Below, piece after piece: positions 1 through 64,000 of a DNA stretch of 64,000 bases. This DNA is from Ditylenchus dipsaci (Eukaryota; Nematoda; Chromadorea; Rhabditida; Anguinidae). Position 1 is the stretch's first letter; every line of letters starts with the position of its first letter. Made by a program: the position numbers and the translations under genes. The notes below the pieces were generated by a model, which was not told the DNA's origin, did no database searches, and saw only the letters and a list, made by a program, of their open reading frames with translations. The stretch covers positions 1-64,000 of the forward strand of contig SADC01000159.1 in assembly GCA_004194705.1 (NCBI GenBank). The letters are read 5' to 3'.

Positions 1-99
1 TTGAGCCAAAGCATCATGGAGGCGCTGATTGACAGTTGAGGTGAATTATTATTTATGTCGCTCTTATTCAAACGTGCCGTTCACATCGCCATTGTTCAG

Positions 100-361
100 G
101 CAAGGTCAGCAGAGGGCGTCAAACGCGATGGTGCGGTGTGATAATGAAGGGCCGAAATAACTGCAGTGCTGGACTTGATGAAAGATCACGTGGAAAAAGC
201 CATCTTTCGCCTACAAGTATACGATCGCAAGAATGTCGACGACGTATTGATAAGCTGGAGAATCTCGGACTGGAAAGGACAAGGTCAAACTACGCATGTC
301 TATGCAAACGCCTGCTGACGAGTGCGAGCTGAAGATCCTGGATGCCGAAAAGAATGACTAA
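100..361 (+). CDS. 3'-terminal exon of an unrecognised gene (partial)
   Basis: After an acceptor ending at 99 (ttgttcag), a coding-like stretch runs to TAA at 359-361. Two frames carry it. The first gives a stretch containing LMKDHVEKAIFRLQVYDRK and VDDVLISWRISDW. From about 275 a frame one step away takes over, with KVKLRMSMQTPADE and then ELKILDAEKND before the stop. The handover suggests a one-base indel near 270-280. An AATAAA lies 53 bp after the stop. The 5' part of the gene is outside the window. I do not recognise the family; the residues look like a folded cytosolic protein, with no signal peptide or membrane segment. The open ORF at 138-332 in the third frame is probably a shadow. 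Confidence 0.5.
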
Positions 362-414
362 ACTCTGGTTGCTTTGCTATTTGTTGTTGATCTGTTGCTG
401 TGGGCGCTGTGGGC

Positions 415-420
415 AATAAA
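415..420 (+). promoter_or_regulatory. polyadenylation signal AATAAA
   Basis: AATAAA lies 53 bp downstream of the stop at 359-361, the usual spacing for a 3' end. It supports that stop as the real gene end. Confidence 0.5.
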
Positions 421-3379
421 GTATAGACTTGGTGTACGTGATTTAGTGGTGTGTAAGGTAAGTGTAGTAATGATGTGTATGTTGGAGATGCGTGGAGTAT
501 TTTCTACAAAAAGTGGCAGAAAATGCACTTTTTCGATTCCTCCAAAAAGCCTAATTTTTGTGGATTTCGGGCACTTCCAACTATTGACGTGGGATATTTT
601 GCCTTGTTTCGCGATCAAGAAATTCTGCGTCGATTGCATGCAAGTACACTCGGCAAAAAAAGCAAAAAAAAAAGGAATCGTGCAGCTATGGCACTTAAAG
701 ATCTTCCTCCGGATTGTTTTATTAATAAATCCACCTCCCTCAGCATGCTTTTGTCCATAAATTTTTTGTTTACAGGCACAATCGATATACTATTGAAAAG
801 AGTAGCTCTGGTGCACATGTTTGATTGGAAAAGAAAAAACTTATGGCTGTTCAAAGTTGGATGGAACGCATTTTCTGAAAACCCAAATTTGAGGCATGTG
901 TTGATGTTTACCTTTTTCGTCCCCGAAAATGAGCAGGCTCAGGGCATTCTTTGCTACCAATCGATAAAGGAGACAATTGTGATCGTTGCTCTGAAAACAT
1001 TATCGAGTGATCAACAAATTGTCTTAGAATAAAGCGGAAGAACCTGTCTAAAGCTCTAGGTTTCAATGGTCTTATCTAAGACAACAGGTTCTTAAATGCA
1101 ACTGTTTTTCCACTAAAATAGTTTCATGCACCGGTTTCATGGGTTTCCTTGAAACCATAGGGTTGCTGGAAACGGTTTCAAGGTTTCCTCGAAACAGTTT
1201 CAAAGGTCCGTGAAACGGTTTCATGCAACGTTTTTACGAGTATAAAAAGTGCCAATGTAGATAGAAATTTTTTTCAGAAATTTTTTTTGAACCGTTGTAG
1301 GCAGAAAGACAAAATCTACAAAATAGTTTGAAAAAAATTTCTGAAACGCGAAAAAGGAAGATTTTACAACTGTTGAAAAATGCTAACGAAACCCATCACT
1401 TCATCGATCAGTCGTTTTTAGCACTACCCTTGCCAACCCTAAATGTAGATTATATATTTGTATAATTTGTGCAACCCATATTTTTTAGAGCAGAATAAGT
1501 CAATGTATAAGCAAAAAGTTTCATTGAACCTATCATAGTACAGTCGGAACACGTACCCTCTGTTAATTTATGAAGTGTTTATAACATACAAAGCTTTTCT
1601 CTATTGCAAAAACATTTTTTTCTGCTGCAGATATTGTTGCTGTAGATTTTTTTAGTAGGCTTTTTGCTGCAAACCGTTTTTTTTGATACAAAAAAAAATT
1701 TTTTTTCAAATTTTTTGCGACCATAAAATGCTGATTTGATCAAGCGTCTATATTTGCAGCAAGAAAAGTCTTTTTGCAGCAAAAATATTTGCAGCAGAGA
1801 AAAGCGTTGTACATTCACGATAGTAAGAGAAATTAAGAAGAGCATTACAGTGAGAAGTGTTCGCAACAAATTTTTACTCCAACCACGACTTGTTCAAAAT
1901 GGCTGTATTTTTTGCATGAAAATCTATTTACGTTTACTTCGATCATACATTTTTCACCATACCCATCGACTATGCCGTACCCGGTCATTAATGCAATAAA
2001 TAAATTAATTTCTCTTATAATGTATCCCCATTGTAACGTAACCCTCGCTACAACGTACTCCTTTCCAAAAATTGTCTGGTCAGAACTAATTTAAGGCAAA
2101 TCACTTTCCTTATAACGTACTCCTCGATAAAACGTACCCTAGAGCCAGTAAAAATTTCTGGATTCGATATCTGGGTGGGTGAATCGGCATTTTAGTATTA
2201 AAATCATCCCTATTTACATATCATGACTCCACCTAAGAGTAATGGTTTGTTAAAATTCAGGTCATGGCTCGTTCAGGAAGTTGGAGTAGCAGTAAAGGGT
2301 GTTCACGGTGCTAAATACCGTAAATTCTCTATCTATTACCCATGAGTAATTATTTTTCAACCCTCTCTAGGGGGTGGGTAACTATTAGAGAGTGAGTAAT
2401 TATCTTTTAACAAAAGAGATCAAAATAGTAATTTTATAAGACTTGTACTTATTTTTGCATTTCAAATCTTATAAATTTTTAAGATTTTTACGCCAAAATC
2501 TTACTCTATAGAGCCAAAGCAACAATAAGCAGTAATAAAAAGCATATTTTAGCTGAAATAAGTTCTTACAATATGAAACAAGTCCAAACAACAATTGGTT
2601 CATACCTTTATCTTTAAATACTACGTTTTTATCGTGCAATAAAGATCGTGCAATAAATGTAATCCATCGAGAAACTAGAATCACAGGGTTACCTGATAGT
2701 GTGATGACTTAAAAAAATTTAATATCATTAGCCAAAGCTGAAATTTGGGTCAAAAAAGAAGTTGCCCGAAAAGTGGCGGGATGGCGTACTTTCAACGTGG
2801 TATGGTCGTAAGCGAAGGTGAAGAAGGAATTCTCTTCCATATATTTTTCCATCATTTTTACTGTTTATTTCACTTTTCTGCCTCTCTAAATGAGAAGAGA
2901 AAAAGTTAGAAAGAAAGAAACGATGTCATTTTTCGCACTTTCGAATGATTCGCAACTATTGTTGCTCACGAAAGCGATAGAGGTGCAGATAGGCGCCTGT
3001 TACTATATAGTATTCAGTAAATTTCAGGCCTATGAAAATCAATTTGGGGGCTCTTCTATTTAGAAGTAAAATATTTCGAATTTCTCAATGTACTTTGTCC
3101 TTTTAAATCGTATCATTTTTGGTGTTTGGAGATATGTATGTGGTTGGCATATCATAAACAGAATTTTTTTATTTTTTTTATTTTCATAAAAAAATTTGTG
3201 AATTTTTGTGAATGGTAAGCATTGCTGTCGCACTAAAAACATCTTTTCATCAATGTTTTATTCTGAAAATTTTAGAACAAAAAAGGGCATCCCTCTTTCC
3301 AAGCTCCCCTCGTATCAAGTATATAAACAAAAGCTGGCAATGCTTGTACAACAATGGAAATGTAGAATGTTTCACAGAT
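421..3379. other. AT-rich intergenic DNA without a supportable gene
   Basis: Long A and T runs dominate. A stretch at about 1590-1810 repeats ttgcagc/gctgcaa in both orientations. An ORF at 475-1032 ends in GAATAA but has no recognisable content. 2320-2410 contains a degenerate version of the 'accgta...ctctaat' repeat family seen at 3380. I see no coding exon here with convincing splice sites and composition. Confidence 0.5.
1121..1230. repeat. GTTTC/GAAAC short-palindrome cluster
   Basis: Within 110 bp the pentamer GTTTC and its complement GAAAC occur about a dozen times, alternating in orientation (for example ggtttccttgaaacc). The cluster can form several small hairpins. No flanking terminal repeat was found. 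Confidence 0.6.
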
Positions 3380-4171
3380 TACCGTATTTCCTCTAATAAG
3401 CGCCCCTGCTCCATTAAGCGCCCCGCTCTAATAAGCGCCCTCCCTGGAGGGGTTGAAAAATAAGCGCCCTGCTCTAATAAGCGCCCCCCCCTCTCTCAAG
3501 GTTATTTTGCTTAGTTTGTATTTCTGTTTTGGGAAACTTGTTTTAATTACAAATTCAAGTTCGTACACAAATTTGTTTCCTTTACTAAAAAAAATTTCTT
3601 TTCCACATTGTCGGATCACTATCAGCCTAATGGAAAGCGAGACGACCAAATGCACTGCTTCAAGGATTCCGGATGGATTCCATGATCTTTTGAATGCGCG
3701 AGATGAGATTCGACAGATGAGGAATGATGCTGAAGAAATAGACGCAGACCAAGACGATGAAAATGTTTATCTGAGCAATAAATCTCTTTACTTCGACGAA
3801 TCTTTGAAGTTGATTTGAATGATGAAATGTATGCGCTCAACCCTCAGTTTCACGATTTTGAATGATCGAAAGTTGTAAACCCAGCATTTTTTCTTTGTTT
3901 TGAAATTCAGCATTTTTGTTCAGTATGTTCTGTTGCCTTTTTTATCATAAATAATGCGTTTTGAATTTGAGCAGCTGTGAAAAAAATTCTGGAAATCAAT
4001 GTCTATAACTAAAATTCTCAAGGTTGGGTTAAACAAGGTTGGTGGCCTCGTCGCCGACAGGTTGAAAATAAGCGCCCCTGCTCCATTAAGCGCCCCCGCT
4101 CTAATAAGCGCCCCCCTAGACGGGGGGTTGAAAAATAAGCGCCCCGGGGCGCTTATTAGAGGAAATACGGT
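3380..4171. mobile_element. non-autonomous element with 'TAAGCGCCCC' terminal inverted repeats
   Basis: The left end reads TACCGTATTTCCTCTAATAA followed by GCGCCCC; the right end (4145-4171) is its near-exact reverse complement, a match of about 27 bp. Both ends also carry direct sub-repeats of 'ctctaataagcgcccc' and 'ctccattaagcgcc' (3393-3490 and 4068-4150). The interior holds a short open stretch (about 3630-3818) rich in Asp/Glu, possibly a remnant. Related ends occur at 5555, 21692, 61039 and 61850-62331. Superfamily not assigned. Confidence 0.75.
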
Positions 4172-4231
4172 ATATCAATTTCTCTTTGTAAAATGACATA
4201 TAAAGAAGGAAAAAGCTAGAAAATCAGTTAG

Positions 4232-10164
<5,933 letters not shown>

Positions 10165-10219
10165 GAAAATGGATTCTAAGCGGAGAAATTGATTCTATGA
10201 TCTAGTTTTGATGAATGCA

Positions 10220-10225
10220 AATAAA
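10220..10225 (+). promoter_or_regulatory. polyadenylation signal AATAAA of the GPCR gene
   Basis: AATAAA lies 56 bp after the GPCR stop at 10162-10164 and before the next gene's ATG at 10301. The intergenic space is therefore only about 140 bp. Confidence 0.55.
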
Positions 10226-10300
10226 CCTCTAAATCGTTTCTTCATATCAAAAAACCATTTAAAAAGCTTATTTTTTAGAAAAGTTATTAGTTTTGAAAAA

Positions 10301-11543
10301 ATGTTTTTTAAAATGCTTATGCTCGTATTTTTGTTTTTAGTTGCACAGCTGGCTCAAGGTGAATTTTTTTATCGTTACAGCCAAACCTTAAAAGATTTAA
10401 GTGAGAATAATTTTCGAGAGCTGTAAGCGGACGTTGTGCTCTTTCGTGTAGTAGTAGACTGCAAGACAAAACAGTACTTAACGTCCGTAAACTTTTTGGC
10501 CCTATACGAAAGAAGGAGAGTTCTTCCTTGGTCTCCTCCTTTGGTCGTTTGTTTTTGTATTTTTAAGCTTTAAGCTTAGGTAAATATTGGCCAGCTACGT
10601 TGGGGGCGGACTCGAGGATGAAAGTGAAAAAACATGTTTGAGTCTGTCCACTCTTTCTACCCTTGCCTAAGCATGAAAAGTCACAAAAAAATCAACCTGA
10701 GGACCAAGGTAAAAAACAAGACGTTGGTGCGTGGGCGGTGATCCGAAATTAAAAAGGAAGACCACCACTGTCCACAACAACAAAAATAGCTGAAATTTGA
10801 ATTGTCACGAAATAATTATTTCGTCCGCAGTCAAACCTCGATATAGTGCCCCCGCCCCCTCGAGAACGGGCCTATAGGGCCACTATAAAGGTGGCCACTA
10901 TATTGGTTTTTAAACTTTTATAACTCAGACAGGCCACTATATCGAGGTTTAACTGTACAGTACTCTTCCGACACTCTTTTGTACCAATTTTCGAAATTTT
11001 TTGCTAATTTGATTAGCTAACCTAAACTCAAATATCAGAAATATTCTGATTTTACCGTCCGTTTTTCCAAAATTCTCTCATTTTGTCTAGAAAACGCGTA
11101 GTTTTTGACAGGGCCACTATATTGGCGGTCTATTAATACGCAGGGACTAGGCCTGGAGGCCAATATATTGGATTGACGACTACATCGGAAGGAGAGGTGG
11201 GGGTGTCGGTGGACACTATATCGAGATTTGACTGTAGCACTAAATACTCTTTTGAGTTATTCAACAGAATTCCAAAGAACACAAAAAACAAGGACAAACA
11301 AAAAAACCTGCCAAATAATAATTTTATCGATTTCCATTGTTGTAAACGGAATGGTCTGGAGAAAAACAATTTCTATTGGATTTTTACTAGTACTAGCTAT
11401 CCGCTCAATTGATCATTTATTGTTGTATTATAGGACATGTGGGTGATGCATGTTGGTCTGATGCAGAGTGTGGCAAAGGAGAAGAGTGCGACGGAGACTT
11501 CAACGGAGGAGGATGCCGTAGGTCAAGGGTGTCGCAGAATTAA
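10301..11543 (+). CDS. small secreted cysteine-rich protein, two exons
   Basis: Exon 1 (10301-10358) encodes a signal peptide (MFFKMLMLVFLFLVAQLAQ) and splits a Gly codon. Exon 2 starts at 11434 in matching phase and encodes a four-cysteine segment, CX5CX5CX8C (DACWSDAECGKG, then EECDGDFNGGGC). Without further splicing it ends in RRSRVSQN and TAA at 11541-11543, a 55-residue precursor. The spacing recalls short disulfide-rich secreted peptides, but I cannot name a family or a function. A donor-like site (gtaggt) at 11518 allows a third exon. Joining 17962 in phase would add four cysteines and a stop at 18063, but that exon is better explained as part of the giant gene. The intron holds two transposon-derived repeats. 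Confidence 0.6.
10525..10712. repeat. TTGCCTTGGTCCCC-family element (copy)
   Basis: Left end ttccttggtctcctcc and right end gaggaccaaggtaaaa are inverted. The interior has 'ctacccttgcctaagcatg' followed by aaaagtcacaaaaa, a module also found near 16323, 38634 and 46336. It lies in the intron of the small secreted gene. Confidence 0.5.
10828..11236. mobile_element. pogo/Tc1-like MITE, composite
   Basis: The left end is CAGTCAAACCTCGATATAGTG and the right end is its complement, cactatatcgagatttgactg, followed by TA. An internal copy of the right end (10929-10956) suggests two short elements side by side or a nested insertion. The CAGTCRAACCTCG terminus is of the type seen in pogo-like elements. 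No transposase. Confidence 0.65.
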
Positions 11544-12360
11544 AGCATTTCGACTTTTCTAATAGACAAGTTTTCCTAACAAACTAAAAAAAAATAACTT
11601 AAAAAAGGAAGAGGTTAAAATGAAAAAAAATTAACTGAGGCCGGAAAAATGCCATTTTGAATTCTGATATCTTAGTCAAAAAAGATGGCTTGGCCTTCTA
11701 TTAGAGCCTATATGCGGCATTTCACGGCTACGATTTCAGAGTCAGGGCTATTTTTGATTGACCATTTCCTGATTATTTAGGCGTTGAAAATTAAAAGAAA
11801 ATGTTCGTTTAGTACATTATTTTCGGTAGTGAACAAAATTTAGAGTCAGGTTGAGGCCTATTTAAAGCTCGTATTTACCTTTGCTTTCAACATGTATCTA
11901 CGGCACTGAATGACTGCTTTTAAAAACTTTTAATGAAAAATCTGGTCGGATTTCAGTATAAATATAAATAGAATAATAAATTAAAGGAAATTAACATATT
12001 TTTACAACTGTTTTTGCTTTCAGTCATACTGCAATTTGAGGCTGAGAAAATTTTCTTTTGATAATTAATGGTGTCCAAAAAGTTCTTCGATAATTTTTAA
12101 GCTCATTTTTCAATATAAAAATATAAGACATATAAAATTTTGAAGTTTTTCGTCCAAAAAACTGTGTATTCACTTTGTATTTATTTCAAAAACTGAGACC
12201 AACAAAGAAAGTGTAGGAAAATGAGTTCCTTTAAACTCTGACCGATTGCTACTTAGAGTTTCACTAAAAGACTGAGTTTATGTATTGCGACCGATAATGG
12301 CTGGGATGCCATCTCCGAATTTTAAAAGGGTAAAACGGAATTTTAAGCAAATTTTCGTAA
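11544..12360. other. AT-rich intergenic DNA, nothing supportable
   Basis: No ORF with coding character, no clear splice-bounded exon and no inverted repeat was seen here. Confidence 0.5.
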
Positions 12361-12748
12361 TTTTGCAGCAAATGTTTCATAAAATCTCTTGGATTGCTCA
12401 GAAACCCACTTTGAGTGGCCAGAAGCCCCTGAAAGTTGGTTTTTTGGGGTTCGATTGAAAGGGGAGGGTAAACTTTTTGCGAAAATTCGACTGGGTGGAT
12501 CAGAATTCCAGTCTGATGGGCTTAAACGCTCAGAATTTCAGGTTTATGGTGGTTTTGAATGGTCTAGGGTGTAATTCTGAGCGATTAAGCTCATCGACTG
12601 GAATTCTGATCCACCCAATCGAACTTTCGCAAAAAGCTTACCTCCGCCCCTCTTCTTCGGCCCCCAAAAAACAACTTTAGGAGCTTTTGGCCACTCAAGG
12701 GTGGGTTCTGGGCAATCCACGTCATTTTATGAAAAATTTGCTGCAAAA
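12361..12748. mobile_element. 388-bp foldback element
   Basis: The 5' arm begins ttttgcagcaaatgtttcat and the 3' arm ends atgaaaaatttgctgcaaaa. The arms are about 180 bp and include matching blocks such as gatcagaattccagt/actggaattctgatc and gagtggcc/ggccactc. Related sequence, including a 'ccgccccttt' block, occurs at 48880-48990 and 55900-56000. No ORF inside is independent of the palindrome. Confidence 0.7.
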
Positions 12749-13325
12749 GTACGAGATTTTGCTGCAAACAAAATTATAAGCCCCACGTACTAAAGTAAGC
12801 GTCTTGTACAAAATTTAATCCTGAAAAGAAAGGCGAAAAAAAATTTCGAGAAAGGTGCTTTTGTGAATTGCACTCGGTCAATTTTCAAAACTACCGCTAA
12901 AAAATAGGTCATTTCACAAATGAATAAAAAACCCAAAATTTCATGATCACTTTGAAAATTGTTATAATGGATCAAAAAGCTGAGATTTTGTGCTATCTTT
13001 TGGTATGTCTGCCATTTCTCAGCAGTTTCTAAAAAAAGTTTTGATTATAGAGAAAATTTAGACGAAATTATTAAATGTGACTTACAACTTTCTCTTATGC
13101 GAGCCCTTTTTTAGCAAACAATATAGACTATTTGATGAAAAGAAAAAAACTGCCTCAGATTGTGTCTTAAAGTACAGTGAAGAGGTAATCTTTAAGCATC
13201 AAGTAACAGTCCAAAAAAAATTTTAGAAAACACTTCAACATAAAACTCCCTCAAAGCTTGAGAAACTCGTGATTCTGACATCGGATTCGTGTTCGGCATG
13301 ATCGATTTACTTGAAAATCTGCTTC

Positions 13326-13399
13326 TAAACTCTGAGACTCAGCGTCCAATTTCAAATTCCGCTTGAGACACGAAATTTGACGCTGAGTCTCAGAGTTTA
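13326..13399. repeat. 74-bp palindrome
   Basis: taaactctgagactcagcg (13326-13344) is followed at 13381-13399 by its exact reverse complement. The spacer is also partly symmetrical. It would form a long hairpin. Confidence 0.65.
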
Positions 13400-14434
13400 A
13401 AATCTATCTAGTCTTATCTAGTACAAGACGCACACTTCAGTACGCTACGCCGTTCAAATATTAAAAAGAAAATTTTCAAAAAAGAAGGAATTTGAAGGTA
13501 AAATTGTATTTTATCTAGTGCTTATCGGCATTTGAAGCGAAAAAAGATCTTAACTAAAATTTCAAAAATAAAAAAAGATTTGGAGTCCCGAAAAAAGACT
13601 AATCTTTTTAAAAAGGACATATGGCAGCCCTGGATAATGATCATTTTATTAACTGAAAAGTGGATGTACAGTTTTGAATAACCGAAACAGAACTGAAAAT
13701 CGTTTAAAAAATTACCGACTGTAACCCGACATTGTACCCTGGTCAATTTTTCATGAGAAACGCGAATTTCCTGTACCTTTCTTATAAATTCACGGCTCAG
13801 TGTCCTAAAGAAAAAATCATAAGAGTCGTCAGAAAATTTAGGTTTTCTGAAGACTCTGTACCGTAGTTTTCACATCTGATTTGTGATATTCGTGTTCCTC
13901 ATGAAAAAATAGACCAGGGCAAACCGTCGTAACAGTCGAGAGTTTCCGTACCGGATTTCGAAATGTTTCACTTAAATATTTAAAAAAAATGAGCTCAAAA
14001 GTGTCAAAAAAACTTTTTTATTGAAAAGTTACGGTTTTTGTCAATAATTTTTCCAGTAAGATCAAAAACTGCTGCAATTCGTTAGATGTCTTTCTTCATA
14101 GCCTTTATTCTGCGACATTTTCCAGCTTTTTTTAATATTCAAAATTAACAAAATATACATTTAGAGCTATCAACACGGTGATACAATGAAGTGGGCAATG
14201 CGGTTTTCGAATAAACTAACAATCCATAACTGAAAATAACCTTTGTCGTTTATTATAAACTAATAACTTCTTAATTAAATATAATATCAACAAGTTTTGC
14301 AATAATTTGAACTTATTATATGTATACAATTTTTCAATGTAATGTATGTTAAAAACATGGGTGAATGTAATGACCAAAAACATTTGCCTTAAGCCGGAAT
14401 CAAACAGACGACTAAGTTCAACTACTGACCTCCA

Positions 14435-14845
14435 CTACTCTACCATGAATCCACGGATGCAATTAATATGGCTAGTTTTCCTTACAAGAAGCCAAAAAAT
14501 GAAGCAGCAAGAACTCACAATCTTGACTATAGAACCAAAATATATGGAGAAATACATATAACGATTACTGGAACTTAAACACAAATGAGTATAACGGAAA
14601 TGATTTATCAGATTTTGGCCACTTTCAGACTGGCGTAAATTTTTTTCTACGGCGTATTTCGAAATTCTGTGAAAGGAGATTGTCTGTGCTCGTTCTAACA
14701 ATTTGCTTGGTGTTTGATTTAAAAAGACGATTCTGGATGGTCCCCCATGTGATTCAGGTCCTGGTCGGCTAAATTGAACCTTAGCCACCTTTTTCTCCAG
14801 TCTCTTGAACCTGAACCCACCGGCATTTTCGATTGACAATTTCAA
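14435..14845 (-). CDS. possible minus-strand ORF of 136 codons
   Basis: A single open frame starts at ATG 14845. The first two thirds look protein-like (MKLSIENAGGFRFKRLEKKV, then VQFSRPGPESHGGPSRIVF), basic and without low complexity. The last third has a hydrophobic stretch (SIYFGSIVKIVSSCCFIFWL) that could be one membrane segment or read-through past a real splice site near 14580. No family recognised. The AT-rich surroundings lack other exons, so this could be a lone small gene or a chance ORF. Confidence 0.35.
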   Translation of the reverse strand: MKLSIENAGGFRFKRLEKKVAKVQFSRPGPESHGGPSRIVFLNQTPSKLLERAQTISFHRISKYAVEKNLRQSESGQNLINHFRYTHLCLSSSNRYMYFSIYFGSIVKIVSSCCFIFWLLVRKTSHINCIRGFMVE

Positions 14846-14899
14846 TACTTTTCGGGGGTTAATAAAAGACCTGGGTCATTTTTATTAGAAGAAATATTA

Positions 14900-15480
14900 A
14901 GAGCATCAACTGTATTAGTAAGTGTTTTTTAACTAAAACTAAAGTTATCAGCTTTATTTCTAGTCTTCAAGTATACAGCCTTATCAGGGTGTAAAAATTT
15001 CAAATATTTTTAATCATTTATCAAGACATCCTTGTTTACAATTCAATGTTTTATTAAATGATTGGTCTAACAAAAATTGACTAAGCTGCTTAACCTTTTT
15101 TTATAATCAAACAATTTTTATTTCACTGCAATGCTCAAAATTTATCATATTTGGGCCAATATTGAATTATTTTGTGAAAGAAAGACAGTGAAAAGTGTCA
15201 GACAACAAGCAGGTGATAAGAGGCATTGCCTGCTTCTTCTTTTTCCCTATTGCCACTCTGCAAACAATACATTATTATTACATCAACTGTTGGTCATGCC
15301 TTTCACTTTTTACGAAAAACTTTGATATGTCACTGGTTTTTATTCTTATTTATAGTTTATACCTTATATTGAAACCTAAAAAGTTTTGCGGGTACAGATC
15401 ATTAAGCTTGATGGGAAAGGCTGAGCCAGAAAAAATGAAAAAGTGGCTTAGAAAAAATGGCTTAAAAAATTGTTTTAAAA
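14900..15480. other. AT-rich intergenic DNA
   Basis: Short ORFs at 15131 and 15195 run into the neighbouring pogo-like element and have no coding features. Nothing else is supported. Confidence 0.45.
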
Positions 15481-15486
15481 GATATA

Positions 15487-15911
15487 CAGTCGAACCTCGC
15501 TATAGTGGCACCCCAAAAGTTCGTTCCCGCCTAGGGTCCGACACTTTTTTAACCCAATTTTCGAAATACTTTATCGATTCTGTTAGCACAGTCTGGTCAC
15601 AAATATCGTAAGGATTCTGATTTTGACGATCGTTTTTTGAAAATAAAACAAATTTTGGGTTGAATAAGTAAAACCTCGATATAGTGGCACCCTTTTTCGA
15701 AAACAGGTGCCACTATATCGAGGTTTTACTTATTTAAACCAAAATTTGTTTTATTTTCAAAAAACGATCGTCAAAATCAGAATCCTTACGATGTTTGCGA
15801 CCAGACTGTCATAACAGAATCAATAAAATATTTCGAAAATTGCGTTAAAAAAAGTGTAGGACCCTAGGCGGGAACGAACTTTTGGGGTGCCACTATAGCA
15901 AGGTTCGACTG
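15487..15911. mobile_element. pogo/Tc1-like foldback MITE with TA target duplication
   Basis: A near-perfect palindrome with arms of about 200 bp. Termini are CAGTCGAACCTCGCTATAG and its complement (right end has one mismatch, agcaagg), flanked on both sides by TA (15485-15486 and 15912-15913). The loop is short, near 15695. Fragments of the same family are at 47370, 53816-53985 and 58634-58785. Confidence 0.8.
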
Positions 15912-15943
15912 TATTGGCCGTGTCTTCAAATTAGAAGCTTTTT

Positions 15944-16390
15944 TGCCTTGGTCTCCGCTATTTTTTGAATTTTTAGAATTTTTTGAATTTTTAAGACTCT
16001 GTTAGGACTGTATGTAAGGACGGACTCCGACCATACTTGCATGAGCGACGTTCGCTCGCCGCTTTCCGCTGTAAGATTGAAACCCGCCGCTGATTTCGCC
16101 GATCATTTTTTTGATCCGGCGCAATTTTAACACTCTTTTTTCTTAACCTGCCATTTAGATCATACGCCCCGCCTTTTTTCTCGCTTTTGCCACTGATTTT
16201 TCAAAATGCCGCCGCCGGCTGCGCTGCTCACCGTTTCTTTTTCGGCCGTGCAAATATGACTTCGACATGATCCCGAAATAAAAAAAGTAAGAAAAAGGTT
16301 CTCGAGTCAGTCCTAAAAAATGCTACCCTACCTTTGCTAAGCCTAAAGTCTAAAAAATTACAAAAATACTGACAGAGGGGACCAAGGCAA
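15944..16390. mobile_element. TTGCCTTGGTCCCC-family element
   Basis: Left end tgccttggtctccgc, right end ggggaccaaggca. The interior is unusually CG-rich (cgacgttcgctcgccgcttt) compared with its surroundings and ends with the 'ctaagcctaaagtc...aaaaattac' module shared by other members. Confidence 0.55.
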
Positions 16391-17147
16391 AAAAATCTCT
16401 TGAAAGATTGATTTTACAGGAGTTTGAATTAAATTAAATTTTTTGTCTTTGCATGAGAGCTCAAATAGAAGACCATTGCGAAAATAGTGGTGTAAAAAAG
16501 GAGACAAAGGTCTTGGAGCCGTCTCGGATCCAAAATCAAATTCTTACTCTACCGAATAAAAGCCTAGGAAATATTGGATCGAAATCAACAATTTTATGAA
16601 AAATATTGACTTTAACAGAAAATATGAAGGAAATGTCACAGAGTGAGTAAAGTGGGTGAGGCACACGTAAATTCATTAAACGCCAGTCTCTAAGCTTAAA
16701 ATCAGTCCTACCGTGTTTGGATTTTTTTTAAGTTGGCGATAGCAACATAGACTAAACGCTAGATGAACCTTCGGCGATCCCTTTTTTACGAGAATTCTGC
16801 CAGTTTTGTTTCGAGCTTAACTTTTTTTGTTTGGACGAATTTTGAAATTCTATAAACAATAATCGGCACAGAATCGAAATGCAAATTGTCTGGTATTTAA
16901 TGTCAAATACACGATTTTCACTCGGTCCCCCTGTGGTTTAGGGCTTGCACATCCAGAGACCATCTACAGATCAGGACCCAAATCACATGAGGGACCAGGT
17001 AAAAATTCTGTTTTGACATTATATACCGAAAAATTGATTTCCAATTCTGAGTAGGTTGGCGTTTACAGATTTTCGATATTGGGCCCACAAAATAAGTTAT
17101 GTGTGGCCAAAACTAATCGGTATCATTACTCGTTAAAAATTTGGTGC
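16391..17147. other. intergenic DNA, nothing supportable
   Basis: Isolated 'gaccaaggc' and 'cggtccccctgtgg' motifs show decayed fragments of the TTGCCTTGGTCCCC family (16923 and 17000). No coding exon was recognised. Confidence 0.4.
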
Positions 17148-17358
17148 GTGAACGTTTCAGCACTTTTTTCAAATGAAAAAAAGTGCTAAAAGGCAAAAAG
17201 TGATTTTTTTGAAAAAAATTGCCTTGGTCCCCCTGTGGTTTTGAAACCACCAATAAGCAAGGTTTCAAAACAACAGGGAGGACCAAGGCAATTTTTTTCA
17301 AAAAAATCACTTTTTGCCTTTCAGCACTTTTTTTCATTTGAAAAAAGTGCTGAACGTC
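17148..17358. mobile_element. foldback element of the TTGCCTTGGTCCCC family
   Basis: Outer arms 'gaacgtttcagcactttttt' and 'tgaaaaaagtgctgaacgtc' enclose inner arms 'ttgccttggtccccctgtgg' and 'aggaccaaggcaa'. The whole 210 bp folds back on itself. It is just upstream of the giant gene's first candidate exons. Confidence 0.65.
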
Positions 17359-17442
17359 CCTTTACCAAAAATTTTATATGGATCACTTTTCTGTCACACA
17401 ACGTACCCTGGTTATCTATTGATGTTTTTCATGATTTACAGG

Positions 17443-17634
17443 ATTGTGGCAAGGGTTGCCGATGGTATGTTAGGAGGGGCTCAAAGATATCTGGGACTTA
17501 TTTTTCAGTTCGTCGTTGGCAAATATTCGCTGGCCAACCCTTTCCTACGACTAAAAATCACGAAAAAACAACAGAGACTAAAGCAAAAAGCAAACGGCTT
17601 CCAGTACAAAACCCACTTTTCTATCCTTTTTAAG
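17443..17634 (+). CDS. possible first visible exon of the giant gene
   Basis: After an acceptor (gatttacag) the frame reads VARVADGMLGGAQRYLGLIF, a Leu-rich stretch, then a basic segment with KKQQRLKQKANGFQYK, and reaches a donor-like gtctaa at 17635 in phase 0. The next exon (17691) starts in phase 0 after a 56-bp gap. Composition is plausible, but the donor is weak and no family is recognised, so this could be non-coding. Confidence 0.35.
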
Positions 17635-17690
17635 GTCTAAAAAATATGTGAAGTTTTTTTGGTATTTCCTTAAAAAAATTTCCATATTAG

Positions 17691-18050
17691 GCAAATCGTG
17701 ATCCATATTCCGATACCCTCACCGCCATGGAAGACAGGCCGGATTTGAACAAAGAGGTTGTTTTGGTGCTAATAAAAACAAATTTTTACGATAATTATTA
17801 TTGCAATTTGAGAAAAAGTTTGGAGAGCACATTGAAGAGCTAGATGAGAACATCTTGAACACAAAAATGCATGTGTGGAGACAGAGCAAATGTTGGGATA
17901 TGTTGGACAGATAGATGAGGTAGTCAGGCAATGATATATTTGTCAATCAATTAATCTTTAGGCCAGGCGGAATGCTTTGATATACCAACTCCAAAAACAA
18001 CGCTTGGATTATGCAAGATTTCATGTTCAGAAGGTGGCTCTGCTCAAACA
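17691..18050 (+). CDS. giant gene: N-terminal coiled-coil exons
   Basis: Three exons separated by 56-bp and 42-bp introns, all in phase 0. The first contains an internal ATG (17727) and ends PDLNKE. The second has KKFGEHIEELDENILNTKM. The third has ARRNALIYQLQKQRLDYARF then HVQKVALLKQ, and continues directly into ISDQDNHF of the next exon. The segment is strongly helical. A one-base loss near 17890 (caaatg) is needed to stay in frame. The last helix has the spacing of hydrophobic, Gln and His/Tyr residues seen in the final helix of BAR domains, but this is too short to assign. The true start codon may be upstream. Confidence 0.65.
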
Positions 18051-21000
18051 GGTCAGTTTTGTTAGCTGAAGTTTGCAATAAAGGTTGCTGCAATAAAGGT
18101 GGACTCTACCTAGGGTCCTCCCACTTTTTTATCTTCTTTTTGGAGTTCTGCGCGAATTTAGGTTGCAGGTTCGACTCCACCTAGGGTGCTCCCACTTTTT
18201 CATCTTCTTTTTGGAGTTCTGCGTAATTTAGGCTGCAGGTTCGACTCCACCTAGTGCATGACCACTTTTTTACCGGTTTTTTTTAAAGTTATCGCGATTA
18301 GCACTATAAGGCTAATAATTATAAAATGTAGCGTTTTTTCATTAAGATTAATTGCTGAAATTTATACAACTGTTGGAATTTATTTTTTAAATGTAAAAAA
18401 AGCCGAAGTTTTTAAGTTTTCATGAAAAATATAAAAAAATCTTCATTTGTTTGTTGAAAATCATCAATCTTAGGAATAAAAAAATGAACACATTGAAATT
18501 TAAAAGTTGTCGGACTCTAGGTGAAGTCGAACTTGAGGGATGTTTCTAAAAATGCAAATTTTTCTCAAATAGTTTGTCTATTTCTGAAATTTAATCAGCA
18601 CTCACAATTTCAGATATCAGACCAGGACAATCACTTCAACTCCCAACTTCTCAGTCACTCCCCCACCAACACACCAGTTCCAGCTACACCCAAAAGTCCT
18701 CCCAAGTATATCCCGCCAACACTACCACCCACAAGACATCCAGCTACTCGGTCAAAGTCCGCAGAAGCAGTGATCCATCCAACAATCCTTCTAACGACCA
18801 TCTACCCCAGCCAGACCCTTTCACTGATCCCCCATCAGAAATAGTGTCTACTACAAGCCGGTATACCACAGCATCCACCATTTGTGACACTCTAAGCCAT
18901 GCTCTGGCCTTTTTCACTTCTAAAGAAGGTCGGACCAGCCCGTTTGACCACCTGGAAGACACCAATACAAGCTCGAAAGTGGAGGAGATAATACTGCTAG
19001 GCCAAGGTTTTGAAGGCGCCTCAGCCAGCTCCACCCTAGAGCGCAAAGAGAGAATAGTGGATCAGAGGAAGGTGGTGGATGAGCAAGTCCATTTTGTGCA
19101 CGAACACATCAGAAGCTACAGGTTGGAGACTGTGCTTAATCTGGCTGGTTCGGAGATATTAGACCAGATCAAGGTTGGCGAACAGAGAACAGCGGAGGAG
19201 AAAACAAAGTATTTAGAGGATACGAGGGAGGATGGAGAGGTTAATAGGAATAGACCGACTAGATGGGAAGACCAACCAGTCATGTTCCAGAAGGATGCGG
19301 AGTGGAGTAGGACTACTCCAGTAAAGGAAAGAGCAGTTCAGGAAGGGATACAGGGACTTCAGGGATCTGGTCAGAGATTAGTGGATCAGCCAGCAGATTT
19401 GACTACAGCTTTCAAATATCAAGAAGATCAGTGTGTCGACCAGCAGCTATCCAACCAAAGAGGCCCAATAGTCCATACAGAAAGCATATCTACTCCGGTG
19501 AGGGAAAAGGCTGTACAGCAGGGATGGAGGTTCAGGATTCCAGTCAGAAATCACCGGAGCAGCCAGAATATTTGACTACATTTTCACCAGGTCTGGAAGG
19601 CCAGGGTATTGACCAGCAAGTATCCGACCAAGGAGCAGCAATAATTCCCAAAGAAAACTTACCTACTCCGGTTGAGGAAAGGGTGTCCAGGAGGGTTTGC
19701 AGGTTTGGGGATCTGATATGCCAGCAGATTTTACTAGACCCCCCACAGGCCAAGAAGATGAAAGTGTCGACCAGCAGCTATCCAGCCAAAAAACTTCATT
19801 GGACCAAACTGAAAACTTGGTCAAAGGTCTTGAAAACTATGGGAGGAAGGAGAGATACCCAGGCATGCAACTAGTGGATCAGCTGGAACCAGCATATTCT
19901 TCTAGTTCAAATCCAAGTGACATGGATCAGAGCAGCAGACAGCAACTTTTTGGTCAAAATCCACACTTGGACGAACTGCAGCACTCCGCAAAACCAATAG
20001 AAGGTCAAACTGAGGAAGAAATCAGGGCAATGTATTACCAAAGAGGGTTGGCGGAAGAGATCAAAAACCTTTCGTCGGCAGGCTCTACTGGATTTCCCAC
20101 AGATAAGGCAGACCAAAAAATTCAACAACAGCTGGTCAACGAAGAATTAGCAGTGCTCTTACCAGAAAAATTGTATGAGGAGCTAGAAGATGCTCAGAAG
20201 GAGCACCGCCATCTAAGCAGGCAGCCCTCGGCAGATTCTACTGAGTTTCTTACAGGTCAAGACCAACCACCCTGCCGACAAGATCATTTTGAAAAGGGCC
20301 AACAACTTGAAAAAGCAGTAGAAATTCAACAAAGTGAACCAGCAATATCTGGGGTGCCAGATTATAAACCTAGATCAGAGTCCATCCTAAGCCTGGGTTC
20401 AGCCACATCCATGGCTTCTAGTGATGGCACTGTAGTAACTGTCATAGAACATCCAGTTTTGCACCCTGAAAAGCAGTTTGACGGCAGCATTGCCGATGAT
20501 TCCCTCCCGTTTGAACATGAGCAAAACCAGGAGACCTAACTACTCAGGAAACCACCCAGGTGATCCACCTGGATAATGAAATAGACAAGGCACCACTATC
20601 TGCAGTTCAGAGGTTTATTTGACCAAAATTGAGAAGCCTATGGTTAAAGAAGGCGATGAAGTGCTACAAGAAGTTCAGCTTGGAAGACATGAAATATCTG
20701 AAAAACCGGAGAAAGACGTTACAGTGGAATTTACAATAGAAGAAAGGAGCCTGGAAAAAAACTCAGACATGGAATGTGAGCCTATAGTTCAGCCTGAACA
20801 CCTTTTACCAGTGGATAGTAGTCAAGATCAGCCCGATGCATTCGCGCTAGAGCAGAAGTCTTTGGAATCATGGTCAACTGCTGAGCTAGGAAATCAAGGT
20901 ACTTTTCGGGGCATAACACATTAGAAAATCATTTCCATAGTTAGATCGAGAGACCATACTTGTATATCGCAATGAGAACTTAGAAAATTAAAAGGCGCGT

Positions 21001-24000
21001 GGGAAACTTTTTTACTCTAAAACTTTTTGAAGTATGTCATGTCCGATATTCCAAAATAAAAAACATATAATTATATAAGTGGTCCAGGTCTTATCTGATC
21101 ATATCTTATGAATACGTTACAAATGATAGAAAAATAGTTTCGGAACAAAAAAAAGTGTCCTGCGTATAAGTATAAATAAATATAATTTCAAGCTCGCGTA
21201 ATTTTCGACAACCATTCATGGACTAACTAAACCGTTTTCTCCTACAAAATAATTGATATAGCGAAAAAAACTGTCACACTATGTGCAATGAACAAAGAAA
21301 AAAAATTTGCAATGAGACTTGAAATTTTCTAGATACTTTTAAGACCATAAAGAGGAGTAAGCACTTTTTCGGGCTATCCATCTCTTTTTACCTCATCATT
21401 TTTCTCTCTCTTCGCCGACAATATTAAAATTTCATACACTAAACCGACCATGGCGAACATTTTTTATATAGTTTTTGAAATCACATCAAAAAGACAGCTC
21501 GGGTTGTTCCCTGGTAAGCCTAATTGCCAGCCTAAAAATTATTGGGGAATTTAAAACAGAGTAGCTCCCTCTTGTGTATCTATATTGAAATTCACGCGAA
21601 TTTTAGGAACTCGAAACTGATTAAATTTAAATTATAAGAGGCCGTGAGAGATTAATTGGTTGATATTGTTAAAATCCCTGAATCCACATACCGTATTGTT
21701 TCTACTAATTAGCCCTGACTAATTATTCTCGAGCCTCCTGATAGAAAGATGAGAGTTAATTCAGCTAATTCTTTTAAAAAATATTAAAAATTATGACGCT
21801 ACTGGCTTATACCCCCCCCCCCAAAAAGCTACTTTCTTATACCCCCCCCCCCCCCAAAAATCGGACCTACTGTCATATACCCCCCCCCCCCAAAAACCGA
21901 CTTTTTTGGGAGTGTCTAAAAACCGTTTTTATGCAATAATTTGCCATAAAGGGACCAGAAAAGCAGTTTAAAAGGGATTATGGGCTGTATTGGGAGGAAG
22001 GGAATAATACAGGGGCCACTTTTTTTTAGCTGCTTTACCATGTTTTCAACTCGGCCGTGGCAAAAATAGACTCTATATGCATTTTATGATCAAGTGTACT
22101 CCTCGGAATCATGTCTAAGGTAAGTGCGTGCGCGCATCTCTAACTCTCAAGCCCCCTGTGCCCCTTCGGGGGCGCAGGGGCTTGGAGTTGAGATGCGCAC
22201 ACCCACATACCTTAGACACAAATCACTCGAAAGCGACTCTGGATGCATGAAAAAACATGCATACCAGAGTTATTTATGCGGTAGGCCCCAGTATTCAAAA
22301 CTACGTTCAACATCTTGGATTTTACGACCGAAAAGGGTTTCCCCTCTTCAGGCCTGGGCTACGAGCCAGAGGCTCAGCCGTCCAAAAGCCGTCCAAAACA
22401 ACAACGATCAGGATCCACCGGCTGATCGGTCCGATCATTTCGAGTAGTTATACTTTTACGTGCACCACAAGTGGCTGGGTTTGAAAGTGACTTCAACGCT
22501 AAGAGAATTAATACTCTTTGGTACTTATAGGCACTATAGAAGTGGCCCTGTTTTGTCCCTTCCCCTCCAATACAGCCCATAATCCCTTTTAAACTGCTTT
22601 TCTGGTCCCTTTATGGCAAAATTATTGCATAAAAATGGTTTTTAGACACTCCAAAAAAGTCGGTTTTTGGGGGGGGGGGGTATATGACAGTAGGTCCGAT
22701 TTTTGGGGGGGGGGGTATAAGAAAGTAGCTTTTTTGGGGGGGGGTATAAGCCAGTAGCGCCAAAATTATTTTAAAAATGCCTCAGTTGCTCAGATATCAC
22801 CAAATTTAAAGACTATTTGTCAAAATTCAATTGATATGATTCAATTGATATGTAGCTATGACCACAGCAACTAAGGTAATTTTAAAAATTCAGTCGAATT
22901 ATTATAATGTTTTTGCCCACTGACAATTCTCAGAAAAAACCCGGTTTGGTTTTGCAAAATTTTGAAAATCAAAAAGGGTGATTCAAAAAATTTAAAATTA
23001 CGGCAAAATTTTGGTAGCTCTATAAAGACAATAATTTTTGAAAAATTTTAAGATTTCGACGAGACAGAAGAGGCAGATGGTGCAGTCCCATGGCAGATTT
23101 CAGCAGTTACAGAGCCAGAAGTACCTGAGGCAGTCACAAGACTATTGGAGTTACCAAGACAAGCTGACAAGGCTGAAGAGTCACAGGAGTCATCAGACCC
23201 ATCTAGTAGTAGCAGGATTAAGAGAATGGCTAAAGAATTGGATGAGAAGGTGCTCTCTGAAGGCTCTCAACCAGAGCAATCTTTCAAACATCCAGTAGAG
23301 TCAGAAAGTACGGCAAAAACTAGGAAATTGGCTGAAAAGTTCCAGCAAGCTGCTCTAGAACACCAAATACAACCCGGACCAGAGGAAGCTAAATCTACAG
23401 AAGAAAGTAGCAAAATCAAGAAAATGGCTGGACGATTTGAAGAAATTGCTGACAGTCAAGTGTATGAAGTAATGTCAAGGGACAAAGCAGTGGACCAGTA
23501 TGAGTTGAAATCGCCTATTTATCAAGAATTGTCTCAACAGCAAAATGTCCCTTTGTTCAAAGAAGCCATCTCAGAACTGCCCGCTGAATCACTAATGACT
23601 GAACAAACTGGCTCCAAGGGTCTAGAAAAACCTGGTGCTACAGATATTTCAACTACTACTGTTCACGAGAGAACCCCTGCTGGTCAAGATCCAACTTGGC
23701 AAACCCAAATACTAGAGTCAGAGCAAGGAATACCTATTACAAAAATTCCAGAACATTTGACTGACCAAACCAGCTTGAAAGATCCAGCTGAAGACATATT
23801 TCGTGCCACAATATCGACTCCAGATCTAAAGTTAGACTCTGACCAGTCCACAACCATCATTGAACAGGTGGAGATTACGCAGCAAGTAGAGGAGTTGCCT
23901 CATCAAGAAATACCACACACCTCTACTCAGCTCCATAGAAAACTAGAAAATGAGACGCTGGAGATCTGCAAACCAGAAATTCACCTTAAAGGTGGACAAG

Positions 24001-27000
24001 CAAAATTGGTGGAGTCATTTGGCGAGCAAGAAGTAGAAAAATCCTCTCCTCCTCACAGTACATCCAATCTAGTTCTTCAGCAGGATATCCCAGACGACCA
24101 TAAACTGGATCTGGAGCTACAAGCCATGGAGTCACATGAGAAAGTAGAAGAACTGTGCCAGTCCGAAGATCTGCCTCAGCAACCTCTACTAGTTAGCTCT
24201 TCTGCATCAGCTGGCATACAAGAAGGCAGGGTTAAAAAAATGGTGGAGAAACAGCAAGAACCACATGCACAAGAACCATTTGGTTCAACCAAGCGAGGGA
24301 CTGAAAACCCAGGAAAAATCAAGCAGATGACTGAGAAGTTGGAGAAACAGCCTACTGGAGAGGTAAAGCCAATTGATTCCACGAAAAACAGAGAAGGAGA
24401 AAAAATCAGGAAGATGGCTGGAAGATTTGAAGAAATTTCTGCTGGTCAAGCATGTGAAATGTTGGCCACGGACAAGGAGCTCAGAAATTTGCCGCTGGAT
24501 ATTTCCGAAGATCCACAAATAGAGGTTAGCCAACCTAGGTTGACTACTTTAGAGATGACCCCTGTTTTGCAAGAAGAAGGTGTGGAGTCACATCACGGTA
24601 TGCCGCTATCAGAAGTGCCAGAAGGCTTGGCTGAGCGATTAGAAGTGGAGGCTGGAAACACTTACCATTCTCATGATGCAGAGGAAGATCCCAAAAAGCC
24701 AACAAGCAGTAGCAGAGACCAAGACAAACTTTTCCAGCTGCACTCAGAAAAGCCAGACATGCAATTAATTGGAATATATGACGAAGAAGAGATCAGTCAG
24801 GAATATGCGCAAGAACAAGTTGATCCATTAGAACAAAATATGCAAAACAAAGTCAAGGAAAGGGCTCAGCAGCTAGTGGAGTTGTCCACACCAGAATTAA
24901 AACAAAAATCGCCCGACGAGCCCAAGGAGGAGAGTGGAAAAATCAAGAAAATGGCTGGACGATTTGAAGAAATAGCTGACAGTCAGGTGTATGAAGTATT
25001 GTCAAGGGTCAAAGAGGTCAAACAGTTGCCGCTGGAAATCTCTACATCAGAACTAGAACTAGATTCTGAACTTGCTCGATCCGAAGACAAACATCCACCA
25101 GAGAAACTAGCTCTAAAGTCAGGTGAGACACCTAATAACCAACAATCTAGCCATCCAGCCACAATTATATATGATCAGCAGGCAAAACGCGAGAACCAGG
25201 CAGGTGTAGCTCTAGTGGCAGATGGGCCCGACAATCAAGCACTTCACTCACAACAAGCACCAGAGATGCCAGAACCAATGCTTTTGGCTAGAATGCCACA
25301 TGAAGACTTGGCTGTCCAGTTGGAGGAGAAATATAAAACACAGGGACCAAGGATGACTATTACCAGTGCCTATGTAGAAATCGAGAAAAGTCCTCAACAA
25401 TTTGAAAGCTCCGGTAAAGATTTACCAGATCAACCGCAACAAGACAGCTCAGTATCCGAAAGCTGTCAAGAAAAAAGCAAGATCAATCAGCTGGTTCAGC
25501 AAGCAACTACTGGATCAGATGCCAACAAACCAGTTGATCCACCTAAACAAGAAATCAAGAGCCCGAGTAGAATTGCTGAAATTTGGAGGAACAGCAAGAA
25601 ATTAAGCCAATCGATTTCAAAGAGACCAAAGAAACAACATACAGAAGCAGTGAGATGGCTGGGAGGTCAGAGAAAATTGATGATGATCAGCAACCTGCAG
25701 CCCTAAATAGGCAGAGAGATCTCAAAAACTTGCAATTGGATGTGCAGACACCAGAATTAATGGGATTTGAATATGGTGAAAATCTAGCTGCAATCCATGG
25801 TGAGTCATATGGAAGGTCACCTAATAGCCAGCCTGTTGAAATAATGAGTCAGGTTGACTTACGTTCTGAAGTTACCAATCTAGAACAGCTAGCAGTAAAA
25901 CCTTTACACCAAGAACTGAAAGAAGCCCAAAATCCAGTTGAATCAAGCCCAGATTGGATAACTCAACTAGTAATGCAAGGCATACCTGATACATCAAGCC
26001 AGGCTGATCCTCAAAAAGACTAGATGGTCACTCCACAGGCACACAACCTCAACCCACTGATCCAAAGACCAAAGAACTGGCTGTCACATCTGGAAAAGTC
26101 GATTCCATGCAGCCCGATGAGATTCCACCCAAACAAAAAGAGCTGAAACCACAGACTTCTGAGGTCTCTAGACCAGGCGTAGATGGCCAACCTCCTAGAC
26201 TTGCAGACCAACAACACACCCAAGCCCAGAAAGAACCGTCTGGTCAGCCAGCAGTTTCTTCAGAACCAGATAGCGCCTTATCCGTTCAAAAAAGGCAGGA
26301 GCAAATCAGAATTCTGGAAGAGCAACGCCTCCAAATGGTCTATGAAGTGGAGGAGAGCACCCATCGCAAAAGAGTCAAGCGAAAACCCACTCAAGAAAAA
26401 ACCAGTAGCCAGTCAGATGGTGAACACAGCTGTTCTGAGGGCGATTACACCGATGAAGATGAGGTGCAGGAAGAACAGCCCACAGAAATGCCATTGCTGT
26501 CCACCATCCAAGTCATCCAAAGGCAAATATCAAGACAGGAGGAGGTCAGAAAACGAAGTGAATCTCAATCTGAAGACGCTAGGTCCAAAGCTCTAGTGAA
26601 GTTACCCTACCAGGCGGATTTGGAGCACAGGCCTTTGAGTGCTGTGCAAGCATTTCAGGCTAAGAACAGAGAAAATGATTCACAGCAAGAAGATGCCCTA
26701 CAAGCCTCGGACACAGGAAAAATCAGGAAAATGGCCGAGCTGGTGGAGCAACACCAAGCTACTTCTCAGCCTTTCGAGTCAGCGCTGAGAGAAAAGAAGG
26801 AATTACTACAGAAACAAGAAAGAGAGCCGGGAAAAATCAAGGGAATGGCTGTAAAGTTTGAAGAAATCGCTGGGAGTCAGCAATATGAGGTATTAGCCAG
26901 GGACAGAGAGTTGAAGAAACTGCCTATGGAGTTTGCAAAAGCTAAGAATGCACAGTCAGGGCATGTGGCTGAGGAGCATTTTGAAGGAGAAATTCAAGTC

Positions 27001-30000
27001 AAAGTTCAACCAGGAAAAGGGGCTACTAGAGGTCAGGAAACTGAAGTCCAGCCAGAAAAGGCGGTCATTGCCAATCTCCAAGCTAAAGTGGAGCCGGAAG
27101 TTATGGATGTCAGTGAGCAAGAAGCTGATCCAGTCGAAAGAATCTCCACTGTAGAGCTTGGAAATCAAGAAATTTTTAGAGGAGCTGAGAATGCACAGTC
27201 AGGGCATGTGGCCGAGCCGGAGCAAGATTTTAAAGAAGAGATTGCAGTCAAAGTTGAAGGAGATGAAGGTACTACCAGAGGTCAGCGAAGTGAATTCCAA
27301 CCACAAGAGGTAGTCATTGAAAGTCGAAAAGATGAAGTTGAGCCGGAAGTTGAGGCTGTCAGTAAGCAAAGAGACGATCCAATTGCGAAATTATCTATTG
27401 CAAAGACTGAAGAAGAGGTTGAGCATCAGGAGATTTTACAAGAACAAGACTTGTCTGACAGCAGTGAGTATTCAGACGATTCCATCCTGCCAAATGAGCT
27501 GGACACTCTGGTCCAGTCGATTGTGCAAAGCAGGGGCAGACCAGAATCTTCTGGCACTAGTAGCTCTAGATTTGGGACCAAGGCTTTGAAAGAGGAGCCA
27601 TTGCCTAACGATGGTAGTGGAGTAACAGATTTGAAAGTGGAAGAGCTGCAAAAATCACAAGAGCTAGTCTACAAGCCACTTTCAGCCATCCAAGTATTCC
27701 ACTCAAACCAAAGGGCTGAGCACGAAAAAAGAGTGGCTAAGAAACAGAAGAATGCTGCTAGTGCTGATCCAGAAGGTAGCAAGGGCAAGGTGAAAAAGGC
27801 TGCTGAAGGGTTAGAAATTGTTGAAAGACCACCTGGACTGGGTGAAATGCTACACGACTGGAAGGCTGAGAAAGCACCTGAAAAAAATGTAGAAGAAAGT
27901 ACCAAAATCAAGAAAATGGCTGAGAAATTTGAGGAAATTGCTGCTAGTCAGGCATATGAGGTGCTGGCTAGGGACAAGGAGCTCAGAAATTTGCCACTGG
28001 AGATCTCTGAAGATACACAAATAGAGGACAGCCAACCTAAATTAATTACTGTGGAGAGAGCTAGTTCCAGAATCGACAAGAAGCTTTGGAGTCACGACAA
28101 GGAATGCCGCTAGCACAAATGCGAGAAGACTTGACTTTTGCAGAAGACTTGACTGAAAAATTTGAACTGGAGGTTCCAGCTAGAACACAGGATCAGGAAA
28201 TACCCACTCCTGCTTCCCAAAACAGAGTAAAGGAAATGGCTCAGCGGCTAGCTGAGCTGTCCACCACAGAATTCAAACAAAAATTGCACGAAGAGTCTGA
28301 AGAGGAGGGTGGCAAGATCAAGAAAATGGCTGGACGATTTGAAGAAATTGCTGACAGTCAGGTGTATGGAGTATTGTCAAGGGACAAGGAGGTCAAGAAG
28401 CTGCCGTTGGAGATACTCAGGCCCAAATCAAATTCTCAAGTGTCGGGACATGAAGGTGGACATGCAGAAAAAATGCCAAAGATAGAAGTAGACCAGTTTG
28501 AATTAGAATGTCCTACCTATCAAGAATTGATGCAGCAAGAAAATGTCTCTTTACAAGAAGAAGAAGCCATCCCAGAACTGCCAGCTGAATCACTAATGAC
28601 TGAACAATCTGACTCTAAGGTCTAGAAAAACCTGGTGTTACAGCCATTTCAACCACCACCGTTCACGAGGAAGCCCCGGTTGGCGAAGATATAATTTGGC
28701 AACCCCAGCTGCTGGAGTCAGAGCAAGGAATACCGCTAACCGAATTGACGAAAGATTTGGCTGACCAAACTGGCTTGAAATATCCAGACGAGGGTGCTTC
28801 CAAAAGATCCACTCCAGTCCTACACTCAAGCTCTGACCAGTCCACAGCCATCAATGAACAGATGGAAATGCTGCAGCAAGACCTGCCTCATCAAACACTA
28901 TACATGGAGTCTACTCAGCACCAGGCGAAGGAGGCACTACAAGTCTACAAATCAGAAATACCATCGAAAGATGAACAACTAAAGTGGGTGGACAAGAGCG
29001 AGCATTCTGAGATGCAAACACTAGAAACTGCATCTGCACCTGACAGCCCTACCACATTACACCAGACAAGACTCTCCAACCTGGATATTGAAAAGGATCT
29101 CCCAGTCCAACAAACACTTGATCTGCAGTTAAGAGCCATGGAGTCACATCCAGAAAATAGAATTGAAGAATTGTGCCAGTCAGAAGATTTGCGTCAAAAG
29201 TCTCTGGTCTCGAATTTTTCAACCTCGGATGGCAGTGCAGAAAGCAAAGTCAGAAGGATGGTGGAGCAACAACAAGAAGAGACTTCTGTTGCTGACCTAA
29301 AACCACTCAGTTTAACCAAGCTAGGGACTGAAAAGACAAGAAAAATCAAACAAATGACTGAGAAGTTGGAGAAACAGCCTGTTGGAGAGGTAAAGCCAAT
29401 TGATTCCGCAAAAACCAGGGAAGGGGATAAAACAAAGAAGATGGCTGGAAGATTGAGGAAATGGCTGCTAGTCAGGTGTATGAGGTGCTGGTCAGGGACA
29501 AGGAGCTAAGAAATTTGGCACTAGATGTGTCCAAACAAGACTCGATTGGACAATCAGGTGTATTTGAAGGTCAACAACCAGACGAGATGATGGTGAGACA
29601 GATAGAAGCACCGACAAACTCGACTTCTGAGGAGCTGATCAAAAAAACCAATTCTCCAGTACCCACTCTGCAAGAAACTACAGAACAGCAGGTCAGCCAT
29701 GAAGTGCTCCATGATTCATTCCTAGAGCAATTGGCTGAGGAATTTGATTTAGAAGAGACTGTAGGAACACAAGAGGATGTAACCAGTGCAAGTAATGACT
29801 CCGAAATCCAAGAGTTAGAAGTGGAAAAATCTGTTGCAGCGCCTAGGATGCCCCGTAGAGCTGTTGAAGTGCTGTCCCAATCTGAAGATTCGCCAAATCA
29901 AATACTCTTGGAAGTTCCACAAGAACACCAGACTACTCAACAACTAATTGATCCAATGGCTGACAAAATCAAAAATGTGGCTAAGAAGATGGAGGAACAG

Positions 30001-33000
30001 ACCATTAAAGAGGTCCAGCCAAGTAAAGCCTTAGCAACTAGAGAATTGGATAGCAAAATCAGTGAGATGGCTCTAAAATTCAAGGAGATCGCTAGTAGTC
30101 TGGAATATGACAGGCTGTCTAGGGACAGGGAACTAAAGATGTTACCGTTGGAAATTTCTAATCCAGAACTACTTGGACTGGAAGAAGAACATCAAGAAGA
30201 AATATTGAGATCGAAAAAAGAGACAAGTCAACTGAGCTTGAGTTCTAGAGACTCAGAAGTTCCTGCTTTTCAGAAGTCAACTAAACAACAGGAGGTATTG
30301 GAGCCAGGGCTAGAAGTCATTCAACCAGATATGTTCAGTGAATCTTTCCGGGAGCCATTCGGCTTGGAGCAGAGAACTGAAGCACAGGACTTAGAAGAGA
30401 AGCATACAGGGATTACTAAAAAGGTTGAGAAATTATCGAAGTCTGAAGATTTGCCTTACCGAAATATAGCTGACAAAAGAAAGATGGCTGGTGAAATCAG
30501 CAAAGTGCCTGAGAAGCTAAAAGAACAGAGATTTGAAGAAGTCAAATCAACATTGCCGTCGAGTTTTTCAGAGCGAGGTAGCAGTGTAGGCAAAATGACT
30601 GGTAATTTTGAAGAAATCTCGGCAAACAAGCTGCCATATGATGTGCTGGCTAGTGGTAAAGAACTGAAAAAGTTGAACATGAAGGTCCCCGAGGTTCAAA
30701 CAGACGAGACTGCAAGAGAAGCTGATGAAAAAACTCAGGTAGAAGAGATCAGGTCAGACAAAATAGTTGAAAAAGCTGCAGGACAAGAACATAGACTTAA
30801 CCAAGAAAAAGACTTCGAACTAGCTGGTCAGCAAACCCGCAAACTAATAACGGAATCTGAGTTGGGCAGTCAAAACAAGGATACAGAAAGGCCAAAATCT
30901 ACTCAGAAATACATGCAAACTCAACCACAAACTCACAGCTACAGCAGTGAAGAATTAACCCAGCAGCCAATCCTAAATATTACACAGGATCAGGACCCAA
31001 TTAAGCACAAACATCCAGCTCAAGCAACTCCAGAAGCAGAACTCACAGAGATTACACCAGCTGAAAGACAAGAGGAAGAGCAAGGCATCAAGCTGGTCAC
31101 ATCTTTTGAGCTTGATTTAGCACCCAAGGTAACTGGTATTTGGAAAGTGGCTGAACGCTACGAAGAAGTAGACCCTGAAGAGCAATCTTTAACAGTTACA
31201 GCATTTGGGAAAGACCTATTTAAAGTATCTACTAGCCAAGACAGCCAATCAAAAACAGAGTCCAGGAATGTTAGACCACCTTTCGGCAAATCGCTGTCTT
31301 GTATAAATGAGTCAGAGGAGGGAGATGAACGGCAGATGCAAATGTCTCCTAATCAATTGCGGAATCCCCCTGTATTAATACTGCTGTGGCTGGAACCTGA
31401 ACTAGAAATGGATTACGTAGTATTGGACAAAAGTGGGTGGACAAACAAAGTAAATAAAGAAAAATTGGCAGTTAATGAAGGGAATGACCAGCCAGGAGAT
31501 TCAAGTTCTTCTTCTTCAGATGAATCGTCGAGCAGCATGAGTCAGTCTACATTCATAGAATACGCAGTCGGTACACCTGAAAGTTTGGAAGGTTCGAATA
31601 GAGAAGACCTACTGAGTTTCGATGAAGAATTTGTTGGAGAGCACACTGAGCAAATGGAACAGATAGGTAAGCAAAATTTTTGTGATTAGTTAAAAAATGA
31701 AAAATTAAGAGTTTTCTGAGTTTTTTTTTCACAAAAAACTGTTGAATTTTCAGGAAATTTCGAGAAAAACGGTAAAAAAGCTCTGAATTTCATTAATTTC
31801 CAGCACTTCGATCTTCATCGGATGAAGCCTTTATTGAACATCCATCATCCATTGATTCTCAAGAACTAGCTCCAGAAATGCTAAGCACAGCAATCCAAAC
31901 ATGCCATCAGCGACCAGAACAAATCTTAGCAGACTTGCCCCTTCTAAATGTCAATGCCCAACCCGACACAGCCTTTTCTTCCCAGCCCTCTCAAGGCACG
32001 GAACAACCACAAAACCCGGGCACAAGCCAAGATCTTCCAGCTTCAACCCAAGCAAACAATTCTCCCTTTAACCATGCAGGAAACCAACCACCAGCTCAAA
32101 TAGACCCACAAGTGCAAAACCCCTCGTCCAGCTCAGACATAGTAGCAGGCGAGTTTAAATATGAGGAAACCTCGATCCAAACCCTATCTCCCAGGTCCAT
32201 TCTCTACCATGATGCAGAGAAGCCAGCAACAGATCTGGAGCTATTGTCCCAGAACGTAACCATCACCCTGTCCAGCCAATTGCCCTCCACCCAGCTTTGG
32301 TGGATGTACAATCTGGATTGTTTGATACTCAGCAGCAGACTCACCCACGGGTTAACACGGCTGATAAAGTAAAGGAAGTCAAAAAAGAAGCTTCTCCTCA
32401 ACAATTTGTGCGAGTAGTGAAAGAAACCACGGAGATAGAAGAGTATGTGACAGTCGAGAGGATTCCTTCTGGGCATGATGGCCAGAATGCAGATCCAGCC
32501 AAACCAAGTGGAAGTGGGTACACAACAAGTCAGATACAGACAACGGAGAGGCCAGTCGAGCAGGCTAATAGCAGAGTAATTTTTTACTGCTAAGATTTTT
32601 TGAAAAACTTATTTTAAATGAAATATTGAAAATTAAAATCCAATATTTTTGAAATTATATGAAATGAAATTATATTTAATAAAATTTTACAAGCAAATGT
32701 CTGTTTATACTGCACTTTCTGTTTTTTGACCCCTTTTGCCCCTCTTTGAATTCGCGCCTTGATCAACTTTTTAGGGGTACTATTTAGTTCGGACACACAT
32801 TTGAGCCTAAGGCTTTGCCAACAAAAAAATAATAAATGGGAAAGAGTAAATTAATCCATTCAAAACTGGGCTCATTTAAATAGAGCCCATTAAAATAGTG
32901 CCCATTTTCAATAAGAGTTTTTTAATTTTAATGTAGCCCAATTTAAATGGGCCCCGTTTTCTTCTGCTCAAATAAATGGACTTAAAATAATAAATCAAAA

Positions 33001-36000
33001 AGGGCTAGGATCTGAAAAATGTAACAAAGGGGCGAAATGCTCTATCGTATATATTTTAATTTTTAAAATCAACCTGAAATGAATATGTTACAGTCAAAGT
33101 CAGACTTTCAAGCTGAATTTTGACAATTGAAAATATAATTTACTTTTTTGCGTTAATTTGCGAAAATTAGTTCGCTCAGGTCAATCTAAAATATCCACAA
33201 TTTTCCAGCAAAAAAACCTTTCACTAACTTATATACATTTAGACGAGGCATCAGGCCGAGCGCCAGCTTCCAAAGACACCTTCGTACCAACAAACAACTC
33301 AATCCACCCAATCAGACCCCAATGCTCAATGGCACAGAAATACTGCAGTTCAAACCAGTCCTTCTCGCACTGCTCAAACTTTTAGCAACCATCCCTACCC
33401 AGAATCCACAGTCCAAGCTCAAAACCCAGCAGTACTAGAACATCAACCATTTGAAAGAAGTCGAGACCAAACTTTTCGGAATCTGAATACACTTCCACTG
33501 GAATCCAGGCCACCTGTTATTCATCTGAGGTTCAGGCCCAAACCTTGGATACATGACAGATCTGGATAAACTACACATGCTGTTCCACCAACATGAACCG
33601 ATTGAATACCACGAATGTCCAGAAATTGCGTCAAAGCCTCAACTGGCTCACACCTCCATGCAGACCTCGCCCAGCTTATTCACCACAAAATTTAGCCCAG
33701 AACCTATTGATACTAATCCTAAAAACATCTCAGACAACGAGCTGGAAAGAGTCAGACACACACTGGAAGCTATTCGCACCATCATACATTCACCCATGGA
33801 ATCTGAAGGAAAAAAATTGGTGGAGACTTATCAGTCAAGCGTTTTGCAAGCTGTCTCAGGATCTCAAGAAAGATCCAGCCAGAGCTTAGATTTGGAGTTT
33901 AGCTCTGAACCTGACTCTCTGGGGTCTCAATCTGGACCTAGGGCGATGGAAATGACCAAAAGAAGGATGGATGTGGAAGAGAGGGAAATGGAAAAAACTG
34001 CAGAATATCTTTGGAGCCCTTTGGTGGTTAAAGAAAAGGTCAAAAGTGGGGTGGATTTAGAATCTAGGAGCCTGCAAATTGGTTTAGACCAGGAATCCAG
34101 CTCTCAAACAGACTTATCTAGAGCTCAATCACGAGAACTACAGCGACAAGACACAGAGCCTGAACAGCAGTGGAATTCTAGAAAAGCAATCAAATACAAG
34201 TCAGATGATAAACTCAGAGCCTTGAAAAGATTTTCAGACCCTGGATTCAGCCCTGAGCCAGCCTTACTTGGATCTCAATCTGGTGTTGCACCGCTAGAGT
34301 CTCAGCAAGAGGAACTCGAAAATTTACCTAAGTCATCAGAACGCCACTACAGCACATTTTCGGTCAACAAACAACCGTCTTCACAAGATTTAGAAGCACC
34401 AGAACACCAGCCTGACTACAGACAAGTGATTGAAGAGGAGCTTAGAGTGCTCAGGCAAGGACCCAAGGAAGTCAACCAGATTCCCAAGAGCAAGAAAGAG
34501 AGACTGATGAAGAGTTATTAGCAGGAGAATCTCCCGAAACCATGGAAGATGCCTCAGAGATCAGCTACTACCCACACGAACGGTCAGCCAGCCATGAAAT
34601 TTGCAAAAAACCAAAATTGAAGACTATCCTCCCGAGCCACTAATGAGAATTGACGAAGATTCAGAAGAATTGACGTGGGCAGACAAAAAACACCTTTTCA
34701 GTACAATCGCTACCAGAACTCAGCCATACAAATGCCCGATCCCAGCCTGACAGGCAGATGGAAAGTCCGATGCCCCTCAAAGCCCAGATAAATCTGGAAG
34801 AGAAGACCAGCTGAGAATCATCAAACACTCTTTGGACGCTGTGCAGCGCAGATTTGCAAGTCCTGAACCTGGAAAATACACTGAAATACTTGAAGAAGGC
34901 GATCTGAGCTCGACTCATGGCTCAGAAAAGCCATTCCACCACGTGTCCACCGTTCAATTTGCGCCTGCCACCAGGTCAATACTCGTGGAGCAGCCAGATT
35001 CCGAGCCTCTAACCCCACAAATGACAACCAAAGACTGGTAAGGGATGTCAAGGAGGCTAAAAAACTGCTGGGTACCATACTAAAAAGACCTAAAAGTCCC
35101 GATATCCAGCAAAACTACGGCCATTTGAGCGTCGAAACCAATGTGTCAGGGCCAAAAGAGATCCAAGTATCCAGAAGACTAGTAAAAGTAGCCAGTCTAC
35201 CGGAATACCGGGCGGTATCCCCAGTTTTTTTGGTGGATTTAGAGAGCATGCCACTAATGTCACCAGTGTCAATGCATTTACATATATTCGAGCAGTATTT
35301 GGTGGATGAGGACTGGTGCATGCCATATTTCTTGGTACCCAAAGAGCATGAACTACTGGGACACACCAAATGGCCGTTGATTGAAAGATGCATTCCTGAA
35401 TGGTTGGAAGCGGCGGCTGAGGTGTTGCTGAGATCAGTTAGGGGCGAGAGAGTGGTGGACACTGCTGAGTTGAGACAGGTTTTGGAGCAGATTAAAGCAG
35501 AAAGAGGTGGGTTATTGTAATTCTCGTGTTCTATTAGGTTGTGTAAAAAGTTTTGACAAAAAGTACGCGGTGAAAATTCAAAAAATATTTTTCCGAAATA
35601 TGTCTTGAAACGACATTTCTAGGGGTAAAATGACACGCTGAGCACGAATCTGTGCTCAGAAATAGCTCGAAGCTCATTTTTGTTAAAGGTATGGCAAAGT
35701 TGCCAATTCGTTGGAAGAAAGTTGTTAATTGTTGTGGGGATTACTTTGAATAAATTTGTTTTAACTTGTGTAGATGAATAAAATGTAAGAAGTTAAAATG
35801 GCTCTTTTCTCAGCTTTTCATAAACATATTCATTTCTGAGCACAGATTCGTGTTAGCGTGTCATTTTACCCCTAGAAATGTAGTTTCAAGACATATTTCG
35901 GAAAAATATTTTTTGAATTTTCACCGCGTACTTTTTGTCAAAACTTTTTACACAACCTAATATATATGTTGGTAGTGACTCCAACCAAAACTGCCTTAGT

Positions 36001-39000
36001 CCCCCATTTTCGTTTTGGCAAAAAAATTCAAATAGTCTTAATAACCATTTATTTTTACTTTTTCGACCATTTTTTTTTAATTTTATATTTTTTCGCTTTG
36101 GTTGCAAGGTGTTTTTTGTCCTAAATGTCTCAAAACATTTGACTGCGTTTTTGGATATTGGAGTGGATGCATCTTAAGACTGTAGATTTTGGTACCCCGC
36201 CAACGGCTGGCCGTTTTTTTGCAAAAAAATAGAAAAAATGGTTTTTGAGACAATTTGAAATTTAAAAAAAACAAGGGAGACCAATGCATTTTTTTCATCA
36301 ACACATATAGAGCATATAGATATATATAGTAAATCTACATGAAAATCTTATAAAATCTTCAGAATCTGCTGCATTGAGCCGAAACTATTCAAAAGCTACC
36401 GAAGAAGTCCTGCTCAGCCACCTACATCTCCAACATCTGTGAAAAGTGGTATCAAGACAAAACCCAGTCGGAGATTTAACCAGTATCTGGACGAGGATGA
36501 GTATATGTGGCAGGAAGGGGACGCTGAAGATTGGCCACAATTCGAGTATACTGCACAAGAGACTGAACCATTTGCACTTGACTTGGAGACAGAAGAGGAC
36601 GATGATGAACCAGAAGAATTGATGTTTAGCAGTGGGGATGAGCAAGAAGAAGTGGATGTGGGCCACAGATTAAATCAGATGTGGGCTAGAAGACCTGGTC
36701 TGGACAAACAAGAAAATGCCAAAATTAATGCTTTGAAGTAGGCAAATTTTTAACATTCTCAATATTTGGTTGATCCATAAGTTCGCGAATCGGCTTACAT
36801 AGCCCCTTCGTACTTTTTTTTGATACATTACTAGCTTACTAACAAATGGGTTTCACCTGCAAAATAATATCAGAAAAATTGATGGGACTTATTCCAAAAT
36901 TATTCCAAAATGTTATTTTGTAACCCATCAATCAATATTGCTGAAATTCTTCTAAGTAAATTTTAATTTTTAATCATTGCCCGTTACCTTTGTTGCTCGC
37001 TTGTATGACAACGTGTAACCTACCTGAAAGTACTTTCTACCGTGTATAGTCACCCGCGGAGCTATATATATCGGGTCCACCCCGATTGATCCCCGCCGAT
37101 TGATCCCCGCCAATTGATCCCGGCCGATTGATCCCCGAACAATTAAAAAAGTTCATGTCATTTCACCAGTAATTTTTTTTTAATCTACAACAAACAAAAA
37201 TATAACAGCAATGTTATTGGACATCTGAGGTGAGTTCTACCTGATTATCCTGGGTACTACTACCTCAAGAGCGGTTTAACACCACTGGGTCACTTCAGTA
37301 CCCTAACCTTAATACCTGAATTCTCAGGCACTACCTGAATACCACCACTTGGATATTGAGCCCCGTATCCAATTAGCGGATTTTTCTTTCATTTTCACTC
37401 TCAGTTTCAGTGTACCCAATGACTTTTTTTCACTCTCACTTTCAGTGAAAATTTCGGAGGAATTTTTCAGCTTGAACCAACCAAACAAGTGGTCGTCCAC
37501 TTGGATAAAAAATTCAACATTTTTTCACTGGTTCAGGTTCCAAAACCTGTTCCCTGGACTAACTCGGGCATGCTAAAGATGGTTTGATAATGGTAAAATG
37601 CCGTTTTGTAGAGTATATATCGAGTTTTGGTAAAATCGAGTTCTGGTAAAATCAATACCTGAGAAAACTGCATGTAACCACTATGAAACCATCTTCAGCA
37701 TGGCCGAGTTAGTCCAGAAAACTAGTTTTGGAACATGAAAAACGTAAAAATTTTATGATCCAAGTGGACGATCATTTGGTGTAGTTGGTGCATGGATTAT
37801 CCAGTAGAACTGAAGTTGGGTCATGAAAAACATTTTAAATTTTAAAAGTTATTTACATGACGAAAATATCTTGATCCAGATATTGATCCAAAATCTTCAT
37901 CCAGCCTGATCTGACTCGATGCATCCCTGATCTACGGCTGACCCGTTCTGATCCAGCCAACCCACTGGAACAGGAGTGGATCAATCCGGATCAGGGGATG
38001 GCCAGGAGTAGATCAGGCCGGATCTGTATCAGGGATGGATTAGGACGAATTAGGGGTGTATCAGACTAAAGGCTAGATCAGACAAATTGTCCCAAAAAAA
38101 ACTGTTAAATAGCCTTAAAAAGCTATATCAGAAATAATCCTATATTCAGATTCAGGATCAGGATTAAATATAATCTTTGATCCGTGATCCCTATGCAGCT
38201 ATATGCCTTATTTAGCTAAGGATTATGCTTGATCTAGGGTCTGAATAACTGCCTAGGTAGTTCTCCTATTTTTACTGGGAGTTCGCCTGTCTAAGCCTGA
38301 GTCTAACTTAGCAAAAACATCATGTTTGAGTGCGTCCAAACATACGCTGGCCGGACGACCTGCGACTCGCTACAAATTGTGACTCGCTACTGCGACTCGC
38401 TACAATTGCGACTCGCTACAGATTGAATTTTCTATTGTTATGTGGGTACAGATTGTTGTACCAGACCAATTGTTGGCCGCTTCGCGGCCAAGACCAGCAC
38501 ACTCCACATTGCAAGGGATAGGGGAACATGTAGTACATGTTTTTGGGTGAAATGGACAAAAAAGTTAAAGTGTAGCGAGTCGCAAAAAGTGTAGCGAGTC
38601 ACAATTGTAGCGAGTCGAAGTTTTACCCGCTGGCCTACCCTTGCCTGAGCATAAGTGAACTTTTGGGCGAAAAGTACTTTAGGCGAAATGACCATCTCCG
38701 TATTGTATTCACTATTTTTTTCAAATTGGCCGGGGATCAATCGGCCGGGGATCAATCGGACGGGGATCAATCGGCGGGGATCAATCGTCCTGATCCCATA
38801 TATATCAGCCCAATATTTTAGGCCTAAATTAGTTTATTCATATCTGTGGTTCAACCCTACCTAGGGCTTACCCGTTTTTTCTCCAACCCTAGGATGACCA
38901 CGTTGACGACAAAGTGGTCATGACATATTCACATACCTTGGTTTGGCGTTTATATATATATCTAAAATCTGTTTTCGATAAACTGACCTTTTTGTTATTA

Positions 39001-42000
39001 AAAATTTGAACTTGATAAGTAAAATTATATTTTTAGCGCTTAGTTTGCCTTACCTTGTCTCAAAAAACATGACTTCTAGCATGGAAAACTAATATTTTAT
39101 TTATTTAGCTGTAAATCCAATGATTTACTTCCAGATACATCATCATCCGTCAAGACCAAGCTTCCATCTACCCATCTCAGATCACCCCTGACCTACTTAT
39201 CCAACCTCAAGGCCATGACTCAAAACCACTGCAACAGGACGATCCAGACAAAGCAACACACACCAATCAACCTGAAGTTGTGTTAAGTCCAGCCCAAGCT
39301 GAGTTTCTTCTGTTACAAAGACATCCTAAGCTCATCAAAGAAGCTCCAGCCACAGTTAATCTTCTGAAAGATGTCCAACTAAGACCAGCGGTCCCAACAT
39401 TAGCCATTAAACCAGCAAGCCCAGCGTCCAAATCAGCTGCTGCCGAGGAATTAGCTGAGGTATTGGCCAGGAGATTGCAGCGACTCAGTCGATTAGAGCT
39501 TGAAAAAGAGATTGAAGACCAAAATAGTAGAGCTGAACAAGTGGATTATGCGGGAGATGGGAAAAGGCTGATGGTAGAAGGTGTAAAAAAGCCTGCTAAA
39601 GAAGCTAGCGAGAAGAGATTATCACCCTTCGGAGCAAGAGAAAGCTTTTTGCCGGGCTTACTAGTCAAAGTTTCGGAGGATGAGCTGAGCGAGGAAGACT
39701 TTCTGGAGATTTGTGAAGATGCACAACTAAAAGATGCTGACTCAATGGATTATGAGTCTAAAAAGAGTGGAACAAAAGCAAGTGTATGGGTGTTGGAGTA
39801 AGGTGGGTGGACAGAAAGTTTCATTGTGTTAGAAAGTAAACTTAGTCCAGAGATTTTGTCAGATTTTAAAAAATTTTACATTTATGAAACTCCCTCTTTT
39901 TGCAGTTTTTCGTTGTAAATGTTCATGGCCCTCTCTAATTACTCCCTGCCTTTTGGATCACTCGAGTTTCAATCTTGTATTCCCGAAAAAAACAGAGAAA
40001 ATTTTCGAGAAAATCTAGATTTTCGTAATTCGAGTAAATCAAAAAAAATATTTTTTAGTTTTCTGAATTTTTATCTAAAAATATTTTTTCATAAAGAAGA
40101 AGGGGTGATTATGATCATCTTACTTGTCTTGAGTCAAATTTTCTCCGCCCATAGCTTCGGGTTAATAACTGTAGAATTCCTTGTATGATATACGAGAAAT
40201 TCTACAGTTATCAACGTACCATTATCGATAGCATAATAACCAACTTAGGATAAGCCGGTTTTTATACTTAGTCGATTTCTGAACTGCTGATAATTTTACG
40301 TTGACAACTGTAAAAATTCTCGTGTTACGTACAAGAAATTCCACAGTTATAGGCGCACAGTTATCCACGGGAGCAAAAAAGGACAAAATATTTTACTCAA
40401 TTTTCCTCAAAAAAATAATACTTCAATCCAGAAAAAGGTGAAAGTGTACTAGGATTCGAACCTGCGAGTATTTTGTGATGAATTGATCCGTAAAAGTCCA
40501 AGTGCACCCTCTCTTAAGAGTATGGGTTCTCTAGCCGTAGAACAGGGGTGCATATTCAGAAATTTCTTGCAATGTGCTGATCTTTCGTCACTAAGCGGCG
40601 AAATACCGTCGGTATTTCTACAAAAAAAAAAGGTTTAATAATAAGCGCAACATCCCTAACTCATACCCCTGGATTTTAATACTTAATGGGTGTGCACTTG
40701 GTATGCTGTCGAATTGATTACTTTACAAATCAACCACCAAGACATCAGAACACCACAGTTTCCTAGCCTTTTATACACACTAGGAAGAGCGCTATACAAA
40801 CCTCCTTACGTAACTATACTAATATTTGCCCTTTTTTGTTATTTTTTCCAAAGCACCCATGAACATCTACAAACTGTGAGGTGTGTTTCTGCACTTATCA
40901 ACAACATATGTGAGTATTAAAGAGACACTCTATGTCTCTAACAACCCAAGCAGAGGGAATTCTAGTGGGCTCTCCCAGGTGACAGTCCGATCAGTAGTGA
41001 TTACCGGCAGTGCTCCTGCACGCCTATTGCTCTGGCTGCTAGGCAGCAGTGAGGCGCAGCTGTCACTTGCCTGCTGCCTCTCTGCTGTTGCCTCTTACTT
41101 CCGCTGCCTGGTGGAGGCAAGGCAGTGTCTAGCACCACTCTTTCGGGATTTTCTGCTGCTCTGCTGAGAAGGAGGTTAAGGATTAGTGGAGCAGCGGCTG
41201 CTCCAGGATCCACTTGTTTCTTCTTGGGGCAAAGAGGATTGCTGGCTGCGTCTATCTATCAATTACCCAAAGTAATTTGGTTGTTCTTCTTCTTTTGTTC
41301 TGTGAGTAGGGTATTTGGATTGGATGTGCATATATGCAGTGTGCAAGGATTTGCGCTGTTGTAATTTTGGAACATAAGTAGCAGTAATCACTGGTTTTGT
41401 ACAAATGTTATTTGTGTGTGAAGTGACTAAGGCATGGTATTTTTCTGTGCATTAGAAATGCTTTTTCGGCATCAGATTCAAAAAATTTAGGTTGAAGATT
41501 AAAAATCTGATGCAAAAAAAGATTGTCTGACTGTTGTAATTCAAAATTCAAACTCTTGTGTATGTGGTCTTGTATTTTTTACATATTTTTAAAAGACTTT
41601 CCTAAGGTATAATACACCTATTTTGTAGACAGCTGGATGAACTACAAAATGGGTAATAACTTGTCTGACAAGGGAACCCCGCGAACTTGTTTTTCACTTG
41701 TGAATTAGAGTTTAGTTTCATTGAGTCCCCAGCATGCGACTTTTAATGGAAATATGGAAAACTAGCCATTTTTTCACCTGTGACCTACCTCTCAAGTTCG
41801 ACTACACCTAGGGTCTGACCACTTTTTGTGGTCTATTGGTATCCTCAATTTTCATTTTTTTTGGTTGAAAAATTGAAAAAAATTTGAAAAATTTGCTATT
41901 AAAAATGCTTAACATTATAAGTTAATCAAAAATACAGTTCTAGTAACTTAAGTTTGACCTCACTTAGGATCCGTACAATTGCTGTCATTTTCGCTTCCTG

Positions 42001-45000
42001 TATTGTCAAAGTCACTCAGTCAAAACGTTATTGTAAGGATTCAGAATCTGCAGTAAAAAATAGTCATACTAAAAAAATTGGTCGGACCCTAGGCGGAGTC
42101 GAACTCGCAGCATTTTTCATATATTTACCTGACTGCATTTCCTCACCTAAATTTACGCACATTTTTATTATTATTTTCAGCAAAAAGCATAAACCCCATG
42201 TTTATTAGGTCATAGATCATTGCTTCAGATTATATTTATTATCCTTCTTCCCTCCAGGCTCCCCAATTTTCTTCTATTTAACTGGCTTCTGTTTACTCAT
42301 TAAACTAATGAAAAAATATTTCCTTCTGTTTAATTTCTGTTTTTCCCACAAACGATCCATAAATTGTCAAAAAGTACATCTCTCAAAGCAAAATGTCCAG
42401 CAAGACTCCAGAGGCCTCAATTAGACCATCTATTGACCAGTGGTCTATCTGAAGCCCGGAAGAATTAATTTCTTGGCTAAGCAGTAGTGGTGTCTCCTAG
42501 TATATAGCTGATGCTGTCTGGGTTGAAGAGTGTGCATAAATTTGGGGAGGAAGAGGCAGTAGGGGTGCCCCATAAATTGGCCCTTTGCTGCCTTCTTTTG
42601 TTTCGGCTCATTGTATATATATACATTCTGCAAGGGGGGTATATAGATATATTTGGGAAAAAGCAGCTATTACTCCATTTAGATGGCCTTTTGGCACTTC
42701 TTATTAGGTTTTTTTGAGAGATTCACAATTATTGATCTAAGTTGGACATTATTATGTAAATAAGCAATCAATAAGAGTCATACATATAGGAGATTCAATG
42801 AAGTAGGTAGGGGCTGTAAATTTTAACTGCAAACCTCTAAAAGGAGTGGTGAACTTGTGTGACTAGCAGTTTCATGTACGTATGGCGCACCGGATAACCG
42901 TTAGTGCATGTTGACCCCAAAAACGGTTGGCAGGTTCGAGCCGACCTGGTGGCAAGCTAGTTATCTTTCTTTGCTTGGGGTAATATCTAGGATTAATTTG
43001 GGTCACTGATTTCGAATGTAGCCTCAAAAAGTCTAATAGCTCCTAGATATTTGTCAAGCAAGTTGAAATAACTAGCGTGCCACCAGGTGGGGTCACCCTG
43101 CACTCCATTTCAAGCCAAAAAAGACTATATAACACTACAGGAAATTTATGGCCACACAAGTTGGCCGCTCCCTTTAAGGGGGGGGGGGTGACACTTGGGG
43201 GAGGAGAAATGGGTTTGGCAACCTAATGAAAAATCCATTGACGGGTTGCAAAAACATTTTAAATATAAAATTATTTATGTGATTTTATGATGGGTTTCAC
43301 TACATTATTCGACAATATTTAGTGAAACCCATCATAAAATCAAATAAATAATTTTATATTAAAAATGTTTTTCACGCCGTCAATGGATTTTTCATAAGGT
43401 GCCAAACCATTTCTCAACCCCCCAAGTGTCACCCCCCCCTTTAAGTTTTTATGCTTGAGATGCCATACTTTCGATCGTATTCCATTCAGAAACTCAACAA
43501 AAAATATTTCAAATACCCAAAAAGTCATGTACTTCCATAAATTTCATGATGGGGTTGGGCATATGTGAGACACTAATAGTTGGTCATTTTACAAAAAAAA
43601 AGCTAAGAATTGGCTTTTCAACCAGTTTAGGTAATGGAATTGTATTTTTTTTGTTAGGAGCTGGGAACTTCTCCCACCTGGTTTTCTAGCACTACAGAGG
43701 ATCCTTGTATTTTTGTAGAAAACAAAGAACCCGGTACCGGGTCTCGTGCAACTCGTCGGTTCGATTCCTGCTAGTAGCATGCACCTTTTCATAACTTTCT
43801 ATTTATTAATTTTTTTGTCGTTGGTTCCAATTCCTTTGCTGGCACAAACTTTTTTCTTAAATTTTATTGATTACGGAGGGTGGTCGGTCAAATTTCGATG
43901 GTGGCTCACACCTTTCCGCCTACTTTTATCGATTTTTTGTTTTTGAACACTTATTGAAAAACCTGCCTGCTTGCTCATATCTTGCCTGCTGTTCTTTAAA
44001 CTCCCCTCTTTGGCACTTTGAATGGCTGGCAGCGGCACTTTGTCATTTTTCTATATTTATTAAATCCATGTGTTGCTTATTTGAATGCTCTAGCAAATAA
44101 TTTATGGTTTTAGGGCATTTTCAAAATATCTAAATAGAAGATGAAACATTGCGTGTTCATTTTTGTTGTCTTTTCTAAAATAAAAACTAAACTTTGGGGG
44201 TTTGAGACACAGCGGAAGGGGTGATGTCTGAATATCAAATATCTGTTTATTTATCTTTTTCTACTCAAATGTCAAATTGGTTTTGGGTTTGTTCACCAAA
44301 AATTAAGGAACTCAAAGTGGATTCTTTTAAATTTTTGAAAATCCTAATTTTGAGGTGTTTTTTTTGAAAAAAAAAACTTAATTTAATATTATTATCTCCA
44401 ATCGAGTTTTTAACATGAAATGAGGTCACTTCACAGGCCGAAGTTACTTTCTGACCTTCGAAAATTGTTCAGATCACAAAAAAGGGCTTTTGAAATGTAA
44501 AGGTTCTTGTATCCAACTTTTTTAAAGTCGGAAAGCAAAACTCAAAAAAGTAGGCCCAGTTAAAATAAGAAAGCAGATCAGAGCCATCAATATTAAATTT
44601 GACGCTTGAGCAGAAAACCCAATCCATATGCTTTTGATTTTTCGACATAGGTGCGTTTAGGCGATTTTCGGACACTTTTTTTTGATTCGCGCCTTTTTGG
44701 CGTTGTGTTTTCTGGTGATTTTCTTGAACTTTTTTCTTTTTTTGAAAACGCAGGTGAAGCCTTGGGCTCAGTAGGCTACCACACTTTAGAACAGGCTGAA
44801 AAAACAGTGTTTCCCAATAGCGAAAAAACTTTTTGCGAATTTAGAAAATGCCCGAAAATTGCCTAAACTCCTACGCACTGGTACAACCATATGTATTTTC
44901 TGTAAAAGTCTATTGTATGCAAAAAACTTTCTATAATGAAAATTTGTTTAGAAATCAGCCTATCAAATCAGGAGCCCACGCTCCTCAAGTGTTTGTAGAA

Positions 45001-48000
45001 CAAGCACTCCTTGAAGCATCCAAAACATCTCTAAAGCCTGTAAAGCACACTACCAGAAAAAGACCAGCTGTATTCAGTCAAGAGAAGAAAGGATCAGCTT
45101 CAGACTCTGCCCCCGACGTAGAAGAAAGTCCCTACCTTCGAAGAGCTAGTAAATTGTTCAAAAGGCTTGATCAAGAGTTGTCAAGTCAAGAGATCAGCCT
45201 GCTCAACTAGGACTTGCTCCAAGATACACTGTTAGGTAATTTTAGGCCTTTCTAGTATTTTAGAATTTTTTTTATCAATAAAAGTAATTTATTAATAAAA
45301 AAAATCACTGCTTCAAAAATTTTTCTGACCTTTTCCAAATTCCAATTTTTTGAAAAGTCGGAACCATTAAGCAGAATGGCTCTATATGTGTTCGCACCCC
45401 TCCCGCCTCGATCCCTACTGTTTTTTTTTAATTTTTAAAAATTTACCTTGGTACCACCTGTTTTTTTATGAATTTTCTATAACCCAAAGAAATTCTCAAA
45501 AATTATTTATTAGTTTTAACATTGTTTGTCAGGCAAAATAATAAGACCAGGAGATATTGTGTTTTTTTGGCTTCATCGTAATTAGACAACAAAAATCTTG
45601 TTATGTGCGAAAAATCATATTGGTGGCGGAATTATGTGAAAAGGCTCCCAAATAAGGCAGCGGATATAAAAGTGTAACAAAAAGAAAAAAAAAATTGCAG
45701 AAAAACAATAGAGTAACTAATTCAAATTTTGAAAAATTCTACAAAAAGATGGGGAGGGGACCAAGGCAACTTTTTGGTAGGGTTTCGAACACATATAGAG
45801 CCAGCAGAAATTTAGAAAATAATTGGTTTATGTGATTTTCAAGCCTCAATTGCATGTCTCTGCACCCATGGATTTTGAAAATTTTTTTTTCAGATTTCTG
45901 AGTAAATTTATGCAGCTGAATGTTGTCGAAAAAAGTCTGCACAAATAAGATTCAATAATAGGTATTGGCATTTTATGAGTGATCCTGTCGCTGTTTTTTT
46001 TTTTGTCATTTTTAGGCTTATGCAAAAGTTGACGGAGCAGTTTCGGTATACGCCCCCCAGTCAAGTTCGGTATACAGCCCCCAGTTTGCCTTGGTCCCCC
46101 AAGCTGATTTTTAAAAAAAAAAATTCCGAATTTTTTTCAACTTTAACCCAATAAAAAAACAGCGTTCAAAAATTTCGAATTTTTTTTAAATCAGCTTGGG
46201 GACCAAGGCAAACTGGGGGCTGTATACCGAACTTGACTGGAGGGTATATACCGAAACTTAGCCAAAGTTGACTACCTTATGTTAAGACGGGCTTGAAAAT
46301 GTGTCTAAGATATGTTCAAGTCCGTTTTATAACATATGCTGGCCAACCCTTGTCTAACAGTGTATAAGCCTGAAAAATCACAAAAACCAACAGGCTGGAA
46401 TAAGGAAAAAATGGCATCAATTGTCATATTAGGACGGTATTTTTTTTGCAAAAAATATCAAAAATTTAAAAAAAACTGTGGCGAACTGACCTATTCCTTA
46501 TAATTCAAGCATAATCAGTTATACGCCTTCAGATTTGCTCGTCCCGCCACACTGACTATAGTAGGCAGTCGACAACACAATTTACCAATGCCAGAACTCT
46601 TTGACGGCCTACAACAGGCCAATGGAGGCCACCATGGAGGTGTCTATCTGAATGGTCAGGAAGAGACCGATCACTCCAAGAAATGGGACCCCACTGGACT
46701 ACTGGCCAATAAACTTTACAAAATTGACTACAACCCTTTGGTGGAGAAGAGGAATAGATACCGTACAATGGAGGGACACCTGGAAGTGCCAAATGAGGAG
46801 AAAAATCTGGTGCCTGAGATTGAAAAGGACTGGAAAAAACTCTACTTCAGAGTCAAAGATGGTCGATTTCAGTGGTTTGCGGTGAGTCAATTTTGATCAA
46901 CTATGAGGTTGTGAGATGTACATTGCGGGTGTTTCAGAAATTAATTTAAATTGTGTATTCAGAATCACTGCGCCGATGAGCACCCAATAGAGGATGTATT
47001 GCTCACTGGCACTGCTATTACTCCAAACAAAGACGAGTGGACATTGGAGGTAGGCGAAAGTTTGGAGATTTCTCCGTGTTAACGAGGCTTTTCGTACTTT
47101 CATGTAAAAACAAATATTTTGCAAAAAAAAATTTTGAGACACCGCTGAGGGCGCTATTGGACAATCTGTTTTTTATTAGTCTTTTTAAATGCCTTGGTGC
47201 TCCCAGTCAGATTTTTTTAAAAATGGTGTATTTAAAATGGCCGAAAATAATCGTTCTGGATACGCTGTGAGAAAGGATGCAAAACCATACACGAGGAGCC
47301 GATTTTGACGCTAAACTCCATCTCCGGATCATAACTCAGTCAAAACCTAATTCTTTTGTCAAATCTACAGCAAAACCTTGATATAGCGGCCGCTAACAAG
47401 TTCGTTACTGACTAGGGTCGGACACATTTGTTCGTGCTATATTCTGAAGCTTTTTACTTATTTTGCTTGAATATTCTGGTCTCAATTCAGATTTTGCCAA
47501 AAAATTTTCAGAAACCTAATATCTTTAACTATAGAAAATGTAAACCACGAATTATGATTCTCTTGTTTGAAAAAATGATCACTGATGTTCTAGCGGGAAA
47601 AGGGTTGGGTTTAAAAAAAACAATCGGAAAATTAGCTTTAGTAAAAAGTTTCAAAAGTAGGGTTAAAAAATGCAGACTCTGCTCATGAACTTTACATAAA
47701 GAAATTTACGTCACAATTTTATTTTACCAAAACCGAATTTCAGGTAAAAGGAGGCAAAGAAAATGCCAACATTACTGTGCGCACCCCCTCCAATCTGTTC
47801 GAAAAATGGCACCAAGCCTTGCTGAGTCACTCCAACTCTAAGCTAATAGATGCCTATGTTCAGCCAGTCTACCCTCCAGTCCCTCACTACACTCAGGTAC
47901 ATTTTTTAAATAATTTCCAAACTTGCTGACTATTTGATTTCAATTTCAGAAAGTGGTGCTCATTGAACTAGGCACCTGTTCCATCCGAGCTGGACTGCTG

Positions 48001-51000
48001 ACCAATAAACCCTCGTTGCCCCAGACATTTTTCCCAGCCATCGGCTGTGTCACAGACGCAGGCGAAGTGTTTGTGGCATTGACGCCTTCAAACCCGAGAT
48101 TCGGTGCCAGGACGTCTGGAATCTCCGATCCAAGCGGCAGACCATCAAAACCTTGTGGAACGGTATAAACTCAACAAACAGGTTTTAGAAGCTTGTTTGC
48201 GCAAGGTACTGGCTGACTTAAGGGTGGATCCTGCAAATTATAAGGTGGGTCGAAAATTTCTCAAATGATTTTTTGGATGTTGAAATCAGGGTTTCAGGTC
48301 CTGTTGTCCATACCTCAGAACATACCTACAGTGTTCATTTGTGATCTGTTGAAGACTTTATTGCATGAACTCAGATTCAAGGTGTGTTATCTTGGAGTTC
48401 CCATCTGTACTTTATTTAAAGATTTAGACTTTATTTGGCACCTTAAATCTTTAGAAGTTTTCACATTTTACGTCAAAATCTTTATTTTTGGCGCTCAAAT
48501 CTCAACAAACATTGGATAAAATGGCACTTTTTGACGAAAAATGGTCAATTTGTACTTTATTCGCCAAATGTACTTTATTTTAAAATTTTGAGATGAGAAC
48601 TCTGCTTATTTCCCATCAAATACTCAACAAAAATGTTGTTGAAAATATTTATTTTATGAATTGACCTGGTACCCGTCTTTTGAAATATTCCATCGGCGGC
48701 GAGCATGCCCCTTAAGAACAACACAAAACAACTTTAGACCACTCTCAACCACTAATAAACTACTCTCAACCAGTGTTTCGGGTGGTTTTGGGTGGCTCTG
48801 AATAGTTAAGTATGGTATTCTGAGAAATTTAGCCGATCGCAGTGAGATTCATATGCGCGCCATTAATTTTTTTCAAAAAAGTTTTCCCCGCCCCTTTATT
48901 AAACCTCCAAAAAACCAACTTTCAGTGGCCTTTGGCCTTTTTAACGTGGGATTCTGAGCGGTCCAAGTCGTTCTCAGACTAGAAAATTGGTACTCCCGCA
49001 AAATTTTGGCGATTTGGACCATAATATTTGTCCGATCAGTTCAGATCTATCTGATCTGCACTGATCTGATCTAGATCGATCTAATCTTTGCCCATCTCTG
49101 GATTATGACTAATCTTTCTTTTACCAAATCCTCCAAACTGTGTTTTGAATTTTTTTTGAGCTCCCGCGGTCGTTATTAGGATGAAAAAAGTTTTTTAGAG
49201 TGTCGAAAAAAACATTTTTGGAAATAAATTTGATTAAAAGTTTGACTTTTTGCATTGATCGGTAAAATTTACGAAGTCAGTAATAGTTGTTTCTGTTGTA
49301 GGCAGCGAGCATTGCAAGACAACCTTCTTTGATCCTCTACTCCTACGATGTGACCTCAGGAGTTGTGGTGGACATTGGTGATCGCCTCAATATTGTGCCT
49401 GTTATTGATGGTATTTACTTTTTCTCTCTAAAAGTCAAGAATACACTGAATTACATTTTTAGAATACATAGTAGAGAATGCAATTATTTCTTTGCCATTC
49501 GGAGCTCAACAAATTAGGGACAGTCTCAAGAAGAAATTGAGTGAAAGCAACAATGGCATAGTCTCCTTCAATTCTGCTGTAGAACAGATATTCTTGAGAC
49601 ACATAGCTGAACAGGTTGGTCAAGAGTATTGCTTATCGGTTCAGTTAACCTTTTTCGCCTTTTTTAATCGAAAAACCTTTATTTTTGAAAAAATAGATCC
49701 AAACACTATCGTACTATTATCCCCTATTTCCATCCATATCCACCTTTTTCAGTCATGCTACGTGGCTACTGACTATGAAGAAGAGAGCAAGAAGTCTAGC
49801 AGCAATTCAGAAGTGGAAGTCAACCTCGATAAATTCAACATTGGACCTGGTATGGAGAACAAATTCACGGTTAGTTCCACTTTTTATCGAAGTTTATTAA
49901 ATCTCATAACTGCCAAATTGAAGTAATTTATTTTCATTATAAATAGGGCTGCAAAACTACTCGAGTAGGATGATTTCGAGCATAGGCTCCAGCATTTGCT
50001 CATTTTCGAGCATATTTTGTTTATCAGATAACCCTTAATTGTGGCTCATAGTTAACTGTACAGTTACACTGCGCTTTTATGACTTACCGTAGAAGCTCTA
50101 CCAGTCGTCCATGAGGAATTTATTTTCCATCCATGATTTTTTCGAAATTATCAATCAAAAATGGCCTTGACTCTGATATCCTAGTCAAAAAAATGAGGGC
50201 TAGGGGATTTATAGAGGTATAAGGTATAGGAAAAAAATCTGCTTTTTTCACTTAAAAAATTTCTCGTGATGTGACAATTTCAACTTTGAATTTAAAGCCA
50301 TTTTAAATATTTTTTTAAATTTTTTAAAGCCAAGCATATGGTTAAGGTTTACCGATGTGCTCGAGCTTATACGCTCAAGAAGGCTAGGATACATTTGGCA
50401 AAAAAAAATTAGCAAACGTAGGTTTTGTCAAAACGAAACTTGCAAAATCAAAAAAAGGCAAAACGAAAGTTGTCAAAAAATTGCCTTGGTCCCCGCTGTT
50501 GTCCGAAAATGTCTAAAAATAGAACAAAAATGTGTAAGAATTCGGACAACAGGGAGACCAAGGCAATTTTTGCCAACTTTCGTTTTGCCAAATTTCGTTT
50601 TTGCCAAATGTATCCTAGCCCTCAAGAATATGCTATTTTAACCACCCTAAGCCTAAACAAGACTTTAATACGTTTACAAATGAAATTCCAGGTTGACTCA
50701 GCCCGTTTCCACGCCACCGAAGGACTATTCAAACCCAAACGCTGGAACCTGGAAATGAAAGGTATCCACCAGCTGATTCACGACGCCATTCAGCAATCCC
50801 CAATAGATAGTAGACGCACCCTGTACAGAAACATTTACTTGACCGGAGGCACCTCTCTGCTGCCTGGTTTGGCCGAAAGACTCGAGACTGAGCTTTGCAA
50901 AGTCGCCCCAACTTCTATTTTTGTTCAGGTTGGTCTAATTTTGAATATTTTTAAAATTAAATTTAAAACAATTTAAAACAATCTTCAGGTCCATGGTAGT

Positions 51001-51129
51001 CCATGGCGCTACCATTCCTCCTACCTGGGCTCTCAAGTAATCGCCAACTCACTGCAGTTCGAGAACTGCTGCGCCGACTTAAATAATTTAGACGACTATA
51101 TAAAGCAATTGGAGCTGGCCATCAACTAA
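17691..51129 (+). CDS. giant repeat-rich protein with C-terminal PH and actin-like domains (gene model)
   Basis: Exons: 17691-17756, 17813-17919, 17962-18050, 18614-20898, 23053-31666, 31804-32575, 33243-35506, 36363-36737, 39135-39797, 44952-45235, 46533-46881, 46963-47049, 47744-47896, 47950-48244, 48298-48381, 49302-49410, 49463-49614, 49753-49869, 50692-50928, 50989-51129. Phases match at each junction. Total about 5,700 codons. Order: predicted coiled coil; Gln/Ser/Pro-rich stretch with about 60-residue repeats; long acidic region with KIKKMAGRFEEIA-type repeats; a conserved-looking segment (35100-35506); linker; PH domain; actin fold. No signal peptide or membrane segment, so cytoplasmic. 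The domains suggest a cytoskeletal scaffold; that is inference. More than 20 single-base frame breaks interrupt the exons. The alternative is two genes, with the split before 46533; the matching phase and absence of a promoter-sized gap argue against it. Confidence 0.7.
18101..18535. repeat. B-box foldback with internal ~70-bp tandem repeats
   Basis: A unit of about 70 bp, starting GACTCYACCTAGGGT and ending GCAGGTTC, is repeated two to three times (18101-18275). The inverted end at 18509-18535 reads 'ggactctaggtgaagtcgaac'. The repeated GGTTCGACTCC matches a tRNA gene B box (GGTTCGANTCC). It lies in the intron between 18050 and 18614. A relative is at 41791-42110. Confidence 0.6.
18614..20898 (+). 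CDS. giant gene: exon with Gln/Ser-rich repeats
   Basis: Starts in phase 0 (ISDQDNHF), then a Pro/Thr/Ser-rich stretch (TPVPATPKSPPKYIPPTLPP). From about 19040 it is charged. Three tandem units of about 60 residues follow at 19340-19840; each has a 'DQQ(L/V)S(N/D/S)Q' core, a following 'TPV.E' segment and a spacer. The tail ends AELGNQ, the same as at 27140, and splices at 20899 in phase 1. Frame changes near 18770, 19530, 19690, 20530 and 20610 break the exon. An LSAVQ-F motif near 20595 recurs at 26635 and 27675. Confidence 0.75.
20899..23052. other. intron of the giant gene hosting a large foldback element
   Basis: Donor gtactt at 20899; acceptor after 'aaaattttaag' at 23052. Phase 1 on both sides produces an Asp codon. 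Apart from the element at 21796-22760 the intron is AT-rich, with a degenerate 'accgtattgtttctactaat' repeat end near 21692. Confidence 0.6.
21796..22760. mobile_element. 965-bp foldback element with poly-C/poly-G termini
   Basis: Terminal inverted repeats of about 230 bp begin 'gctactggcttata' and carry three runs of 9-14 C (left: near 21811, 21841 and 21880) or G (right: near 22669, 22706 and 22736). The next shared block contains 'ccataaagggaccagaaaag'. A central palindrome at 22110-22215 contains 'cttcgggggcgcaggggctt' and yields 100-codon ORFs that are shadows. Related cores are at 52167-52313, 54367-54943 and 60090-60270. Superfamily unknown; no transposase. Confidence 0.75.
23053..31666 (+). 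CDS. giant gene: 8.6-kb exon with KIKKMAGRFEEIA repeats
   Basis: One very long exon, AT to G phase 1 at both ends, acidic and rich in Gln, Glu, Lys and Ser. The core repeat, K-I-x-x-M-A-x-[RK]-F-E-E-I, is often followed by 'Y-E-V-L-[SA]-R-D-[KR]-E-[LV]-[RK]-x-L-P-[LM]-[ED]'. Strong copies start near 23408, 24396, 24924, 26827, 27903, 28309, 29425, 30053 and 30583. Weaker 'KIKQMTEKLEKQP' copies are at 24315 and 29337. An LS-x-[IV]-Q-[VA]-F motif recurs (26635, 27675). No globular domain is recognised. Frame breaks near 25605, 26015, 28070, 28619 and 29453 split the open frame. The exon ends with a Ser-rich acidic stretch and the donor gtaagc at 31667. The repeats may be short binding sites for one partner; that is inference. 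Confidence 0.85.
23480..24560. repeat. higher-order coding duplication, copy A
   Basis: Matches 28490-29560. Shared order: a 'Y-Q-E-L' segment, 'ELPAESLMTEQ', 'LEKPG', 'ISTTTVHE', 'ESEQGIP', 'DSDQST' or its relative, 'SEDL', the MTEKLEKQP repeat, 'GEVKPIDS', then a KMAGRFEE repeat. It remains open in frame, unlike the partner copy. Confidence 0.7.
26943..27430. repeat. tandem coding repeat of about 240 bp
   Basis: Two adjacent units each begin NAQSGHVAE and contain a 'KV.....TRGQ' segment, an 'EVEPEV' or 'KVEPEV' segment, and 'D.V.K' with acidic filler. They are diverged at the DNA level, so the duplication is not recent. Confidence 0.65.
28490..29560. repeat. higher-order coding duplication, copy B
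   Basis: Partner of 23480-24560. Two single-base losses relative to copy A break its frame: at 28619 (aagg-tctag against aagggtctag) and at 29453 (agat-tgag against agatttgaa). The flanking block 28070-28410 also matches 24570-25060. Confidence 0.7.
31804..32575 (+). CDS. giant gene: Gln/Pro/Ser-rich exon
   Basis: Acceptor ttccag at 31803; the phase 1 junction with 31666 gives Ala. The translation is low-complexity (SSSDEAFIEHPSS, later NPGTSQDLPASTQANNSPF), with a frame change near 32280. It then becomes charged (VKEVKKEASPQQFVRVVKET) and ends in phase 0 at gtaatt (32576). Probably disordered. Confidence 0.7.
32576..33242. other. intron of the giant gene
   Basis: AT-rich. It contains a short palindromic set 'aaatagagcccattaaaat...gggctcattt' at 32865-32960, similar in design to the TAAGCGCC family ends. 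No exon. Confidence 0.5.
33243..35506 (+). CDS. giant gene: exon with conserved-looking C-terminal segment
   Basis: Begins in phase 0 with a Gln/Thr/Ser-rich stretch (PKTPSYQQTTQSTQSD). The middle is acidic, with repeated 'S.EP.LLGSQSG' segments (33905 and 34250). The last 130 codons differ: few low-complexity residues, aromatic and hydrophobic positions, DEDWCMPYFLVPKEHELL then IPEWLEAAAEVLLRS, so this may be a folded helical domain. It ends at the donor gtgggt (35507) in phase 1. 34500-35040 has the highest density of frame breaks in the gene, about five in 540 bp. Confidence 0.7.
35534..35960. mobile_element. mariner-like MITE with TA target duplication
   Basis: A palindromic 427-bp element flanked by TA (35532-35533 and 35961-35962). 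Termini are TTAGGTTGTGTAAAAAG and its reverse complement, of the kind found in mariner transposons. Arms of about 125 bp include 'ggggtaaaatgacacgctga'. No transposase. It sits 28 bp into the intron after 35506. Confidence 0.8.
36363..36737 (+). CDS. giant gene: acidic exon
   Basis: Acceptor tcttcag; the phase 1 join with 35506 gives Glu. After a frame change near 36400 it reads SPAQPPTSPTSVKSGIKTKP, then QYLDEDEYMWQEGDAEDWPQ and a run of Glu/Asp. It ends in phase 2 at gtaggc (36738). The Trp-containing acidic stretch could be a short binding motif. Confidence 0.7.
36738..39134. other. 2.4-kb intron of the giant gene, filled by a composite element
   Basis: Phase 2 on both sides. Most of the intron is the repeat at 37083-38788. 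The flanks are AT-rich without exons. Confidence 0.6.
37083..38788. mobile_element. 1.7-kb element with 'attgatccccgcc' terminal arrays
   Basis: The left end has four direct copies of GATTGATCCCCGCC-like units (37083-37137). The right end has four copies of the reverse complement, ggggatcaatcgg (38729-38788). Inside are a foldback at about 37480-37780 (cttggataaa.../...gatccaagtgg), a gatc-rich tract at 37860-38070, and another foldback at 38358-38620 built from the unit 'gactcgctac'. Several nested insertions are likely. Confidence 0.65.
39135..39797 (+). CDS. giant gene: helical charged exon
   Basis: One uninterrupted frame of 220 codons. Starts after 'acttccag' with one base that completes the Lys codon from 36737. 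Contains PEVVLSPAQAEFLLLQRHPK, an Ala/Glu-rich helix (KSAAAEELAEVLARRLQRLS) and an acidic segment (VSEDELSEEDFLEICEDAQL). Ends at gtaagg (39798) in phase 2. Probably coiled coil followed by a disordered acidic tail. Confidence 0.8.
40441..40540 (-). repeat. tRNA-like SINE fragment
   Basis: On the minus strand a B box (AGGTTCGAATCCT, as aggattcgaacct on the plus strand) is preceded by a weak A-box region 'ggtgcacttggac'. The acceptor stem does not pair over seven bases and no clean anticodon arm is visible, so this is tRNA-derived rather than a tRNA gene. Confidence 0.45.
41791..42110. repeat. B-box foldback element, second copy
   Basis: Left arm 'caagttcgactacacctagg' then gtctgaccacttttt; right arm 'ggtcggaccctaggcggagt' then cgaactcgcag. 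Same family as 18101-18535 but without the internal tandem units. Confidence 0.65.
42880..43110. repeat. foldback element with tRNA-like arms (copy 2)
   Basis: Left arm with 'tatggcgcaccggataaccg' and B-box 'ggcaggttcgagccgacctg'; right arm 'cgtgccaccaggtggggtca'. Spacer includes 'ttgggtcactgatttcgaat', related to the spacer at 63470. Same family as 9304-9592. Confidence 0.6.
43171..43445. mobile_element. foldback MITE with CTTTAAGGGGGGG ends
   Basis: Inverted ends 'cctttaagggggg' and 'cccccccctttaag' with arms of about 110 bp, including tgatgggtttcact/agtgaaacccatca at the centre. A diverged copy lies at 62068-62275 inside another element. Confidence 0.7.
44952..45235 (+). CDS. giant gene: linker exon before the PH domain
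   Basis: Phase 2 entry (acceptor tttgtttag) completes the Glu codon from 39797. Reads NQPIKSGAHAPQVFVEQALL, a basic Ser/Lys stretch and SPYLRRASKLFKRLDQELSS. A one-base shift near 45190 leads to QPAQLGLAPRYTV and a split Arg codon at the donor gtaatt (45236). The split codon is completed by the first base of 46533. This junction ties the repeat region to the PH-actin part. Confidence 0.65.
45236..46532. other. intron between linker and PH exons
   Basis: AT-rich, with a 'ggggaccaaggcaac' repeat end near 45756 and the foldback at 46039-46259. No promoter or first exon is evident that would mark a separate gene start. Confidence 0.5.
46039..46259. mobile_element. nested foldback: 'AGTTTCGGTATA' ends around a TTGCCTTGGTCCCC core
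   Basis: Outer arms agtttcggtatacgcccccc and tataccgaaact; second pair gttcggtatacagcccccag/ctgggggctgtataccgaac; then tttgccttggtcccccaagc/gcttggggaccaaggcaaa. The short loop is A/T-rich. Confidence 0.7.
46533..47896 (+). CDS. giant gene: PH domain exons (46533-46881, 46963-47049, 47744-47896)
   Basis: Exon 1 starts FARPATLTIVGSRQ, then MPELFDGLQQANGG and RYRTMEGHLEVP, the usual first strand of a PH domain. It continues DWKKLYFRVKDGRFQWFA (strands 3-4, basic and aromatic). Exon 2 reads NHCADEHPIEDVLLTGTAI. Exon 3 carries NANITVRTPSNLFEKWHQAL, with the invariant Trp in the C-terminal helix. Exon boundaries are phase 0 with good GT/AG sites. PH modules bind phosphoinositides or proteins; the first loop here has only a few basic residues, so lipid binding is not certain. 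The domain runs straight into the actin fold. Confidence 0.85.
47950..51129 (+). CDS. giant gene: actin-like domain exons
   Basis: Nine exons: 47950-48244, 48298-48381, 49302-49410, 49463-49614, 49753-49869, 50692-50928, 50989-51129 plus the frame-shifted parts of the first. Phosphate loop 1 is IELGTCSIRAG (actin DNGSGMCKAG), followed by TFFPAIG (actin FPSIVG). Loop 2 is SGVVVDIGDRLNIVPVIDG (actin DSGDG...TVP), with a Gln at the spacing of actin Gln137. 'SCYVATDYEEE' matches actin LCYVALDFEQE, and 'NIYLTGGTSLLPGLAERL' is the adenosine-binding GGT segment. It ends DDYIKQLELAIN; the actin HRKCF end is absent. The D-loop region is not recognisable. Two one-base losses are inferred near 48078 and 48143. 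Actin-related protein, full fold, subfamily not assignable. Confidence 0.85.
48382..49301. other. intron in the actin-like region
   Basis: Contains a diverged piece of the 12361-12748 repeat family (about 48880-48990) and 'actctcaaccact' direct repeats at 48735-48775. No exon. Confidence 0.5.
49870..50691. other. intron in the actin-like region with a foldback
   Basis: Donor gttagt, acceptor attccag, phase 0. Contains the foldback at 50382-50620. Confidence 0.55.
50382..50620. mobile_element. foldback element with TTGCCTTGGTCCCC core
   Basis: Outer arms ggctaggatacatttggca and tgccaaatgtatcctagcc; inner arms 'attgccttggtccccgctgt' and 'caacagggagaccaaggcaa'. The arms are interrupted by A-rich filler. 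Confidence 0.7.
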
Positions 51130-51386
51130 TCTACTTATTTTCTTGTTTAGTATTTCTAGTTATTATTAGCTTATGTTATTTTTAGCATTGTTTGGAAGTC
51201 TGCAACGACTGTGATCACATATCTTTTTTTTGGATATTATTTTCTTGTTTATACAGTCAAGTTAACATTTTGATATTATTGATTAAAATTTTACTTTAGT
51301 GATTTTTAAAATTTTCGGACTTTAGTCAGCATTGATATGTGTGTGAAGATTGAAAAAATATTAGTTTCCATTAATGATAATAATTT

Positions 51387-51392
51387 AATAAA
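51387..51392 (+). promoter_or_regulatory. polyadenylation signal AATAAA of the giant gene
   Basis: First clear AATAAA after the stop at 51127-51129, about 260 bp downstream in an AT-rich 3' UTR. Confidence 0.5.
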
Positions 51393-51399
51393 GATAATT

Positions 51400-52166
51400 T
51401 GAATTTTTTGCATACAAAAAGTATTTGGTTCTAAATGTGTTCGCAAGTCTCTTGAAAAAGTTGCCTTGGTCCACCCTGTTGTTTGTTTGCAAATTTTTTA
51501 ATTCAATAATTCTCAACTTTTTCAATTTTTAATTTTTTTTGAAAATTTTTAAAGTAAACAAAAAATAGAAAAATATGCAAAAAAAACAATGAGGAGACTC
51601 AATTCGCCCTTTTTCAGACCAACGTTTAGCTGGTCAGCTAGATTATAACCCTAGGATTTGGTGACAGAAAACGAAATTTTAATTTTCACTAATGTACTCA
51701 TGGTATTGAGATTCTAGATAGTCAAAACAGCATTCTGATGCTGACAAACTGTGTTCAGCACACGATTTTGAGTTGAATAAAATAGTTTAGCCGACATTTG
51801 AAGGTGAAAAACATTTTTTGGACCAATTGACCTGGAGCCAGTTCAAGTTTTCGGGGAGTTAAAGATTGGTAAAAATTGGTGCAAAAATTATTGATCATTT
51901 TCGGCAAATGTCGCAGTCTTGAAGATTATGGCCGAAAATCAATAATTTATGCCTAAAATTCAATATTTTATGGCCGAATTTTTCGTATTATCGAAAATCT
52001 GAAAAGTTTCAGGCTGAACTCGAGAATTTTGAGATATAATCGAAACCCTACAGAATCGAAAAAAAGGGTTTGGAGTGTCAAAACAGAGTAACTGTTTCAA
52101 AATTTTTTTTGATATACATAATGGTATTCTACTTCTTTTTTTATCGCTGGAGCTTTGCAAAAAGTC
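51400..52166. other. intergenic DNA, nothing supportable
   Basis: AT-rich, with one decayed 'gttgccttggtccaccctgt' end at 51460. No coding exon seen. Confidence 0.5.
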
Positions 52167-52313
52167 TCTCTATATGCATTTTTGATCAAGAGGACTTCTC
52201 GGAATCATGTGTAAAGTAAGTAAGTGCGCGCATCTCGGCGTGCAGGAGGCTTGAGGGCTTGGAGTTGAAATGCGCACATCCACCTACCTTAGACACAAAT
52301 CACTCGAGTAAAC
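52167..52313. repeat. core fragment of the poly-C/poly-G element family
   Basis: The sequence 'ctctatatgcatttttgatc', the imperfect palindrome of 'gcgcgcatctc' and 'gagttgaaatgcgcac', and 'cttagacacaaatcactcga' match 22070-22230 and 54590-54770. Confidence 0.6.
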
Positions 52314-52338
52314 TAGAGAAGACCTGAAAGGCGATCAC

Positions 52339-52344
52339 TTTATT
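52339..52344 (-). promoter_or_regulatory. minus-strand polyadenylation signal
   Basis: TTTATT on the plus strand (AATAAA on the minus), 23 bp past the minus-strand stop at 52367-52369. Confidence 0.6.
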
Positions 52345-52366
52345 CAATCGAGAGCCACAAGGGCTC

Positions 52367-52899
52367 TTACAAATACAATACAAATATGGTGATTTTGTGG
52401 TTCTTCGGATGCTCCCTTCTTGGACATTGGCTGGTTTTTTCTGCTGATTCGAGAGCGGCTTGGACTCTTCGGCTAGGACTTGAGACGACTGGAGGACTAG
52501 TTGACTGCTTGACTGAAGGAGGTGACTGCTGGGCGAAAAGCGGACTTTTTGGCTGGCTGGCCGATGACTGGATGGACGGCGACCACGGCTTCTTTTCGGC
52601 TTCTGGAGCATCCTTCACCACTTCACGTTTTAGGTCCGCCGACCCCTTTATAGTCTCGGTGTGGTGTCCATCTTTAACCCAGAGGAATGTGGATCCCATA
52701 AGAGAGGATGTGCCATCGATCTGAAAAAAATTGAACTTGCCTTGCAGGGAGTTGCTGCACTCGTACCAAGTTTCTTCAATGTCATTATTGACTCCAGGGA
52801 GTACAGGTGCAATCCTAGTTGCGACCCCTTTCAGGGTAACGGATTTCTGATCATCATCTGACTTAATTCCAAGGTGCTGCCCGGAGCCTTGGATTCCAT
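52367..52899 (-). CDS. single-exon minus-strand gene, folded N-terminus and Ser/Pro/Gln tail
   Basis: ATG at 52899-52897 (MESKAPGS). After a one-base shift near 52875 the frame stays open to the stop at 52367. It reads SDDDQKSVTLKGVATRIAPV, IEETWYECSNSLQGKFNFFQ, then SLMGSTFLWVKDGHHTETIK and a charged stretch. From about 52585 it is low-complexity (SASQPKSPLFAQQSPPSVKQ). Total about 177 codons. An AATAAA follows on the same strand. No signal peptide or membrane segment; family not recognised. The lack of introns would also fit a retroposed copy. The plus-strand ORF at 52386-52724 is a shadow. Confidence 0.65.
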
Positions 52900-54366
52900 C
52901 TTTCTAATGTGGCAGCACTCTACTTTGGATCTTATTTAATTATTTTATTTCAACTCACAATATTTGCCGCCTTCTGTGAACTTTGACTTCTTCCCTCACA
53001 TGAAGTCGATTGAAGGTGGAGGAGCGAAGGCTTTGATCGGACGAATGTGCTGCGTGCAAGCTCAGGACTTCTCACCCCGACACCCAATTTGATAGCTGGA
53101 AATGGAAGAGGAATTAATAATGAGAACGGGTTGAATAAATATTATGCTAGCTGATTAAACTAGCAGAAGAGATCGAAATAGTTGTAAGCGTTTGAGGCGC
53201 TTGTTTGGTATTGTCGTGCAAAGATTTGACGCGAATTTTAAAGTGGTTTTGGTTAAAGAAAATACTTTCCGGCCCTTGCCCCTATGTCATTAATCCGATT
53301 GACATTTCATATTAATCCGATTGTCATTAATCCGATTAACATTCCGAAATGTCATTAATCCGTAAGTGATTGTCGAAAATTGCAGGAGTTCGAATTTAAA
53401 TAAGTAATTATTTTATAGTGTGAAAATGGCTGAAATCGAAAAGAACATATTTTGTAGCTGTATGTCATCGCCGTTTTTCGACACAAATCGATATCAGAAA
53501 AAAATTTTGATCAAAAAGTCGAGACATTTTTTTTTCGAAAAAATTCGTTATTGCTGAATTTGGGGGCGTGCTGGAAGTGAAAAAAAAAGTTATGAAATGG
53601 TTGCGAAAAGTACCAGGACGCCCTGTATTGGACCATGACCAATTTTTCGAAAAAAAATTTGTTTCGAATTTTTTATCTGACGAATTTTTAGTCGGGTAGA
53701 TTTTTGGTAATATCGATTAGTGTGAAAAAGTTAGGAAATAAAAAGAAAAATTGAATTAAGTTAAGCTTGCAAAATGTCATTTATAGTCAAAAAATCTCCC
53801 CCCCTAATAGCGAAAACTCTAGATTTCTGAAAAACGCTCGGCGATATCGGAATCCTTACGATATTTGCGACCAGACTGTAAAAAAAGAATCGATAAAATA
53901 TTTTGGAAATAAGGTTAAAAAAAGTGTCAGACCCTAGGTGGGAACGAACTTGAGGTGGGGGTCGCTAAATCGAGGTTTGACTGTATTTTTTAATGAAATC
54001 TATTGGGCTGGGAAAAATTTTCTTTCTAAAAATTTAATATTAAACCTATAAAATAATTCCAGATTAATTATAATGAATAAAAATAATTTTAAAACCCATC
54101 AGAGAGTGGAGCAAAGGAGCGATTCAAAGCAGGAATTATTTCTCAACCTAATAGATACTTTTCCTTTTCCAAAATCGTATATATTGTATAATTAAACATA
54201 TGTGAGTAAAAATGTTGTGGGTTTGAGGATTGAGTTCAGAATTCCCCCACGGGACTGATCAGGTGGAGGAGATAACTTCATATTCGTGTTTCTCGACCCG
54301 ATTTCATGAGAAAGACGCGCGTTTTTTTTGATTCTGAGAAAAAAATTCGAACCACAGGGGGAGGTT
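52900..54366. other. intergenic DNA with short repeats
   Basis: 53285-53360 has three to four direct copies of 'tcattaatccgatt', some truncated. 53816-53985 is a fragment of the pogo-like family ending 'tcgaggtttgactgta'. The 150 bp upstream of 52899 is GC-richer and may hold the minus-strand promoter or a 5' exon. Nothing else is supported. Confidence 0.5.
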
Positions 54367-54943
54367 ATCATGGTTTTTTAGTCAAAATTTGAAAAATTCA
54401 AATTGCTGCCTTTTGAATTTAAAAGGGATAAAGGGCCGTATAGGGAGGGGAAGGAAATAAAAAGGGGCCACTAATCACACAGGGGCCACTAACAAGAAGA
54501 TGTTGAACATAGTTTTGAATACTGGGGCCTACCGCATAAGTAAACTCTGGTATGCATGCTTTTTCATGCATCCAGAGTCACTTTCGAGTGATTTGTGTCT
54601 AAGGTATGTGGGTGTGCGCATCTCAACTCCAAGCCCCAAGCCCCCTGCGCCCCCGAAGGGGGCGCAGGGGGCTTGAGAGTTAGAGATGCGCGCGCACACT
54701 TACCTTAGACATGATTCCGAGAAGTACTCTTAATCAAAAAATGCATATAGAGTATCTTTTTGCCACGGCCCAGTTGAAAAACATGGTGAGGCAGTCGAAG
54801 AATATAGATATTCAAATTTATAATGTTCTGCCATAAAAGTGGCCCCCTTTTATTCCCTTCCCTCTCAATACAGCCCTTATTCCCTTTTAAATTCAAAAGG
54901 CGCCAATTTAAATTTTTCAAATTTTGACTAAAAAACCATGATA
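54367..54943. mobile_element. 577-bp foldback element related to 21796-22760
   Basis: Ends tatcatggttttttagtcaa and ttgactaaaaaaccatgata. The arms continue with the 'aaaagggataaagggccgta'/'tacagcccttattcccttt' block shared with 22550-22600. The centre is a GC-rich hairpin ('cccccgaagggggcg'). Confidence 0.75.
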
Positions 54944-55344
54944 AAGCTGTAGAAGCTGTAGCTGTAGCAGCAAAGCTGTAGCGTGAATTCCTTGCTCATG
55001 ATCGGCCCACGAAAACTAGCATCTTCTCCCCCGCTAATAATAGAAAATTGAATAAAAAAATTCGTGAGTGTTGAAAAAGTGTGACACATGTGACATGGCA
55101 ATCTTCTCTTGCATGCTAACTTTTCATGCATAAATAGCTGTGCATGTTAGCATATTTCGTTGTAAACAGCATTATGTTGGTTGTTTCGAAAAAATTGTTG
55201 TTCGCATATTTCATATGGTTCATATTTTTTAACCTTCGTTTTTTTTGAATTGTTATCGTACAGAAAACTTTTTATCTGACAGATAAATTTTATCGGTCAG
55301 ATAAAATTCGATTTTTAAATAGAATGCTTCGCTCACGGTGCTTG
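54944..55344. other. intergenic DNA
   Basis: Only 'gctgtagc' direct repeats at 54945-54980 stand out. No gene seen. Confidence 0.4.
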
Positions 55345-55540
55345 GACGAGGTCGTGGTCGATATGTGTGTGAACACGGTCTATGTAGAGGTCGTGGTCGT
55401 AGTCGAGGTCGATGTTGCTCACAGTCCTTAGTCGAGGTCGTGGTCAAGGTCATGGTCGAGGTCATGGTCGAGGTCATGGTCGAGGTCATGGTCGAGGTCG
55501 TGGTCAAGGTCGAGGTCGATATCACATCGACCACGGTCGA
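55345..55540. repeat. minisatellite of 6/12-bp units
   Basis: GGTCGA, GGTCGT and GGTCAT hexamers repeat in tandem; the cleanest part (55435-55510) has a 12-bp period, GGTCATGGTCGA. ORFs on both strands here (Val/Glu or Ser/Thr/Met repeats) follow from the repeat. Confidence 0.85.
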
Positions 55541-56890
55541 TATTCAGTTTCTTCAAATCAGTTCTTTGACATATGGAAAATACTCTGCGCGATACAAAAT
55601 GACAAGAAATTGAAAAATTTATCCCTCGTTTACCCGAAATTTGTATTTTTTTTCAAAAATTTTTGGTCCTGATGACCTCGACCGTGACCTTGAGTCTGCA
55701 ACCAAGTCTGCAATCCAGGATCTTGGTTCTGTAGCTTAACGACTTCTCAACATTTTTCCTTCGTTTAATTTATTTTGCATCTAAGGGGATTTGTACCTGG
55801 GATTTGTACCTAATAATTGAGCATATCGAAATTCTAGTCCGTTGCGCTTAAAGCTCAGTATTCCATACTTATTCTTTCTTAGCCACCTTAAGCTAAGTCA
55901 AACCGGACGATTCAGAGCGATTTATCCTATCCCACTAGAATTCTGATTAATTTAATCAGTTTTTTGCAAAAAGTTTAACCCCCTTTAGTAAACCTTTAAA
56001 GTTTAAACCCTTTTTATTGGCTGTATGCTACTCTGGATTGGTATACTTAGCAATTCTTAAAAGGAAAGAGCTTTATGTGGGCATTGCCCAGGTTGATGGT
56101 TAAAATCCATCTGGGTGCAAATTTTATTTTTTTTTGTATTTTCTATGCGAATTTAGTACGAAATTATGTTTTTCTGGGTATATTTTGTCTTGAAGGGAAG
56201 TCATGTTATTCCGAAAGTTTGACCTCTCCATCCACCTCGGAGGGTAGGTACCCACCCAAACAAGTTGAAGTGACCGAGAATATTAAATTGTAAAATTAGA
56301 ATTTTTTACTGTATATCGCCTGAGTTACTCCTTAACAAAAAATGTTTAGTCTCACCTCTGATTTTTAAAATAACACGTTAAAAACTTTGTCAAAAATTAA
56401 AACATGTTGAGCTTAAAAAAAATTTTCTGTAATTTTGAAGAAGTCCTAACAAACCTTGTTATCTCTTGTTTTCACCCGATTTCTTTTCCGGACGAATTTG
56501 TTCCCCAACTTATTCTGAACAACTTTGATTTGATTTCATCAAAATTTTTTGAATAGGCGCGAATTTTTTAAAATCATGTTAGAAAGTTGAAAAAAATAAG
56601 TGTTTTTTCTTATAAAGTGGAAGTAAATCAACCACGCTAAGCACGAATCTGGCCTCATAATTGCCATATGTCCACTAAAAATGAAACTTTTCTGGGAATT
56701 TTTATGTAGAAACCCAGATTTCTTGTCCATTTCTTTACTTATTTTAGTCCTTACTTCCCGCTGGCGGTCTTTTTTAAAAATATATTGAACTAAAAAACTA
56801 AGTTTGAGCTGAAGTTGTTTTTTAAACAATAACAACAAGTTTATTGGTTACTTAAACATTTGAAATTTTTATATTTCACATTTAGATACG
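55541..56890. other. intergenic DNA, nothing supportable
   Basis: AT-rich. 55900-56000 has a piece of the 12361-12748 family. Short ORFs show no coding character. Confidence 0.45.
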
Positions 56891-57745
56891 ATGTCTATTT
56901 TTGTCTTGCTTTTTTTCTTTTTCTGTTTTTCAACTGGCTTTGCTGGAGAAACCTAAGTAAGGCCGAAAGATGCAGAAAATTTAGTGCATTAGAAAATCTC
57001 ACGGAAGACCAACGAAAAGAGCATGACGCTGTTACACAATCATTAATCGGAATGATAAATTACGTAGCTAATTCGACTACAACCCAGAAAATACGTGGAA
57101 ACAACTGAGACCGGTAAAAATATATTTAAAATTTTGAGATCTATAAAAAGAGGAATAATGAAAATGGCACATTCTCTGGGCAATATTCTGTTTACACGCA
57201 TAAGAAATTGGGCCAATACAAAATTGGAAAACATAGCTGTGTGTTTGGGATATGATTCCTTGGAAAAAGTGCCGACAACCGGGCTGAAACTCAAACATTG
57301 CAAAATTTTTCGCGGCAGCTTGGGCTTCTAATCACTCTTATGTCTCGTAACAGGGAAAAGCTTGTAAAAAAGTAATGAAGCAATTGCCCTGCTACAAGCT
57401 GTATTTCGCACAACAAAAGTTGGGTCAAGAAGCTGAATTGAATAATTCTTCACTTAGCCAAGATGATAAAGACCTGCTACATCAAAATGCTGAAGATGAT
57501 GGAGATATTAAGATAATAGATAAAAGCAGCCAAAACAATTACAGAAGCTGGCAGTAGAGGAAAAAACAAATATGCGAAAACGTGAAGTTGTTGAAAATAA
57601 AAACTACAGCGGAAACACAACATTACGAAGATCTAAACGTGTAGTAATCACAGTTATTTCTTTGGGAAGTACGCCTCTCTGGCTGGTTATTCTAATGGTT
57701 GTTGTAATTACTTTAGTGGGCGGAATTTTAGTTATCACACCTTGA
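56891..57745 (+). CDS. putative secreted/luminal protein with C-terminal membrane anchor
   Basis: ATG at 56891 opens a signal peptide (MSIFVLLFFFFCFSTGFAGE). After a shift near 56950 the frame reads AERCRKFSALENLTEDQRKE and continues helical to about 57090. The next frame carries MKMAHSLGNILFTRIRNWAN and VCLGYDSLEKVPTTGLKLKH. Then ACKKVMKQLPCYKLYFAQQK and an acidic stretch. The last frame has a basic segment and a single membrane helix (LWLVILMVVVITLVGGILVI), ending ITP before TGA at 57743. Predicted type I protein of about 260 residues with several cysteines. At least four frame changes are needed, and the region near 57330-57360 is unclear, so it may be a decaying copy. Family not recognised. 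Confidence 0.5.
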
Positions 57746-58633
57746 TTTAGGATGTTGAAAAGTGTATGTTAAGATGAGGGCGTGGGGGTTGGTGCGATAT
57801 TTATTTTAAAAACACGTGATCATAGGGGTACCCACGGAGGAGGGGCGGGTGGCTAGCCGGGCTATAGCCGGGCGTAATAAGCCAAATGGCACTGGCAACC
57901 ACATATACATGTTTATACCACAGTTTCTATATGCGGAACGCCCTCAATAGTCTAAAATATTCAAAAATTATTACTTTTCCTTATATCTGACCAAAATTAA
58001 GTCAAAAATACCCTTAAAATTCCATAAAAGACCTTCATGAGTTTCAGTCAAAATTTTCAAAAAAGGTTCAATTTTTTAATTGGAAACTGTTTAGAAATTT
58101 TTATTTATCATGTTAAGCAGGAAAAAGTGATTAGAAGGTGTTTTTGGTGACTTTTAAAAATTTGTGTGCTGGGAGGGAGGGGGGTTGGTGTAAACGGGAT
58201 AAGTACCTTACATCATAAAAAAGCGATTTATTTGTATACGATTACACAAAAGCACAGATACAGCATATATTCACAGTGAGGGGCCTGTTCTAAAGTCGAC
58301 CAGGGGGCCCTTCCATATCTTGGCCAATTTGGGATGGTGGGACTTTTTTTTCAACTCCTCTTCAGAGATGCAGCTTTATTAGAAGGTGGGGATCTTATTA
58401 GAAGGTGGCTTTTTAAGCCTTACGTTTAACTTTCATATCTTTACAAATTAGACAATTTTTTACACAAAGCAATAAATTGAATTTGTCAAGATGTTTAATT
58501 ACTTGCTCATTTTTTCAATAAAAAATTTACATGCATACTTTGTAACTTTCAACTACAATATAGCGATTCGATTATGTTTTATGGCGCCGTAAAAAATCAC
58601 GACTCCATAAAAAATGTACCGACGTAGTGATAT

Positions 58634-58785
58634 ACAGTCAACTCGCTCCATAGTGTACACCCGCCATAGTGCACATACGTGTCCGATGTGGTTGGCCACC
58701 ACACAGTCAACTCTATTCAAAGTAACCCCCGCCATAGTGCACACCTGCCGCCGGTCCCTTGGGTGTGCATTATGGAGGGAAGCTA
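58634..58785. repeat. fragment of a pogo-like element
   Basis: Begins TA-CAGTCAACTCGCTCCATAG and repeats 'cgccatagtgcacac' and 'cagtcaactctattcaaagt', ending 'gtgcattatggagggaag'. Same terminal style as 15487-15911. Confidence 0.5.
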
Positions 58786-60089
58786 GTTTTTTTTGAAAAG
58801 CTAGTTTTTTAATTCTTGGACAAAATGCCAAGATTTTCAAAAAAATCTTTTCAAAATTTACGGGTTCTTTTAATTTTTTGCTTTTTTGGTATCGTTTAAA
58901 CAAAAAATGAACTTTTTAGAACAAAATTGCGCTATCTCAACGATCTATAATACATATCACACCAAACACAAAAGTGATAGAGCCTTAAATTTTGATAAAA
59001 ATATTTATCCTGTTTACCTATTAGCATCAAATGCCAACAATTACGAAGAAAGTAAAATTCAACAGTAGAACAAGAATTTATCAATAATCCAATAATCTTG
59101 ATCCTCTACATCGAAACACCTTGATTCAGCAACATTCAACACACACTCCGTACATAAGAGCTCTGAATAACTTTTTCTGTATTCTCATCTGGTTTCGGAG
59201 ACCGACTAGTCTTCTCTCATCCTTATTCTATTTGCCCGTAGCGCTTCTGTTGACTGCTCTGATAAAAGCCGCAGATTCAATGCTGGCGCAACTTCAACAT
59301 CTTTTCATCTTCAAAGAGGAACGAATATTTGGAGTATAGTCGTAAGTAACAAGAATAAAAATACATGGCTTTGAAAATACTTCTGACAGAGCACCCAAGA
59401 ATGAAATAGCGAATACTTTCAGGATACTTGCTAACCAGCTGGAGTTTGAGAAAGAGTTTCTGCTGTGTGTTTGATCGAAGGATCGAAAATCTTATATCCG
59501 AGAGGCTGTAAGCATCAAATAAAAAAGAATTGGAATAAGTGGAAAAACTCACAAGGCGAACAGATCTTAGTTAAGATTGCCGAACAACGTGAAGTTAGCT
59601 AAATATCCAGCCTGATTACTTTTGTAGTTTCTGAAAAAGTCCATATCTGGATAATCTTCGGTCCAAAAAAATTATATGAACAAAATCTCGTAGATCTTGA
59701 GCTGCGCTATAATGAAGTGCAAAAATAGTGCTGTAGCGCTCAACAATAAATCAAGATTTTTATCAAAATATTTGACTCTTGCCAAAAAGGTCGCACTCTC
59801 AAAAAATAATTTTTTTCACGAGGAAAGAAATTTTGGCTTGTGTATGGAATCCGCCCCACCCTCCGCAGAGTGATCGGATGGAAGAGATAACTAAGAGATA
59901 ACTAGAAGAGATGATGGAAGAGATAATGGAAGAGATAACGAGATAGACTTCATATCATTTGTTTTTTTTCAGCCCTCGGTTTAAAATTTTTTGGCTCTCT
60001 TCCCTGTTGATGCTGTCCTCTCTCGCTTTGGCCTTAGGTATCTTCTCTCTTCTGTTCCCGGCCAATCGATGTGATCGGCATTGACTATC

Positions 60090-60270
60090 TATACTTTTGC
60101 CTGCACCACAAGAGGCTGGGTTTGTAAATGCCCTCGACGCTAAGAGAATTATTACTCTTTGGTACTTATTGGCTCTCAAATAAGTGGCCCTGTTTTTGTC
60201 TCTTCCCACCCAATTCAGCCTTTTCACCTTTGAAATCACTTTTCCGGTCCTGCATGGCAAAATTATTGCA
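60090..60270. repeat. fragment of the poly-C/poly-G element family
   Basis: Matches 22455-22640 in order: 'gctgggtttg', 'acgctaagagaatta', 'actctttggtactta', 'agtggccctgtttt', 'tggcaaaattattgcat'. The poly-G terminus is missing. Confidence 0.7.
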
Positions 60271-61038
60271 TGAAAATGGTTTTGAGCAGTTATGAAAATG
60301 TAATTTTGAGGTCATTGGGTGGTTGTGATGCGTTGGCGAGTTTAGCGTTGGCGAGTTTTGGTTGACGACTTTTGCAGTTGGCAAGACGGTTTCGTCCTGG
60401 TTTTAAGTCAAAATTTGAAAAATTTGAATTGACGCCTTTGAATTTTGAAGGGATTAAGGGTCACAGGGTTTTAAAAAGGGTAAAACGGAATTTTGCAGCT
60501 AATTTCGTTCGCAGCTAATTCTCGTCAAAAGCGATAAAAAGACTAAAAAGCGATGAAATTTTATTTTTCTAACATTTGACTTTGAAAATTCAAAAAATAT
60601 TTTTGGCTGAAGTTAAGGTTGAATTTGTTTTGACAAGCTAGTCCAACTCCCGAGCTAACTTTGGCTGAGACAACTGGGCGAAAAAACGGTTTTTTATAAC
60701 TTTAGTCCACGGAAAGTGAAAAGACTAAAAAGCGATAAAAGAGACGAAATTTAATCGCTTTTGACATCCATTGGACATACCCAAAATCTTGACATCGACC
60801 CTAAATTTTGCCGATTTTGAAAAATAATCTGGCATGAATAATAGTAGAGGTTATACGGTACATAAAGCAGGTATACATCTACATGGCACAGTCTGCATTG
60901 TAGTATACTCTTTTATATAGTCAAGACTATATAAAAGTGTAGTCGAATTTTCCCGCAGGGAAGTTGTGAGCCGGCAAAATTGCCTCTGTGTCCTCGAATT
61001 TTTCTCGGCGCCCTTGGCGCCGACGGACTTCAAAATGA

Positions 61039-61132
61039 CTCCCCTGCTCTATTAACTCCCCGCTCTAAAAACTCTCCCTCTAGAAGGCATCCGAAAAATA
61101 ACTCCCGGGGGAGCTATTAGAGAAAATACGGC
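61039..61132. repeat. short relative of the TAAGCGCC element ends
   Basis: 'cccctgctctattaactccc' and 'ggagctattagagaaaatac' are inverted and mirror the ends of 3380-4171, with 'aactccc' in place of 'aagcgcc'. Confidence 0.6.
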
Positions 61133-61849
61133 ATATTTTCCTCCAAAAATTATATCTGCCTCAAACTTATCTGCCCCCAAAAAGTATACTTGTCTCAGCC
61201 AATGAAAGTGGGCCGTGGGTTTGATTCCCACTTAAGGCGCACATTAAGTCTTTTTGCAAAATCTAACCATTTCCAATTTTATTTATTTTGGGTGTCTTTT
61301 TGATTAAACATCTGTTCCTTGCACTTGTGTAACAAATTTTTTTACTTTGGTCTGCTTGCACATCTCCATGGCAACTCACTATTACAGTGGTCAGCAATAT
61401 AGTCCAATAGCCTTAATTTTGCACTAGAAGCATGCAAATTAATATTTTCGTCTGATTTCTATTTTAATTCCAATAAATGGACCATTTACTTTCCCTGCTA
61501 GAACCTGCTAATTTAAAAAACAGAGTTGCGAAATCAAAATTTGTCACTTGTCAGAGACTTTGCCAGATTCCTATCTGCCTACTACTCAATTTGCCAGATA
61601 CAAATCTTTTTGGTGCAGCTACTTCAAATCTACCTCAAAATGTCGTGCCCAATCTATTTGTGTGGCTGGATATGGCAGAAAATGCAGAATTTAATCCCGA
61701 GAGTGCTTCTGATTCAAGGTTGGTATTTTGCCATGGTCTAAAAACGTCCGATTTTTCCTAAACTGTCTTTGATTATCTCTGTTTACAGTCACTTTTTCGT
61801 ATGTGATCGTTCTTGGTTCTTTGACGCCTCATTTGTAATACAATTACCA

Positions 61850-62331
61850 TATATCTTCTAATAAGACCCCATGGGGTAGAGCTGTTCACGGAACGGGATC
61901 CCGTACGGCATCCTGTCCCGCCCACCCTAATTTTGGCCCAAAGTCACGTCCCGTTATCCCGCCCGGTGTTTCAAAAATCCGGTCCCGTTCCCGTTTTTCG
62001 CCCAATCCCGTTGGTCGTTTTCAGAAAAATTTTGTTTTTGAAACAGGCAATTTTATCTTATTTTTAAAGAGGGAGGGGTGACGTTAAGGGGTTGAGAAAT
62101 GAATTTCAAAACTTCGTGTGAAAAATCCTGACGGGTTCCATAATTATTTGATAAATTATACTTGTATATTATTTTGTAATGGGTTTCATTAGATAATTCT
62201 GAACGATTTAGTGAAACCCATCATAATACAATTGTTAGATTCTTCATTCAAAATATTTTTGCTTGGCATTTGTCAAATTTCGGAAATCTTCTAATAAGGC
62301 CCCATGGGTCCTTATTAGAACATATACGGTA
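61850..62331. mobile_element. element with 'CTTCTAATAAGGCCCCATGG' ends containing a nested MITE
   Basis: Left 'atcttctaataagaccccat', right 'cttctaataaggccccatgg' followed by 'tccttattagaacatatacg'. Inside, 62068-62275 is a diverged copy of the 43171 foldback (gtgaaacccatcat). 61880-62030 has repeated 'cccgt' and 'gtcccg' motifs. Confidence 0.5.
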
Positions 62332-62575
62332 TTTTAGATTTTATCTGGTGAGTAAAACTTGAAATTGCAAGATCGAAATTTTTGTCACACAATAACTGTC
62401 CCTGACTGTAGAATAATAATTTTTCCTTGATTTTCTACAATAATCGATGGGTTTCCAGACGACTAAAAATAACTCAGTGATCATTTTTGGCCTTTTTTAA
62501 ACGGGACAAAAAAACGTTCACCAACCATTCACCACACACCTTTCCCTATTATAAGACGGTTTTCGGCTTGTCCAG

Positions 62576-64000
62576 TCCCGGAGGATGTGACAGTAATGCC
62601 CGAGTCTGGTCATGGATAAAACACGCAGAATAATAGTTTCCAGATCCAAACTAGCTAGCCTCCTACCTCATGAATACACCCTTGCACAGCCCTACAACTA
62701 CTATGTCAAACTGGCAACTGGCTGGAAGCATTGCTCTTCGCCGATCACTTCAATGACTTTAAGTCTCAGCTGATTCTGCGCCATCTACTAGACCAGAACC
62801 ACAGCTTGGAATTGGTCGAAAACCATTGCTATCATTGTTTGGTGGATGGACTACTTAATGCTATTGACAGTTTTGGTGGTGATGACTCCAGTCAGGAGTT
62901 GAGCAGTAGAATTCGAACAATAGTCAAGGTAGTGGTCCAGATAGATGTAGTTTTCAACACTGATCTATTAGCCGGATTGATGCAGCAGGCTGTAGAGATG
63001 ATGAAGGAGGAACTTGACCAGTTGCTCAGGCATCACGTCGATCCGCTGATCCAGGTTTGACTTGATTAAATATGCCTTAGGCATGATTTTCAACCCAAAA
63101 GAGGAAAAATCAGGGCTGCCATATGTCCTTTTTAAAATATTTGTCTTTTCGGGGACCCCAAATCTTTACTTATTTTTAAAGTTTAGTCAAAATATTTTTT
63201 TTTTGCTTCAAAATGGCAATAAGCACTTGATAAAATGGCACTTTTTCCTTCAAATTCCTGTTTTCTGAGCAAATGTCCTTTTTTTAATTTTGAGATGGTA
63301 GCGCTGGGAAAAGCCATTTAGGTTGAAAAAGTGGCTTCCATGGCGCAGTGCGTAAGCGTTCGCGTTTTTTGGCCAAAAAAATGTTGCAGGTGCAAACCCA
63401 CGTGGTGGCACGCTATTTTTTTTGTCTTCTTCGGCGAGTTCTAGGATAGATTAGATTTGCTTGACGTCAGTTTCGGAATCAGCGACCAAATTACCCTCGA
63501 ACTGGCCAAACAAGCAAAATAAAGAGCATATCACCACGTGGGGTCGAACCTGAAACATTATTTGGGCCAAAAAACGCGCCATGGAGGCCACTTTTTTAAA
63601 ACTAAAGCCCTCCAACTTTAATCCACTTAATTTCAGCTACAAGACCTCCCATATTCGCAATGCCTAGTGACTACAGCGAAGAATTATCTGAGTTAATAAG
63701 CTGGAACAAAATTTTCCACTTCCTCCAAGTGCTTATCACCTGTCTATCTACCTCCAACCATCTTCACCCCTTGATCGCCAGAACAACTGTCTGGCTAAGC
63801 TCAGTAAATCCCACCTGAAACCTGAATTAGTCCACTTTATGGAGAGCGAAGCGAATGACCACCAGGATGCTACATCTCAACAGTACAACATTTCTTTGAT
63901 CAAATTGTGGTGGCTGTGCTAAAAGTGAGCCTAAGGGACAGAATATGCTTAATGAGAAGAAGCTTAGGAGATCAAAATTGTGGCATACACTCAGAGAATA
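62576..64000 (+). CDS. helix-rich protein, 5' part, runs off the window
   Basis: Exon 62576-63054 (acceptor ttgtccag, donor gtttga, phase 0) reads PEDVTVMPESGH, then RSKLASLLPHEYTLAQ, ALQLLCQTGNWLEALLFADH and LDQNHSLELVENHCYHCLVD, with helices to the end. The second exon begins at 63637 (LQDLPYSQCLVTTAKNYL), continues ISWNKIFHFLQVLITCLSTS and ends in FFDQIVVAVLKVSLRDRICL near the window edge. Frame changes near 62610, 62690, 63690, 63820 and 63880. The hydrophobic/polar pattern is that of an alpha-solenoid subunit, as in trafficking or scaffold complexes, but I cannot name it. A tRNA-like foldback lies in the intron. Confidence 0.65.
63334..63595. repeat. foldback element with tRNA-like arms (copy 3)
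   Basis: Left arm has 'ggcgcagtgcgtaagcgtt' and a B-box-like 'gcaggtgcaaacccacgtgg'; right arm 'catatcaccacgtggggtcg' and 'ggaggccactttttt'. Spacer 'cagcgaccaaattaccct' is shared with the other copies. In the intron 63055-63636. Confidence 0.7.

What the first reader, a model, noticed from the sequence alone, without database searches (positions are those of the whole stretch)
17691..51129. One gene appears to join a ~5,000-residue repeat tail to a PH domain and a complete actin fold
Seen: exons from the repeat region to the actin C-terminus lie on one strand with no intervening promoter-sized gap. Each junction I could define keeps phase, including the key one: 45235 ends with two bases of a codon and 46533 starts with the third. 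Known: PH and actin folds are separately well defined, and actin-related proteins are usually about 400 residues. Inference: a giant cytoplasmic protein with an actin-related head and a long repetitive tail would be an unusual cytoskeletal scaffold, and I know of no characterised equivalent.
Basis: partly seen in the sequence, partly recalled or inferred. Interest (0 to 1): 0.88.

Follow-up and report, generated by a model that had tools for sequence, protein, structure and literature searches.

The report
Actin-like gene beside repeat-rich giant
A roundworm carries a conserved but unstudied actin-like protein with a PH-type front domain, directly downstream of a very long repetitive coding stretch whose repeats look like known actin-filament-gripping motifs; whether the two form one giant protein is undecided.

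Summary
The window is nematode DNA. Both halves of the finding are real; the join is not shown. (1) Exons 46588-51129 encode a PH-actin-related protein of an old animal family: 70 homologues, 61% identity to Panagrellus, starfish and sea cucumber relatives carrying both domains; 29 of 70 are 500-600 residues. (2) Upstream, about 15 kb of plus-strand coding sequence (~5,000 codons) holds nine copies of a 35-residue unit. Five comparisons of unit-bearing copies give dN/dS 0.20-0.43. (3) The key junction fails as read: exon 44959-45235 is mainly coding in a frame that meets TAG at 45208-45210, followed by AATAAA at 45277 and 45294. Only another frame, open over the last 21 codons, joins 46533 in phase. 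The assembly breaks frame about once per kb, so the stop may be false. A conserved start Met at 46588 suggests a short, tail-less product anyway. I put a joined giant isoform at 0.4. Likely role: a multivalent F-actin binder beside, or fused to, a non-polymerising actin-like PH protein.

The parts
17728..18051 (+). possible 5' exons of the upstream coding region (17728-17757, ~17809-17918 with a frame break, 17962-18051); uncertain
   Evidence: open frames with GT/AG; resemblance to the Plectus N-terminal domain did not survive unbiased scans
18614..20536 (+). tail coding region, first block (two frame breaks, base-loss type)
   Evidence: ORFs and codon score 239.5 (the codon model was trained partly on this region)
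23052..31686 (+). tail coding region, main block with the repeats (five frame breaks, all base-loss type)
   Evidence: codon score 1459.8 (same caveat); repeats
23412..30687 (+). nine copies of the 35-residue unit at 23412, 24402, 24939, 26833, 27904, 28314, 29449 (cut by a frame break), 30055, 30592 (profile E 4.5e-07 to 2.8e-24); one degenerate copy at 25649 (E 3e-4)
   Evidence: seven of the nine built the profile; SFM-type core
31797..32590 (+). tail coding region, third block (one frame break)
   Evidence: codon score 77.9
33243..35506 (+). tail coding region, fourth block, six or seven frame breaks by penalty; donor after 35506
   Evidence: sequence
   Evidence: codon score f1 +47.1 over 36450-36738
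39135..39783 (+). coding exon (216 codons open); donor after 39783 is weak; TAA at 39799-39801 if it is not used
   Evidence: (f1 +88.3)
44959..45235 (+). exon next to the disputed join; main frame stops at TAG 45208-45210; in-phase frame open only from 45171
45277..45299 (+). two AATAAA hexamers, 67 and 84 bases after the TAG: possible polyadenylation signals of the upstream gene
46533..46587 (+). leader between a splice acceptor and the conserved ATG; no coding signal in the joined frame; could be a trans-splice or cis-splice acceptor
46588..51129 (+). PH-actin-related gene: 46588-46881, 46963-47049, 47744-47896 (PH part), 47950-48244 (two frame breaks), 48298-48381, 49302-49410, 49463-49614, 49753-49869, 50692-50928, 50989-51129 (actin part)
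51387..51392 (+). AATAAA 258 bases after the stop of the PH-actin gene

Best explanation
A nematode locus with two coding units on one strand. The downstream unit makes a PH-actin-related protein of about 556 residues from the start codon at 46588 (a short form common in nematodes). Its actin-like part probably does not polymerise, because much of the loop that packs neighbouring subunits in filaments and the catalytic His are missing; it more likely caps, docks or scaffolds. The upstream unit makes a ~5,000-residue, probably disordered protein that carries nine 35-residue units whose core fits the Lifeact/ITPKA-type F-actin-binding motif. It would lie along actin filaments by many weak contacts and tie them together. 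The upstream unit is either a separate neighbouring gene (somewhat more likely) or the N-terminal extension of a long isoform of the PH-actin gene. Shown: the coding nature of both units, the family of the PH-actin part, selection on the repeat copies between 23.4 and 30.2 kb, the motif match. Inferred: F-actin binding, loss of polymerisation, disorder, the function of the whole.
Against: No binding data. Pfam finds no PH domain in the window protein at E<=1. The motif core is short and could be an ordinary amphipathic helix; the seven strict matches in units descend from one unit by duplication. No relative of the tail was found in the one search made, which covered only proteins of about 3,103-9,872 residues. 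Comparison F, outside the units, has dN/dS 0.66 and is no lower than one of its shifted frames (0.57). Frame breaks in both halves leave the exact proteins unsure. Selection was not tested for the tail outside 23.4-30.2 kb.
Confidence: 0.5

Rival explanations
1. One giant gene: the repeat region is the greatly lengthened N-terminal extension of the PH-actin protein, giving a polypeptide of more than 5,500 residues with many F-actin-binding units and a pseudo-actin head.
For: Same strand; splice sites 36737/39135 and 39783/44959 fit in phase as read; a good donor at 45235 fits 46533 in frame f0, which scores slightly better than f1 over the exon's last 75 bases (11.1 against 8.3); frame breaks elsewhere are mostly base losses (16 of 19 at cost 10, 14 of 17 at cost 14), and the shift needed here is of that kind; at least 29 of 70 family members have extensions of more than 70 residues, and P0007 and P0011 lie on contigs so short (4,116 and 2,567 bases) that they are probably spliced RNA.
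Against: TAG at 45208-45210 in the frame with the stronger coding score over most of the exon, then AATAAA at 45277 and 45294; 35506/36363 also needs a frame break; the donor after 39783 is weak; the leader 46533-46587 has no coding signal; no significant similarity between upstream exons and relatives' extensions; the N-terminal domain of Plectus and echinoderm members was not found upstream by unbiased scans. The break that the codon model places at 45193 is no evidence, because the model was made to read through to 45235.
Confidence: 0.4
2. Two genes: the repeat gene ends at 45210 (or already at 36741 or 39801), and the PH-actin gene is transcribed or trans-spliced separately from the acceptor at 46533.
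For: Stop plus two AATAAA hexamers; start Met shared by nematode orthologues; a 55-base leader behind a TTCAG acceptor looks like a nematode trans-splice site (established knowledge, not tested); 29 of 70 homologues are 500-600 residues.
Against: AATAAA occurs 61 times on this strand in 64 kb, about once per kb; the 45235 donor is strong and in phase with 46533 in one frame; long forms exist in relatives.
Confidence: 0.55
3. The tail is a decayed or chance open region, or the whole locus is a pseudogene.
For: 17 to 19 frame breaks in 16.7 kb by the codon model.
Against: Breaks are biased to base losses, as expected from an error-prone long-read assembly; unit-bearing repeat copies show low dN/dS in the reading frame and not in shifted frames; the PH-actin exons keep their splice sites.
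Confidence: 0.05

Closest known systems
Uncharacterised PH-actin family (UniRef 'PH domain-containing protein'/'Actin'; nematodes, Acanthaster planci, Holothuria leucospilota)
   Same: Same domain order; window protein 61% identical to Panagrellus redivivus (P0002) and to P0001
   Different: The 70 members found are 311-970 residues, but the search admitted only lengths of about 306-975, so giants could not appear
SFM proteins: Lifeact/Abp140, ITPKA, SHROOM3, USP54; SFM repeats in PLEKHG3, SORBS1/2, SSH2 (PMC13364712, passages)
   Same: Core [I/V]xxMxxxFE at the motif positions P1, P4, P8, P9
   Different: Nine units in one coding region; that paper's searches in Nematoda found no motif-positive orthologues of its own set; binding not tested here
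Xin repeat proteins (XIRP1/2; seen in a search listing only)
   Same: Works like: many short F-actin-binding repeats on one long protein
   Different: Repeat sequence differs as far as recalled; not compared here, no membership claimed
Filactin of Dictyostelium (PMC2441452, passages read)
   Same: Actin domain behind a long N-terminal extension
   Different: [quoted passage not shown] the terms 'PH domain' and 'pleckstrin' do not occur in that paper's main text

Membership tests
Actin superfamily (PF00022) | Significant match to the actin profile over the fold | tested here: met
   E=3e-42, residues 179-539 of the typed protein; 45 of 45 aligned family members match
Conventional, filament-forming actin | Full D-loop and catalytic His161 | tested here: not met
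   In the family profile against solved actins seven residues of the D-loop stretch are missing and a gap stands opposite His161. Residue names and roles are recalled
PH domain | Pfam PF00169 match in the window protein | tested here: not met
   No PH hit at E<=1
PH domain | Seven strands capped by a C-terminal helix in an orthologue; PF00169 match in relatives | tested here: met
   P0005 model: strands in 56-135, helix 138-152; 17 of 45 relatives match. The structure searches were filled by actins and did not test this part
PH domain binding phosphoinositides | K-Xn-(K/R)-X-R signature (recalled) | tested here: inconclusive
   By eye: present in the non-nematode members read (P0052, P0053, P0055, P0056, P0059, P0063), absent from the window and the nematode members read; lipid binding not testable here
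SFM (short F-actin-binding motif) | VxxLxxxFE with close substitutes at P1, P4, P8, P9 | tested here: met
   10 strict matches, 7 in units, against 1.16 expected; constant columns coincide
SFM (short F-actin-binding motif) | Binding to actin filaments | not testable with these tools
   Needs co-sedimentation or cell localisation
Canonical Arp subfamilies (Arp1-Arp11) | Grouping with one subfamily in a tree | not tested
   The tree holds only the PH-actin family

The most novel reading that the evidence does not exclude
A single polypeptide of more than 5,500 residues carries at one end an actin-like pseudo-subunit with a PH domain and along its length nine or more Lifeact-type F-actin-gripping units: a self-contained cytoskeletal scaffold that combines an actin mimic with a multivalent actin-filament tether, grown from a ~900-residue ancestral PH-actin protein by expansion of its linker in one nematode lineage.
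Probability: 0.33. Interest if true: 0.85.

Novelty: new variant of a known kind. Interest (0 to 1): 0.55.

Why it matters
The PH-actin family is found in nematodes and echinoderms, and I found no paper on a characterised member in three library searches. A nematode repeat protein with nine Lifeact-type units would show this recently defined motif as a long array in a phylum where the paper that defined it reports none for its own set, and would offer natural multivalent F-actin binders to test. If fused, it would be a new kind of actin-related scaffold.

Tried and rejected
N-terminal domain of Plectus/starfish members at 17.8-18.05 kb: a hand-built peptide aligned without gaps to Plectus (5 of 2,000 shuffles as good), but not to five others (557 to 1,913 of 2,000). 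A six-sequence profile did not pick it out (17795-17911 at E 18). A spliced, frame-tolerant scan did not single it out: 27 there, against 20-28 for 15 shuffles at one setting and 21-33 for 15 at another; one search was too permissive. The positive control, the PH part of P0005, scored 278.6 at its place. I do not use this as evidence of joining.

DFRxS motif shared by longer nematode members: the 44959 exon scored E=7.1 with one profile and is not among the rows shown for the other. Rejected. Longer members do resemble each other there: 6 of 28 pairs with at most 6 of 200 shuffles as good, among them P0003-P0006 (1), P0003-P0007 (4) and P0006-P0007 (1). Ten upstream pieces against 29 extensions, 290 comparisons: best 0 of 300 shuffles (with P0063, a distant protein), then 1 of 300 twice (P0011, P0008), about what that many tests give; not counted.

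Homologue searches: none for the repeats among 978 scored candidates of about 3,103-9,872 residues; the Plectus N-terminal domain found only itself. Proteins under about 3,103 residues were never searched for the tail, so absence of relatives is not shown. Pfam, NCBIfam and PDB scans of tail pieces gave only weak hits, the Pfam and NCBIfam ones below their cut-offs, e.g. MMS22L_C E 0.005 and KIX_2 E 0.023 at one stretch. A single-sequence model of 35035-35505 was too poor to use (pLDDT 36.5). Rfam none at gathering scores, tRNA none.

Controls that cut against me: dN/dS comparison F is 0.66 and one shifted frame there is 0.57; comparison E has saturated dS and gives no ratio; the 0.48 comparison is nearly all spacer. 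Seven of nine units built the profile that counts them. The codon model was trained partly on the regions it scores, was made to read each region to its end, and chose a base gain in exon 47950-48244, where the frames of the conserved peptides imply two losses. For that I lowered the joined-gene odds from 0.45 to 0.4 and raised two genes from 0.5 to 0.55.

Full report
What the window is. The best named protein relatives are nematode, and the window's PH-actin protein groups (99/96) with P0044, P0001 and a set holding plant-parasitic Globodera, Heterodera and Meloidogyne in a 33-row tree. The window's own genome could not be searched: the tool was busy all seven times.

The actin part is unlikely to make filaments. 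In the family profile seven residues of the D-loop stretch are missing and a gap stands opposite His161; the Gln at the catalytic position is nearly invariant in the family (Q305 of P0005). Residue names and roles are recalled. The PH part of the nematode members I read lacks the basic signature that the non-nematode members read still have (by eye), so lipid binding is uncertain.

The upstream half is real coding sequence. The regions scored sum to 16,749 nt, of which 15,026 nt (about 5,000 codons) lie upstream of the PH-actin exons. The frame breaks 19 times at one penalty (16 base losses) and 17 at another (14 base losses). That bias fits an error-prone long-read assembly better than decay. 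Two breaks fall inside the conserved actin exon 47950-48244.

Selection on the repeats. Segments of the tail are duplicated, the largest about 1.08 kb at 71% identity. dN/dS is 0.30, 0.20, 0.26, 0.43 and 0.20 in five unit-bearing comparisons; a sixth had saturated dS; one comparison that is nearly all spacer gave 0.48 and one outside the units 0.66. In shifted frames the ratio is 0.62-1.9 for the first seven and 0.57-0.89 for the last. So the region 23.4-30.2 kb is translated, or was until recently; elsewhere the tail rests on open frames and codon scores.

What the repeats look like. A profile of the 35-residue unit finds nine copies with E of 4.5e-07 or better, all on the plus strand between 23412 and 30687, and one weak copy at 25649 (seven of the nine built the profile). 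In eight copies aligned, M at column 5, F at 9, E at 11 and I at 12 never change, column 2 is I or V in 8 of 8 and column 10 is E in 7 of 8. Columns 2, 5, 9 and 10 are the P1, P4, P8 and P9 of the short F-actin-binding motif VxxLxxxFE described from ITPKA and Lifeact (PMC13364712; I read the abstract, sections 8 and 11 and found passages). Strict matches number 10 in 5,614 residues of partly overlapping tail pieces, 7 of them in units, against a shuffled mean of 1.16 and a maximum of 6 in 1,000; because the units descend from one another, seven of these are one event amplified. That paper reports affinities of 2-12 uM for SFMs, mentions SFM repeats in PLEKHG3, SORBS1/2 and SSH2, and found no motif-positive nematode orthologues of its own proteins.

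The join. 35506 to 39135 is out of phase. 39783/44959 fits in phase with a weak donor. At 45235-46533, two bases plus one fit only in frame f0, open from 45171. The exon's main frame, f1, is stronger over 44959-45160 (+21.0 against -1.5) and meets TAG at 45208-45210; over the last 75 bases f0 is slightly better, 11.1 against 8.3. AATAAA follows at 45277 and 45294; it occurs 61 times on this strand in 64 kb. The break that the codon model puts at 45193 is no evidence, because the model was made to reach 45235. Other possible ends exist: TAG at 36739-36741 and TAA at 39799-39801.

Is there a short form? Five family rows start exactly at the residue that aligns with Met 46588, the 18 codons before it show no coding signal (-4.1 and -1.1 bits with two codon tables), and an acceptor lies 55 bases upstream, where nematodes often trans-splice (recalled). 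Yet long forms exist: at least 29 of 70 have more than 70 residues before the WDP/WNP motif. The upstream exons of the window show no significant likeness to those extensions, and the N-terminal domain of Plectus was not found upstream by unbiased scans, although a hand-built peptide had looked promising.

Weighing (my estimate). A false stop has a prior of perhaps 0.2 in an exon of this length at about one break per kb; AATAAA so close by chance is about as unlikely; the in-phase donor speaks the other way. I put the join at 0.4. The mechanism I commit to: the tail is a flexible multivalent F-actin binder; the PH-actin protein is a non-polymerising actin mimic that docks or caps. If they are joined, the tail would deliver the mimic along filaments.

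Noticed in passing
whole tail, e.g. 25581, 26015, 28078, 28623, 29453: Reading frames break about once per kb of coding sequence, mostly as base losses, which suggests an uncorrected long-read assembly.
   Followed up: partly
62674-63060 (+): Open frame with a regular, helical-looking protein sequence, probably an exon of another gene; no Pfam hit at E<=1.
   Followed up: partly
52367-52903 (-): 178-residue open frame on the other strand downstream of the PH-actin gene, with an AATAAA on that strand at 52339; only a weak Pfam hit below cut-off.
   Followed up: partly
about 35590-35660 and 35830-35930: Inverted-repeat arms flanking a spacer just after the donor at 35506, like a small non-autonomous transposon inside the intron (seen by eye).
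   Followed up: no
17220-17300, 46090-46230, 50484-50570, 51465: A recurring TGCCTTGGTCC-type stretch, often in inverted pairs, in introns and flanks (seen by eye).
   Followed up: no
35035-35505 (+): Non-repetitive, hydrophobic-rich segment of the tail that may be a folded domain; no usable Pfam, NCBIfam or PDB relative and an unusable single-sequence model.
   Followed up: partly
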